From the NCBI RefSeq assembly GCF_032118995.1, contig NC_092648.1, positions 2,061,001-2,125,000 on the forward strand: 64,000 nucleotides of DNA, written 5' to 3'. Position 1 is the first letter of the stretch. Every line of letters begins with the position of its first letter. The stretch comes from Asterias amurensis. Lineage: Eukaryota; Echinodermata; Asteroidea; Forcipulatida; Asteriidae. A model generated the notes under the pieces. The model saw only the letters and a list, made by a program, of their open reading frames with translations, made no database searches and was not told where the DNA came from. Made by a program: the position numbers and the translations under genes. Positions 1-64,000 of the stretch are shown here, one piece after another.

Positions 1-389
1 GTGATTTATATGTTTAATTTAGGAACAAAATGCAGTTTTAGGGCTGCCGGAAACCCAACTCCAATCATAAACACTGCAATTATTTCTCTGCTTTTCAGCA
101 TCAAAGCCTTACACGAAAAATGTCCAATAAGGCTGACAATGAATCATAAGGCACAGGTTTCTTATTGTTTTACAAATAATTGTAACCGAATATACAAATC
201 ATTTGGAAATGCCTAATTTTCTTTGGCAGTTGAGTAAACATAATCATTGCATGACATCGCAATCGTGGAAGCATCTAATATACAAATTGGACGGATGTTA
301 AGATTACGACACAAATGTATACACACAGAAAATGATGCCATAAATATATCAAAGAGATATTCTAATCAACTCGTACATGCAGGAAGCTT

Positions 390-905
390 GATTGTCTGAC
401 TGTTCAATATCATCCACTGTGATTTGGTACGCCAGCCTGCACTGCAATGATATTGTGTGGTGAATTCATCAACACAGTACACAGTCAACCCTCCTACTGT
501 CTGACCATTCAATATCATCCACTGAGGTTTTAAAATGCCAGCCTGCAATATGATATCATGTGGCGACTCCATCAACACAGTACACAGTCAACCCTTCTAC
601 TGTTTGATCATTCAATATCATCCACTGAGGTTTTAAAATGCCAGCCTGCAATATGATATCATGTGGTGACTCCATCAACACAGTACACAGTCAACCCTCC
701 TACTGTTTGAGTATTCAATATCATCTACTGGGGTTTTAAAATGCCAGCCTGCAATATGATATCGTGTGGTGACTCCATCAACACAGTACACAGTCAACCC
801 TCCTACTGTTTGACCATTTAATATCCTGTACTGTGGTTTTGACTGATAGATTTACTCTGCGAGCCTGCAATTTTATCATGTGGTGAAAGCATCTACACAG
901 TACAC
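390..905. repeat. 103-base tandem array
   Basis: Five units with TTCAATAT at 403, 508, 611, 714 and a variant at 817. Shared words are GCCAGCCTGCAATATGATAT and ACAGTACACAGTCAACCC. Lies downstream of TCTE1. Confidence 0.85.
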
Positions 906-1109
906 AAAGTACTTCTGTGATTAGTTATGCCACCAGACACTTTATATACAAACCATGCAGTTATATGGTTTCAAATGATTGGTCGACTCGCTGGTAAATG
1001 GCACTAAGAGTAGGAGGGTTAATCAACCTTAACATGCACCCTCTTCAAGAAACTTCAATTGATACTTTAAGTATTAATACAATGTGAATATGAGATATTA
1101 TAGATAAAC

Positions 1110-1275
1110 AGGCCTGGAATTACACAAAGGTCATGGGCCTGGTTGCCCTGGTCTTGGCCTTGGTGCCCCTTCAAAAGTTTCCCATAGACTTTAAGATCTC
1201 CCAATGGAAGTGCCCTTTGCAAAATGAAAATAGCCTTGCCCCCTCAAAGATGAAATTCCAGGCCTTGGTAAGTTT
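1110..1275. repeat. Short interspersed repeat with GGCCTTGGTGCCC
   Basis: Contains GGCCTTGGTGCCCC, AAAGTTTCCCATAGA and CCCAATGGAAGTGCCCTTT. It matches 3230-3385 and more loosely the family at 3022 and 17023. Confidence 0.5.
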
Positions 1276-1382
1276 TCAAACTGCTACAAAAATTATTTAC
1301 AAAATACTTGAATTTGGACGGTAAATATTATAAACTTGATAATAATGGAAAGTCTCCTATTAGCAGTCCTCTTTGATACAAT

Positions 1383-1565
1383 TTATCTATCCAAGGAACT
1401 CTTCTCTTTCTCGATCAGCTTTAATTCCCGTTCTCGTTCTTGATTCTTCTTCAGGATCTGATTGATGCAGTACTCTGATTCTTGTCCGACCTCCGTCAGT
1501 CGTAGATCCAGCTCTAAGATGGTTTTATTCTCCTCCATGCCTTCTTGAAGTTGCTTGCCTCCATC
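1383..1565 (-). CDS. TCTE1: TCTE1/DRC5 coding exon 4 with stop codon
   Basis: The acceptor TTACCCAG precedes GATGGAGGC (phase 0). It encodes DGGKQLQEGMEENKTILELD, LRLTEVGQESEYCINQIL and a Lys/Glu-rich end, closing with TAA at 1383-1385. It matches the last LRR and C-terminus of vertebrate TCTE1. I saw no clear AATAAA in the next 300 bases. Confidence 0.93.
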   Translation of the reverse strand, partial: DGGKQLQEGMEENKTILELDLRLTEVGQESEYCINQILKKNQERERELKLIEKEKSSLDR

Positions 1566-4500
1566 CTGGGTAAGAGATTTAAGATTGTTATCATCAGTCA
1601 AGTATTACAAACAAATGGAGTGCATGGAAAATTTTGACTTTTTGAAATTGAGATGCGTTAGAGAAAACAATCGCAAAGTGACAGTGCATTCAAATATAGC
1701 CAATTCTATTATAGGTATCAGAATATCTAATATTAATAATAATAAAAATCAGTTGTTATTTAACACTTTATCTTTGGCTATTTCAAAGCGATTATTATGT
1801 TCTAAAGGCAAAGTTTACATTTTGGTTTTTGGAATTGTTCGGTTGTTGTAAGCCTATTTAAAGGTAGATGTATACAATAAAACTAACTCGTGATAATTTC
1901 ATTTCAAAAGGTGGTCGCGTTTTTGAGATATCGACGAAAATCTGGAGCGTATATGACCACGCCGGAAGAATAATCCCAAATAGGAATACACAATATGAGA
2001 AAGGTCAGTGACAGTAACGCTTCTCAGAATTACTTTTGGGCATAAAAAATGATATCTTTTTACATCCACTTTACTTAAAAAAATGAGATGTTTCTCAAAG
2101 TGCTTTATACTATTGAAAGCTGCTGTAGGCTTCACACCAATACATGTAGTTTGTTTTACCAGTTTTACAGACAACTTTGCTTAGTTTTTGAATTATGAGA
2201 CCCATTTGCCTCGCACCTTTTAAGAGTTAATACAATGTGCAATCTGCCTTCAAACATGCCAGAAACACCCATAGCAAACTTCTCTCCGAGTATAGGGTTA
2301 TTTTGGCTTACTGGTATCCTTATTCTGCTAAGCATACTTTTGGTGTGCTTAGCTACTTTTGTGCTTCAGTAGTTGTGCTAAGTGGGTCCTTGTGATAATT
2401 GCCACACACTCAAAAACAGATGTCTCTTTGAAAGTTGATATCATAAGAATTTATTGTTTATTTCCTGTGCCAATCAGAAAAGATCATTAATCATAAAAAA
2501 AAAATCATGTTCTTTACCAATTTCTTTCTCTGTAATGTTCAAACAGTCAATTGAGAAGATTCAGTTCAGTTAAAACTCATATGTCCATGAAGAAAATGGA
2601 AATTGAGATGAAAAGAAAATTTAAGGAGATATGATAATTAATAACCGATCGCCAGGAAGCCAGATACTTTTAGGAAGAGGATTCCGAAATGACCCATGCA
2701 TCTCCGTGATTGAACCAAGTACACATGACTAGGCAGCTTCAATAAAGCCAGTAATCGACACCAAGATGACGGAAATCACAATTAATTTGAGAACCCAAAA
2801 ACATCTGCTGCTAATTATCAGAGTATTGACTTTTTAAGACAGTGTGTTAAAGATGCTCTTTATGTCCGTTTTTAAAGCGCCCTACGGAGACAAACTCGAT
2901 TACTTCATCAATGGCGTTCTAACAAATTGGTAATTGGTTTGCATCGATTCCTTGATCCCAATTAGTATGAAAAATTGCATTCAAGAATAAATCGCAAAAT
3001 AATAGCTGAGCCGTCTAGAGCAGGCCTGACACTTCACGGAGGCAACAAAGGCAATTGCCCCCCATGCCCCCTGGTCACTGCCTTGGTGCCCTTGAAATGC
3101 TCCAGCAGAAATGTGTAATTTCCTCATAGTATGCCCTTTACCAAGGAGAAAATGCCTTTGTGCCCTTGCCCTTTTAAAAACAAAGCATACAGGCCTGGTC
3201 TACATAGTGCACATGATTCAAGTTCTGATGGTCAGGTCTGAAATTACTCGCGGAACATTGTTGCCTCGTGTCTTGTCCTTGGTGCCCCCACAAAAGTTTC
3301 TCGTAGATTTCCCAATGGAAGTGCCCTTTTTAAAAAGAAAACCGCCTTGCCCTTTCAAAGATGAAATTCCACGCCTTGATGAAGTCATCAGGGTGTGGGA
3401 ATGAAATCCCTGAGGACACTTGTGTCCTTGAGCAAGACGCTTTACTATAATTGCTTCTCTTTACCTTAAAGTACAAAGGGGTACTTGCAAGAGGTTGATG
3501 TTGTGTTTGAAAAAGCCTTCAGAGTTTCACTAGGCAGCCTCAAGGCTGTATATTGCCCAGGGAGCTGAGAAAAATTCTGGAAATGTTATTGGCCTAATGA
3601 CCAGGGCACTACCGGTAATGTAAAGTGCATTGCTCCCTATTGCAAAATGCGCTACAAGCATACATTGTACTTAGCAACTAGTTATTGTTATAATTGTAAT
3701 ACCTCTCAATTTTTTTAGAGGCACCAGGTGTAGACAGCGCTATATGCACACATCAGGGTAAGACCAAACTAGCATTCTTAATCCCAAATGCTATTAATAA
3801 AAGAATAGACTCCTGAATAAATTTGTTAGATCGCTAAGTGCTTGAACGATGTCCCACGACTTTCACTGACTATGCTTTCCACGATCATAAATCATAATCT
3901 GTAAGCACCAACCTACGATGGTTTTCGTCTTTGAGATGCTTGATTGCAGTCTGAATAAGGAACTGCTTCGTTCAACCATACAATCACATTCAATGTGTTA
4001 AGTTAAGCTGCGAGTTGTTCATAATATTACAGTCTGAATAAGGAACTATTATAACATTCAATGTGTTGAGTTGAGCCGCGAGTTGTTCATTATCGCAGTC
4101 TGAATAAGGAACTGCTCCGTTCAACCGTATAATCACATTCAATGTGTTGGGTTGAGCTGCGAGTTGTTCATAATCGCAGTATGAATAAGGAACTGTTCCG
4201 TTCAACCATATAATCGCATACAATGAGTTGAGCTGGCTGCCGACTGCCCAATGCTATTTGAAGATGACATGACACTCGCGACACCATATGTGATAAATTG
4301 CATTTACACTGGATTAAATGTCTTACATGTGTTGTCATGCAATCATACAGTAAACCAATCATCACATCTAATGCACTTGAGATTTGAATGCTAGTATTAC
4401 ACGTGGAGGCACTCCGGTTTTATTACTCCTCGCTCTTCAAATAATCTCAAGATATCTCACACTGAGAGTTATTCTTAGATGACATTTGCAGTGTGTGTTA

Positions 4501-7500
4501 TATGCATAATGAAGGAACTTATACAATATATTCCACTAAAATGGATCAAGGAATATTTGAACAAAATATGTCACAGAGAATAGACAGTTCCATCTTGCCG
4601 AAGCTATAAAGGTGTCTGGATATGTTTATGTCAATAGTAATACTGAGAAAGAATTCTGAGACTGCGCTGTTGGAACTTAGATTTATTTTTACTTTTTTAA
4701 CCTTTGGGAAAGACTCTATCAGGCCATAACTATTTTTGGGGGGTCAATTTTGGAAGAGTTTTTATAACTTTTTTTTAAGCCTTTGAGAAAGACTCTGCTA
4801 GGGTCAAAACATCAGGCCATTAACTATTTTTGGCCAATTCGAATGAAGACAGAAGATAACTGAAACTGTTGGCAATCATAGCAAGTCAGTGACATGCCCT
4901 ACATACAATTTCTTTGAGTTAAAGTTTCTTTGACTTGGGAGAAAGTAAGAGTCTTGTTGAGTGGAAATTGTTTGCACTTAGATTTAGTTTATATATTTTT
5001 AGCCTTTGAGAAAGGGTCAAAACGTCAGGCTGTTAACTATTTTTTGCAACTTCAAACAAAGACAGAAGACAATTGAACCTATTTGTGATCGAAGCAATTC
5101 AGTCACACAGGCTCTACATACAATTTCTTTGAGTTAGAAGTGATTCAGGAGAAAGGATGAAACATAAGGCCAGTAAAAGTCTTTTTGAGTGGAAACTTGT
5201 TTGAACTTGGATTTATTTTATACATTTTTAGCCTTCGAGAGAGACTCTGCTAGGGTCGAAACGTCAGGACGTTAACTATTTTTTGCAACTTTAAATGAAG
5301 ACAGAAGACAATTGAAACTATTTGCAACTAAAGCAAGTCAGTGACACAGGCCCTACATAAAATGTCTCTAAGTAAGAAGTGATTCAGGAGAAAGGATGAA
5401 ACATAAGGCCAGTAACTACTATTGGCAATCTCAAATGAAGACGGAAGGTAATTGAAATTATTTTCGATCAACAGCAAGTCAGTGACATAGGCCCGACTAT
5501 ATAACATTTCTCTGAGTTAGAAGTGACTCGGGAGAAAGTCTTAATGTCTTGTGGAGTGGGAACTTAGATTTACCTTTTATTTTTTCAGCCTTCGAGAAAG
5601 ACTCTGCTAGGGTTGAAACGTTAGGCCATAACTATTTTTTTGCAACTTCAAATGAAGACAGAAGAAATGTGAAATTATTTAAGATCAACAGCAAGTCAGT
5701 GACCTACAAAATGTACATGAAATTTCTCTGAGTCAAAAGTGACTCAGAAAAAAGTAAGACTGTAATGTCTTGTGGAGTGGAAACTGTTGGAACTTTTTGT
5801 TTAGCCTTTGATAAAGACTCTGTGTCAAAACATCAGGTCGTTACTTAAATTTTGCAACTTTTAAAATGAAGACAGAAGATAATTGCAGTTTTTTTAAGAT
5901 CAACAACAAGTCAGTGACTCAGGTCCTAAATAAAATTTCTCTAAGTTACAAGTTAGCTTTTAAGACAGATTTAGCTAGGGTCGAAACATCCGGCCTAAAC
6001 TATTTTTTGCAACTTCAAATGAAGATCGAAGATAACTGAAACTGTTTACGATCAGCAACAAGTCAGTGACACAAGCCCTACATAAAAAATTTCTGAAGAA
6101 AAGAAGCGACTCGGGAGAAAGTAAGAGTTTAATGTCTTGAATGGAGTGGAAACTTCCATGGATGTAGAAATAAACTGAAACCCTTATAGCGTTCACACTG
6201 CAAAGAGTCTTTGAACCGTTGTCGGCAAAGAATTTAGCAAGTACCTGCCGGGGGGGGGGGGGGGGGGGCAACCAGCTAGAATTCTGGTCATACCAAAGAA
6301 GACACCCTCAGGCCAGGTGGGCTGAAGTAATACCTTCTGTATTACGATACCTCACAGCGTCACACACTCTTTCTTGACTACTAAATTGATAAATGATGTA
6401 GAAACGTTTCACTTTGCAACCACCTGATGTTGCCAATGCGAGATAAAAGTAGAAAAAAAGAGAGGGCCTGTACTTTTACTCTGTTGATGATGACCTAGCG
6501 TTGCCTGTTGCAGGTGGTTTTGACTTGCAGCTACTTTGTGTGAAGTTAAGCGCGTGATTACGTTCCAATTAATCTAATGTGTTCCTCTAATGTACCATGA
6601 CTTCTGCAGGTGTAAACAGGCCTGTTTTTTTATCGGTAGTGACAGTTTTAATTTCTTTTTGTCAACATCGTTTTTATAACTCTAATTTGTTTGCGTAAGG
6701 GAAATAGATTTAATGGCATTTTTATACCCTAAGCCTTACTTAAACTGTCAATTTTATTAACTTGTCTTTTATGCAAACATTTTACATAAAACAAACTGTA
6801 ACTACAATCCTTACGATCATAATATGTTATGATTGACACTAGCAGTTTCATTTTAAACGTTTTTTAAGCATCACTATGTCAAAACAGTGACTGAGTTTTT
6901 GTCTGCTTGTTATTTATGCAAATGTTTGACATTCAAAAACTGTAGCTTGAGAATCCTTATGAGTTTAAATTATTATGATGCCAGCAGTTTCATTTTAAAA
7001 CTATTTATAAATAACACTTTGTGGAAACAGTGACTTGTCGTTTTTGTCGACTTGTTTTTTATGCAAATGTTTGACTTTAAAAAACTGTAGCTTAAGTATA
7101 AAATGTTATGACGCCAGCGGTTTTATTTTAAAACTCTAGAAATGTCAAAAACATGTTATTCATCCATCATTTTAACTTATTGCCTACTCATTTAATTATT
7201 CTGTGTTTTTTATACAACTTTTTTGATGAATTCCTTTGTAATTTTTACCGCCATAATGTCAACTCAATTGAAATGCTGACTTGTGTTTGAGATGTTGTTG
7301 TTCCTTTTGTATTTGATTTTGAGAAAATTAATAGAAACAGAAGTACACTGAACCGTAGCCTCAACATCTGACGTCATACTTCAAACATAATCACCTTTGA
7401 CCTTGCATCATTTAACATGGCCTTCATGGTTCTAAAGATTCACAGTTAAATATAACTTATATGTGTACACATTTAAAGCCAACACCTAAGGACAGGGGAA

Positions 7501-10500
7501 CAGTCTTACTAAACCGAAGCTCTTCAGTTTCCTAACACAAGAGGGCGTAAAGCTCCTTTCACACAGTTCGAAGATGGACGTTTGCATACAGCAGGCCTTG
7601 GTGCATTGTCAGTGAATTGTAGCAAATTTATTGACTGTTATTTTATCCAATTCAAATAGTACTGAAGATATCAATGCTGATAAATGTATATTTATTCCCA
7701 AGGAGTTTAATCTGCAACATGAGTTTGTGTTGCAAATATATTCAGGTGCCTTGAGTGATTGGAATTAGAGTTCAGTGACAAAGAATTCCGAGAACAAATT
7801 GGCTTAAAAGAAAGTAATTTGTTACTTTTTGTAAACCATTATCCTTTCATTACATGTACGTTTGACTGTTAGTACATCACACTATTTGTATATGATGCAG
7901 CGTGATCATGTTTTTTGATAGACTCTACTTTGTTTGATAGCTGAGTTGGACTATGGACAAGAATGTTTAAAGGAACATTACAGAATTGTTTTGTGCTAAC
8001 AAAACAGTTGCTGGCAGTGTAAGCATTTTATGTATAAATCCATCATATACATATGTGTACATAAACTGACAAACCTGTAGAAGTTTGAGATCGATTGACC
8101 ATCTGGGTCACGAGAGAATATTGAAAAACCGAATAAAAATTACGTTGAGATCAATTTAAGAACCAACGCCGCGTTAGTACAGTTAATTACAATCCTATAA
8201 GCTATAGTAGTAGTCCCAGCCTATTTTCTACCTTCCGCCCAGGTAAAAGTTAATAAGCAGGACAGTTCTTTTCAGAACTGAGAAGTCTCCCAGACCCCTG
8301 AACATCTACTCCGCGGTAGTAGAATTATTAATAAAAGACAGTTTTCTAAGAAGAAACTGTACATGTACCTGGCAAGTAGATACACACATGGTGTTTCCGC
8401 AAACCCAATATATATTGAAACCTCACCATGCAATGCCTCAAAACCTTTACAACGTAGCATTTTGGAATTTTCACTGCACTTAGGAGTTGATGAGCAACAC
8501 ATGAGATATAATATTAATCATTTGCAGAGTGTATGTTAGTGTTTTATCTTACAGTGTATGATAGTGTTTTATCAGATGGTCGTCCTAAAGTGCTCATTAT
8601 TTGTTGACAGGTACATGAACAAAGAGCTACACGCACTAAGCATGTTTGAAGCACCTTGTGAGGGTACAAGGCTTCAGGCCTAAAGTCTTTCTCAGAGTCA
8701 AATATTTTAGTGAGAAGTGACCTCTTTCTCAAAATCAAGCTACTTCAGAGGGAGTCGTTTCTCACAATGTTTCATACCAGCAACAGCACCCCGTTGCTCA
8801 TTACCAATTAAGTTTTTATGCTAATATTTTTAGTAATTGCCAAAGACTAGTTTTATAGGCCCGGTCACACTGGACGCTCTCAATTGGTTGAGAAAGCAGG
8901 CGCGTATATTGCGCGGAGCAGTTCAACCAATATAATGCATCGTGATCGTTTTCAATAATGCTGCAGTGTGACTGGCCCTCAAGACTAGACTTATCTCAAG
9001 GTAGGACGAGTTACTCGTCCTACCTTAGGACTAGCCTGAAGTTTTTAATATCTCCTAGGACTAGTCCTAACTCTTTTTGAAATCCACCCCAGTGCCTTTA
9101 AAACTATTAGTGTCTATACTTACAGGTCCAAGTCTATTACAAGACAAGTTGACTCTCCTGAGTGTGATGTTAGAGATAACAACTTGAGCCATAATGGCAG
9201 CCGTTGGTTCAGTCAGCTCATTACTTCCGATATTCAGCTCCTCAAGGGTTGTGTTCTTGACCAGGGCTCGGCAAAGAGACTGCCCACCTAGACGAGATAA
9301 TCAAAAACATATCAGTAGTGAAATACTCTGTACAGCTTTGAAGTCATAATCTAACAAACTGAGCTCAAGTGCATATCTGTTTACCATAGACAAAGAATCA
9401 GCACACCATAGGCAAAAAATCAGCGCCTACGGAAGCAGGGAGTTCTGTGCTTACGTCAAGCATTTTTCACTAGTTAACAAGAAATTTTGTACTTGTGGGC
9501 TTAGCGCTCCAATTGTTCATCATAACTGAAGTCTTCCTCGGATTCAAACACTTTTAGTGAGAAGTTTCTCTTTCTGAAAAACTTCATTACTTCAGAAGGA
9601 GTCGTACTCCACTTTACTAGGCATTGTTTTACTTACACAGCTAGAGCAGAAATTTGGCGCTTGCACAGTAAGCAGAGAGGGTGATCATAAGCTCAGAATT
9701 CGGCGGTTAGCAGAGCCACGAAAATTGGGCCCTGCAGTATTTTGCAAGAGAAGGTTAATGTCCTTCTGGCAGGATTAACCCGTTTGCTTAAGGATTGAAA
9801 AACCTTAATCCTGTATCATACCCATGCAGGATTATTTTCAGTCAAATAACAACTTTTTTTTAGCCTTTAATAACTTGTGTTTGGACACCCTTAAAATTAA
9901 AATGCTGTGAATGACTCTTGCAGAAGTAGCACAAATTTTGTTTCAGTCATTTCTCTGCAAAGTATTTTTAGACTGTTGGAAATCCATTGTGTAACGACCG
10001 ATCATTGCCTAGTCAAACAGACTAGCATTCCAGAGAGAGATGGAAGGCCTCATGGCAAGGCAGTAAAATCCGTCTTTAGAAAAATCTTGGCTGGTTTGTG
10101 AAAAGAAAAGTTCTTTGACAAAGGCTTTAGGCACAGATCAATCTGAAAAACTAATCCGTTTATTGTTAGTTGTGCATTTTCACTAGGGACTACAGGAACT
10201 CTGTGAATCAGTTGCATGTGTACGCACAATCCGCAACAGTGCTTCACCACACATGTTGACATGACAACCGCCAAACATGCACAGAAACTGGGAAGCCCGT
10301 TCATAAGACAACCGTTGGGTGTCGCATAAGATTTCTGTGCATTGTGTCCTCAGAAACAAACTGGTTAACTCTTGAAGAGTTGAAAGTGCAGAGCATTAGT
10401 GTGCAATGCATCTTCACAACTTTTGATTTGAACATCTTATTCTGAATTTTTGATCTATTTCTTTTTCCTTCAAATATAAGTTTGTAACTTGGAGGCTCTG

Positions 10501-12301
10501 TTTTTCAACTCAATTCCTAAGCTCTGATTTTCTGTATGGAATGATGTAAGGATTAAGGTTATAATCTAAAATCTGTTAGGATTAAGACTATATCATAAAC
10601 CATCAAGGTTAAGGTATTAACAAAACATATGATGTAAAAGGTTATATCATAAACCGTATGGTTTAAGGTTATATTTATAAACCAACCTTCATCCCCCAAT
10701 CTGTTGAGTCTAATGTTAAGATGCTTCAATGTTGTATTCTTTGACAAGGCATGGCCGATGGCAGCAGCCCCGCTGGATCGGATCCGATTGTTACACAAAT
10801 CAACTTTCTTGAGGATGCAATGTCCGTTCAGAAATTTGCCGACAGCTCGTGCCCCGCTGTCTCCAATCATGTTATGAGACAAGTCAAGCTCCTGTAGCGA
10901 CGGGTGGTCCAGATTATGCGCGATGAAAACGCGGACTTTGTCGTCGTCGACTTTACTCCTATGGAGCTGGAAGATTTTCAGAGAGCGACAAGACTTGATG
11001 CATTTGGAGAGAAGGAGGCAATCGCGAGACGTGAATTGAAACAAGTTCCACTCGAAATTCATTCCGCAGTCTTGAACCCCGTAGGTGATACGGAGCTCTT
11101 GAAGGTAAGGTAGCTTCTGAGTGACGAGACTGAACTCAAAATGATCCATGCTGGGTCCATCTAGTCCAGCGTCACTCCCCGCGTCCGACACATCCTCAAC
11201 TTGCTTGGAGAGTTCTTCTTTAACCGGTGGTAATAACTGTTTGATATTTAACTGCTTGATGTAGGGACTTGCAAGTGGTAAGGTCTCACTCAACTGGGTT
11301 GGGTCTGTTGTCTCTGGTACGAAGTGCTCAATGATGTGCTCTAAGTGGCGTTCAAAGAACATCCTCTTCCAGCTACCGGCGTACTTGGAGACGTCACAAA
11401 CTTGCCATCTTGATTTGCAGCATCTTTGCCAGTAGCCCTCGTCAGAGACAAGGTGAGCTATGACCTTCAGAGGAAGGTTGGTGGAGATCTTCTCCAAGAC
11501 TTTAGATTTGTACTTGGGAAGAAGTTCATCAAGCTTCGGATGCTCTGGGGGAAAATAAAAAAGAAACAATTTGATGACTCTTAGAAAAAATGAAAATTAT
11601 GATGGACATTATTAAAGTGATGTGAGATGATGTCCAACACCACTTTTTGTCTTTACTTTATTGTTCTGGGCCCAATTTCATAGAGCTGATTAAGCACAAA
11701 AGGTAGCTAAGCAAAACAAATTTATGCTTACCACAAAAGGGTTACAAGCCAAAATGCCATGTCACATGCACTATTTGTGACATGTATCATGTGTAAAAAA
11801 TCTCTTTTGGAGAAGTGTTGGCTCTGAAAAAAAGAGCGGTTGGGGTCTCGTCCTTTCAAACAGTTTACTTTGCTTGTCTATCTCCTGAAGACAAGCGACT
11901 TTAATTGTTTGAAACGTCGATACCACTTAGCTCTTTTCTGAGGCAACACTTCTCCAAAAGAGATTTTACACAAGGTTGTATGTGCTATTTTACTATTTAA
12001 AGATTCTTATCTGCATCTTTAACCTTTAAAGTTTACCTGCAAAGTTATTGACGATGTGCGTGACACACAGCTCCGTCAAGAGAGGAACCGTGGCCAATGA
12101 CCATTCAGGATCCTCTGCGATAATCCGACGCATATTACGATTATCTGCCGCTGCGTTGCTCCTCGCACTGGTGAGAGGTGACGGCAAGGACTTACGCGCT
12201 CCACTGCGTATTCCTCCCGGTTTACTCGCATTGTTGTTGATGTTGACGTCTTCCTTACTATGGGTGCTACCCTGATCTGTGATTGGTGGCTCGGTTGTCA
12301 T
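1383..12301 (-). CDS. TCTE1: Dynein regulatory complex subunit 5 (TCTE1/DRC5), four coding exons
   Basis: Leucine-rich-repeat subunit of the nexin-dynein regulatory complex of motile cilia and sperm flagella, where the family helps control dynein-driven sliding. Coding exons on the minus strand are 12301-12037, 11544-10687, 9287-9124 and 1565-1383. All junctions are GT-AG and in phase, giving 489 residues; my recollection of the human protein is about 500. Family signatures seen: RRIIAEDPEWSLATVPLLTE near residue 57, SWKRMFFERHLEHI, CGMNFEWNLFQFT, RSKVDDDK, then about five LRRs (e.g. LQELDLSHNMIGDSGARAVG), ending with DLRLTEVGQESEY and a charged, probably helical tail. The start has A at -3 (ACCATG). 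The last intron is about 7.6 kb, the others 0.5-1.4 kb. No stop or frameshift is seen. An RFX X-box lies upstream. Family assignment is very secure; expression is inferred. Confidence 0.95.
3022..3200. repeat. Short interspersed repeat bounded by CAGGCCTG
   Basis: Begins GCAGGCCTGACACTTCACGG and ends ACAGGCCTGG; contains GCCTTGGTGCCC twice. Copies at 17023-17200 and 55793-55980 share the whole layout, so it is a non-autonomous element of unknown class. Confidence 0.6.
3230..3385. repeat. Second copy of the 1110-type repeat
   Basis: Shares TTGGTGCCCCCACAAAAGTT, CCCAATGGAAGTGCCCTTT and AAAGATGAAATTCCA with 1110-1275. Confidence 0.5.
3386..3665 (+). mobile_element. tRNA-derived SINE body (5' head decayed)
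   Basis: Shares GTCCTTGAGCAAGACGCTTT, GGTACTTGCAAGAGGTTGAT, GGCAGCCTCAAGGCTGTATA and ATGACCAGGGCAC with better copies at 45916 and 50155. Confidence 0.6.
3946..4235. repeat. 81-base tandem array
   Basis: Four units at 3947, 4030, 4096 and 4177 with CAGTCTGAATAAGGAACT, CATTCAATGTGTTGAGTT and GCGAGTTGTTCAT. One unit is about 15 bases short. Lies in TCTE1 intron 3. Confidence 0.8.
4680..6165. repeat. Diverged ~225-base tandem array in TCTE1 intron 3
   Basis: About six units share CTTTGAGAAAGACTCTGCTA, GGGTCGAAACGTCAGGCC, ACTTCAAATGAAGACAGAAG and AGCAAGTCAGTGACA. The short stretch GACTCT-GCT-AGGGTC can form a hairpin just before GAAAC. Unit lengths vary by deletion. Confidence 0.75.
6250..6268 (+). 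repeat. G19 homopolymer
   Basis: An uninterrupted run of 19 G at the end of the 225-base array; likely length-unstable and able to form G-quadruplex. Confidence 0.9.
6750..7140. repeat. ~145-base tandem array
   Basis: Three diverged units with TTATGCAAATGTTTGAC, AAAAACTGTAGCTT and CAGCAGTTTCATTTTAAAAC. Confidence 0.65.
7970..8135. repeat. Interspersed repeat, TTTAAAGGAACATTACAG family
   Basis: Shares AAAACAGTTGCTGGCAGT, ACATAAACTGACAAACCTGT and ATCTGGGTCACGAGAGAA with 41974-42125. Probably a MITE half. Confidence 0.55.
8140..8475. repeat. Interspersed repeat D
   Basis: Shares TAGTACAGTTAATTACAATC, AGTCCCAGCCTATTTT, AGCAGGACAGTTCTTTTC and GGCAAGTAGATACACACATG with 20700-20995. Confidence 0.6.
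8740..8851. mobile_element. Partial copy of TTAA-flanked foldback MITE A
   Basis: CTTCAGAGGGAGTCGTTTCT, CATTACCAATTAAGTTTTTA and TAATTGCCAAAGAC match one half of MITE A (see 52080-52446). Confidence 0.55.
8858..8978. mobile_element. 121-base TIR MITE
   Basis: Inverted ends GGCCCGGTCACACTG and CAGTGTGACTGGCCC enclose a short insert with GCGCGTATATTGCGCG. Lies in TCTE1 intron 3. Confidence 0.6.
8985..9095. mobile_element. Palindromic MITE fragment
   Basis: Contains GGTAGGACGAGT-T-ACTCGTCCTACC, a perfect 12-base-arm palindrome, and TTTTTGAAATCCACCCCAG near its end. Related to 18199-18350. Confidence 0.5.
9124..9287 (-). CDS. TCTE1: TCTE1/DRC5 coding exon 3
   Basis: The acceptor is CTAG, the donor CCT|GTAAGT. 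It encodes GQSLCRALVKNTTLEELNIG, NELTEPTAAIMAQVV and ITLRRVNLSCNRLGP, two LRRs that align with the human protein's HALQTNKCLTTLHLGGNELS region. It is too short for a long-ORF scan and was found by following the family alignment. Confidence 0.93.
9288..10686 (-). other. TCTE1 intron 2
   Basis: Holds a diverged GGGCCCAATTTCA-family repeat (about 9405-9735, ending AGCAGAGCCACGAAAATTGG). The rest, including weak ORFs near 10050, shows nothing recognisable. Confidence 0.7.
10687..11544 (-). CDS. TCTE1: TCTE1/DRC5 coding exon 2 (main exon)
   Basis: The acceptor is a pyrimidine tract plus CCCCAG; the split codon G|AG gives Glu before HPKLDELLPKYKSKVLEK. It ends GATGAAG|GTTGGT. It holds the central conserved region and the first LRRs up to LNIRLNRLGDEG. 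Reading on past the donor gives only intron-encoded, family-unlike residues, which supports the splice. Confidence 0.94.
11665..11770. repeat. GGGCCCAATTTCA-family MITE half
   Basis: GGGCCCAATTTCATAGAGCT, GATTAAGCACA and TTATGCTTACCACAA; matches the full copy at 25712-25914. Lies in TCTE1 intron 1. Confidence 0.55.
11799..11965. mobile_element. 167-base TIR MITE in TCTE1 intron 1
   Basis: Ends AATCTCTTTTGGAGAAGTGT and ACACTTCTCCAAAAGAGATT are inverted repeats. The centre has ACAAGCGACTTTAATTGTTT then GAAACGTCG. Confidence 0.7.
12037..12301 (-). CDS. TCTE1: TCTE1/DRC5 coding exon 1
   Basis: Starts at ATG 12301 and ends in a GCAG|GTAAAC donor, phase 1. It encodes a low-complexity Ser/Asn-rich N-terminus of about 55 residues, then the conserved block NMRRIIAEDPEWSLATVPLL and LCVTHIVNNFA. 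The plus strand of this exon is also open but shows no protein likeness. Confidence 0.93.
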
Positions 12302-12389
12302 GGTTACTTCTTGTAGATGATGGTCCGGGGTATGCGGATGACTTCAGATTCAGCAGGATTGGATTAGATTTGATTGATAAACTCAAAAC
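12302..12389 (-). other. Probable 5' untranslated part of TCTE1 exon
   Basis: A strong acceptor (pyrimidine-rich tract then TTGCCACAG, AG at 12391-12390) sits 88 bases upstream of the ATG. The leader is therefore probably spliced to a non-coding first exon further upstream. Inference from splice signals only. Confidence 0.5.
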
Positions 12390-12539
12390 CTGTGGCAAAA
12401 GAAAAAAGGAATTCTCAGATACAAAATAAACAATTATTTTGTACTACCCGCCTACATGTATACCCATCAAGCATAAAAATCTTGCTGTTTGAAATAAATT
12501 AGTCTGTTTAGAATTACTTTCTTCTCAAGCTGACCTGTC

Positions 12540-12725
12540 CCTGTCACTCAGCATGCTCAGTGACATCAGGGCAGTGTCACTTTCAGTGTCACTGTCAGTG
12601 TCACTGTCAGTGTCAGGCGTCAGTCTCACTCTCACCCCGCCCTCCCCCACACAGTGACAGATCACAACACAGACATTGTGACTGGACTTACACAGTCAGT
12701 GACCAGTGACAGTCCAAACCCTTTC
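12540..12725. repeat. Imperfect CAGTGTCACTGT simple repeat
   Basis: Runs of GTCACTGTCAGTGTCACTGT and CAGTGAC in the 5' intron of TCTE1. Confidence 0.7.
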
Positions 12726-12991
12726 ATGAACCCTTCTCTCTGACCATGCCTGCCATGAGTGTCATTGTGACTCTGAATTGGATAACAACAAGATACATGT
12801 AATGATGTCAACAATCGACAGGCACTATACTATCTTTTTTTATCTGTTTATTGTGCCGACTTTTTGGTCATTGTAACTTAGAATGTAGGCAATATCTTTG
12901 AACCAATAATGTTCATAAATACGAACAACACCTTAACATATCTATATTAAAACATCTTTATATTCAAAATATGAGATTATGGGCTACATAC

Positions 12992-13045
12992 CGTTCAAAA
13001 CATTAAGACGAATCAGCCAACTGCACACTCAATTTGCCAACTTGT
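12992..13045 (-). other. Candidate non-coding first exon of TCTE1
   Basis: A donor ACG|GTATGT occurs at 12991-12986 on the minus strand, directly downstream of the X-box. If used, transcription would start in the roughly 55 bases between the X-box and this donor. The upper boundary is a guess. Confidence 0.3.
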
Positions 13046-13049
13046 TTTG

Positions 13050-13062
13050 GTTGCCTGACAAC
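13050..13062. promoter_or_regulatory. RFX-type X-box (ciliary gene promoter motif)
   Basis: GTTGCC-T-GACAAC fits the X-box consensus RYYNYY-N(1-3)-RRNRAC at every position. RFX factors bind this motif in promoters of ciliary genes. It lies about 750 bases upstream of the TCTE1 start codon and about 60 upstream of the candidate first donor. The downstream gene is axonemal, so motif and gene agree. Confidence 0.65.
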
Positions 13063-13067
13063 AAGAG

Positions 13068-13085
13068 TTACAGCGCCCTCTGTTG
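13068..13085 (-). promoter_or_regulatory. CTCF-like core next to the X-box
   Basis: On the minus strand CCAACAGAGGGCGC differs by one base from the CTCF core CCASYAGRKGGCRS. AGAGGGCG also occurs inside mobile elements of this window (for example near 43123), so this may be repeat-derived. Weak. Confidence 0.2.
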
Positions 13086-13099
13086 GTTGATTTTAGTAA

Positions 13100-15180
13100 G
13101 TAAGGACGGGTATTAAATATAACTGTAAATCTTATACACTTGATGCATAAATTCTTACAGTAATTGTTGCTTTTTAAAATACTTAACTTAGTAAATGCAT
13201 TTATTTAATTTTTTTAAATATAAGTTCATTTGATTTTGTTATTTTAATTTGTTTTAATTGTTGCAACATTTTGAAAGAGGTTAAAGATGGCAGCCTCCTT
13301 GTCAACAAACTCAAAAGTTGAGAAAATAAACCGAACTTTTATTTCGCATAAAGCAGAGAGTTTTTCATGCAGAAAATATGGAATTATTGTATCATGTGGG
13401 TAAAGGTCTAGAGATTCACTTTGCACTGTTCCAGTTTAAATAGTGATATCAGATAACAAACAAAAGTGTTCATTTGCAATTGTTTGTCAACGGTTTGTCG
13501 AATGAAACGCCCATGTTTTGTTATGTTAATTTGTTTGTGAAACTGAAATCCGTCTCAAGAGAACACATGACCCAAGCAGCAGATTTCGCCGCCATTTTTA
13601 AAAGGTAAACTGACTGCATCAACACGTATGCTTTCGTAATGCTCCAACATATTCATGTATTTACCAAGTTTTAAGTACTCAACTTTTCCAAAACTGTTAT
13701 GGTAAGTTGCTTATTTGATTTATTATGATCCTGACATGTGTGATGGTTTGGGTAGAAAAGATTTTCGCCACAGTTTCAAGAACAGAACGGAGCCAATTGT
13801 TTTTGTTTTTTAATGAGTTGAAAATTACAGTATTACCTGATTACTGTACCTACGTGTACTTCCATGTATTACCAAAGTGTAGCAGAGGTGGAAAATCCAT
13901 TGTATATTATGCAACCATCCCATGCCTATGGCTCAAATTTAATTTCCTCATTTTAAATTTTTTTTTATTATATTTTTGCAATAGCACCCGACTGCCCTGG
14001 CTGTAGTTTGTTTTTTTAATTATGTTGCAACACAATTATTACATAGTTTTATCTGCATTACTGCTATAATATGGACTTGGTTTGCTAAAGCCATTTTTAT
14101 ATTAATTTCTAGCTTTTCTTTGGCACTGTGTTTTACTTTTACTGAGGATTAGTTGAGTTGTAGTGTTGTACTGTTGTTTTGTATAGACTTTTTTTTAGTT
14201 ATTTCTTGGTTAGATTTCACTTGACTTGGCTTCATGAAAGATAAACTTCAGGTTTTCTGATCCCAAGTCCATCCATGTAACTCGGTCTAAAAGGCTTTTA
14301 ATATTGTTTTAAACTGCTTTTGATGATTGATTTATAATCAATAAGTTTTTTCTTTTTTGAGAAGCCTTCATTTTGAGTCATTGTTCCCTTTTTTTGCATC
14401 TCCTCGCGTCATAGGGATAGCCCTATGCGATCTAGTCTAGTTAATGTTGCAGTGGCCTCGGTTTTCAATTTCAGTCCCTACCTGACTGTGTCACTTTCGA
14501 TCTTTGGCTGTGCTCTGTGGTCATAATGGGTTGATGTGGCTGGTTGATGTGGCTGGCAGCCAAGGGTATATGCCAGCTTCTCAAACACGTTGTAGCTGCA
14601 TCCTTCGCAATTCAGCTCTTACTTAGCTGCGAGTAAGGATGATTAGCCCCCCAAATTATTATATTAATTATTTTATCTATTACTCTGCAGTACAGTGATT
14701 AAGCTTGTCTTTTTGAGAATTCTTGGCTTTACACAACCTGATTGATGAAATGAAATATAAAGAATGAAATTCTTAATGCGCACAGGATTCAGTTTTGTAT
14801 TTAATCTCCTTGTTTACGTTTGATGGAAAAGACTTCAGATCTTTTGTTAGTTTCCATGACTTCCCTTTGCTGGTTTTGTCAGCATTTTTATCCAAAATAG
14901 ATTATTATTATTATTTTATTTTAATTAAAAAAATCATCTGAATTCATGCATCCCTAAACCCTGAGGTAACACATACCTCACAAAGAGTTATTATGTTTGC
15001 TTCCCATGTTTCTGTTTCAATTAATCATCTCTCAATAGCCTATTTCTTTAAATTGGTATTATTGACAAACTGAAATTTCAATTTTTTAAGTCGCATTCAA
15101 ACTTAACCTTAAAAGAAATAGTTGGCTGACTTATGTGAAATATATTTCATTTGTTTGTACTTTGAAGGGGTGCCCTCTGC
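13100..15180. other. Region between the TCTE1 promoter and module P1
   Basis: No gene seen. A possible donor AAAAG|GTAAAC near 13607 follows a GCCGCCATTTTTAAAAG stretch and could end a first exon for the plus-strand modules. 14660-14900 is a diverged duplicate of 21990-22190 (AAAAGACTTCAGATCTTTTG, CCTTTGCTGGTTTTGTCAGC). Confidence 0.5.
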
Positions 15181-15182
15181 AG

Positions 15183-15291
15183 ATGATGTCTACCTGTCTC
15201 AAAATAAATACCTTTGAACTACTAACTATGTACAAGTGCTTGTCATCAGCCTGATGTCTACACATCATCAATGTATGAGGCTTCAACAGAG
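15183..15291 (+). other. Exon-like module P1
   Basis: 109 bases between CCCTCTGCAG and GAG|GTAAGT. It opens with ATGATGTCTACCTGTC, the shared module core, and its second half has CTGATGTCTACACATC. It has the same length and layout as module P9 at 23744. In the frame giving DDVYLSQ a stop follows soon after, so coding is doubtful. Confidence 0.55.
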
Positions 15292-15369
15292 GTAAGTAAA
15301 AATCCCAGAGTGGGATATGTTACTTTTTCTTACGGAGGGTGTGTCAATTAGCTTCCCTGGGCCGACCCC

Positions 15370-15650
15370 GCGGTACTCACTCGGGTGAGCCCCTGACAAG
15401 AGCTAAATGAACAATCACACTCGCCCTCTCGTGGTAACGTCATGCACCTCAGGTCACCCCCAAGTTGGCTCGGGTGAGCCCCTGACAAGAGCTAATCGAA
15501 CGATCACACTCGCCCTCTCGTGGTAACGTCATACACCTCAGGTCACCCCCAAGTGACCCACTCCACAAGCAAGGCACTGGGGGCTGACCCGGGTGAGCCC
15601 CTGGAATGATGTCAAAGCTATTCGAACGCACCGGGGGCAGACCGGGGTTG
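15370..15650. repeat. ~98-base tandem array, GC-rich
   Basis: About 2.7 units of CTCGGGTGAGCCCCTGACAA, CACACTCGCCCTCTCGTGG and CACCTCAGGTCACCCCCAAG. Its base composition is far richer in G and C than the surroundings. Follows module P1. Confidence 0.75.
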
Positions 15651-15949
15651 ACCCAGCGAACCTAAACAAACGCACACACTAACATCAACAAGTGTTGTGG
15701 CCTAGGGTGGTTGCCTAGCCCCTTTCCATGTGCCAAATGTTGGACTCCAGCCACAGCTTCTTGACCCTATGGAAGCCCCCTGTCATGCCTGTACCCACTA
15801 TCAGGGACTGTGATGACTTGTCAAATAAAACTGAGAGCACGCACTTTTTGCCCAAGTTTTTCACTCAAGGTTAAGCTTTAACAGTACTGGCCAGTTTAAT
15901 GTTTTGTATGAAATTTGAAAGCCAATACCTTTCTGATGCCCTGACACAT

Positions 15950-16316
15950 TTAAAGACACTGGACACTATTGGTAATTGTCAAACACCAGTCTTCTCACTT
16001 GGTGTATCTTAACTTATGCATAAAATAACAAATCTGTGAAAATTTGAGCTCAATTGGTCGTCGAAGTTGCGAGAGCACAGTGGAAGAAAAAACGCCCTTG
16101 TCACACAAAGTTGTGTGCTTTTTTAGATGCTTGATTTCTGAGGTCCCAAAATCAAATTCATGGAGAATTACTTCTTTCTCGAAAACTACGATACTTCAGA
16201 TGAGCAGTTTCTCACAAAGCTTTATACTATCAACAGCTCTCCAATGCTTGTTACCAAGTCAGTTTTTAAGTTATTATTTGATTTGAATAGTTACCAAACG
16301 TGTACCTTCCCTTTAA
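15950..16316. mobile_element. TTAA-flanked foldback MITE A, near full length
   Basis: Starts TTAAAGACACTGGACACTAT and ends in a CCCTTTAA version of the inverted end; internal CTTGGTGTATCTTAACTTAT and GATTTCTGAGGTC. The right end is diverged. Confidence 0.65.
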
Positions 16317-16439
16317 AGCAAGTGTTTTGAGGTTACCTGTATGGTGCCTTCTTATATATTAGTCAAATTGTTGGCAATTAGAGGAAAACAACATTACACC
16401 CCTCTTACAGAATATTGTTTTTATTTTGTTTTTGTTTAG

Positions 16440-16506
16440 GAAACCTGAAGACACACCATTGTCAGATGAAGTCTTCTATCTGCTACCTCTCCAAAAGTAT
16501 GTACAG
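16440..16506 (+). other. Exon-like module P2 (short)
   Basis: 67 bases from a TTTGTTTAG acceptor to ACAG|GTTAAT. The first part (CACACCATTGTCAGATGAAG) is shared with P3-P5, and the sequence after the donor (TCATGAACAACC) also matches the intron starts of P3 and P4. Probably a shortened copy. Confidence 0.5.
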
Positions 16507-16544
16507 GTTAATTCATGAACAACCTTTAATATACTTTAATTCTT

Positions 16545-16802
16545 TTTTTTATATGCGAGTCGCCAGACACACAGGGCCTGAAGGCAATTTCAAGGTGTGG
16601 GCTACAATTATGTTATTTCCAGAGGCTGTTGCCACCTACTCCTAGGGCTGAAACAGGGTTACCCCTTTTACAGTCAATACGGATGTAGGCTTGGGTATCA
16701 TCAGTCTGAAGCCTGGCCGGTAGAGCAGAAAGCACTACCTCCCCAAATTTTACGTAGCAAGTGTCACGACCGGGAATCGAACCAACACTCTGCTGATCAA
16801 AC
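16545..16802. repeat. Short interspersed repeat with SINE-like end
   Basis: Has GTGTCACGACCGGGAATCGA and ACCAACACTCTGCTGATC, similar to the end of 23395-23625. Class uncertain. Confidence 0.35.
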
Positions 16803-16919
16803 GTTACTTCAGAGGGATCCATTTCTCACAATTTTTGGTACTATCATTGCTTGTTACCAAGTAAGTTTTTATGGTGATAAATATTTTGAGTAAATACCAA
16901 TAGTGTCCAGTGCCTTTGA
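16803..16919. mobile_element. Partial MITE A
   Basis: CTTCAGAGGGATCCATTTCT to CCAATAGTGTCCAGTGCCTT, one half of the foldback. Confidence 0.6.
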
Positions 16920-17022
16920 AGCATGTCAAAGAACCAACAACAGTCGAATGGCTTGCCCTGTGTTTCTGGGGGAAAGGTTTGGCAGCACATCGCACCACTG
17001 TACTTCCCTACTGGGTGCCAGG

Positions 17023-17200
17023 CCTCATACTTCACGGAGGCAACGAAGGCAATTGCCTCCATGCCCCCTGGTCATTGCCTTGGTGCCCATGAAATGCTCC
17101 AGTACAAATTTAAAATGTCCTCATAGGATGCCCTTTTACCAATAAGAAAATGCCTTGGTGCCCTTGCCCTTTCAAAAACAAAGCACACAGGCCTGGGGTG
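17023..17200. repeat. CAGGCCTG-bounded interspersed repeat
   Basis: Near-complete copy of 3022-3200 (TTCACGGAGGCAACGAAGGC, GAAATGCTCCAG, ACACAGGCCTGG). Lies in the P2-P3 intron. Confidence 0.6.
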
Positions 17201-17322
17201 CTCCCGTAATAGTTCCTTTGTAGCAATTCCTTTGCTCACTTGTTTATCCCTTTGCATTGAACACATTATTGTTAGACACATTCTTTTTCACAGACTCTTG
17301 TATATATTTTGTTCCCATCTAG

Positions 17323-17431
17323 GCTAACTGCAGACACACCATTGTCAGATGAAGTCTACCTCTCCAGAAGTAGATGCACGATGGGAATGCAGCCAAGCTT
17401 CAAGATTCAATGATGTCTGCTCCATCAACAG
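17323..17431 (+). other. Exon-like module P3
   Basis: 109 bases between TTCCCATCTAG and CAACAG|GTAAGT. One frame reads LSDEVYLSRSRCTMGMQPSF before a stop. It is nearly identical to P4 and P5, and the following intron start is also duplicated. Confidence 0.6.
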
Positions 17432-17519
17432 GTAAGTTTATGAACAACCATTAATGAGAGAGTTTGAACAGCTTGATGATACTAGGCTTTGTGAAAATAT
17501 ATAAACATGTTTTGTACCT

Positions 17520-17880
17520 TTAAAGGCAGTGGACACTATTGGTAATTACTCAAAATAATTATTAGCACAAAACCTTACTTGGTAACGAGTAATGGGGAGA
17601 GGTTGGTAGTATAAACATTGTGAGAAACGGCTCCCTCTGAAGCGGTGTAGTTTTCGAGAAAGAAGTAATTTTCCACAAATTTGATTTAGAGGCCCTGAGA
17701 TTTAAAATTTGAGGTCTCCAAATCTAGCATCTGAAAGCACACAACTCCATGTGACAAGGGTGTTTATTCTTTTCATTATTATCTCGCAACTTCGACGACC
17801 GATTGAGCTCAAATTTTCCCAAGTTTGTTATTTTATGCATATGTTGAGATACACCAAGTGAGAAGATTGGTCTTTTAGTG
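17520..17880. mobile_element. MITE A, one end lost
   Basis: Starts TTAAAGGCAGTGGACACTAT; runs through CGGCTCCCTCTGAAGC and the ACACCAAGTGAGAAGATTGG stretch, but the closing inverted end is missing. In the P3-P4 intron. Confidence 0.7.
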
Positions 17881-18198
17881 GTGGGCTATAAATCCAAATA
17901 AGCTTCAGGCATGGTGCCAGGTTTCCAAACTGTTCATGTTAGGTGGCCATGTAATGAAGTGAATGGCCTTTTGACTTTTGTTCTTTCCCTGTCACAATTG
18001 ATACCCCTTATCATTAGCTGTGTCTCAGATCAATGCACAATGGACAATATTTTCATTTTTTTCTAGGGGAAATCTGTGCTGGGTGCATTTGCATTTTGCA
18101 TAGAGTGCTGGGCAAAAATTGTGTGTCCTTGGCAGGCCTGTCCAGCACCGCCCACTGCTGTAGTTTCTGTTTATTATAAAAAGCATGTAAAAGAACCC

Positions 18199-18350
18199 AG
18201 CCGTCGATTTCACCAAATTCTTCCTAACTTAGGATTAATCTTGGACGTACCCAAATACGTAGGACGAATTGAACCCTTCCTAAGTTAGGACGAGTTACTC
18301 GTCCTAACTCGAGATAGGATTGATCCTAGCGCTCGTGAAATCGACTGCTG
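18199..18350. mobile_element. Palindromic MITE with GTCGATTTCAC ends
   Basis: Inverted ends CAGCCGTCGATTTCACC and GTGAAATCGACTGCTG, with a central GTTAGGACGAGT-T-ACTCGTCCTAAC palindrome. Lies in the P3-P4 intron. Confidence 0.6.
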
Positions 18351-18531
18351 AACACTCATAGTAACAAAGAAGGGGCTTTTGCCTAGTGGGTGCTATGACG
18401 ATTCATATAATAATTCCTTAGCAAATCCCTCATCTGATTGTTTCTTTTTGTCGAGCCCCTTGAATACCTTATTGGTAGATACAAGTAGATGTTTTTTTAC
18501 AGAATATTGTTTCTACTTTGTTCATATTTAG

Positions 18532-18639
18532 GCTAGCTGCAGGTGCAACATTGTCAGATGAAGTCTACCTCTCCAGAAGTAGATACATGAGGGGAATACA
18601 GCCAAGCTGAGGGTTCAACCATGTCTTCTCCTTTGAAAG
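18532..18639 (+). other. Exon-like module P4
   Basis: 108 bases between TTCATATTTAG and AAAG|GTAAAT. One frame reads LSDEVYLSRSRYMRGIQPS and then stops. Tandem copy of P3. Confidence 0.6.
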
Positions 18640-18724
18640 GTAAATTTATGAACAACCATTATTGACAGAGTTTGGACAGCTTGATGATACTAGGCTTTGT
18701 GAAAAATGTGAACTTTTACTGCTA

Positions 18725-18990
18725 CTTTTTAACCACTATGGGTTCGAATCCTGTTCGTGGCACTCATGCCCTTGTGATCGAGGCACTTTTGCTTCATCCT
18801 CTAGAAGGACGTAATAGCTATAGGTCTCATTTGTTATGTAAAGCATGTAAAAGAACCCAGAACACTCATGCTGAAAGATAAGGGGCCTGCCCCTTTGTTT
18901 CTGGTTCGGTTTAGCAGCACTTTGTAACACTGCACTGTCCTGGTCAGACTGTCCCTGGTGGGTGCTTTGATGGTTCACATTATATTTCAG
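18725..18990 (+). mobile_element. SINE with tRNA-like B box
   Basis: GGGTTCGAATCCTGTTCGTG then AAAGCATGTAAAAGAACCCA and CTTTGTTTCTGGTTCGG. The middle recurs at 16915-17020 and 18180-18200. Confidence 0.5.
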
Positions 18991-19157
18991 CCTGGTCGTC
19001 AGACTCGCCCTGTATTATGTTACATTTAAAATGGTCTAAACCTAAATGGAAAGTTCATCCATTCATAAAAAATGCAATTAAGCCTCAGGATGTAAATATC
19101 TCTCCAAACCATTGAAGCATGTCTTTGTTCAATATGTTAGGGTCTTAATTTTGTTTT

Positions 19158-19456
19158 TTTACCCATACACGGATGTGTGTTAGCACTGTATACTCAGTAC
19201 TTTCCTGAGTCCTGTGAACAAATATCACAGGCATGTTACTCAGGTGGGATACGAACCCACGACCCTTGCAATTCTAGAGCAGTGTCTTACCAACTAGACT
19301 ACCGAGGTTGCCCGGCAGCTAGAGGCAGTTTGCTCTAGAATTGCAAGGGTCGTGGGTTCAAATCCCACCTGAGTAACATGCCTGTGATATTTTTTCACGG
19401 GACTCGGGGGAAACTACTGAGTATACAGTGCTAACACACATCGGTGTATGGGTAAA
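19158..19456. repeat. Head-to-head SINE pair forming a ~125-base inverted repeat
   Basis: Arms 19158-19281 and 19331-19456 with a 49-base spacer. Each arm carries a tRNA-like B box (GTGGGTTCAAATCCCACC), TAACATGCCTGTGATAT and ACACATCGGTGTATGGGTAA. A single copy of the family lies at 44950-45070. Confidence 0.85.
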
Positions 19457-19670
19457 AGAAAATATCTATAATAATATTCTTTATTCACGATGCGAATTTA
19501 ACATCTCTCATATGGTAGGGTCTGTTCCGAGTGTATTCCTGCACTCTAGTCTTTTATAGTTCCTTCTTAGCAAATCCCTGCTTGTTTCTCTTTGTTCCAG
19601 TACCTTGAATGCCTTATTGGTAGATACATCCCTTTTTACAGAATATTCTTAATATTTTATTCCCATTTAG

Positions 19671-19778
19671 GCTAGCTGCAAACATGCATTGTCAGATGAA
19701 GTCTACCTCTCTAGAAGTAGATGCATGATGGGAATACAGCCCAGCTTCTCGATTCAAGGATATCTTCTCAATCAACAG
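19671..19778 (+). other. Exon-like module P5
   Basis: 108 bases between TCCCATTTAG and ACAG|GTATAT. It is open in the frame SDEVYLSRSRCMMGIQPSFS to the end of the module. Tandem copy of P3 and P4 with its flanking intron sequence. Confidence 0.6.
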
Positions 19779-20526
19779 GTATATTTCTGACCTTTTTAAA
19801 CAGTTTTCCATATAATGTTAAATACATCAAGAGATTTGGAACAGTTCTGTGGTACTAGAAAATTATGTTTTTTTTATTTATTTGAAACTTCAAAATTAAA
19901 TAGTTCAATGATAACTGGTTGATAAGTGAAAAATACAAGTGCATAGTTCCACATTTTGCAACTGCCATGCTTTGCAAAGAAGGATATTGATTATTTATCT
20001 TATACGCGCAGTGTACTTGCATGTGCCTATCCTGGGTGTCTTGTTGGGTGTCAAAATTGTATACAAACATGAACAAAAGAGAGTTGACACCCCAAATTAC
20101 GCGCATTGTTTGTAGGCATGTTCTGTTTCGTGTGAGAAATCAATAGATCCCCCTTGCATAACGCGAAACACTACAGGTACGCTGAGGTTACGCGAACGTT
20201 TTTATGCACAGCGAACAGCTTTTGTTCAATGATCTGCCTCCTTTTTGAGAGTACGACGTCATATGCAATGGGTCTATTTCTTGGGTGTGACTTCGTAATA
20301 GTTTATTTATGAACATTTGGTTTTGTTCCAATTTATGTGCTGTATTTTTATACTCACTTCTTCCCAACTCCTGTAAAGCCAAATTAACAGAGCAAACTGA
20401 GTTGACTTATTACACATTGCTTATCACAAAAAGGGGGACCAATAAATGAGAGGGCAAATGTTAATCTAAAACTTACTGTTATGTTTCATTATCCATGAGA
20501 CTTTTTTATTTGTTTGCATGATACAG

Positions 20527-20621
20527 TGAGGGTTGTCATCTCCACAGAGATCTACTCATCAACCAAGTAGATGTCTGAGACCTGCAGTGGATGAGCTTCC
20601 TAACAATGCACAACGAGTTTG
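20527..20621 (+). other. Exon-like module P6
   Basis: 95 bases between GATACAG and TTTG|GTAAAG. It has GATCTACTCATCAACCAAG then TAGATGTCTGAGACC, the best match to the minus-strand modules. The frame in register with those modules hits TAG after IYSSTK. Confidence 0.6.
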
Positions 20622-20699
20622 GTAAAGGAACTGCTCTCTCCTTCTGAAAAGGTAAGGGAAACTCCTGAATATTAAACAGTTGTGATACAAGATGACAAT

Positions 20700-20995
20700 G
20701 ACTAGGGCGACCTAGTCGAAACGTTGAGACCAATTTAAGAACTGACTTCGCGGTAGTACAGTTAATTTCGATCCTATAAACTAGAGTATAAGTCCCAGCC
20801 TATTTTACATACCATCCGCCCGGGTAATAGTTAAAAAGCAGGACAGTTCTTTTCGGAACTGAGAAATCTCCCGAACACCCGAACAATCTACTCCGCAGTA
20901 GTAGAATAAAGAACAAACTCTACCTGGCAAGTAGATACACACATGGTGTTACCGCAAAGCAAATATATATTGATACCTCACCATGCAATGCCTCA
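20700..20995. repeat. Interspersed repeat D with intact hairpin start
   Basis: Begins with GACTAGG-GCGA-CCTAGTC, a perfect 7-base hairpin, then GAAACGTTGAGACC. The remainder matches 8140-8475 to CCTCACCATGCAATGCCTCA. Sits in the P6-P7 intron. Confidence 0.65.
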
Positions 20996-21551
20996 AATCA
21001 TATATTAAACAGTTGGTCATAAATTTGTTCTAGTTTCCTTCATTTAAATTAATCATGACTTTCCCTCATTGTTAGTTCCACCTAATGCCAGGGGCAGCAC
21101 TGGACTCTAATATTTGAGTTGGGTACAGCATATGATGGGCGAATATTTAAGGAGGTATTTGAATATCTAAATACCTCTGTACTGTAACGTCGAAGCTGAT
21201 CGGCCTGTAGGGGGCGCCAGCATAGCTCCGCTGTGGAGCTTTATGCCGCTGGCTGCTCCCCGTCGAGCAATTGGGTCTCCAAATCTTATTCAAACTGCGT
21301 GAACCGAAAAAGCTAAGCCTATGCTTCAAATACATTTTCAAATACGTTTTTATGGAAGATAGATTTATACAATGTCAAATTGTAGTCTGAAGGAAATTTT
21401 GTCAAGAAAGGTTTGTTATAAAACTAAAGAAACCTACTTCCACAGTGCATGCAGGTTCTTGTTTGTATGGGAGGGGAAGTCACAAATTGTGATTGCCAAA
21501 ATGCAAATCTTGCTGTATGTGACTAGCAAATCTTGCTGTAAGTGACTAATA

Positions 21552-21564
21552 CCCCCCCCCCCCC
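21552..21564 (+). repeat. C13 homopolymer
   Basis: Run of 13 C in the P6-P7 intron. Confidence 0.9.
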
Positions 21565-21682
21565 AACAAATACATTGAATTTGATTTGAATCAGCGACTC
21601 ATTTTCAAAACAAAAAACAAATGAGGACAGGTTCAGATTTAGTGCGACAAAATTAAATGATTTGTTAATTTTATTTTCACAG

Positions 21683-21783
21683 AGTTAGTAATGCTGAAAT
21701 GAGATCAACCCGTCAACAACGTGGATGTCTTCACTATACATGACAACCTTGAATGTTGAATGTTTCTTCTGGCAAAAGATGAG
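21683..21783 (+). other. Exon-like module P7
   Basis: 101 bases between TTTTCACAG and GAG|GTAAAT. It is a diverged copy: ATCAACCCGTCAACAACG then GGATGTCTTC sits where P6 has its core. Confidence 0.45.
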
Positions 21784-21835
21784 GTAAATTTATGAACACG
21801 TACATCTCGGAAATGCCAAACATTAATGGTTTGGT

Positions 21836-22060
21836 TGGCATAGTGGCATCTTTCTTCGCCTTCCATCTTTAGGACCCTGGTTTAAATCATACTTGGGGTA
21901 CTACGTGGATTGGGTTTTCAGTCCCTCTAAGACTTTGTGGGTTTTCCTGGAACATTTTTCCTCCCACATCTAAAACTGAAACCCCTCCAGGTTCTTGGCT
22001 AGTATATTGTGATTAAGTTTGCTTTTCTGAGAGTCCTGGGCTTCACAATCAGAATAAATC
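21836..22060 (+). mobile_element. tRNA-derived SINE
   Basis: A-box-like GGTTGGCATAGTGGCATC and B-box-like GGTTTAAATCATA, then TCCTCCCACATCTAAAACTG and GGTTCTTGGCTAGTATATTG. A decayed relative may lie near 14480-14720. Confidence 0.5.
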
Positions 22061-22435
22061 AAATGAAATTATTTTTGGATGTCATTTATTTGTTAATGCT
22101 TCAAGGAAAAGACCATGATCTTTTGTGAGTTTGATTGTCATTCCTTTGCTGGTTTAATCAGCATTTCGATCCACTATAAAACAATTTTAAATTTGCTTAT
22201 GGAAAGAACCCTTTTGTTGCTGTACGATTTTGAAAAATCACCGAAATTATGATGCATCTCTTGTAAGGGTATTTCAGCACAAACCTCTTGATAATAAATT
22301 ATAATATTCTTTGTTTGTATGATATAACATGGTTTGTTAAATAAAATGAAAAAGGATAATCTCTACATTATCTTTGCTTGTTCATATTTGTAAAACCAAC
22401 TTAAACATCATTTTGTTTTTGTATGCATGATACAG

Positions 22436-22530
22436 TGAGGGTTGTCATCTCCACCGAGATCTACTCATCAACCAAGTAGACGTCTGAGACCTGCAGTCGA
22501 TGAACTTCCCAATAATCTACGATGAATCAG
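22436..22530 (+). other. Exon-like module P8
   Basis: 95 bases between GATACAG and ATCAG|GTAAAT. Near-identical to P6 (same length; core ATCAACCAAGTAGACGTC). Confidence 0.6.
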
Positions 22531-22550
22531 GTAAATGAACTGCTCTCTTC

Positions 22551-22934
22551 TTAAAGTCACTGGACACTGTTGGTAAATACTCAGAGTAATTGTTAGCTTA
22601 AAAACTTACTTGGTAACAAGCAATGGAGAGCTGTTGATAGTATAAAACATTGTGAGAAACTGCTCCCTCTGAAGTGTCGTAGTTTTTGAAAAAGAAGTAA
22701 CTTCTCACTAAAATATTTGAATTGATTTCGAGACCTCAGCTGAGGTCTCGAAATCAAGCATCTGAAAGCACACAACTTGTGTGACAAGGGTGTTTTTTCT
22801 TCCATTTTTCTCTCGCAACTTTCACGACAAATTGAGTTCCAATTTTCACAGGTTTGTTATTTATGCATATGTTGGGATACACCATGTGAGAAGACTGGTC
22901 TTTGACAATGACCAAAGGTGTCCAGTGCCTTTAA
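22551..22934. mobile_element. MITE A, full length
   Basis: TTAAAGTCACTGGACACTGT to AGGTGTCCAGTGCCTTTAA; the internal palindrome AGACCTCAGCTGAGGTCT marks the centre. In the P8-P9 intron. Confidence 0.75.
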
Positions 22935-23394
22935 TAAAAGGTTACAGGAACAACCCTGAACATTGCAAGAGCTGTTGGTTCTAAACTGTCCTAGTTTCCT
23001 TAATTCAAATTATCCTCACTTTGCCTATAGTTCAATCTGTTGACAGTATTAAACGTAACTAGACTAATAGAGTAAGGTGTAATCGAACTGATTGGTGGGG
23101 AGTTCCACTAAATCGTTGAATAAAAAAACATGCCAAATTCAATCGAGTGATAACAACTGTATTTTAGTGTAGATTGATTTAAATCTGTATTTTGTTATAC
23201 TTTTTTTCGAAGGGGAAGAAGTTGGGTCGCAAAAACGTTGATTAATGATAGTGATTTCTTAAAATATAAGCGCGCATATCCGTGATGCTGTAAGCGCTTT
23301 ATATACAGTTTTTTCCTCCGAGGTGTTTGGGACTATGTGGGACTATGTTTGAATGATGAGATTTACTCCTAACATATCACCATGTAATGGTTTA

Positions 23395-23625
23395 CAAGGT
23401 GCTGTGGCACAATATGCTGACAATCAAACCAGGAACACCGGGGTGAACCCTTTCTCTTTTCGATAAATGCATGGGGTTCTTTTATGTGCAATACACAACA
23501 CACGGGACCAAAGTCTTTATGTCCCATCTGAAGGACGAAGCAATGGTTTTAAAAGTGTCTTGCTTATGGACACAAGTGTCAAGACTGGGACTCAAACCCA
23601 CACTCTGCTGATCGGAAACACCAAA
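23395..23625. repeat. Short interspersed repeat
   Basis: GGGTTCTTTTATGTGCAATA, CACGGGACCAAAGTCTTTAT, GTCCCATCTGAAGGACGAAG and ACCCACACTCTGCTGATC form a layout common to many invertebrate genomes. Class not settled. Confidence 0.5.
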
Positions 23626-23743
23626 GTTTGAACTCAGTGCTCTTATTCTTTGAATACTTAAAAAACTAAAATTACATTTTTGAACACACATTCTACCTTA
23701 AACCTTAAAAATAAACATTTGTTTGTTTTAATATTATCTGTAG

Positions 23744-23852
23744 ATGATGTCTACCTGTCACAGAGTAGATTCTTGAGACCTGCAACTGCGTATAGTCAGC
23801 CCACTGTCTACACATCACGAGTTAAGATGTGTGAGGGTTACGCAAGAGGAAG
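23744..23852 (+). other. Exon-like module P9, fully open
   Basis: 109 bases between TATCTGTAG and AAG|GTAAAA. It is open throughout in one frame: DVYLSQSRFLRPATAYSQPT then VYTSRVKMCEGYARGR. It is the counterpart of P1. This is the best candidate for a module that still encodes protein, but no family is recognised. Confidence 0.55.
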
Positions 23853-25108
23853 GTAAAATACCTGTGGTTGTTTTACACTAACATCAAAGGGTGGTCTGTT
23901 TTTGCAGCACTCATACCAACAGAATATCTCGTCACATACCACAACATTTTTGGGGATGAAATGCTGGCACCAGCCTAACCCGAAATGCGAGGTCCGTCCC
24001 TACAGATTGATTACAGATTTAAAAGATAGGAAACATGTTTTTGATTAACAAAACCCCTTTAACTGTACAAAAAAAATACAAAAAGGTTTTTAGTACAAAC
24101 CAATGATAGTTAAACCTTAAACTAGGAATGAAATTATTTTGCATTGTATGATGATAAGTAAAAGATCTGGAATGTGCTGAACACCATGCCTGACCGAAAA
24201 CATATTTACAAAATTTAGTTCAGGCAAACGAGATCCAGTTTGTTTAATGTACACTTTGGCAAATATTATTTGAAAATTGGAATGTTGTATAAATGGAGTC
24301 ACCATTAATGGATCACATATTTTGATGACAAGGGCAAATTAAACGCCACAAGTTAGGGCTAGTTCATTTAATAATAACAAATAATAATAACAAATATAAT
24401 AATAGTGGCAATTTATAATGTGCCATGTCTGTCTAAAAGACACTCCTGGCGCAGGAGAGATGCAGAAGCAAGATTGCAATGAGTTACATTGTTAAGCATA
24501 AATAGAAGTTTTTGACTTCCTTGTTTTGTGTCCTGTTACATCTTAGGACACCTCAATGTTTCCATTTCACAGCATGAAAGAGCTTGTATCCTACTTTGTG
24601 TAGCAAATATCTTTCATTACAATCTTGAAATCTTCAGAGTTTGAGAGAAAAACTAATAGTATTGAAACACCAAGGTTTTCAAGCCATTCTATTAAATAAA
24701 GGAATGATAAATGAGGAACAAGCTTGTTGATTTCATTTGTAAAATTGTAGACATGTTAATTAATGATGTCAGACATAGAGGTAATCTAACATTCAAGTTT
24801 AATGTTCTTGTAAAAAGTAAGTGTACCATTTGCAAGCAAGCACACAATGTGTGTATTTTGAACTCATAATGTTGGAGAAAAATGTACTGTTTCTCGGGTG
24901 GAATACTTCTCGAGAGAGTGGCTTTAAGATTTCAGAAAAATAGTGGGTCTGGTATAGACTATTGTTACCAGGAGGAAAAAACCTTATCTTATAATTAGAT
25001 TTCTTGCAAGGTACACTTATTTTACTCCACAACTTAAAGCTACACAAAAGTAAACTAATAGCTCAATAATTATAAGTAGCCATATTCTTTGCTCTTAATG
25101 TTGTTGAC

Positions 25109-25294
25109 TTAAAGACACTGGACACTTGTGGTAATTACTTAATTGTTAGCATAAAAACTTACTTGGTTACGAGCATGGGAGTGCTGTTGATAGTATACAA
25201 CGTTTTGAGAAACCGCTCCCTCTGAAGTGACATAGTTTTTAAGAAAGAGGTAAAATCTCACTCAAATCTTACGCAAGGTGTACAGTGCCTTTAA
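25109..25294. mobile_element. MITE A, internally deleted
   Basis: TTAAAGACACTGGACACTTG and GGTGTACAGTGCCTTTAA enclose only the outer parts of the foldback. Confidence 0.7.
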
Positions 25295-25711
25295 GAGGTA
25301 TTATTTGCATAGTGGACAAACATCTTAAAAGCAAATTATTATTTCATATTAATGAAAAGCTAGACACTGTCCTTTACAAGTTTTATCTTATTTGCGACTG
25401 GCTGACGAAACCCTAATAATCTCTGAGTCAGTAAGTGTTGTGATATTTTCTTGATAAATGCAGATAAGTTTCAAGATTTGTTACTGGCAGACCTAATTTA
25501 AATTGACAAAGTAAAAAAAAACATGATTTTAACCAAAACCCAATACCAGGCATTGTAGTTTCTTGACGGGAATACCTGATTTGATGACAGAACTGTGCAC
25601 CCTAAATCAATTGTGCAATAAAGCATTCCTCATAGTAAAAAGTGTTACTAGCATACAATCTGTTGCAAACGATTTATCTATGATTTCTGGTATTTGGATT
25701 TTAAAAATTGC

Positions 25712-25914
25712 ACAATTTCATAGAGGTGCTTAAAGCCCCCAAAGAAGCTTAGCACAAACATAAATATGCTTACCAAAATATGGTTACCAGCCTAACTACT
25801 GTGCTATATTAACAACAGGTGACTGGTATGGTATCCCGCTCATTTATGCTCAGCAGAAAACTGCTAAGAAATATTTTCAGCTAAAAGCAGCTCTGTGAAA
25901 TTAGGCCCAGGGTA
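25712..25914. mobile_element. GGGCCCAATTTCA-type TIR MITE
   Basis: AATTTCATAGAGGTGCTTAA at one end and AGCTCTGTGAAATTAGGCCC at the other are inverted; AAAATATGGTTACCAGCC lies inside. Relatives at 51770, 53252 and 53488. Confidence 0.65.
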
Positions 25915-26429
25915 GAAATTTGAAATATGTATTGACAAATAAAATAGTAACATTTAATCTTTCATAAGAAGTGTCCAAATGGTGCTTAAAACATCACTCT
26001 GCAAATAATTCAAAGTTATTGAAAACTAAATTAAAACGATTGTCTTACGCTGATAATGTTAAGATTACTTATAATGTGTACATTATAATATATTATTTGA
26101 AGTTTGAGTTGTCAAATAAAATGATTCTATAAATGAAAAAAGAAATCTCTCATATTTCCTTACTTTAATGTGCTATTGTTTTACATATAATGTGTTGTGG
26201 ATTATAAGTATTAAAGTAAGACATAGAACCCTGTCCCTATCCTTAACCATTGAGTCATACCTTCAATACAAATAAGTAAACCATAAATATAGATTTGTTT
26301 ATAATTGACTGAAAACCCTCCAAAACAAAATGGTACTTGCCTATCCCATTACTCCTACCATCACCCCAAGCCCTCCTCCCAACAGTACAGCCCAAATACT
26401 CCTCATTTCCACCCCAATAAATACTTTGA

Positions 26430-27285
26430 AAAAAAAGTAACACACCTTTAATACGAAAAACCCCTACCGTTAATACTTTGACTAAAAAGTAGCATACCAC
26501 ACCTTTAATACACAAAAACCCTACTGTTAGATTACATCTAAGAATAACCACTTAAATAACAAAGGTTCCACCCCTTTAAAAACTTTAAATTAAAAGTATC
26601 ATACCACAACTTTAATACGAAAAAACCCTACCGTTAAATTACATCTAAGAATAACCACTTTAATAGAAAAGGTTCAACCCCATTAAATACTTTGACTGAA
26701 AAGTACCATACCACACCTTTAATACAAATACCACTACCGTTAAATTACATCTAAGAATAACCACTTTAACAACCAAAGTTTCACCCCCATTAAATACTTT
26801 AGATAAAAAGTACCATAGCACACCTTTAATATGAAAAACCCCTACCGTTAAAATTACATCTAAGAATAACCACTTTAATAACAAAAGTTCCACCCCCTTT
26901 AAAAACTTTAAATAAAAAGTACCATACCACATCTTTAATACGAAAAACCCTTACCGTTAAAATTACATCTAAGAATAACCACTTTAATAACAAAAGTTTC
27001 ACCCCCATTAAATACTTTAGATAAAAAGTACCATAGCACACCTTTAATATGAAAAACCCCTACCGTTAAAATTACATCTAAGAATAAGCACTTTAATAAC
27101 AAAAGTTCCACCCCCTTTAAAAACTTTAAATAATAAGTACCATACCACACCTTTAATACGAAAAACCCCTACCGTTAAATTACATCTAAGAATAACCACT
27201 TTAATAACAAAAGTTCCACCCCCGTTTAACAACTTTAAATAAAAAGTACCACACCACACCTTTAATACGAAAAACCCCATCTCAT
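26430..27285. repeat. 109-base tandem array
   Basis: About eight units with CTTTAATACGAAAAACCCCT, ACCGTTAAATTACATCTAAG, AATAACCACTTTAATAAC and AAAGTACCATACCACACC. Minus-strand ORFs restart every 109 bases; the period is not a multiple of three, so they are by-products. Confidence 0.9.
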
Positions 27286-27309
27286 CCGAACGTACCCCTA
27301 GTCCTCCCA

Positions 27310-27665
27310 AACTTTATCATGCCCGTCTCAGCCAAACACTCCTACCATCGCCCCAACTCCTCATCCCAAAAAGCCCACCCCATTACTCCTACACCATCAC
27401 CCTAAGTCTTTATCCCATACAGTCGAGCCGATCACCCCTACCATCACCCAAGTCCTCATCCCAAACAGTCAAGCCAATCACTCCTACCATCACCCAAGTC
27501 CTCATCCCAAACAGCCGAGCCAATCACCCCTACCATCACCCAAGTTCTCATCCCAAACAGTCAAAGTCCATCACCCCTACCATCACCCTAAGTCCTCATC
27601 CCAGTCAAGCCCATCATCATTCCTACCATCACCCAAGACCTCATCCCAACCAACCGAGCCCACTG
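27310..27665. repeat. ~53-base C-rich tandem array
   Basis: About six units of CACCCCTACCATCACCCAAG, TCCTCATCCCAAACAGTC and AAGCC. The plus strand is almost free of G. Confidence 0.8.
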
Positions 27666-27929
27666 GCTAACCAGCAAACTCCCCGCCCCTTGCCCGGCAG
27701 TCTCAGAGCAGAGGCAACCCTTACCCTAGCCCACTGAGCAACCTCCTTGGCCCCTCAGCACTTAGAAATTTTACTCCTCCAGCCAAGCTCCAAGGCCCTT
27801 GGTAGGCCCTGGTCAACTCTCAGATCAGCTAGAAATCCAAGGGTTGAGCCAGGGAAAAATAAATTCTGAAATATTTTCTAAGTCAGCCATTTTTAACTTC
27901 ATCACTCCAAAAACCGTTAGATTTTTATA

Positions 27930-28010
27930 ACAGCTCAGTAGCACAGCAGTGAGAGAAAGTGCTTACAGAGTGGAAGGTCCCCGGTTCAAGCCCTGCACAT
28001 TTTTATCAGA
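27930..28010 (+). mobile_element. tRNA-like sequence (pseudo-tRNA or SINE head)
   Basis: A-box-like CTCAGTAGCACAGCAGTGAG and B box CGGTTCAAGCCCTG, but no paired acceptor stem. Confidence 0.35.
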
Positions 28011-28035
28011 ATTATAAAAAAAGTCTTTTTTTAAT

Positions 28036-28132
28036 GGTAAAAGGGTCCCCGGAGGGATTTGAACCCACCCTGCTCACAGCTCCAGGATTCCTGGGGCTGT
28101 GAGCTAGCCCGCTGCGCTACGGCGGCTCTTGA
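28036..28132 (-). mobile_element. tRNA-like sequence with long extra stem
   Basis: The minus strand has GCCGTAGCGCAGCGGGCTAG and GGGTTCAAATCCC, with CTCACAGC/GCTGTGAG pairing around CCAGGAATCCTGG. The ends do not pair as an acceptor stem, so a SINE head or pseudogene is likelier than a working tRNA. Confidence 0.35.
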
Positions 28133-28654
28133 AAAATTTGCTCGGAACTAATATTTAAACCTTAGAATGGAAAAGCCGCATAAAAAAAAAATTGAGATGC
28201 ACCATATGACCTTTGACCTTAGCAAGAGTCACAAGAAAAAAGATAGAATAAAGACATGCCAGTTGGTGTATGTTAAATAAAGGTTTATTTCCAGAACAAA
28301 TATAAACAATACAAATATTTCCAGATGTCTTTAACGAGTAAAGCTATACACCTTTAAGACTACATTAAATATTTTAATACTTAAAACAAGTAACATTTAA
28401 AAAGATCACAAAATTACAAAGAACTACAACAAATTTGTTTCTCAAGTAAACGCAAAGACTACAAACCTTACAAGTAATTTTACAATCTAAACTAACAACA
28501 TAAATAATACAAAATAATTAACAGAGTACCGTAATGGACCTTATGCACATGACATCATTTGCGTAAAGCGCAATCAACTACGGGTCTAAAGAAGGTTGCG
28601 CACCGACCCAACCACTACAAAATGCGTATTGCCACCATTTAATACCTAAAGTCT

Positions 28655-29060
28655 ATTAGTGACTTTATTTTAAGTACAAACTAAATTTGAATAAGTTACT
28701 CGTCTTCCTTAATGATTTAACAGTTAAAAAACTGCATTCCCCATCAAGTTACCCCCCCCCCTCAATTTACTCCTTAAGAGTTGAAAATAATACTAGTTAT
28801 TCTAATTCATAAAAAGAACTACACAGAGCTTGCACTGCAAGCGTTTTATACATCCTTAAACTTGCATAAATTACTTGTCTTCCTTAATAACTTTAAAGTA
28901 AATTTAATTTTCCCTAACAACAGTTCAAAAACTGTGTTCTCTTATCAAGCTAACCCCCCCCCCAATTTACTCCATCAGAGTTAAACAATATACCAGTTAT
29001 TTTAATTCAAACAAGAACTACACAGAGCTCGCAATGCAAGCATTTTATACATACTTCAAT
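28655..29060. repeat. ~220-base tandem array
   Basis: About 1.8 units with ACTACACAGAGCTTGCA, GCAAGCGTTTTATACAT, TTACTTGTCTTCCTTAAT, a C-run and CAATTTACTCC. The C-runs are 8-9 bases. Confidence 0.7.
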
Positions 29061-29319
29061 ATGGTATAGTTGTAGATTTAATTTGGTTACTGCATGGAGG
29101 GTGCTCCGCTATCTCGCTGCCATTTTATTCATTCTTGCCAACAGCACCCCTCCTACACATGCCTCATTAACAAAACATTTCTTTAAGTAATATCTAATGT
29201 AATCATACAATAAAAGTGGTTTTATAATATCAAATCTTACTTAAACTTTATTAACACATAGATTTAAAACTCAAGCATTTAATTACATCATTTCTTATTT
29301 CTATTAACAGCAGATGTTT

Positions 29320-31850
29320 TACATGATACCCTTACAGAAGCGAGGCTGCATTTTTCGTTCAACTTAATAGCTGCATCGACCGCATTTAAAATGCATATTA
29401 ACGTCCGATATCTGCAGCGCGCGACCATAAAAAAACAGCAATATTTTCTTTTACCGACGCTACCCGAGATTTTATGAACTCGCCAAAGCCTATCTTACAC
29501 TATGAAGTAACTCTATCTGTTTCATTTTCTATTTATTGAAATAAATTAGCTGTTACGACAAATTTCATATTAAAGCATCAGCTTTTAAATACAACGAACT
29601 ATGGTGCATAAATTGGAAAGCATAATGTACACTGTTTTTAGTAATGAAAAAGTTACATGTTTGTAATACACAAAATGAATGCAGTTAATTTTATATAGTT
29701 AATTTCCAAATTAAACTAATTCATAAAAACTAAAACATAATATTAATCTACATGTAGGCCTGGCATCCCCCACTGATTACACAATGTACTTAATAATGTT
29801 CATACCTAACTTCATAAGTATTTATTGTTTTACTTTTAGTTAAATAATTGTGTCCTTCACCCTTTTGTCCTAAGTTTATGTTAGGATATTTTGATTTTAA
29901 TAGATGCACCGACCACGTTTTAAATGCATATTAATGTCCGATATCTGTGTGCTCGTTAAAAACAAGCAGTATTTTTTTGTCGACATTACACGCCATTTTA
30001 TCTTACACTATTTTGAAACTCTTTTAATCTTACTTTTGCTTTAAAAAAAATGGTTTTGCTTGTAATGCAGATAATTGTATATAGTTAATTTCCTAATTAA
30101 ACAGTTTCACATAATGTTAATCTACATGTAGGCCTGGCCCCCACTGATTGTATATAAAGTTCATGCCTGTGATAATTTCAAAAGTAAACTGTTACATAAA
30201 AACTAAAACTGTTTCATAAAAACTAAAACATAATATTTATCTACATGTAGGCCTGGCATCCCCCACTGATACATATAATGTTCATAACTAAGTTCATAAG
30301 TATTTATTGTTTAAACTTTAGTTAAATAATTGTGTCCTTCACCCTTTTGTCCTAAGGTTATCATAGGATATTTTTTGCCCAAGTTAGTAGATGCAACGGC
30401 CTAAGGTTATGTTAGGATATTTTGTGTTAATAGATGCACCGACCACGTTTTAAATGCATACTAATGTCCGACATCTGCAGCGCTCGTTACCAAAAAACAA
30501 TCAATATTTTGTTCGCCGACGATACACACCATTTTATCTTACACTTTTGTGAAACTCTCTTAGTCTCACTTTCGATTTATAAAAAAGATAAACTAGTTTA
30601 TTACTTATTTTATATTATAGCATTTATTTTTGAATTTGATTTAATGTTGTGCATAAATTTGAAAGAATAATGTACACATTCAGCTCTGATAGATTGTTTT
30701 TTGTAATGCAGATAATTTTATATAGTTAATACCCAAATTAAACTGTTACATAAAAACTAAAACTGTTTCATAAAAATTAAAACATAGTATTTATCTACAT
30801 GTAGGCCTGGCATCCCCCACTGACTACATATAATGTTCATAACTAAGTTCACAAGTATTTATTGTTTAAACTTTAGTTAAATAAATGTGTCCTTCACCCT
30901 TTTGTCCTAAGGTTATCATAAAATAATTTTTGCCCGAATTAATAGATGCACCGACCGCGTTTTAAATGCATATTAATGTCCGATGTCCGCAGCGCTCGTT
31001 AATATTATAAAAAAAAAACAATATCTTTTTGCCGACGTTACACGCCATTTTATCTTACACTTTTGTGAAACTCTTTTAGTCTCAGTTTCGATTTATAAAA
31101 AAGATAAACTAGTTTATTACTTATTTCATATGATAGCTTTAATTTTTGAATTTGATTTAATGTTGGCTACAATTTTGAAAGAATATTGTACACATTCAGC
31201 TATGTTAGTATGTATTTTTTGTAATGCGGATAATTTTATATAGTTAATACCCAAATTAAACTGTTACATAAAAACTAAAACTGTTTCATAAAAATTAAAA
31301 CATAGTATTTATCTACATGTAGGCCTGGCATCCCCCACTGATTACATTTAATGTTCATAACTAAGTTCATTTATTGTTTTAACCTTTGTTAAATAATTGT
31401 GTCTTTCACCCTTTTGTCCTAAGGTTATCATAATATATTTTTTGCCCGAGTTAATAGATGCACCGACCGCATTTTAAATGCATATTAATGTCCGATATCC
31501 GCAGCGCAAGTTAACAAAAAATAAGCAATGTTTTGTTTTGCCGACATTACACGTTTTATCTTACACTTTTGTTTCATATAATAGCATTAATTTTTGAATT
31601 TGATTTAATGTTGGCTATAAATTTGAAAGAATATTGTATACATTCAGCTATGTTAGTATGTTTTTTTGTAATGCAGATAATTTTATACAGTTAATTTTCA
31701 AGTAAAACTGTGTAATAACAAATTAAACATTATATTCATCTACACGTAGGCCTGGCCCCCACTGATTGTACATGTGTACATGTGATGTATTAAATTAAAC
31801 TGTATTGTTTTAATTTTAGTGAAATAATTGTGTCCTTCCCCCTTTTGTAA
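29320..31850. repeat. Long-period (~520-555 base) tandem array
   Basis: CTACATGTAGGCCTGGC recurs near 29750, 30122, 30242, 30797, 31314 and 31741; each full unit also has TTCACCCTTTTGTCCTAAGG, TAGATGCACCGACC, AAATGCATATTAATGTCCGA and TTTTATCTTACACTTTTGTG. Some units have large internal deletions. ORFs in two units are repeat-derived. Confidence 0.85.
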
Positions 31851-32690
31851 ATGTAATTTTTAAGTTGTCATAAACATGTTACCAGAGGATATGTTTATAA
31901 GTGTCAATTTTATTCAAATTATATTGATAAATGTTAGTTCTAATTTAATTGTGGAATGTTAGTAGGAAACACTACCCCTTAATTACATATTGTCAAATTC
32001 ATAAATTAGACAAATGACATTCTTGTAAACTGTAAATTATAAATTGTAATTTTCTCTACTGATTTTTAGTTTTGTTTGATATGATTAACATTTCATAACG
32101 CTACTTTGTAATGTGTTAGATTGTTAAAGTAGTTATAATTAAACTATAAAAAAAAAAATACATTTTTTCGATGTTAGTGGTAAGATCTAGTATAATGTAA
32201 AAAAGTCAAAATAAGTTGTTTTGTGAAACAGACTTTGTAATTTACAAAGCCCAAATCATTAAAAGTAAGTTTCATGATTTATATTTTTATTGATCAAATT
32301 TTGTAATTTATAATTTGTCTGTGAATTATGAAGACAACACGACGACACGTTCCAGGGCAAGTCTTTCATAGAAAAAGACCTATATGACGAAGCAAATGTG
32401 ATATTTCCGCAACATTTCAACGCGCGACAACGTTATGTTCGCACGACTAACACTCAAACCTATCAGCAGCAACCTCGTTTCTATACCAACAAATTTAACC
32501 GGTGAATACTTATTTAAAATCTAACAACAACTAGCCAAAGGTACTGTAAACACCCATGATAAAGTTTAACATCACAATTCACAAATATTACTGCATACAG
32601 TTAAACTTTAACTTATGTAAACACCCCTGATAAAGTTTAACACCAAATTCACAAAAATGCATAGTTAAACATAAGTACACCACTGCAAGC
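31851..32690. other. Gene-free AT-rich spacer
   Basis: No ORF, RNA or clear repeat seen apart from a weak duplication (TAAACACCCATGATAAAGTT and TAAACACCCCTGATAAAGTT) at 32548 and 32618. Confidence 0.6.
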
Positions 32691-32699
32691 ATTTTATTT

Positions 32700-33715
32700 C
32701 AGTTTGAAACTTGGCCTTTTGGGGGAATTCTTCAACAAAGTAAACTGATTGGCTGTCTTTGCCTGAGCCTAAGGGAGTTTGACCGTTACGAAGCAGCACA
32801 CACCTCCGCACAAGGCAGAAGTGGCACACACCTCCGCATCAATGCAGAAGTGGCACGCACCTTCGCATGATAAGTGCAATCTCACAATGTCACCATTATA
32901 GGAGCTGACACTCCCATGATAAGAGACAGACTATAATGGGATACACTGCAAGACTTCATACTGGGGTGACACGCCTTCAAAACGCTGTCGCCTCCCATCG
33001 CTCATGTATTTTTTGTTGCTAGGATTAGGGTGGGGTTATTCTGTTTTATTTTATATTAAATTTAAAAAATATTTCTTGGGGGAATTTCTTTAACCTAGTT
33101 GGTTGATGGGCTATCTTTGCCTGAGCTCAAGGGAGTTTGACCGTGAAGAAGCAGCACGCACCTCCGCACAAGGCAGAAGTGGCACACACCTCCGCATCAA
33201 TGCAGAAGTGGCACGCACCTTCGCATGATAAGTGCAATCTCACAATGTCACCATTATAGGAGCTGACACTCCCATGATAAGAGACAGACTATAATGGGAT
33301 ACACTGCAAGACTTCATACTGGGGTGACACGCCTTCAAAACGCTGTCGCCTCCCATCGCTCATGTATTTTTTGTTGCAAGATAAGGGTAAGGGTTATTCT
33401 GTTCTATGCTATTTTAAATTTAACATTTCTTTTGAGGGGTTTTACTCAAACTAGTTGGTTGATGGGCTATCATTGCCTGGGCCTAAGGGAGTTTGACCGT
33501 GAAGAAGCAACACGCACCTCTGCACAAGGCAGAAGTGGCACACACCTCCGCATCACTGCAGAAGTGGAACGCACCTTCGCATGATAGTGCAATCTCACAA
33601 TGTCACCATTATAGGAGCTGACACTCCCATGATAAGAGACAGACTATAATGGGATACACTGCAAGACATCATACTGGGGTGACATACCTTCAACACGCTA
33701 ATGCAATTGCAATGC
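32700..33715. repeat. ~357-base tandem array, three units
   Basis: GGGAGTTTGACCGT recurs at 32773, 33131 and 33487. Units share CTCACAATGTCACCATTATA, GGAGCTGACACTCCCATGAT and CGCTGTCGCCTCCCATCGCT, and hold short sub-repeats of AGAAGTGGCACACACCTCCG. Confidence 0.9.
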
Positions 33716-33869
33716 AGAACATGTACTTATTATAAGCTTTTATTTAAAACACTAAAATATTAATTTATTTAAGTAAACCATTATACATAAGTACACCATC
33801 ACAATCATTTTTTTGTCATCAGATTTTGCTGATTTTCATCCTGGTAAGCTTAGTTCAATTAGCAGGGCT

Positions 33870-34235
33870 ACCAACGTGCAGGTTCCAGGATACCAGCCCC
33901 ACACGCTTTCTGAGATCGTAAGAGCCAATTGCACCGCCCCTTAAGGGGACGGGTCCGGTCCACTGTCCCAACTTCGGCGCCAGGACAGCCTCCCTACTCT
34001 TACTAACGCGGTCCCTAGTTGAAAGGACTAGGGACTACTTCCGTTGGTCAACCATTTGTGATAACACCGGCACCATCCTGACAGATGAGGAGCCCAAATG
34101 CACCTTTAAGATCAACCACCCAGTGGCCCGAGCCGGAAGTAGGACCCCACATGCCACGTGCACGTGTCCAGGTCCCTTTAATCTAACCGCTGCACCACAA
34201 AGATCGCTTAATTTGCTTGCAAGCGCATTATGCAA
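33870..34235 (-). mobile_element. tRNA-derived SINE, minus strand
   Basis: The minus strand begins GTGGTGCAGCGGTTAGAT (A-box-like), with a degenerate B box near GGTCCTACTTCCG, then a GC-rich body with AAGTTGGGACAGTGGACCGG. Confidence 0.45.
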
Positions 34236-34357
34236 TTTTCCAATTTATCGCAATTTCAAAGCGCAAAAAAAAAATCGCATTTGTGCTTGCTTGCAATGGT
34301 GTACTTATTTACAAGATGTTAAATTAAAATCATAATGACAATAATGAAAGATACTTA

Positions 34358-34704
34358 TTAAAGGCACTGGACACATTTGGTAATTGTCAAAGACCAGTAT
34401 TCTCACTTTCCCAACATACATGTATGCATAAAACAACAAATTTGGGCACAATTGGTCGTTGAAGTTGCAAGATAATAATGAAAGAAAAAACTACCTTGTT
34501 GCATAAATTTGTGTGACTGCTTTAAGATGCATAATAAAAGCTTCAGCTGAAGTCTTTATCATTTCAAAAACTACATTACTTCAGAGGGAGCCATTTCTCA
34601 CAATGTTGCAAACTAGCAATGGCTCTCCATTGCTAGTTAGCAAATAGGTTTATACGCTAAAAATTATTTTGAGGAATTACCAATAGTGTCCAGTGCCTAT
34701 ATAA
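34358..34704. mobile_element. MITE A, near full length
   Basis: TTAAAGGCACTGGACACATT to ACCAATAGTGTCCAGTGCC; one inverted end slightly damaged. Confidence 0.75.
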
Positions 34705-34747
34705 ACCTCTACACAAAAGTAACATACTTATAATAAAAAACATATTT

Positions 34748-35110
34748 AAAAGGGGAGAGGATACCAGCACTTACACCCTTAGCCAAGATCCTCAGCATCT
34801 GGCTATAAAAACAACATAGGAATGTTCAGCTAAAAAAAGACTTAAAAAGCACAATGAGTGCATCATTAATTAGAAAAGTTATGAAAAGGGGAGAGGTTAC
34901 CAGCACTTTCACCCTTGGCCAAGATCCTCAGCATCTGGCCATAAAAACAACACAGGAATGTTCAGCTATAACGAGAATTAAAAAGTACAATGAGTGCATC
35001 ATTAATTAGAAAAGTTATGAAAAGGGGAGAGGTTACCAGCACTTCACCCTTGGCCAAGATCCTCAGCATCTCGCCATAAAAACAACACAGGAGTGTTCAG
35101 CTAAAACAAT
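34748..35110 (-). repeat. 135-base tandem array, probable LINE tail
   Basis: About 2.7 units starting at 34748, 34884 and 35019, each with AAAAGGGGAGAGG, CCAAGATCCTCAGCATCT and ATAAAAACAACA. The last unit is continuous with the LINE fragment. Confidence 0.75.
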
Positions 35111-35465
35111 AATTAGAACGACTCTTGAAGGAAGTGATTGAAGTAGCTTGGCTAACAATAAGATGAAGACTGTTTCATAAGGTGGGAGCAGCAATGAATC
35201 CCATATCGGGAAGTAGAGACTCTGTGGGGAATTGCATTTGACACTGTGATGATGAGCGAAGACAACGAGGATGTGTATTATACAAAGTTATCAGTTCGGA
35301 GATACATGTAGGAGCGAGATCATGTAGAGACTTGTAAGTGAGCAACCATGGACTCAATATGGTCCTTGATCGGCAGCCAGTAGACACAGCGAAGAATAGG
35401 GATGATGTGCTCATTTCTTGGAGACCGTTCCACAAGGCGAGTGACAGTGTTCTGAAAACATTGTA
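35110..35465 (-). mobile_element. LINE 3' fragment (CR1/L2/Rex1-like RT C-terminus)
   Basis: Minus-strand frames give VERSPRNEHIIPIL, VYWLPIKDHI, LLTYKSLHDLAPTCISELIT, THPRCLRSSSQ and LPDMGFIAAPTL, the usual order after the RT domain of CR1/L2-type LINEs (LPV-R..YK.L..T.KALH..AP.YL). At least two frame changes and no upstream RT domain: a 5'-truncated, decayed copy. The adjacent 135-base array at 34748-35110 runs straight into it and is probably its tandemly repeated tail. Confidence 0.7.
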
Positions 35466-35825
35466 GCTTATTCAGTTCATAAAAACACATCTATAATACC
35501 TTACTGTTTAAGATAAACTGATTGTTACAGCCATAATTGCGTGCAGCTAAGATGTGGTGACTATAGCGATGTTTTTATATGCGTTGCTCTCCTTTATACA
35601 CGTATACATGATGATATCAGTAGTGGTGATTCAATTCTGCGCTTCTTTTCAGGAAACCATTCCTCACATCTCCGTCTCTGAAAGGTCAAGTTTGAAGAAG
35701 AAAAAAAGTATATATCAGCCAACAGTTTTTATTTACACAATACAGTGCAGAGTAGATTTGAACTGGTAAAGCCCCCTAACAGGGTATTAAATCTTGATTA
35801 AAAGTGTGATAAAATATCTTTTTTT

Positions 35826-38800
35826 ATGAATCGAATTGGCAACCAGTGAATTAAAACACGAGGCCTGCCACTCAACACACGACAGTGACCTGACAATGGC
35901 AAACAGTGGCAAAGCACCAGAGGCCTGTCACTCAGGAAACGATTGTAAGCCAACATCGGCAACCAGTGACTAGCACCACAGGTCTGCTGCTCAAGAAACA
36001 AGATAGTGAACTGATATTGGAAACCAATGGCATAGCACCAAAGGCCTGTCGCTCAAGAGCCGACAATGAACCGCCATCGGCAACCAGTGACTAGCACCAG
36101 ATGAATGTCGCTCAAGAAACGACAATGAACCGACATCAGCAACTAATGCAAAAGCACAAAAGGAATGTCACTCAAGAAACGACAGTGAACTGACATACGC
36201 AACAAGTGACAAACGAAAGTTAACCAAGAATAAAAACCAATGGCTAAGCGCCAAAGGCCTGTCGCTCAAGAAACGACCGTGAATAACATTGGCAACTAGT
36301 GACTAGCACCAGAGCATTGTCGGTCAAGGAACAAAAGTAAACAGACATTGGAAACCAATGGCATAGCACCAAAAGCCTGTCGCTCAAGGAACGAAAGTAA
36401 ACCGATATCGGTAACCAATGGCATAGCACCAAAGGCCTGTCGCTCAAGAAACGACAGTGAACCAACATCGGCAACCAGTGACTAGCACCAGAGAAATGTC
36501 GCTCAAGGAACGAAAGTGAACCGATATCGGAAACCAATGGCATAGCGCCAAAGGCCTGTCGCTCAAGGAACGAAAGTAAACCGATATCGGTAACCAATGG
36601 CATAGCACCAAAGGCCTGTCGCTCAAGGAGCGACAGTTAACCGACAACGGCAACTAGTGACTAGCACCAGAGGAATGTCGCTCAAACCAATGGCAATTGC
36701 TAAAGGCCTGTCGCTCATGGAACGAAAGTGAACCAACAACAGCAACTAGTGACTAGCACCAAAGGAATGTCGCTCAAAGAACGAAAGTTAATCGATATCG
36801 GAAACCAATGGCATAGCACCAAAGGCCTGTCGCTCAAGGAGCGACAGTTAACCGACAACGGCAACTAGTGACTAGCACCAGAGGAAGGTCGCTCAAAGAT
36901 CGAAAGTGAATCGATATCGGAAACCAAAGGCATAGCGCCACAGGTCTGTCACTAAAGAATCGACAGTGAACGGACATCGGCAACTAATGACTAGCACCAG
37001 AAGCCTGTCGCTCAAGGAACGAAAGTGAACAGATATTGGCAAATAATGGCATAGCACCAAAGGCCTGTCGCTTAAGGAGCAACAGTGAACCGACATCAGG
37101 AAACAAGTGACTGACACCAGAGGCCTGTCGCTCAAAGAACGAAAGTGAACCGATATCGGAAACCAATGGCATAGCGTCAAAGGCCTGTCGCTCAAAGAAC
37201 GAAAGTGAACCGATATCGAAAACCAATGGCATAGCGCCAAAGCCTGTCGCTCAAGAAACAACAGTGAACGGACATCGGCAACTAGTGACTAGCACCAGAG
37301 GCCTGTCGCTCAAGGAACGAAAGTGACCCAATGGCATAGCACCAAAGGCCCGTCGCTTAAGGAGCGACAGTGAACTGACATCAGGAAACAAGTGAATAGC
37401 ACCCAAGGAATGTCGCTCAAGGAAGAAAAGTGAACCGATATCAGAAACCAATGGCATAGCGCCAAAGGCCTGTTGCTCAAGAAACGACAGTAAACCGACA
37501 TCGGCAACTTGTGACTAGCACCAGTGGAATGCCCTCAAGGAGCGACAGTGAACTGACATCAGGAAACAAGTGACTAGCACCAAAGGAATGTCGCTCAAGG
37601 AAGAAAAGTGAACCGATATCAGAAACCAATGGCATAGCACCAAAGGCCTGTCGCTCAAGGAACGAAAGTGAACCGATATTGGAAACCAATGGCATAGCAC
37701 CAAAGGCCTGTCGCTCAAGGAGCGATGGTGCACTGACATCAGGAAACAAGTGAATAGCACCAAAGGAATGTTGCTCAAGGAACGAAAGTGAACCGATATC
37801 GGAAACCAATGACATAGCGCCAAAGGCCCGTCACTCAAGAAACGACAGTGAACCGACATCGGCAACCAGTGACTAGCAACAGAGGAATGTCGCTCAAGGA
37901 GCGACAATGAACCGGTATCGAAAACCAATGGCGTAGCACCAAAGGCCCGTCACTCAAGAAACGATAGTGAACCGACATTGGCAACCAGTGACTAGCACCA
38001 GAGGCGTAGCACCAAAGGCGTGTCGCTCAAGGAGCGACAGTGAACTAATATCAGGAAGCAAGTGAATAGCGCCAAAGGACTGTCGCTCAAGGAGCGACAG
38101 TGAACCGATATCGGAAACCAATGGCATAGCGCCAAAGGCCTGTCACTCAAGAAACGACAGTGAACCGACATCGGCAACCAGTGACTAGCACCAGAGGCGT
38201 AGCACCAAAGGCGTGTCGCTCAAGGAGCGACAGTGAACTAATATCAGGAAGCAAGTGAATAGCGCCAAAGGACTGTCGCTCAAGGAGCGACAGTGAACCG
38301 ATATCAGAAACCAATGGCATAGCGCCAAAGGCCCGTCACTCAAGAAACGACAGTGAACCGACATCGGCAACCAGTGACTAGCACCAGAGGAATGTTGCTC
38401 AAGGAGCGACAATGAACCGATATCGAAAACCAATGGCATAGCACCAAAGGCGTGTCGCTCAAGGAGCGACAGTGAACCAATATCAGGAAACAAGTGAATA
38501 GCACAAAAGGAATGTTGCTCGAGGAACAAAAGTGAACCGATATCGGAAACCAATGGCATAGCGCCAAAGGCGTGTCCCTCAAGGAGCGACAGTGAACTAA
38601 TATCAGGAAGCAAGTGAATAGCGCCAAAGGCCTGTTGCTCAAGCATCGACAGTAAACCGACATCGGCAACTTGTGACTAGCACCAGTGGAATGCCCTCAA
38701 GGAACGAAAGTGAACCGATATCGGAAACCAATGGCATAGCGCCAAAGGCCTGTCGCTCAAGGAGCGATGGTGCACTGACTTCAGGAAACAAGTGAATAGC

Positions 38801-41528
38801 ACCAAAGGAATGTCGCTCAAGGAACGAAAGTGAATCGCTATTGGAAACCAATGGCATAGCGCCAAAGGCCTGTCGCTCAAGAAACGACAGTGAACCAACT
38901 TTGGCAACTAGTGACTAGCACCAGAGAAATGCGCTCAAGGAACGAAAGTGAACCGATATCGGAAACCAATGGCATAGCACCAAAGGCCTGTCGCTCAAGA
39001 AACGACAGTGAACCAACTTTGGCAACTAGTGACTAGCACCAGAGGAATGCGCTCAAGGAACGAAAGTGAACCAATATCGAAAACCAATGGCATAGAGCCA
39101 AACGCCTGTCGCTCAAGGAGCGACAGTGAACCGACATCGGAAACCAATGGCCTAGCGCCAAAGGCCTGTCGCTCAAGGAGCGACAGTGATCTGATATTGG
39201 AAACCAATGGCATAGCGCCGAAGGCCTGTCGCTCAAGGAGCGACAGTGAACCAATATCAGGAAACAAGTGAATAGCACAAAAGGAATGTTGCTCGAGGAA
39301 CAAAAGTGAACCGATATCGGAAACCAATGGCATAGCACCAAAGGCGTGTCCCTCAAGGAGCGACAGTGAACTAATATCAGGAAGCAAGTGAATAGTGCCA
39401 AAGGCCTGTCGCTCAAGCATCGACAGTAAACCGACATCGGCAACTTGTGACTAGCACCAGTGGAATGCCCTCAAGGAACGAAAGTGAACCGATATCGGAA
39501 ACCAATGGCATAGCACCAAAGGCCTGTCGCTCAAGGAGCGACTGTGAACTAATATCAGGAAGCAAGTGAATAGCGCCAAAGGCATGTCGCTCAAGGAGCG
39601 ACTGTGAACTAATATCAGGAAGCAAGTGAATAGCGCCAAAGGACTGTCGCTCAATGAGCGACAGTGAACCGATATCGAAAACCAATGGCATAGCGCCAAA
39701 GGCCCGTCACTCAAGAAACGACAGTGAACCGACATCGGCAACCAGTGACTAGCACCAGAGGAATGTCGCTCAAGGAGCGACAATGAACCGATATCGGAAA
39801 CCAATGGCGTAGCACCAAAGGCGTGTCGCTCAAGGAGCGACAGTGAACTAATATCAGGAAGCAAGTGAATAGCGCCAAAGGACTGTCGCTCAAGGAGCGA
39901 TAGTGAACCAATATCAGGAAACAAGTGAATAGCACAAAAGGAATGTTGCTCAAGGAACAAAAGTGAATCGATATCGGAAACCAATGGCCTAGCGCCAAAG
40001 GCCTGTCGCTCAAGGAGCGAAAGTGATCTGATATCGGAAACGAATGGCGTAGCGCCGAAGGCCTGTCGCTCAAGGAGCGACAGTGAACCAATATCAGGAA
40101 ACAAGTCAATAGCACAAAAGGAATGTTGCTCAAGGAACAAAAGTGAACCGATATCGGAAACCAATGGCATAGCGCCGAAGGCCTGTCGCTCAAGGAGCGA
40201 CAGTGAACCAATATCAGGAAACAAGTCAATAGCACAAAAGGAATGTTGCTCAAGGAACAAAAGTGAACCGATATCGGAAACCAATGGCATAGCGCCAAAG
40301 GCCCGTCACACAAGAAACGACAGTGAACCGACATCGGCAACCAGTGACTATCACAAGAGGAATGTCGCTCAAGGAGCGACAATGAACCGATATCGGAAAC
40401 CAATGGCATAGCGCCAAAGGCCCGTCACTCAAGAAACGACAGTGAACCGACATCGGCAACCAGTGACTATCACCAGAGGAATGTCGCTCAAGGAGCGACA
40501 ATGAACCGATATCGGAAACCAATGGCATAGCACCAAAGGGCTGTCGCTCAAGGAGTGACAGTGAACTGATATCAGCAATCAGTGACTAGCACCAGAGGAA
40601 TGTCGCTCAAGGAACGAAAGTGGACCGATATGGGAAAGCAATGGCATAGAACCAAAGGCCCGTCACTCAAGAAACGACAGTGACCTGACATTGGCAACCA
40701 GTGACTAGCACCAGAGAAATGTCGCTCAAGGAACGAAAGTAAACCGACATCGGCAACTAGTGACTATCACCAAAGGAATGTCGCTCATAGAACGAAAGTG
40801 AATCGATATTGAAAACCAATGGCCTAGCGCCAAAGGCCTGTCGCTCAAGAAACAACAGTGAACAGACTTCGGCAACTAGTGACTAGCACCAGAGGAATGC
40901 GCTCAAGGAATGAAAGTGAACCGATATCGGAAACCAATGACATAGCACCAAAGGCCCATTGTCAAGGAGTGACAGTGAACGGACATCGGCAACTAATGTC
41001 ACAGCACAAAAGGAATGTCACTCAAAAAATGATAGTGAACTGCATCCACAACAAAAGGCAAAGAACCAAAGGCCAGTCGCTCAAGAAATGACTGTGAACC
41101 GCCAACGCACCAGTGACATAGCACCAACGGCCTGTCACTCAAGAAACGACAGTGAACTGACATGGCAACCAGTGACTATCACCAGAGGAATGTTGCTCAA
41201 GAAAGGAAAGTGAACCGATATCGGCAACCAGTGACTAGCACCAGAGGAATGCCACTCAAGAAACGACAGTAACTGATATCGGTAACCAGTGACTAGCACC
41301 AGAGGAACGTCGCTCAAGGAATAAAAGTAAACCAACATCGGCAACCAGTGACATAGCACCAGATGCCTGTTGCTCAAGAAACGACAGTGAACCGACAGCG
41401 GACACCAATGGCATAGCACTAGAGGCCTGTCGCTCCAGAAACAAAAGTAAACCGACATCGGCAACCATGACATAGCACCAGAGATATGTCACTCAAGAAT
41501 AAACATCGGCGATCACTGGCAAACCACT
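35826..41528. repeat. 5.7 kb satellite of 59/60-base units
   Basis: About 95 units of a 60-mer, e.g. CGCTCAAGGAACGAAAGTGA then ACCGATATCGGAAACCAATG and GCATAGCACCAAAGGCCTG. Three unit types are visible: A (ACCGATATCGGAAACCAATG, 60 bases), B (ACCGACATCGGCAACCAGTG then ACTAGCACC, 59 bases; for example 38356 to 38415) and C (ACTGACATCAGGAAACAAGT, 60 bases). Many units carry an 8-base-arm palindrome TGTCGCTC-AAG-GAGCGACA and the 10-base palindrome CCGATATCGG. Minus-strand ORFs up to 279 codons read as 20-residue repeats (e.g. PLVSDIGSLSFLERQAFGAM), but B units shift the frame, so a protein is unlikely. Confidence 0.93.
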
Positions 41529-41534
41529 AAAGGC

Positions 41535-41700
41535 AACCACAGGGAATACCCAATTGTACTCCTGGGTGGAGAGAAGCAATTAAGGCAAAGTGCCTCGTTC
41601 AAGGACACAATTGTTGTGACTAATGTGGATTTAGGATTGGAACCCATATTTCGTAAATTACAAAAATTGAGTCCACCGACGCAGGACGCTAGGCCCAGAC
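41535..41700. repeat. SINE-like fragment beside the satellite
   Basis: GAGAGAAGCAATTAAGGCAA, TGCCTCGTTCAAGGACACAA and GGATTGGAACCCATATTTCG suggest an old SINE end. Confidence 0.35.
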
Positions 41701-41812
41701 ATGTACAGTGCCTTTTTAAAAACAAGAGTAACATCATGCATTCTGCATAATTGTTACAGAGTTCCATTCAAGACTGGGGTAAATATCAAAAGTAATCTTG
41801 TTATGAACTCGC

Positions 41813-41913
41813 CTTTGACTTGAGAGTGTACACGTAGCTCCTTTATTGTCAGCTGGTCTTGGATGGATCCACTTGCGTTGAGGGAAAGACGTCTTTGCAG
41901 ATGTTAAGCTTCA
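41813..41913 (-). other. Exon-like module M1
   Basis: 101 bases from TTGCAG to AAAG|GCGAGT, a GC donor where its sister M2 has GT. It reads VKLNICKDVFPSTQVDPSKT then stops. Its downstream flank is the unoccupied counterpart of the MITE-bearing intron beside M2. Confidence 0.5.
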
Positions 41914-41973
41914 CTGCAACACAAACAAACAAAATGTATCTGATATTTTCCATCCGATTTATACATGTTTTTT

Positions 41974-42125
41974 CAAGGAACATTACAGAATTCGTTTTGC
42001 CAAAACAGTTGCTGGCAGTATAAGCACTTTATGTAATCCACCATCACATAAACTGACAAACCTGTAGAAGTTTTAGATCAATCGGTCATCTGGGTCACGA
42101 GAGAACAGTGAAAAACCGATACCAA
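41974..42125. repeat. Interspersed repeat, second copy of the 7970 family
   Basis: Starts AAGGAACATTACAGAATTCG and includes CACATAAACTGACAAACCTG; ends before an A-rich stretch. Just upstream of module M1. Confidence 0.55.
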
Positions 42126-42335
42126 ATTTTGCATTGCATCGATGCAAAAAAAATAAAAAAAATAAAACGCTCACTGAGCGATAAACTCCAAACGCGAAAT
42201 TAGATTATTGATTTCTCATCAAATATGACATTTTAGACAATGTTTTCAACTATCATGAACATTAGATCGTGTAATTTTTTACCAATTCTGTAACGTTACC
42301 TAAAGCAAAAAAAACCTAAAGAAAATTGGATTTTG

Positions 42336-42737
42336 GGGTTAAAGCCATTGGACACTTTCGAAACAGAATTTTACTCACAGGGTTTACAGAAGGTAATGGT
42401 GAAAGACTTCTGGTGAAACATTTTTCCATGAAATGCTTTACTTTTTGAGAAAACATTAAAACAATATAGATTCTGGATATCAAGAATTACGGATTTATTT
42501 TTGAGAAAACATTAAAACAATATAGATTCTCGATATCAAGAATTACGGATTTATTTTAAACATGTGTCATGACACGGCGAAACGTGCAGAAACAAAGGTG
42601 GGTTTTTCTGTTATTTTCTCCCGACTTTGACGACCAATTAAGCCTAAATCTCAGTTTGTTATTTTATATAAAAGTTGTGATACACAACGTTTGGGCTTTG
42701 GACAATACTGTTTATCACAAGTGACCAATGGCTTTAA
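42336..42737. mobile_element. MITE B
   Basis: TTAAAGCCATTGGACACTTT to AAGTGACCAATGGCTTTAA are imperfect inverted ends in TTAA context. Internal TTCTCGATATCAAGAATTAC is duplicated. The same family in reverse lies at 54941-55297. Confidence 0.7.
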
Positions 42738-42879
42738 AAATAAAAAAAAGGTGGATTTCTGATTGAAATCTGAAAAGTCGCATCTCTACTAAACAATGTC
42801 GTGTGCGGAAGTGACTTGATTTTTCATAAACCATTTCAAGATACTATTTGCAATGTTGTGAAATCAAACTTACTTAAGT

Positions 42880-43005
42880 CAATTCTAACCTCTCAGGTGA
42901 TTTTTGCGCAGGTCAAGTCACAAGTCATTTTTGTCCAAGTCAAGTCAAGTCGCAAGTCAACAAAATTGGTGACTCGAGTACAAGTCACCGACTTAGGTCA
43001 ACAAC
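42880..43005. repeat. CAAGTCACAAGTC-type degenerate repeat
   Basis: Runs of AAGTCAAGTCGCAAGTC ending in GACTCGAGTACAAGTCACC; a smaller cousin of 49190-49445. Confidence 0.55.
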
Positions 43006-43102
43006 ACTGCTAGGCGCAATATAAAATCTGAGCCATGTTTTGGAAGAGTAACGACACGCATTCTGCACATTTATTACAGAGCTCCATTCAGGACAGGGGT
43101 AC

Positions 43103-43346
43103 ATAGAGTTATATATAAGAACTAGAGGGCGCACTGGTGATGCTGTTTGCACAAACGCAACAGGACCGCGAGGAGACACGTGCGCGCCATTCTGTCTGCG
43201 CGTTGAATATAAAACACACATTGGAATTTGTGTTTGTTGAACCCTACGCAATGCTGTTTTTGTCAACTTAGAAAATGGCTGCCTGAGAGCATGTCGGGTC
43301 TCGTATATAGGCCAGTGCGCCCTCTAGTTCTTATATGTAATTCTAT
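43103..43346. mobile_element. TIR MITE inserted in a duplicated intron
   Basis: 36-base inverted ends (CATAGARTTAYATATAAG then AACTAGAGGGCGCACTGG) with about two mismatches, flanked by GGTA on both sides. The paralogous flank of M1 at 41779 has a single uninterrupted GGGGTAAATAT. Confidence 0.8.
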
Positions 43347-43382
43347 GGGTAAATATTAGAAGCAATCTTGTTTTGAACTCAC

Positions 43383-43660
43383 CTATGACTGAAGACTGTA
43401 ACGCTTGTCAAGGTTTACACTCTACCGACGGGAAAAGACCAGGAATGCAACACACATCATTCCTGACATGTGTGCAACGTCTGCTTGGAGATGATAAAGG
43501 CATATGCTTTACAACCAAGCCAAATCTCCACACTTGCCCAAGATTGTCTTAGTTGGAAGAAGCTTGTAGTCCCCTGCTCCGCAGCCGAAGGATGATGATG
43601 TCTGTAGCTCCTTCATGATAGGTTCGTCTTGGAGATCTACTTCGCTGATGCCAAGCCTTA
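43383..43660 (-). other. Exon-like module M2, long form with an open frame
   Basis: 278 bases from TTTTGCAG to ATAG|GTGAGT. In the module frame it is open for about 50 codons: VRLGISEVDLQDEPIMKELQ, then TSSSFGCGAGDYKLLPTKTI, LGKCGDLAWL and a stop, about 125 bases before the donor. Compared with M1 it lacks the GTCTTTCCCTCAAC core but has about 200 extra bases before a shared end. It could be a terminal coding exon or a chance open frame. Confidence 0.45.
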
Positions 43661-43949
43661 CTGCAAAAAAAAAAAAGATGCACCATTAGAAACATGAAGT
43701 GTTTATAGAACATTAAACATCATTAATACAAGTTGTTTCCACCAAAGTTATTCTTAAATAAAAAAAAGTAACAAACACAAAACATTAAAACAGCATTGTT
43801 TTTTATGAGGACTTTTATTTGCTGAGCTCTCAGAATGAATGTATATAATTGACAACTAGTAAAGCTAACCATTTATCTGAATATTTCAGTTTAAAAATTC
43901 TGACAAATTAAGCAACCCAGCCTTTCATTGTTGCAATGATTGCCAAATA

Positions 43950-44120
43950 ACACATTGCCACGAATCGGGCGAATTGGTCTATGAAAAGCATTTGAAACCA
44001 TATGTTATAAAATGTCTATGTTTAGCAAGACGTTTCAGTAGTAAAATATAACTAATAAGCCTCAAAATTGCATGGTTTTCCTTTTACGTCATGAACTAAA
44101 ACGGCACGAGTGTTCCTTTA
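43950..44120. repeat. GGAACACGTTGCC-family MITE fragment
   Basis: GGGCGAATTGGTCTATGAAA, GTTATAAAATGTCTATG and GTGTTCCTTTAA match the 49535 copy. In the M2-M3 intron. Confidence 0.5.
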
Positions 44121-44222
44121 ATCATCGAAATGCTACAAGAATATGATTCATACTAATTTCTGTCCAAAAAAGAGCAACAGCAATTATTACAGATTACATA
44201 TGTAAACCGTTTGGGAATTCAC

Positions 44223-44309
44223 CATTTACTGGAGAATGCAGCTGGTCTGGTCTTCCTCTTGGACAGTAACTTGTTGATGGGTAGATGTCTTTGGTGATGT
44301 TAAGCCCGA
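44223..44309 (-). other. Exon-like module M3, fully open
   Basis: 87 bases from TTTGCAG to ATG|GTGAAT. It reads VGLNITKDIYPSTSYCPRGR then PDQLHSPVN with no stop. 87 is divisible by three, so it could be included without changing frame. Confidence 0.55.
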
Positions 44310-44773
44310 CTGCAAAAAAGGCACAATTAGTAAAATCAAGTGTATAACAACAACACCTATCATTAAATAAATTGTGTTCACCCAAGATTGTTTTAATACT
44401 CTAAATAAGAAATTTAATAAACATAACAAAAGAGTTTGGAAGACCACATTCTTGAACTCTCCTCTAGAACATTGGTTTGGGTATGAATTCATTAGTTAGC
44501 TCTCAGAAGGGAATTTGGCAAGCTAAAAAGATGGGCATTTGTGTTTAGTCAGAGGCATCCTTTAAGGTCTTTCCCATAAAATCTGGAAGAAAAATTGACA
44601 GAAATAAACAAGCCAGTCTTCCAATATTGCAACAACATTACATATACCATTTGAATGAATTGCAATGCTACAAGATCAACACATACTAACAACATGTCAT
44701 CTGCACAGTTATTACATCTGGCTTCATTTAAGACCAGGGTACGACATTAAAATTAAACATTTCAGAGTCTCAC

Positions 44774-44843
44774 CATTACTGGAGACCGAAGCAAATCCTG
44801 ATCTTGTTGAAGGGTAGATGTCTTTAAAGATACTAAAGCAACA
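44774..44843 (-). other. Exon-like module M4
   Basis: 70 bases from TTGCAG to ATG|GTGAGA. It holds GACATCTACCCTTCAACAAG. Relative to M3 and M5 it carries a one-base length change before the core, so the shared frame is not kept. Confidence 0.5.
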
Positions 44844-44949
44844 CTGCAACACAAACAAAAATGCACAATTAGCAACAAAGATAAGTGTTTAAGAACATAA
44901 CCCATCATTAAAACGAATTGTTTCCACCCAAGTATTTCTTCAAGAGTTT

Positions 44950-45070
44950 AAATTGCAAGGGTTGTGGGTTCGACTCCCACCCGAGTAATATGCCTGTGGT
45001 ATTTGTTCACAGGACTCAGGGAAAGTACTGAGTATACAGTGCAGACGCACATCGGTGTATGGGTAAAAAA
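44950..45070 (+). mobile_element. SINE fragment, same family as 19158-19456
   Basis: TTGCAAGGGTTGTGGGTTCG, CCACCCGAGTAATATGCCTG and ACATCGGTGTATGGGTAAAA. Lies in the M4-M5 intron. Confidence 0.7.
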
Positions 45071-45541
45071 GAAGAAAAAAAATTAAATAAACTACCAAAA
45101 ATAAATAAAACTTAATATTCAATAGTATTAAATAAGAATACATAAACTTAGAACATTAAAATGTTTGGTGGAACCACAGTAAACGTCAAATACTTGAGGT
45201 GTCCTTTAAGAGTATTAGTTCTGGTATTAAATTTTTAGCAAGCTCTCAAAAAGGAAATTTGACAACTGGCAGTCAAAAAGTTAACAAGAAAATATGAAAA
45301 AAATTCTGGGTTTTTGTGTTTAGCTAGCACACTTTGATTAAGGGTTTTCCGATAAAATCTTTTGAAAAACTGGCAAAAATAAACAACCCAGACTTTCAAT
45401 GTTGCAATGGTTTCCAAATGACATTACATATATCTTTTGAATGAGTTACAATACTACAAATATATGACCGTTACTAATTTCTGTTAAAAAAGGAGCAACA
45501 ACATGCAATCTGCGGACACAGAGCTCCATTTAATAATTCAC

Positions 45542-45622
45542 CTTTAACTGGAGAGTGCAGCTAGTCTGGTCTTGGACATCTAATCGTTGAAGGGTAGACG
45601 TCTTCGGTGATGTTCAGCCTGA
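45542..45622 (-). other. Exon-like module M5
   Basis: 81 bases from TTCGCAG to AAAG|GTGAAT. It reads VRLNITEDVYPSTIRCPRPD then stops. It gives the clearest nucleotide match to plus-strand modules P6 and P8, including TAGATGTC--AGACC after the core. Confidence 0.55.
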
Positions 45623-45915
45623 CTGCGAAAAAAATATATATAAAAAAATGAACAATTATCAACATTTAGTGTTTAAACATTATTCATCATTCAAACAGTT
45701 AGGTTAAGATAATTTTCCTTAACCTTTACAGATTATTATATCAACCTAAAATATTTTATCTCAACCTAAAAGAAGTGAACACAAGGCCAACAATGAAAGC
45801 AGCAAATTCTAACGGGAGAAACCCATGCATTGCTTTTATTGTTGCAATCAAAATAAGCTACAGTAATTTTGAGTGACCTTCTTAATTGTATGCCTGAAAC
45901 AGATCTAAGAGTAGA

Positions 45916-46230
45916 ATGTCATGGTCGAATTCAAGTTCTGGTGCTAAGTCACCATAATGTGGGTTCGAATCCCGGGCGTGAAACTTGTGTCCTTGAGCAA
46001 GATACTTTACTATAATTGCTTCTCTTCACCCAGGGGTATATGTGGGTACCTGCGAGGGTAGAGGTTGATATTGTGAATGAAAAACCTTCGGAGCGCCACG
46101 GCAGCTCGGGGCTGTATACTCCCTATTGGGAGCTGAGAAAGATTAAAGGGATGTTATTGGCCCAATGACCAGGGCACCAATGTAAAGCGCATTGATACGG
46201 TTATTGCAAAATGCGCTATAAGAATTTGTT
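45916..46230 (+). mobile_element. tRNA-derived SINE
   Basis: B box GTGGGTTCGAATCCC, then GTCCTTGAGCAAGATACTTT, AGCTCGGGGCTGTATACTCC, TGACCAGGGCACC and the 3' end AATGCGCTATAAGAA with a TTATTATTAT tail. Lies between modules M5 and M6. Confidence 0.7.
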
Positions 46231-46784
46231 ATTATTATCTCAAGGATTGGTGCTGGTATAAGTTTTACAGATCAATGTGCTTTCGTTCAAATTGAAACCA
46301 ATCTAGTCAGTGACAAACCATAACAACTTTTATCAAAAAGCTCACAACAGCAGATTTCAGTGAGGTTAAATGCCTGAAACAGATCTCAAGGATTGGTGCT
46401 GGTATGAATGTTTGTTATCAGTAAGCTCGCAGAATTAAACAGATCTAGTAGGTGGTAAACCGTAACTTCTGCTTACAGAGAATTTGTCAAGATATTTCTG
46501 TTTCGAATATGAAGAATATTCCTGATAGACTTCCCCAAATTTTTACAACCCAGCCATTTCCCTCTCAATCGATTGTCAAATAACATACAAAAATGTCAAG
46601 GAAAAATACTTTGCCTCATTTCAGCCCTTGAAGATTGCCCAGTCATCCCTGCAAAGAATCATACAACATTGCATAAATAAAGACACAATAACATCAAAAT
46701 GCTGAATGCAAAAACACCTAGGTAAAACAAAATTGTCTGTGTTCAGCTTCCATGACAACAAGAATTCATGACATAAGACAGCTT

Positions 46785-46935
46785 TCTCCAGAAGACGATC
46801 AGAGCATACTGATCGAGACGTCGGTTTGAAACCAACGGTTCTTTTCAGAGCCACCCCAACTCATTAGAGATAGTCATTACATGGTGTTACCGCAAACCTT
46901 TCTATATCGTATTTCCACCATGCAAAGTTTCAAAT
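46785..46935. repeat. Interspersed repeat, D-like
   Basis: Hairpin GATCAG-AGCATA-CTGATC followed by GAGACGTCGG, then CATGGTGTTACCGCAAACC as in repeat D. Confidence 0.5.
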
Positions 46936-47383
46936 CCTACGTATAAGGCAACTTCACGGACATCCTTCTAGTGAAATTTATAACAAGTATTTTTGCTAAG
47001 CAGTCAAGTAGTGCCTTGAATTCAAACTTAAGACAAAAGTTTTCAATATTTGTGCATAATCAGGCCTTCCTCAATTTGTTTCCCCTGTCCTAACTCCAGT
47101 CAGCTGTACATTTAAACAATATGCATACATTTTTGACAAACCTAACTAATATTTTCATGACAAATTAAATGGTTTCTATTTCTCTGTAGCCTTTAGGGCT
47201 ACTTTACAAGCAGGTTTGACTAGCCCCCAGCACTCTAAGTTTTGTACACTTAGAGTGGTTGAGCTTATCCTAGTTTGGTTGATCGTGTCTCGAATATCTA
47301 CAGTAACTTGTCAAGACCTATGAGGTTTGAAATTGTTGTCACAATTAACTACAGGTTTGCAATTTGTTTAAGTCTTAACTCAC

Positions 47384-47467
47384 CATGACCATAGCTCATC
47401 ACCATCTTCTCCCTGTCTCAGACATCATCATCCAAGTGTCCGTCTTCAAGTAGTTGAAACATCTTGA
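47384..47467 (-). other. Exon-like module M6 (diverged)
   Basis: 84 bases from CTAACAG to ATG|GTGAGT. It has the same start type (TCAAGATG) and donor as M3-M5, and contains GATGATGTCTGAGAC. Likeness to the others is weak. Confidence 0.35.
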
Positions 47468-48193
47468 CTGTTAGGGCTGACCACCAAGATTATCCCTGCC
47501 AGCTGGAAAATGAAAAGGACAATTTTGGGGCATCAATCATTCCGGGACAATTTTGGGGGCATGGTGATCTCCGAACAAGAGTCACGCTAAAGCCCGGTTT
47601 ATACTTCCTGCGAATGCGAAGCAAATTTGGCAGTTTTTGCAGTGAATTTTTCGCAGGAGTTGAACACATCTTAACTGTTGCTAATTGTTAAAATTGTACG
47701 AATTATTCAATTTGAATCGCATTTGCATGAAGTATGAACCAGGCTTTAGCCAACCTTCTCATGGGTGTGGCCATAGCAAAGGAAGTTTGCTCTGCCTTGC
47801 CGAGGCGTTTACCCTTCTGTTGAGTATGGCCCTGGCAAAAGATGTGTTTTTTTACTCTGCCCTATGAATCCATTGTGCCAATACACAGAATTATACTAGT
47901 TATTGCACAAAGAATCTTCCTCGTGCACTAAAACAAACTCTTTTTTTTTGCAGCAAAAAAAAGCATGACCATTGGTTTAAAGATCAAATTTTATTTCACA
48001 TCAACAAACCAAGCAACTAAAGTCTGAAAAAAAACCCCAAGATTATTACTCGTGTCAGGAACGCCAAGACTTTACACTGTGTTTTCCAGGGTTCAATGGC
48101 ACAACTGAGAAATGAAAAACAAGGCAATCAGCTGATCAGCTCAAGGGTTGAGAATGTCTGCATAAAAAGATTATAATAAATAGTTTGACTCAC

Positions 48194-48916
48194 TGGTCTC
48201 ATCAGGAGATGTGGTCATCATGACATGGCTTTGCTGTCTAATCAGGAAGACATATCAAGTGCAACTGGTTGGTTGACTGCTGCCAGCGGAGTATGACGTG
48301 ACATCAGGGTAGATGTGCAACTGGCTGGCTGACTGCTGCCACCGGAGTACGACGTGACATCAGGGTAGATGTGCAACTGGCTGGCTGACTGCTGCCACCA
48401 GAGTACGATGTGACATCAGGGTAGATGTGCAACTGGCTGGCTGACTGCTGCCAGCGGAGTACGATGTGACATCAGGGTAGATGTGCAACTGGCTGGCTGA
48501 CTACTGCCACCGGAGTATGACATGACATCAGGGTAGATGTGCAACTGGCTGGCTGACTGCTGCCACCAGAGTATGACATGACATCAGGGTAGATGTGCAA
48601 CTGGCTGGCTGACTACTGCCAGCGGAGTATGACATAACATCAGGGTAGATGTGCAACTGGCTGGCTGACTACTGCCACCGGAGTATGACATGACATCAGG
48701 GTAGATGTGCAACTGGCTGGCTGACTGCTGCCACCAGAGTATGACATGACATCAGGGTAGATGTGCAACTGGCTGGCTGACTGCTGCCAGCGGAGTATGA
48801 CATGACATCAGGGTAGATGTGCAACTGGCTGGCTGACTGCTGCCACCAGAGTACGACGTGACATCAGGGTAGATGTGCTGTCTGTCCCCAGTCCATCCAC
48901 AATGGCCCACGATCTA
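48194..48916 (-). other. Exon-like module M7 expanded by a minisatellite
   Basis: The acceptor ACATTGCAG at 48918-48917 and a possible donor CCA|GTGAGT near 48193 enclose the 56-base array. Each unit contains CACATCTACCCTGATGTC, close to the module core. As 56 is not a multiple of three, successive units change frame. Confidence 0.35.
48251..48885. repeat. 56-base minisatellite inside module M7
   Basis: About 11 units of GTGCAACTGGCTGGCTGACT, GCTGCCACCGGAGTATGA and CATGACATCAGGGTAGAT with few differences (CAGCGG or CACCAG; CGACGTG or CATGACATG). High identity suggests recent expansion. Confidence 0.95.
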
Positions 48917-49189
48917 CTGCAATGTGGAGATAAGGTCAAATGTAACAAAGTAAATGAATAGTCAGGTTCTTGGACAGGGTGAAGGACACAGTCATAACAT
49001 GCCCCCCCCCCAAAAAAAAAAGGGGAAAAAAGTTCCCCATACATGGAACTTCTCATCAAAGCTTTGATTAAAGCTTTTCGAAATGGGGTAAAAAAGTCTT
49101 TAATTTTTGCTTTGGAGGAAGTTAATTTCAAAGTCAGGATAGCCTTCCTTTCATAGTTAAATGACTCAGTCATACTCAAATCACATTAT

Positions 49190-49445
49190 CAATAACTCAG
49201 ACCCCAGAGTCAAAGAGTTATAGAGTTGTATGACTCGAACCCGAGTCACAATGTCAATGACTCAAAAATCTGATTCCAGACTTGCTTGACTCGGACCCGA
49301 GTCACAATGGACTCAGGTCACGTAAGATGACTCAAGTGTTGTAAGACTCAGGAGTCACTTATGATGACTCAAACTCAAGTCACTTTTTTTGTGACTTGAA
49401 CTCGGACTCGGTCCAGGTGACTCGTGACTCAAACTTGAATGTGAG
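49190..49445. repeat. GACTCGGACTCGAGTC-type degenerate repeat
   Basis: Repeated words GACTCGAACCCGAGTCACAA, GACTCGGACCCGAGTCAC and AACTCGGACTCGGTCC. This type of element is widespread in animal genomes. Confidence 0.6.
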
Positions 49446-49534
49446 GACTGGCACTCAAGGAATGCAGACTTTAGCACAATACTGCAATTCTTTATTTCAC
49501 TGAGGGAATTCATTGTGTTCCCAACAACCTTAAA

Positions 49535-49740
49535 GGAACACGTTGCCTTGGATCGGTCGAGTTGGTCTTTGAAAAGCGTCTGCTACCGTTTGTTATAAAA
49601 TGCATATAATGATCCACACAAGTATCACTCGACATTGCGAAAAAAATAGAAAAGTTGAAAAAAATAGTGTGAATTGTACACATATTTTCAACTGTCTGTT
49701 TTCCTTTGTTAAACTTGCCAATTGTCACACTTGATGGTAT
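49535..49740. repeat. GGAACACGTTGCC-family MITE
   Basis: TTAAAGGAACACGTTGCCTT, GGTCGAGTTGGTCTTTGAAA and TATAAAATGCATATAATG; the other end is not clear. Confidence 0.55.
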
Positions 49741-50154
49741 TTCACTGCAGAAGTTTCAACACCATGCCATGAACTGATCACCCTAGCTACCTCTTCTGAA
49801 AAAAAACATGGTATGAAAAAATTAAACCAGTGTTAAGGCAAGCTAACAAACCCCCTATGATATACCCAAGTCTTTCTAAAAGTGGGGGAAAAAGTATGTC
49901 ATCAATTGTTGAAAGGTATTTGACACCCTTCCAGTGCAATCTTTGTAAACACCTACAATTATCCAATGATGTCTTATTTCAAGAAACTTGTCTCTTAATT
50001 TTTGTCCATACCTGAATTTCCATGACAATCAATCAAAATGGTCTTCCAAGGGTTCGACCTTTTGACAAACAACAAAATCCTGTCAGACAAGTACACTAAT
50101 TAAATTGTTTACATAAAATGAGCGTGTTTCAAATTGCGGTCAAGAGTACAACTG

Positions 50155-50660
50155 TGGGGTGTCATGGCAGAGTGGTTAAGAGCATCAAATTTAAGTTCTG
50201 GTGGTTAAGTGTGGGTTCAAATCCTAGTCATGGTACCTGTGTCAGCCCTTCAACCAGGGGTATAAATGGGAAACCCGAGTGGGTGGATATTAATATTGTG
50301 TATGAAAAAGCCTTTGGAGCGCTACGATTGAGAAAGATAAAAGTGATGTTATTGGCCCATTGACCAGGGCACTAATGTAAGTGCATTGAGAGAGACGGTA
50401 ATGGACCCTTCCCATAAAATATTATAATTACATTTACGCATGCGTACAGACCCTGTTGGTCGGCAAACACCATAGAGTTGTGCACTAAGCAGACGCGCAA
50501 TCGCGTCTGCGTCACGCACCCATCAGCCGTGTACAAAACAGAGCGATGTTCCCTCATTTTGCCAACCAAAACGTTAGTGCGCACGCGCTTTGTGCAATTT
50601 GCATATTTCATGGGAAGGGTCTATTGTGAAAGACGCTATATAAGAACTAGTTGTTTTAAA
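50155..50660 (+). mobile_element. tRNA-derived SINE split by a MITE
   Basis: A box GGCAGAGTGGTTAAGAGC and B box GGGTTCAAATCC, then the family body to about 50398. The last bases (TGTGAAAGACGCTATATAAG) resume at 50634 after an inserted TIR element. Confidence 0.7.
50399..50634. mobile_element. TIR MITE inserted in a SINE
   Basis: Ends GGACCCTTCCCATAAAAT and its inverted partner ATTTCATGGGAAGGGTC; a TA may be duplicated at the edges. A related partial copy in reverse lies at 51540-51710 (TGCGTGACGCAGATGC, TTAGTGCACACCTC). Confidence 0.65.
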
Positions 50661-52079
50661 GTGCCAATTCAAATTAAAACAGTCTTCTATGTTAAACTGC
50701 ATAATTATAATGTTAAAATTCATGTTTTGTTTCAGGTCTAGTAAAAATAGTTCTGGTCCAGTTCAGATTTTAAGGTACAAGCCCTTCTTGTGGGCTAGTC
50801 ATATAAATTTTGGCCCTGTACATCTGAGGTTAGTTAAATGCATTCACATCAAAAACAGCAGGGCTAAGTTTGATAATTTTACTGCTAAGAAATAGTTTGC
50901 AGTGAATCTTTCCATTGTACTTTTAAAGTTAAGAATGGACAAAGTTTACAAATTATCATGAGAGCTTACTGATTAAGTGCTTGAGTCAGTCCTGAGCCAG
51001 GTATAGATTAAGGGGTGGGTGCACTGGTGCACCCCAGCTAATTTTCACCAACTGAAAAAAAGAAAGAGAAATAATTTACAGGTTATTGCAAGCAAATGAC
51101 TAATATAACAATTTTCCCGAGAGCATATTTTTCCCAAAAGTATAACCAACAACCATTGAGTTTCTGTGAAAATTGAACCCTAATAAACATAAAGCGCATT
51201 AAATTCTCCTTAGTCCTTATAATTCTTGACATCACAAAATGTGCAGATTTAATAAAGAATTTTCAGGGACAACAATTTATTTTGAACAAGAAATAATGCA
51301 GCATGTACACACATCTCATTTTGAACGGGACACAAACATTTTAGAGTTCAATAATGACTCAAGATAGCCGGGTGCACAGAAAAACCCCAAATATCATTTA
51401 TTTTTTAAAATCACACATTTTTTACTTTTTTTAATTTATTATTAACATCCAACAGCGGATAGCCGCCACTTACAGAAGTCATTAAAAACTATGTATAAAT
51501 ATAAATATAAATATAAATAAAAATATAAATAATGAGGAAATATCGCGCTTTTTTGTACACGGCTAATGGCTGCGTGACGCAGATGCAATTGAGCCTCTGC
51601 TTAGTGCACACCTCTAAATAAAAAAAATGGCATTGCCAACCGACAAGAGTCTGTCCGCATGTGTGAATGTAATTAGCAAATTATGGGAAGGGTCCATTAG
51701 GCTCATGGCACTACTTTAAGAATGGTGCCTCGTCATTCACGTTGTCTTTGAAAATCTAAGCCAAACTGGGCCCAATTTTACAGAGCTGCTGGTTTTGTGC
51801 TTACTGCCCAAGTTTCCATTTCATAGCAATAACTGTAAGTGCACAAAAGGGCATATACCACCATTCCGATGCTTACTGTAGGAAAATAAATGAAGTTTTC
51901 TTGCTAACCTAGATCAATACGCCTACGCTTGAGCAATTTCTGTTGCTATGGAATTAGCCCCTAGCGCCTCAAAGGGGCTATTCAGAAGAATTAATTTTAT
52001 GTCCAGGCAAAAACACATTGGCAACCAAATATCAATAGACCGATTGCGCTACACAACGTCACAAGACCTGTAGTGGGTA
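50661..52079. other. Gene-free region
   Basis: Holds an (AAATAT)n simple repeat at 51493-51533, the MITE relic at 51540 and a GGGCCCAATTTTA-family relic at 51770-51965. Nothing coding is seen. Confidence 0.6.
51540..51710. mobile_element. Partial inverted copy of the 50399 MITE
   Basis: Reverse complement shows TAATGGACCCTTCCCATAAT, AGACTCTTGTCGGTTGGC, GTGTGCACTAAGCAGAGG and GCCGTGTACAAAA in the same order as 50399-50634. Only one TIR remains. Confidence 0.55.
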
Positions 52080-52446
52080 TTAAAGGCAGTGGACACTATG
52101 GGTAATTACTCAAAATAATTATTGGCATAAAACCTTACTTGGTAATGAGTAATGGGGAGAGGTTGATAGTATTAAACATTGTGACAAACGGCTCCCTCTG
52201 AAGTGACGTAGTTTACAAGAAAGAAGTAAATTTCCATGAATTTGATTGAGGTCTCAAAATCAAGCATCTGAAAGCACACAACTTTGTGTGACAAGGGTGT
52301 TTTTTCTTTCATTCTTATCTCGCAACTTCGATGACCAATTGAGCTCAAATTTTCACAGGTTTGTTATTTTATGCGTATGTTGAGTGAGATACACCAAGTG
52401 AGAAGACTTGTCTTTGACAATTACCAATAGTGTCCATTGTCTTTAA
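52080..52446. mobile_element. MITE A, best full-length copy
   Basis: TTAAAGGCAGTGGACACTAT to ACCAATAGTGTCCATTGTCT then TTAA; inverted ends of about 28 bases, with AACGGCTCCCTCTGAAGTGA, GCATCTGAAAGCACACAACT and GTTATTTTATGCGTATGTTG inside. The TTAA at both ends may be the target duplication. Confidence 0.8.
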
Positions 52447-52773
52447 ACATCAACAAACACGGTGTACTGCATATCAACGTGCGTTAACAAGACATGATTA
52501 ATGTTGCAATTTTTTGTTCAATAAAGACTCCATTCTCAAAATAACTGAAGAATGTACTTGAGTTTGTAACATGAGACCTTACCGGTGGCCGAACAATGCC
52601 TGTAATGGGTAAACACAGTTCCACCAACTAGGAAATTCCATGAGAATGTTCACATAATGTCACATGTTTGTGCACGGAAAGTGTGGTTTTACAGTGCCCT
52701 CATTGTAATAATTTTGCTGCCAATATTTTCAATACAAATCTCCTGAAGAAGCTGCAAATCCCTTTATTTTCAC

Positions 52774-52808
52774 CCTCAACATATTTTATTAGAAGGGGTA
52801 GATGTCAG
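52774..52808 (-). other. Possible mini-module with shared core
   Basis: 35 bases between TGACTCTAG and AGG|GTGAAA containing GACATCTACCCCTTC. Short and alone, so it could be chance. Confidence 0.2.
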
Positions 52809-53251
52809 CTAGAGTCAGACAACTTCGAGATCTCCCTTATTACAGCCCAACTTCACGCCTTGCACAGCGCAAAATCCACGGCGCGTGAGCTCGCTACATG
52901 TATAACCTCAGTAATTTACGCAGTCTAACCATACTCTAAAAAAACAACTCTTTTGTAGTAGAACAGCAAATGTAATTTAAATCAATGTCACAACATTCAT
53001 CATTTTTAAATGAGCTTTTAATTGTTATATAAATCATTTAAAATGTTATTTATTGAAAATACAGCCAATTATGGTCAAAAGGTCCAAGTCTTCCCATGTC
53101 TTAACTGAGTAGTTTAGTTTATCTATACCCACAATAGGTCACGTGGTCACATGTAAACATTGGTAGCGCAATCGGTCTATTGGCAACCAGTTGTAATGAG
53201 TTATGAAATAAGATACATCTAGACCTACATGTAATTATATTGGCCCAACTT

Positions 53252-53468
53252 CATAGCTCATGCTTACTGTCAAGCGTTGCACAGGTTAGCCATGTTAGCA
53301 GGGAGTTTTGGCTTACGTGCATGAGAATACTTCATATAATTAGGCATTCTTTATTGCTTATATGCCTACAGCTAGAGCAGAAACTCGGCATTTGCTAAGT
53401 AATGATATCAGAGAGTGGTGATAGTAAGTGCAGTACTCTGCGGTAAGCAGAGCCATGAAATTGGGCCC
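53252..53468. mobile_element. GGGCCC-family TIR MITE
   Basis: GGCCCAACTTCATAGCTCAT at one end and AGCCATGAAATTGGGCCC at the other; TACAGCTAGAGCAGAAACTC recurs near 9640. Confidence 0.6.
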
Positions 53469-53487
53469 TGTAAATCATCATCATTAC

Positions 53488-54299
53488 CAATCTAGGCCCA
53501 ATTAAATTTCATAAAGCCTGAAGCACAAAAAAACTTGTTAAGCACAGACAATTATTTTCTTAGCAGAAACTGGTAACAGCCAAAAGTCCATCAAGTTTAC
53601 ATTGTTGTGACTGGTGCGCAAAAATGTTTTTGCTTTGAGTAGAAATTTGCTAAGCAGTATTTTCTGTTTATAAGCTTAGCATGATGTTGGATGCACCACA
53701 TGTAACCCGTTGGATGTCGGCAGTGTTTACAATCAGACAAAATGCTTGGGCCACTCATTCCAAACGTTACATAAAACCACTCCATGTGCAAATTTGCCTT
53801 GACAAAAAAATGATCTCCCCCATCCCCCCGCTCAACGTTGACTGGAAGGCAGAAGACCATGCAATCCGTACAATCAGAACCAACATTGAAAGGGGGGCAG
53901 GGGGCCCAATGACATATGGCCGGGATAGTAGAGTTCATCAGCATTCAAGGTGCTACTGTCCTGCATCAGGGTCTAGGCCATGGTTCTGCAAAGACACCCA
54001 CAGTTCCTCCTCTCCTGGCTAAGATGTTGACTAAGATGGCTCGCACAACTCTTGGTGTTGCAGACGGTGCCTGACGTGTTGCAGCCATCATTGGTGTTGC
54101 AGTGCCCTGTGTGTTGCAGCCATACATGTAGGCGCCTACTCCTACTATCTTGTTTGTAAACTTGTGGAAGTTGTTCTTGCTTGGTTTACTTGGGGAGGTT
54201 ACCATAGATCATTGGCCATCTTGAGTATTCAAGCCCAGCAGCCAGCATGGGATTAGGCCAAAAAAACAAAGTTTCTCCCTCGTAAGGAGGAAATATCTC
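53488..54299. other. Repeat relic and unassigned sequence
   Basis: 53488-53690 has GGCCCAATTAAATTTCATAA and AAGCACAGAC (GGGCCC family). 53690-54299 has two opposed ORFs of about 115 codons with no protein likeness. TGGTGTTGCAG recurs at 54054-54120. Confidence 0.4.
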
Positions 54300-54554
54300 T
54301 ATTGCTGCAATGAAGATGCTTGAAGCTTCTTGAGTCATCGGGAGTGGTTGAAGGTCCAGATATTCTTCATATCACTGACTGCTTTCAAGGGAAGACCTCC
54401 CAAACTTTGACATCTCTTCCAAGCCCATAATGAATGATAGGATTGAAACTCTCTTGAGGAACTTCAATGGTCTTGAGTAGCTCCTGGTCAGCTAAGTTGA
54501 AGGCATCGAGGTGCAGCACCACTTTGTTTCACCATGAACCATGTTCACTTAAGG
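54300..54554 (-). other. Possible exon with a 45-codon open frame, unrecognised
   Basis: A very good acceptor (TTTTCCTTGACAG) at 54567-54555 is followed by a frame reading VVLHLDAFNLADQELLKTIE then VPQESFNPIIHYGLGRDVKV and WEVFP before a stop. Protein-like runs continue in another frame (SDMKNIWTFNHS). It resembles a decayed coding segment, but I do not recognise a family. No donor is fixed. Confidence 0.3.
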
Positions 54555-54834
54555 CTGTCAAGGAAAATTAACATAACTTTGGAAAAAAACAATGAAAGAG
54601 ACATTTTAGACTCATAAAGATTATCTGGGAAAGTTTATTTGTTCTCTATTGTGAAATTGCACTATAAAAAAACAATTGGAAGGACAATAACAAATTCAAA
54701 CATAACCACAATTGAAACTTACAAGCGTTACAGAAACTATAACTTAAACAGCAAGTTTTGACCATGACAAAATGACTGTAGGGGCTATATTGTCTTTAAG
54801 TATAAATATATTGTTAATTTTCAGTCGAACAAAG

Positions 54835-54920
54835 AAAACTTAACTAGAGCGGGGCTTGAACATGCCACCTCTGGATCAACATGCCATTGGCTCTAGCCCT
54901 CTGCTGGTTGTCTCCCTTTT
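54835..54920 (-). mobile_element. tRNA-like SINE head
   Basis: The minus strand has GTTGATCCAGAGGTGGCATG then TTCAAGCCCCGCTCTAGTTA. Similar layout at 56336-56410. Confidence 0.4.
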
Positions 54921-54940
54921 TTGTCAATATCTTTTTTTAA

Positions 54941-55297
54941 GTAAACAGCATTATTGTCCAAAGTCCCACACTTCGTGTATCACAACTTTAAATAAAACAA
55001 CAAACCTGTGAAAATTTAGGCTCAATCGGTCATCGGAGTCGGGAGAAAATAACGGGAAAACCCAGCCTTGTTTCCGCACATTTCGCCGTGTCATGACATG
55101 TCTATAAAATAAATCCGTCAGTCTCGATATCGAGAATTGATAATTGTTTTACTGTTTTCTCAAAAAGTAAAGCATTTCATGGACTAATATTTCAAGGGAA
55201 GTCTTTCACCATTACCTTCTGTAAACCCTCTAAGTTATTTGTAAATCTGTGAACTTTTGAGTTTCGTTCTGTTCAGAAAGTGTCCAATGGCTCTAAT
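54941..55297. mobile_element. MITE B, reverse orientation
   Basis: Shares TTTCGCCGTGTCATGACATG, AGTCTTTCACCATTACCTTC and AAAGTGTCCAATGGCTCTAA with 42336-42737 read in reverse. Confidence 0.65.
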
Positions 55298-55792
55298 ACT
55301 TGATATATTTGTTATAACACAAGATGAGGATGATCAGTGCATGAAAGCCACAATTTATTTTAAGTAAAAATCAAAGTATAGGTTTTCTCGTCAATTTCGG
55401 AAAATGAGCAGCCAAAATTAACCACCAGCTTATTCTATTTGGCACGAAATTGAATGATACTGAAAAGGGTCATTTGATTTCATTTAAGACTAGTCAAATG
55501 TACTTTTACGTTATTCGATTTAACAAAATAATCATTCAATTTAACAAATAATCAAAGCAGCATTCAAATTCACAGACGCTTGTTGAGGCGTGTGTCACGA
55601 AAAAGAATGACGCTACGCTAAATTGAACAGAGTGCTAAAGGAATTTGACTCGACTCAAAACGAAATTGAACGGCCGAATTCTGAATTTGTAACGCAGTAA
55701 CAACTGGAGAGGCAAAGCAGTTTTAATTCGAATGCATGAAAATGAAATTGCTCATTTGCCGAATTCGACCGAGAAAACCTACGTATAATATT

Positions 55793-55980
55793 ACAGGCCT
55801 GATAGGCCTACTTCAAGGAGGCAACGAACGAAGGCGATTGCATCCATGCCCTCTAGTCATTGCCTTGGTGCCCTGGAAATACTCCAGAAGAAATAAACAA
55901 TTTCCTCAAAGGGTGCCCTTTACCGAGGAGAAAATGCTTTGGTGTCCCTGCGCTTTGAAAAATGAAGCATACAGCCCTGA
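55793..55980. repeat. CAGGCCTG-bounded interspersed repeat, diverged
   Basis: Third copy: AGGCAACGAACGAAGGCG, CATTGCCTTGGTGCCC and ACAGCCCTG at the end. Confidence 0.5.
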
Positions 55981-56420
55981 TATTGTCACACACAGTAATA
56001 TTTATGTTTTAATGATCAACAAACCTGTGAACGTTTGGGCTTAATCTGTTGTGTTAGCCAGAAGCAAAGTGTGGTAATCATTTTTCAGCATGTAAACGTA
56101 ACGTTTTTAATATTGGTTGTAACAACAAAAATTAGCTGTTGCATTTATTTTCAGGTTCTCAGACCGGTTTTCTTAAATATGACTTTGTTTCAGAAGAAAA
56201 TATTTCGAAGAAAAATACAATTTATGTTGTAGAATGAGCTTACATAATCAGTCATTGATAATTTATTATTTTTTTTATACCAATATAAACCACAAGGGAA
56301 ACTGACTGGATAAGTTTTAAAATGATTTTGAGGGTTGAACAAAGAATTGACTACAGTGGGATTCGAACCAACGACCTCTGGATTAACGTGCCGGCGCGTA
56401 GTGTCCCTATTTTGTCATTA

Positions 56421-57397
56421 GGCCTAAAACAAAATTGTTGGATTGCCCTATCCCGACCGACCGTCGGTCGCGTTTTTTATAAAACTTCATTTTCATTTTT
56501 TTTACCCCCTTTTTTTACTTCCGAAATTTGATTTCATTAATATTTAATGCTAACAAAAATGGTAGATTTGACACAAATATTTGTTTTCGGCCGACTACTT
56601 ACGGTCGACAATAATTATCCAGTGCAACGGTCGTGGTTTCAACGTTCACAAAAACGCAACAAACTAAGCTTGGGCGATATCTCGATATTATCGAATATCG
56701 CGATACTAATTTGGTATCGATTTCGACAACGGATCGATTTGGTTTTAATCGAAACATCGATATATCGCGATATATCGCGATATCGATTAAATATCGCAAA
56801 ATAGCGATGTATTTCCTAGCTGAGACATCTTGCACCCCATAGTTTTGGAGTAAAACCAGAAGAATAGGTCATTAGAACACCTCTCTTATGCTATGACTGT
56901 CTCTTCTACAACTTTCAATGGGAGTTAGAAGACTGATGATGTCAAATTTAATTAATCGCGATTATAGCGAATATCGCGATATAATGTCGGCGATATATCG
57001 TGAATAAAATAAATCGATATCGCCCAAGCTTACAACGTACAAAAAACGTCTAACACTCCATTGAACAGCAGAGGGCGTTGTTGCCAGTTATGCCCATATA
57101 TGGTATCGCTCGTTTATTAAACGGCAAAAAACATGGTAAATGAAATGACTCTTGGAAATTGTTTTTGAAGGAATTTGCCAAAATAAAGACGCAAAAAGAG
57201 CACTTGAATCGAGATGTATAAGATGATACCTAGCTTGTTTGACAGCTAGATCTTTCATTCAAATGTTTATATGCAGTTGTGGGCATGCTTTGACATCTGA
57301 ATAAAAAAATATTTTAAAAAATCCCGACCGACCGACCGACCGAAGCAAAAAATCGGGTGAAAGGGCAATCCAACATATTTTTTTTTTTTAGGCCTTA
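56421..57397. mobile_element. ~977-base TIR element carrying a second MITE
   Basis: The ends GGCCTAAAAC...TTGTTGGATTGCCCT and its inverted partner AGGGCAATCCAACA...TTTTTAGGCC, each next to a GACCGACCG tract. TTA flanks both sides. No transposase ORF; non-autonomous. Confidence 0.7.
56667..57031. mobile_element. hAT-like palindromic MITE rich in TATCGCGATA
   Basis: Inverted ends TAAGCTTGGGCGATAT and ATATCGCCCAAGCTTA (one or two differences). The flanks CAACAAAC and CAACGTAC make an imperfect 8-base target duplication. The interior is a set of TATCGATA and ATATCGCGATA words. Confidence 0.7.
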
Positions 57398-57480
57398 TCT
57401 TTGTTCAGGGGGTGCCAGTCACTAACTGAGTGTCGTGTAGCCAGGGATCACACCCGATATACGATACAAACTGGGAAGTG

Positions 57481-58541
57481 GTAGCCAGGGGATCACCTTA
57501 CCAATCCTGTATAATATCACCATATCCCATTTGAAAGATCCTTTATGATATTAATCATTATTATTTTTTCCAAAGAGAGTATTTTATATAGTGTTTGCCT
57601 CCCTATGTGACTGGATTAACAGGCTTTCAAGCTACAGTGTTTATACTTTTGTTGATCCTGGTCATCACATTAGGGTTGTTTTGTAATTTCCTATGCCCTA
57701 TACTGTTTTTCTTGCTTTGTATTTACTTTTGTACATACATGTATTATCTATTTGACATACTGTCTGCTTGTTTTTGTAATTGGTTAATGGCCAAATAAAG
57801 AATAAGAATAAGAATTGCAAACTTGCCTAACTAACCCCAGTCCACCAACTATGTTTGTGTTGTTGTTGACAATTCACCTTCAGCCTTTTCGAGAAACATT
57901 TCTCGAATCAATGGGTTCGAGAAATTATGGGTCACACTTTTAAATAAAGAACGGCAGAGTTTGGGTGTTGTGGAAGTGTTGTGGAAAGAGTGAAGAAAAC
58001 TATTTAAAAAAATCAATATTTTCACTTGGATTCCACTAAAATAAAGCTTCATATAATTTTTTTAAATGACCATTAACAGAACTAGCCTTTAACCATTGTT
58101 TACCAAGCATGTATGCTTCATTTTTGAAAAGGGCAAGTGCTGTGAAAATATACTGTGTCTGTAGTGAACGTTTTACAAAATTGTAATTTCTGTCAAACAG
58201 ACTATCCACTAAAACATTCAATTGATACTTCAGTCACAAAGATTGTCAGAAACCTGTTTTTATTATTTTAAAACATATATATATACAAGAAAAATGACTA
58301 ATAAGATTAAGATTAATAGTTTTAATAAATACAATTAAAAAAGTTAAATATCAATCAATGTTTTCAACTGCGCCATTCCACATAGGTTGGGGGTCGGGTA
58401 TCAGATATTTTTTTGGAGAGGGGCGTAGATTTGCATTCTATATATTTTTTAGTTAAAAACAAAAAATTTGGAGTAAGAATATGTAGCACATAAATATCCC
58501 ATGTCAAATACAAAACAAATTGCATTTCCAGGAAGTAAATT
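57481..58541. other. Gene-free region
   Basis: No supported gene. Short ORFs (57595, 58036, 58364) lack family likeness. AT-rich. Confidence 0.55.
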
Positions 58542-58673
58542 GGATAACTTTCCGTATGGCGCCACCACTTTTTCACTCATTTTTACAAAAAGGGATACAT
58601 CAATCAGGTAAATAAGATACTATATTATTTTATTTCGAATGAAAAAGTGGTGGCGCCATACGGAAACTTTTCC
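58542..58673. mobile_element. 132-base hAT-like MITE, copy 1
   Basis: The ends GGATAACTTTCCGTATGGCG and CGCCATACGGAAACTTTTCC are inverted; the flanking AGTAAATT is duplicated perfectly on both sides (8 bases). Confidence 0.9.
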
Positions 58674-58816
58674 AGTAAATTACACAGGGCTGAGCCGAGG
58701 CTGAGAGCGAGGGTGTGGATTAAGTGGGAGGCTGACACGCCCACAAAAAGCACAAATCAGAAGAAAAAGAGGAGATTTAATACTAATCCATTCATTAGGC
58801 GAGACTTGTACAATTC

Positions 58817-58948
58817 GGATAACTTTCCGTATGGCGCAACCACCTTTTCACTCATTTTTACAAAAAGGGATATCTTATTGAGGTAAATTAGATACTATAT
58901 TATTTCATATCGAATGAAAAAGTGGTGGTGCCACACGGAAACTTTTCC
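58817..58948. mobile_element. 132-base hAT-like MITE, copy 2
   Basis: Same family and length as copy 1, 144 bases downstream, with perfect 8-base target duplication TACAATTC. Confidence 0.9.
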
Positions 58949-60413
58949 TACAATTCTTGTGACAGAAACATGCCCTAAGCAGCTCAAATCACTGAATATC
59001 TCTTTTTGTAACTGCCATTTTATTTACAAAAGCTCACCAAGGATTTTAAAAACCCGCGCCATCTTTTGTCATCCGGGCTTGTGCATGCAACCATGAATCA
59101 GTTAACCGATTTTGTTTCACTATTTTTGCAAAAATTCAAGCTAAAATGTCACAATTTCACCTACATGCATAATGTAAGAGTACATACCTTTGAAAATATG
59201 TGCTTTTTGCAGCAAATTGGGTTCATATTCAGGTAGAATAAGGTCTTTTCCCGGCAAGAACTTGTCACTTACTTTTTGCTCGAACCATGCTGCTTTGGGA
59301 AGACGTCGCATGGCCGTTTACAGAACATGAGGGCGCTGTTCGCCCAAGGGGCATTTAATTGTGGCCGTTTTCGAAATTGCGGGTAATTGCTTCGGCTTCG
59401 GCCTATGGGCACCGAATTCCCATAATGAAAGTGTCGATTTTGAATCAGCATAAGCCAAAGCCAGAAATTTTAAACCCTGTATTCGAAAAGGGTCAATAAA
59501 ACATTGAGCAATATTTAGTACCCCTTTTCAAAGGATATTTTTAAGAACAAAATTTTCATGGTCGTCACACGTATCATGTAGTTATTACTTTCGTTTGAGA
59601 TAATTGGCAAAACTTTCACAATTTTAACTTTAACAACTATGATAATTAAAAAGCTTTTTAATTAACAAATTTATATAAAACAAAATCAAGTAAAACTATT
59701 TATATTTTCAAATGAAAAATCAGATTTTTCAGTCAGTAGGTTCCAATTTTATCTCAAAAACATGTATGTCACAAAAGAAACTTTTTTTTTAATCAATAAA
59801 ATCGTTTACCAGCCTGAAAATCGTACAGCTACTATTGCTAGCTAAAAATTGTTCTGCTTCACAGCTTTATGAAATTGGGCCCACTGGCTGGTTATCTGAC
59901 AATAATATTATGAGGATTCCCTTTTCCATTTTTGCAACGTTTGATCAAAAGAAAGGTACCACTGTTGTTGAGTTTTATTTAAAAAAAAAAAAATAAAAAA
60001 AAAACGGGGGGAAAAAAATTGCCTGACCTTCAACCCTGATGAGTCTTTCTCATTTTTAGTCTTTGAGAAAAACGGTGTTGAAACGTCAGGTCATTATTTG
60101 TTCGCATACATTATAGTTCCTTATAGCTAAGGCTTTCAGTTCCCATCAGCTTGTTCTATTTTCTAAGTTTTGTTTTGCATTATTTACTTTTGTGAAGGCA
60201 ATTAAGCCAGACAATAGTTGTCAACCAAGCTTCATCCCCTCCCAGTGCAAACCACTCAGAATCCTTTCAGTGGATCAAACGAATGAGCAAAATGCCAATT
60301 ATTATAACAAAGAATAACGTCCATCGGTCCGTTGTTTTAATTTATATACTTAATATAACGATACTCACGATAAAAACACAATAAATTATTAATCAACCAT
60401 TAATTGAACATCT
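58949..60413. other. Gene-free region
   Basis: AT-rich with an A-run near 59975-60004. One isolated motif (CTTTGAGAAAAACGG then TTGAAACGTCAGG) near 60060 matches the 225-base array core of TCTE1 intron 3. No gene is seen. Confidence 0.55.
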
Positions 60414-60621
60414 TTAAAGGCAGTGGACACTATTGGTAATTACTCAAAATAATTATTGCCATGAAACCTTTCTTGGTGACAAGTAATGGGGAGAGGTTGA
60501 TGGTATAAAACATTGTGTGAAATGCCATAGTTTTCAGGTTTGTTATTTTATGCATATGTTGAGATACACCAACTGTGAAGGGTAGTCTTTGACAATTACC
60601 AATAGTGTCCACTGCCTTTAA
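60414..60621. mobile_element. MITE A, internally deleted, perfect ends
   Basis: TTAAAGGCAGTGGACACTAT and its exact inverted partner ATAGTGTCCACTGCCTTTAA enclose a shortened interior. Confidence 0.85.
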
Positions 60622-60714
60622 ACTATAATAATTATTATACTATAATAAACTTTATCTCGAAACAAGTATCTCGGTGTTTTCTACGCGGCTAAAACAATGG
60701 TTGTTTGGTGACAT

Positions 60715-60918
60715 TGCTTGATTTCGAGACCTCAAATTCTAAATCGGAGGTCTCGAGGTCGCGGAAAATTACTTTGTTCTCGAAAACAAAGTCACTTCAG
60801 AGGGAGCTGTTTCTCACAAAGCTTTATACTATCAACCTCTCCCCATAACTCGTTACCACGTAAGGTTTTATGCTAATAATTATTTCGAGTAATTACCAAT
60901 AGTGTCCATTGCTTTTAA
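60715..60918. mobile_element. MITE A half
   Basis: From TTGATTTCGAGACCTCAAAT to AGTGTCCATTGCTTTTAA; the other half is missing. It lies 94 bases from the previous copy. Confidence 0.7.
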
Positions 60919-61895
60919 ACCGTTCGATTGTTTTAATCCTAGTCACGTAATACCGCAAAAATCCGGAGTAATAATACACGGAAATAATTCTAAATAGAAA
61001 CACACAATCTGATAAATGATACTAATTCATGCTCAGATTCAAAATTATTAGCTGCCTTCTTAAAAAGGGGTTTATTATACCGGAGGGCTAAGGAAAAGTG
61101 CCAAGATGGACGCCCTACTTTAATTGCTTTGGTTCATGGTCTGGTCAATCGATGTCAGGATCTTGAGGAATGGTTTATTCCTATTCCTCTGCAAGGGTTA
61201 CAATTCAAAAGGCAATAATATTCATATTAAGTTGACTTTATTGTCAATAACCGCCATTGTAGTTTGTATTGTGACTTCACATTTGCAATTGAGATATATT
61301 TGCACTTGAGATCACTTTTAACTCTTCATTGCGTTCAATTTTTCGTGTGGAGTTTGGTTACTTTTTGTAGCACAAAACACGATGTCCACATTAAACCTAC
61401 ACCGTTTGAAGATGGTAAGAAAGCTTAAGCTGCCTTAAAATATTACTTGCTGAGGTGCTATAATTTTTCAGAAATGAGTAAAACAATGTCACAAAAATAC
61501 GTTATACATGCTAATGATATCGCTATAGCTGTAGACCAGCATGCACATGGCATGCCCCTTGATCCACGCTATGAAACGCGCGCGATAAGTCCGGTTCGAT
61601 TATTGTTCTGCGCTGCATTTGCTTTGCGTCACTTGCGCCTTTTGGACAAATTTTTGTTTTGCGTCCAATTGTTTTTTTTTTTCGTGAAGCTATATTATTG
61701 AGGGACTGCTGTATAGCTATTGGTGGCATTTTGTTTGGTTTTGCGTCGCATGTTTAGTCTTAAGTCTTTTTCCCAGTTGCACGTTCTTTGCGACCTTCCG
61801 GGCACAGAATGATTACGTTTTACAAAGTTTTTTTTCTTTCTCTTCTTATGCAAGTCACCCATGAAGCCAGTAGGTATAGTTGGTCACAGTTTCAC
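60919..61895. other. Region downstream of the lectin
   Basis: Two short plus-strand ORFs (61124, 61447) with no likeness to known families. Nothing else seen. Confidence 0.5.
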
Positions 61896-62403
61896 TCAGA
61901 ACCTGGCTGTTATTTTACAAACAGAACGCCTGAGGGAATTACATGGCAGGTCATTCCACAAGATGGTACCACCCGATCCATGTATCTCAGCGCAGGGTCC
62001 ATCACCGCTGGGTTGTCCCGTATGCCAGTTGGTGTAGCCCTGTGAAGGGCTGCCGTCAATAAAGCGCCAAGTTGGAGAGCCAATCGATGTATCCTTGCGG
62101 TAGCCGAACCAAGTTGCCATGCCGCTTTCTCCGTAAACGGATTTTATAAGCAGGAGGAGGAAGTCGGAATCCTCCTTGGCTCATAATGGACGCCAGATGA
62201 GATGGTCTGCCATGGCGTGACAAACTCTGACAGTGCTGTTCAGCTTCATCAAAGGTCTTTTCATCCGTCACAAGAAGGTAGCAATGATTCCCAAAACTTG
62301 TCCATGGACTGATGCAGGACATGCAGGGAGATACAATCAGGAAATGCGACTGAAGGAGAGCTGCAAGAATACTGAAAGTGATGACACTGAAAGAACTCGC
62401 CAT
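61896..62403 (-). pseudogene. Secreted C-type lectin, intronless, one frame break
   Basis: Begins with a likely signal peptide (MASSFSVITFSILAALLQSH), then a C-type lectin domain: CISPWTSFGNHCYLL, the Cys of EAEQHCQSL, HLASIMSQ, then in another frame FLLLLIKSVYGESGMATWFG, WRFIDGSPSQGYTNWHTGQP, CAEI, the WND motif in ILWNDLPCNS and final Cys in VCKI. Both ligand-side signatures (QPS in place of EPN/QPD, and WND) and all six expected cysteines are visible. The span is 508 bases, one more than 169 codons. The frame changes near 62170 in a GGAGGA run, consistent with one extra base from a sequencing error or a recent pseudogene. No introns and no close neighbour gene are seen. Family assignment is secure; sugar specificity cannot be called. 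Confidence 0.82.
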
Positions 62404-63282
62404 ATTCAGGAACCAAAAGCAGTCTAAAGATTAGACGAGCAGCGGGGGGTGGTCGTAAAAATAAAAACCCATTGCGTTCAGACAGCACAGAGTTAAACCC
62501 GATCCGGTTTATCTTCGGTTTTAAGAGGTCAAAGTAGACGCGACCCCGTTGCTCTAACATCCGGTTTTATTCATCAGATTCACGCACCGAGTATGCCGAG
62601 ATACCGAGTGCCCCATGCCCTGGATGATCAGACAGGGCATAATTATTGGATACAAATGGCTCAATCGAACGCGGTAACAGTTTTACCGTTGGGAGGATAT
62701 GGGCACTTAAAACAAACATGAACACGACTCGAAATTATTTTTTTAAACAAACAAAATATTGATACAAACCGCCGAGAAAACTCACCAAAATATTGCCCAT
62801 ATTCCATGAAACAGAACACGCAGTGTTAAAAGATAAACCCGAACCGGTTTAGACTTAGAGCAGAGGCATTCATTAGCGCCGACTTGGTGTCGTTCTCAGT
62901 ATAGCCTTTGTTCACCAATTATCAATAATTGGGGAGACCGTCTTGGCTTAATTGGGGAGACCGCTTTGGTGTCACTGTAAATCAATTGTGACGAGTCAAT
63001 TAGTGTGAATAATTATAATATTCATCACAATTCTTTTGCTATACTAGCGATACCTGTATCAGTCGATTTTCTTGAGGTCACCTTTATCCCTGTCCGTAGA
63101 CCAACACTTGCAAAGACGTAGGTGACTAGACTAAAGGTTATAATGGTTCCTCAGTACATGTTTCTGCCAACTGCCAGGCCAGGTTTCTCAGTAGTTTGCT
63201 TTTTATAGTTGTTTTACATTATTTGTTTTCTTCTTAAAACTATCGTATTGCTTGTCCTTGCCAATAATTGATGTCCAATTTT
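62404..63282. other. Region upstream of the lectin
   Basis: Includes an AACCGGTTT-like word pair (62503-62514 and 62841-62852) in duplicated context (GTTAAACCCGATCCGGTTTA, AGATAAACCCGAACCGGTTT) and repeated TTGGGGAGACCG at 62931 and 62952. No clear TATA box or gene. Confidence 0.4.
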
Positions 63283-63592
63283 TTAAAGACAGTGGACACC
63301 ATTGGTAATTGTCAAAGACTAGTCTTCACAGTTGGTGTATCTCAACATATGCATAAAATAACAAACCTGTGAAAATTTCAGCTCAATCGGTCGTCAAAGT
63401 TGCGAGATAATAATGAAAGGAAAAAACCCTTTTCACACGAAGTTGTGTGCTTTTTGATGCTTGATTTCGATACCTCAAATTCTAAACTTGAGGTCTCGAA
63501 ATCAAATTCGTGGAAAATTACTTCTTTCTCGAAAACGACGTCACTTCAGAGTATTATTTTGAGTAATTACCAATAGTGTCCACTGCCTTTAA
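63283..63592. mobile_element. MITE A, part of one arm deleted
   Basis: TTAAAGACAGTGGACACCAT to AATAGTGTCCACTGCCTTTA; the ATTCTAAACTTGAGGTCTCG centre is kept. One arm is missing the CTCCCTCTGAAG part. Confidence 0.8.
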
Positions 63593-64000
63593 TGTGATTT
63601 TTAATGTGTGCTGGCAAATAAAATGAAACGACATGAAATAATTTATACTATTTTGACGATAGAGCAGAGAGCAGAGACACTCACTGTAGCGCCAACTGTC
63701 ACTGCATAATCACCCCAATTATTTTGCAATAATACCTCCAGCGACACCTGTATCAATCGATTTGCTTGTGGAAACTTGTATTCGTGTTTGATAGTAGACT
63801 CTTCAACTCAAGTCCAAGTTCTGTGCCATCGCGAGAAAACTATTGTTTTGTGATGCCTTGCATTCCCCAACCTGCTCCGAACGCAAATTTCTATTTTGCG
63901 TTGCTTTTTTCGCTGCTTTTTGAGTTATGCGCCAACGACTTGGTAGAACGACTTTTATACATTAGACTTGTTCCCATCAGTCGCACGTAGGTTTTGACCT
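63593..64000. other. Unassigned window end
   Basis: One 74-codon plus-strand ORF at 63766 without family likeness. CACTGTAGCGCCAACTGTCA resembles the 62870 context (CATTAGCGCCGACTTGG). Confidence 0.4.

Follow-up and report, generated by a model that had tools for sequence, protein, structure and literature searches.

Convergent mini-exon arrays at dozens of loci in the sea star Asterias amurensis: candidate paired genes for spliced non-coding RNAs of repeated modules

Two arrays of short, mutually similar exon-like modules converge on opposite strands of chromosome 1 (C1) of Asterias amurensis, which raises the question of what kind of gene, if any, they represent. The window analysed here is a 64,000-nucleotide stretch forming part of this chromosome (NC_092648.1, positions 2,061,001 to 2,125,000). 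A sequence-only reading of it recognised no gene family and offered three interpretations: a non-coding RNA gene that expands by duplicating its exons, a decayed fast-evolving gene, or a source of double-stranded RNA (dsRNA). The locus that it described belongs to a set of 47 or more. The explanation favoured here, to which a probability of roughly one half is assigned, is that these are paired, spliced non-coding RNA genes composed of repeated modules, whose RNA would most likely act as a protein-binding platform.

All four core strings quoted in the sequence-only reading are present in the window, on the strands it gave, and its nine plus-strand mini-exons were recovered between 15183 and 23852. 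The plus arm consists of the following parts.

13496..13720, plus strand: putative 5' end of the arm, from the alignment of two copies, with the YY1-like GCCGCCATTTT
15183..15291, plus strand: exon P1, P9-like, with an AG acceptor and a GTAAGT donor (11.7 bits), from the P19 model
16440..16496, plus strand: exon P2, partial and of P3 type, from splice signals and family models; donor weak (5.1 bits)
17323..17431, plus strand: exon P3, from splice signals and family models
18532..18639, plus strand: exon P4, tandem duplicate of the P3 unit, from splice signals and family models
19671..19778, plus strand: exon P5, tandem duplicate of the P3 unit, from splice signals and family models
20527..20651, plus strand: exon P6, from splice signals and family models
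21683..21783, plus strand: exon P7, diverged, from splice signals only, the family models giving no match
22436..22530, plus strand: exon P8, acceptor low (1.9 bits), the same acceptor recurring at other loci
23744..23852, plus strand: exon P9, the last recognised in this arm, acceptor low (3.3 bits), matched by family models

The putative 5' end is followed in the window by a GTAAAC donor that is absent from the C1:442k copy. Joint duplication of exon and intron within an arm, as had been proposed, is borne out by the 82% identity between 17257-17497 and 18460-18705.

The minus-strand modules, previously put at about seven, number seven or eight; eight candidates were found from 48916 down to 41813. 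Across the two arms, most modules have an AG acceptor rich in pyrimidines and a donor that begins with GT.

48194..48916, minus strand: exon M1, 723 nt, mostly eleven 56-bp tandem repeats
47384..47495, minus strand: exon M2, from splice signals
46500..46760, minus strand: conserved stretch near the 5' end of the arm, containing candidate exon M3
46615-46648, minus strand: candidate exon M3, donor practically absent (1.1 bits)
45542..45622, minus strand: exon M4 (M5 of the sequence-only reading), with two choices of AG start, 45622 or 45618, from family models
44774..44843, minus strand: exon M5, from splice signals and family models
44223..44309, minus strand: exon M6, from splice signals and family models
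43383..43660, minus strand: exon M7, long (278 nt), from splice signals
41813..41913, minus strand: exon M8, with a GC donor, from family models

The 56-bp repeats of M1 have ACATCTACCC and GATGTC in common with the core and are possibly truncated copies of it; the family models gave no match to them. The homology claimed between the cores of the two arms is modest on the window sequence alone, where a model built from P6 and P8 matches two M exons (E 0.0028) and a model built from four M exons matches P6 (E 0.0004). It becomes strong after other loci are added, at which point it rests on iterated models that had pulled in both exon kinds.

Between the arms lie three conserved blocks, for which no strand is assigned, and the satellite, whose presence there is confirmed.

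23853..24060: conserved block A, immediately following P9
27745..28140: conserved block B, 86-99% identical at C1 loci and 81-87% on most chromosome 8 (C8) loci
33800..34180: conserved block C, with 95-100% identity at 35 of the 40 places scored
35827..41497: 60/120-bp satellite, found also in C1:435k, C1:2355k and C1:4650k

Block A is 94-98% identical in C1:2355k, C1:4650k and C6, and C1:435k and C8 retain just the final part of it (91-96%). No part varies less from C1 to C8 loci than block C, whose surroundings at the scored places show poor alignment or none; the block is absent from C1:4650k and was not found beside seven of 40 block B places among the matches listed. It is G+C-rich, has no Rfam family, has a better predicted fold on the minus than on the plus strand (z -2.24 and -0.32, a weak difference) and contains ETS- and E-box-like words. 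A tRNA-like match in block B reached only E 2.8, which is meaningless by itself. Each of the blocks may act as a promoter, a terminal exon or a polymerase III element.

The same order, with plus-type exons followed by blocks B and C, the satellite and minus-type exons on the opposite strand, recurs across the genome. With blocks B and C as anchors, at least 47 loci were counted, at least 22 of them within the first 5.5 Mb of C1 and at least 18 within the first 7.2 Mb of C8, so that 40 of the 47 among the matches listed are on these two chromosomes and the family is confined mostly to two chromosome ends. The copies are dispersed in both orientations and the number of exons per arm varies between loci. 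Both arms were found at 20 of the 47 loci at the first search depth, with five more once right-end places were added; at the same depth no P arm was found at 15 loci and no M arm at 22. All 93 P places lie upstream of the anchors on the same strand, as do all 58 genome matches listed for a P-core pattern. The palindromic-core pattern gave 85 listed matches, 73 of them on C1 and C8: 72 lie downstream on the opposite strand, one in a P arm on the P-arm strand, two downstream on the same strand, one within a P zone but on its opposite strand and nine outside every listed unit. Reversed-pattern controls gave no genome match, against 58 and 85 for the core patterns. The arm ends fit a single layout too: counting the window, the 5' end of the plus arm occurs at nine places, in every case within a unit's upstream zone and on its P strand, and the 46500..46760 stretch at 12, in every case within the M zone and on the M strand. 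The C1 loci follow one another at steps of about 255 kb among those listed and are more evenly spaced than random (coefficient of variation 0.46 versus 0.96, P printed as 0.0000 from 20000 placements); for the C8 loci listed, no clear regularity emerges (P 0.053).

A unit scattered in many copies that face either way is reminiscent of a transposable element, and a core occurring genome-wide as an ordinary transposon was part of the outcome that the sequence-only reading had named as fatal to its case. However, the unit has a fixed internal order, and all 58 P-core matches listed fall on C1 and C8. In the window's own unit, comparison of 12000-16000 with 46000-52000 on both strands gave no terminal-repeat match at E 0.01. 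Among ORFs of at least 90 aa in the unit outside the satellite, 13 of 14 had no Pfam match at E 0.01, although a non-autonomous element would have none anyway; a transposon was rejected as the identity of the unit. Large segmental duplication together with neighbouring genes was rejected as well: at E 1e-5 the LRR gene adjoining the plus arm matches just one site genome-wide, and what the flanks of four other loci share with the window is largely dispersed short repeats. A link to sex chromosomes was also considered and rejected. The published candidate sex region is on chromosome 10 at 7-12 Mb, with similar signs on chromosome 5 at 13-14 Mb (PMC11757944). It is on neither C1 nor C8, on the assumption that contig numbers equal chromosome numbers, which is verified for the longest only.

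The exons are distinguished by their splice signals and by the confinement of conservation to them. Both signals are present on 86 of 97 non-internal exon matches and on 755 of 4000 random segments (18.9%), the pattern to be expected if the exons belong to a spliced long non-coding RNA gene; the remaining 11 matches lack one or both. Similarity between loci ends near the exon edges and the introns do not align. In profiles of three exon types (521, 110 and 164 exon pairs, each pair drawn from different stretches), the matched fraction is 0.55-0.95 within exons; it drops to 0.34-0.45 over the 25 bases that follow an exon and does not exceed 0.10 more than 75 bases away in either direction.

No clear coding constraint accompanies this conservation. 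Frame is not kept across the exons as in a mini-exon protein gene: their lengths divide 25/34/27 by remainder modulo three (n = 86), 32 of the 44 internal deletions are out of frame, and the tandem periods of 50, 56 and 58 are likewise not divisible by three. Stop changes are not depleted among non-synonymous changes (14/215 and 14/103, against 4.7% and 6.3% expected). The P345 consensus exon has one open frame, P68 a different one and the M exons two, whilst 12 of 14 spliced arms contain no unusual ORF. On the other side, exons are somewhat more open than shuffling predicts, 43 of 86 being closed in all frames (51 expected) and 11 having two open frames (4 expected). The RTC-TAC frame (frame 0) is open in 24 of 61 core-bearing exons, as against 9 and 9 for the others, and in P345 exons the nonsynonymous/synonymous ratio is 0.61 in this frame, compared with 0.71 and 1.49. 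Two arms have ORFs seldom equalled after shuffling: in the window that of the M arm (97 aa, reached in 4 of 200 shuffles), and at the C6 locus that of the P arm (103 aa, 5 of 200). This openness, frame bias and pair of long-ORF arms may therefore reflect a coding past, although a protein product is unlikely. Of the three original interpretations, the one with most support is a non-coding RNA gene that expands through exon duplication, on the basis of exon-limited conservation, splice signals and broken frames.

The element that has multiplied is the core module, roughly 40 nt long, the commonest form of which among M and P68 exons is TCCAAAGACATCTACCCATCAACAAGTAGATGTCCAAGACCA. It has grown by exon duplication within arms and by tandem copying inside a single exon, as at C1:2397073-2397584 with a period of 58 bp. 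The core is nearly palindromic (GACATCTAC ... GTAGATGTC), and a stem-loop was therefore considered. A conserved hairpin was rejected by a covariation test on 114 matches, which yielded 69 distinct arm pairs scoring at least 12; in these, 448 of 621 cells were paired, compared with a shuffle mean of 457, and 987 of 1000 shuffles scored at least as high.

On the favoured explanation, the unit would be a pair of convergent RNA genes spanning about 30-35 kb, each transcribed inward from its outer end, with the transcript spliced into a non-coding RNA carrying many copies of the module. The two genes would meet at the centre that holds the short conserved non-coding blocks and the satellite, and copying of the whole unit would account for its 47 or more positions, most of them on C1 and C8. 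Transcription and splicing of the arms are predicted from these features. Because it is the module itself that has multiplied, rather than a reading frame or an intronic element, the RNA might further serve as a multivalent platform or decoy for a module-reading protein; since the module sequence differs between exon types, a fixed protein site remains putative. It is also conceivable, if very unlikely, that twin genes set at fairly even steps along the C1 and C8 ends produce module-repeat RNA that acts in cis, each on the chromosome stretch around it, for example as repeated entry or boundary sites; we know of no such chromosome-region-specific arrangement in any animal.

Since the convergent layout recurs from locus to locus, the dsRNA interpretation has to be weighed: the two transcripts would overlap centrally, forming long dsRNA that is processed into siRNAs or feeds piRNAs, with the spliced exons as by-products. 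The satellite and conserved blocks do sit where such transcripts would overlap, and this scenario is compatible with the main reading. Nevertheless, exons and splice sites, and not the overlap alone, are kept between loci, and the homologous cores have the same sense in both predicted transcripts and would therefore not pair as sense and antisense; as the principal explanation dsRNA is unlikely. Another alternative is a functionless family that spread by duplication, with exons recognisable only through youth or conversion. The poor splice sites of P2 and M3, the matches lacking signals, the variable exon number and the absence of block C from C1:4650k would all fit such a family. However, neutrality predicts that exons and introns diverge together, whereas they diverge unequally, and block C is retained almost unchanged amid surroundings that hardly align, making this account rather unlikely.

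Primacy of the DNA blocks, as chromatin boundary, enhancer or RNA polymerase III element with arm transcription secondary, would accommodate the constancy and composition of block C and the even spacing of the C1 loci listed, but it leaves the conserved exons and splice sites unexplained and sits poorly with the loss of block C from one locus, the lower identity of block B on most C8 loci and the C8 spacing; it is judged improbable. A fast-evolving or decayed mini-exon protein gene is disfavoured by the shift of open frame between P345 and P68, the undepleted stops and the ordinary spliced arms, and, even with the ORF of the window's M arm on its side, is very unlikely. The tandem duplication of exon and intron units also recalls a host gene for intronic snoRNAs or miRNAs such as mammalian SNHG14, which is described as a long non-coding host built of such units (PMC11608373, PMC4742849). 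In SNHG14, with its IPW-A exons and SNORD116/115 introns, each unit yields an intronic snoRNA, whereas the starfish family keeps its exons and its introns turn over; a box C/D snoRNA per intron is not indicated here, there being no intron conservation between loci and no snoRNA family at cutoff. Known RNAs were rejected: a tRNA within a repeat is the only family at the gathering score in the window, other matches fall below cutoff and the strongest sub-threshold miRNA matches lie in a tRNA-like inverted repeat. A small-RNA host is extremely unlikely. SNHG14 is not known as a convergent pair or as a family of dozens of loci.

Further parallels to paired genes for module-repeat RNAs are offered by long non-coding RNAs (lncRNAs) with internal repeats. 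NORAD is reported to consist mostly of repeated units and to act on Pumilio proteins (PMC4947167). The starfish module, in contrast, has only a putative partner. NORAD is a single gene and is not known to form a multi-exon convergent family. In Firre (PMC4820808) and Xist, modules repeated inside one lncRNA are reported to carry function. These are single loci, whereas in the starfish the core occurs in separate exons and in tandem arrays, along both arms and at 47 or more loci. No paper describing the family was found in the open-access literature searched, mostly by title and the start of the abstract. The non-coding RNA passage of the published assembly description counts only miRNA, tRNA, rRNA and snRNA, and the family would therefore probably lie outside that annotation.

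If transcribed, these loci would constitute a multi-locus spliced non-coding RNA family in which selection keeps the exon, and not the intron or a protein, and in which a short module multiplies through the duplication of exons as well as through tandem expansion within one. The family would then provide some 47 natural replicates within one genome for asking which part of a non-coding RNA matters.

The exons and cores described in the sequence-only reading were recovered in the window. Scoring with a generic splice matrix called nine plus-strand mini-exons (P1-P9, the P arm) and eight minus-strand candidates (M1-M8, the M arm), and the quoted copies of the core, a module of roughly 40 nt repeated in the exons, were located. 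P2 and M3 are weak candidates, the donor of M8 is GC, and 56-bp repeats make up most of M1, which is 723 nt long. The tandem duplication of exon plus intron that had been proposed is clear for P3, P4 and P5, and the observation as a whole is both real and unusual.

Together with the satellite and conserved blocks between them, the two arms form a unit that recurs in the genome. The window was compared with five other loci, four across 40-50 kb and a fifth across 10 kb; its centre aligns almost end to end with the locus at C1:2355k (C1 being the contig, taken as chromosome 1, on which the window spans C1:2061001-2125000) and in parts with the others. Non-repeat homology has limits near 13.5 kb and 49 kb, and the two ends of the window's unit, when compared with each other, display no direct or inverted similarity. 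The LRR gene just upstream of the plus arm occupies a single place in the genome and thus did not accompany the unit when it was copied.

Features of the unit and its surroundings in the window:
10559-12343, minus strand: gene for an LRR protein (Pfam, LRR only), which we take to resemble DRC5/TCTE1
13450-13760: putative 5' end of the plus arm
19155-19457: inverted pair of tRNA-Ser-like genes forming a long hairpin (ARAGORN, 19235-19308 minus and 19309-19377 plus), with a sub-threshold match to the miRNA family MIR3440 on both strands; this repeat has a second copy at 44951-45070
27745-28140: conserved block B
27930-28126, plus strand: tRNA-like stretch in block B, seen by eye only
28044-28126, minus strand: tRNA-like stretch in block B (15.6 bits, E 2.8, not significant)
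about 33800-34180: conserved block C
35175-35471, minus strand: ORF resembling, by eye, a LINE reverse transcriptase tail, with no Pfam match at E 0.01
46500-46760: stretch near the start of the M arm
46832-46877: sub-threshold match to the histone 3' UTR stem-loop (30.2 bits vs a cutoff of 34), within a repeat also present in other compared loci
61896-62430, minus strand: C-type lectin domain (PF00059, E 2e-8)

Copies of these elements were sought across 491,506,623 bases on 23 contigs. As queries, the P3 and P8 exons each return at least 40 places and M6 returns 28. A 34-base P core, allowing three mismatches at most, is found at 58 places (C1, 45; C8, 13) and a 28-base palindromic core at 85 (C1, 67; C8, six; seven other contigs, 12 in all), with no matches in the whole genome for the reversed P pattern or for the control of the palindromic core. 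Anchored on block B (best 40 of 57 candidates scored) and block C (best 40 of 122), at least 47 loci are present in the genome: at least 22 on C1 (0.15-5.5 Mb), at least 18 on C8 (0.29-7.2 Mb), at least two each on C6 and C13, and at least one each on C10, C16 and C20. The units are oriented both ways (21 plus, 26 minus). The C1 loci found, at least 22 within 0.15-5.5 Mb, are more evenly spaced than under random placement: their spacing has a mean of 255 kb and a CV of 0.46, against a mean CV of 0.96 in 20000 random placements over the same span (P printed as 0.0000); for the C8 loci found, the CV is 0.68 (P 0.053). The palindromic core also has isolated good matches distant from the listed units, at C6:22946378, C15:17509346, C2:11719590, C20:5692603 and C6:23270661. 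Two exon matches on C11 both have a donor, and one of them a clear AG acceptor.

The order and strand of the parts are largely constant. Relative to the block B and C anchors, all 93 P places tested lie upstream of B, within 25 kb and on the same strand, and 47 of 63 M places are on the opposite strand, 6-35 kb downstream. When all 34-base P core matches are used, 58/58 fall in the expected place. Palindromic cores lie in the M zone on the opposite strand in 72 of 85 cases, with one in the P arm on its strand, two on the same strand within the M zone, one on the other strand within the P zone, and nine elsewhere; the three out-of-strand cores (C1:3078994, C1:5377152, C8:2924180) are a single variant, GATGTCTACACTTCAACAAGTAGATGTC. 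Nine genome places carry the putative plus-arm 5' end and 12 carry the stretch near the M-arm start, window included, all in the proper zone and strand, and the latter supplies an M arm to five loci previously known by P only. Before these five are added, a P arm was seen at 32 of the 47 loci, an M arm at 25 and both at 20; at five loci known only by a diverged copy of C (86-88% identity; C8, C13, C20) no arm was found among the P and M places entered.

Within these units, the exons are the part kept between loci. Family models gave 114 non-overlapping matches in the sequences compared, of which 76 of 77 full-length exons were aligned with 400-base flanks in pairs from different stretches, with results for three exon types (521 P345, 110 P68 and 164 M pairs). 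The matched fraction is 0.55-0.95 within exons, 0.55, 0.66 and 0.53 (P345, P68 and M, respectively) in the last 25 bases 5' of the exon, 0.38, 0.45 and 0.34 over the 25 bases immediately 3' of it, and at most 0.10 in all three types beyond 75 bases on either side. This drop is not imposed by the models, whose training set consisted solely of exons. Among 97 matches, excluding inner copies of tandem arrays, an acceptor is present in 95, a donor in 88 and both signals in 86, while 755 of 4000 random segments pass the same two-signal test. Conservation also extends to three non-exon blocks. Block A, directly 3' of P9, is 94-98% identical in three relatives and less so in two others; block B is 99-100% identical in C1:2355k and 81-87% at most C8 loci; and block C is 95-100% identical at 35 of the 40 best scored places, on four chromosomes, with surroundings in which identity drops to 64-86% or the alignment stops. 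The locus at C1:4650k lacks block C, and for seven of 40 scored B places no block C was found alongside. No Rfam family is matched at its cutoff by any of the three blocks.

It is unlikely that the exons are coding at present. All three frames are closed in 11 of the 17 window exons (P1, P3, P4, P6, P7, P8, M1, M2, M4, M7, M8), with one or two open in P2, P5, P9, M3, M5 and M6. Exon lengths are distributed 25, 34 and 27 by remainder modulo three, 32 of 44 internal deletions break the frame, and P345 and P68 differ in which consensus frame is open, with M exons having two open. Stops account for 14 of 215 non-synonymous changes (4.7% expected) and 14 of 103 (6.3% expected), and a Pfam scan of 13 ORFs of the unit gave no match. 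A coding ancestor is possible: 43 of 86 exons are closed in all frames against 51 given by shuffling; of 61 exons, 24 have the RTC-TAC frame open and nine each the other two; the P345 nonsynonymous/synonymous ratio is 0.61 in this frame, 1.49 in frame 1 and 0.71 in frame 2; and ORFs that few shuffles reach occur in two of 14 arms (97 aa in the window M arm, 4/200; 103 aa in the C6 P arm, 5/200). We favour convergent pairs of spliced non-coding RNA genes forming one family, with a probability of about 0.8. In the portions of the open-access literature available, including A. amurensis papers, no description of this exon and block family was found; among the systems described there, SNHG14, with its IPW-A exons and SNORD116 introns, is closest in layout and NORAD, Firre and Xist in supposed mechanism. 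The family is assigned to none of these.

The core has multiplied in two ways, by forming separate exons and by tandem repetition. An array of eight copies at C1:2397073-2397584 (period 58 bp) has one acceptor before it and one donor after it, which places it within one exon; further tandem matches, known from the core alone, run from C1:4870052 onward (58 bp) and at C1:854372-855652 (50 bp). The 56-bp array of M1 has ACATCTACCC and GATGTC with the middle absent, and may be related to the core. None of these periods (58, 50, 56) is divisible by three. A 9-bp stem could be formed by the commonest core; over 69 distinct arm pairs, however, bases pair no more often than in shuffled columns, and the hairpin is rejected as a conserved structure. 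If the core is kept at all, it is as sequence. Such growth would raise the number of modules per RNA, and because of this increase the RNA might serve as a platform whose many module copies bind a protein. We regard this mechanism as tentative and rather doubtful; for the statement as a whole, that these are convergent pairs of spliced non-coding RNA genes whose products would act as such platforms, the odds appear roughly even.
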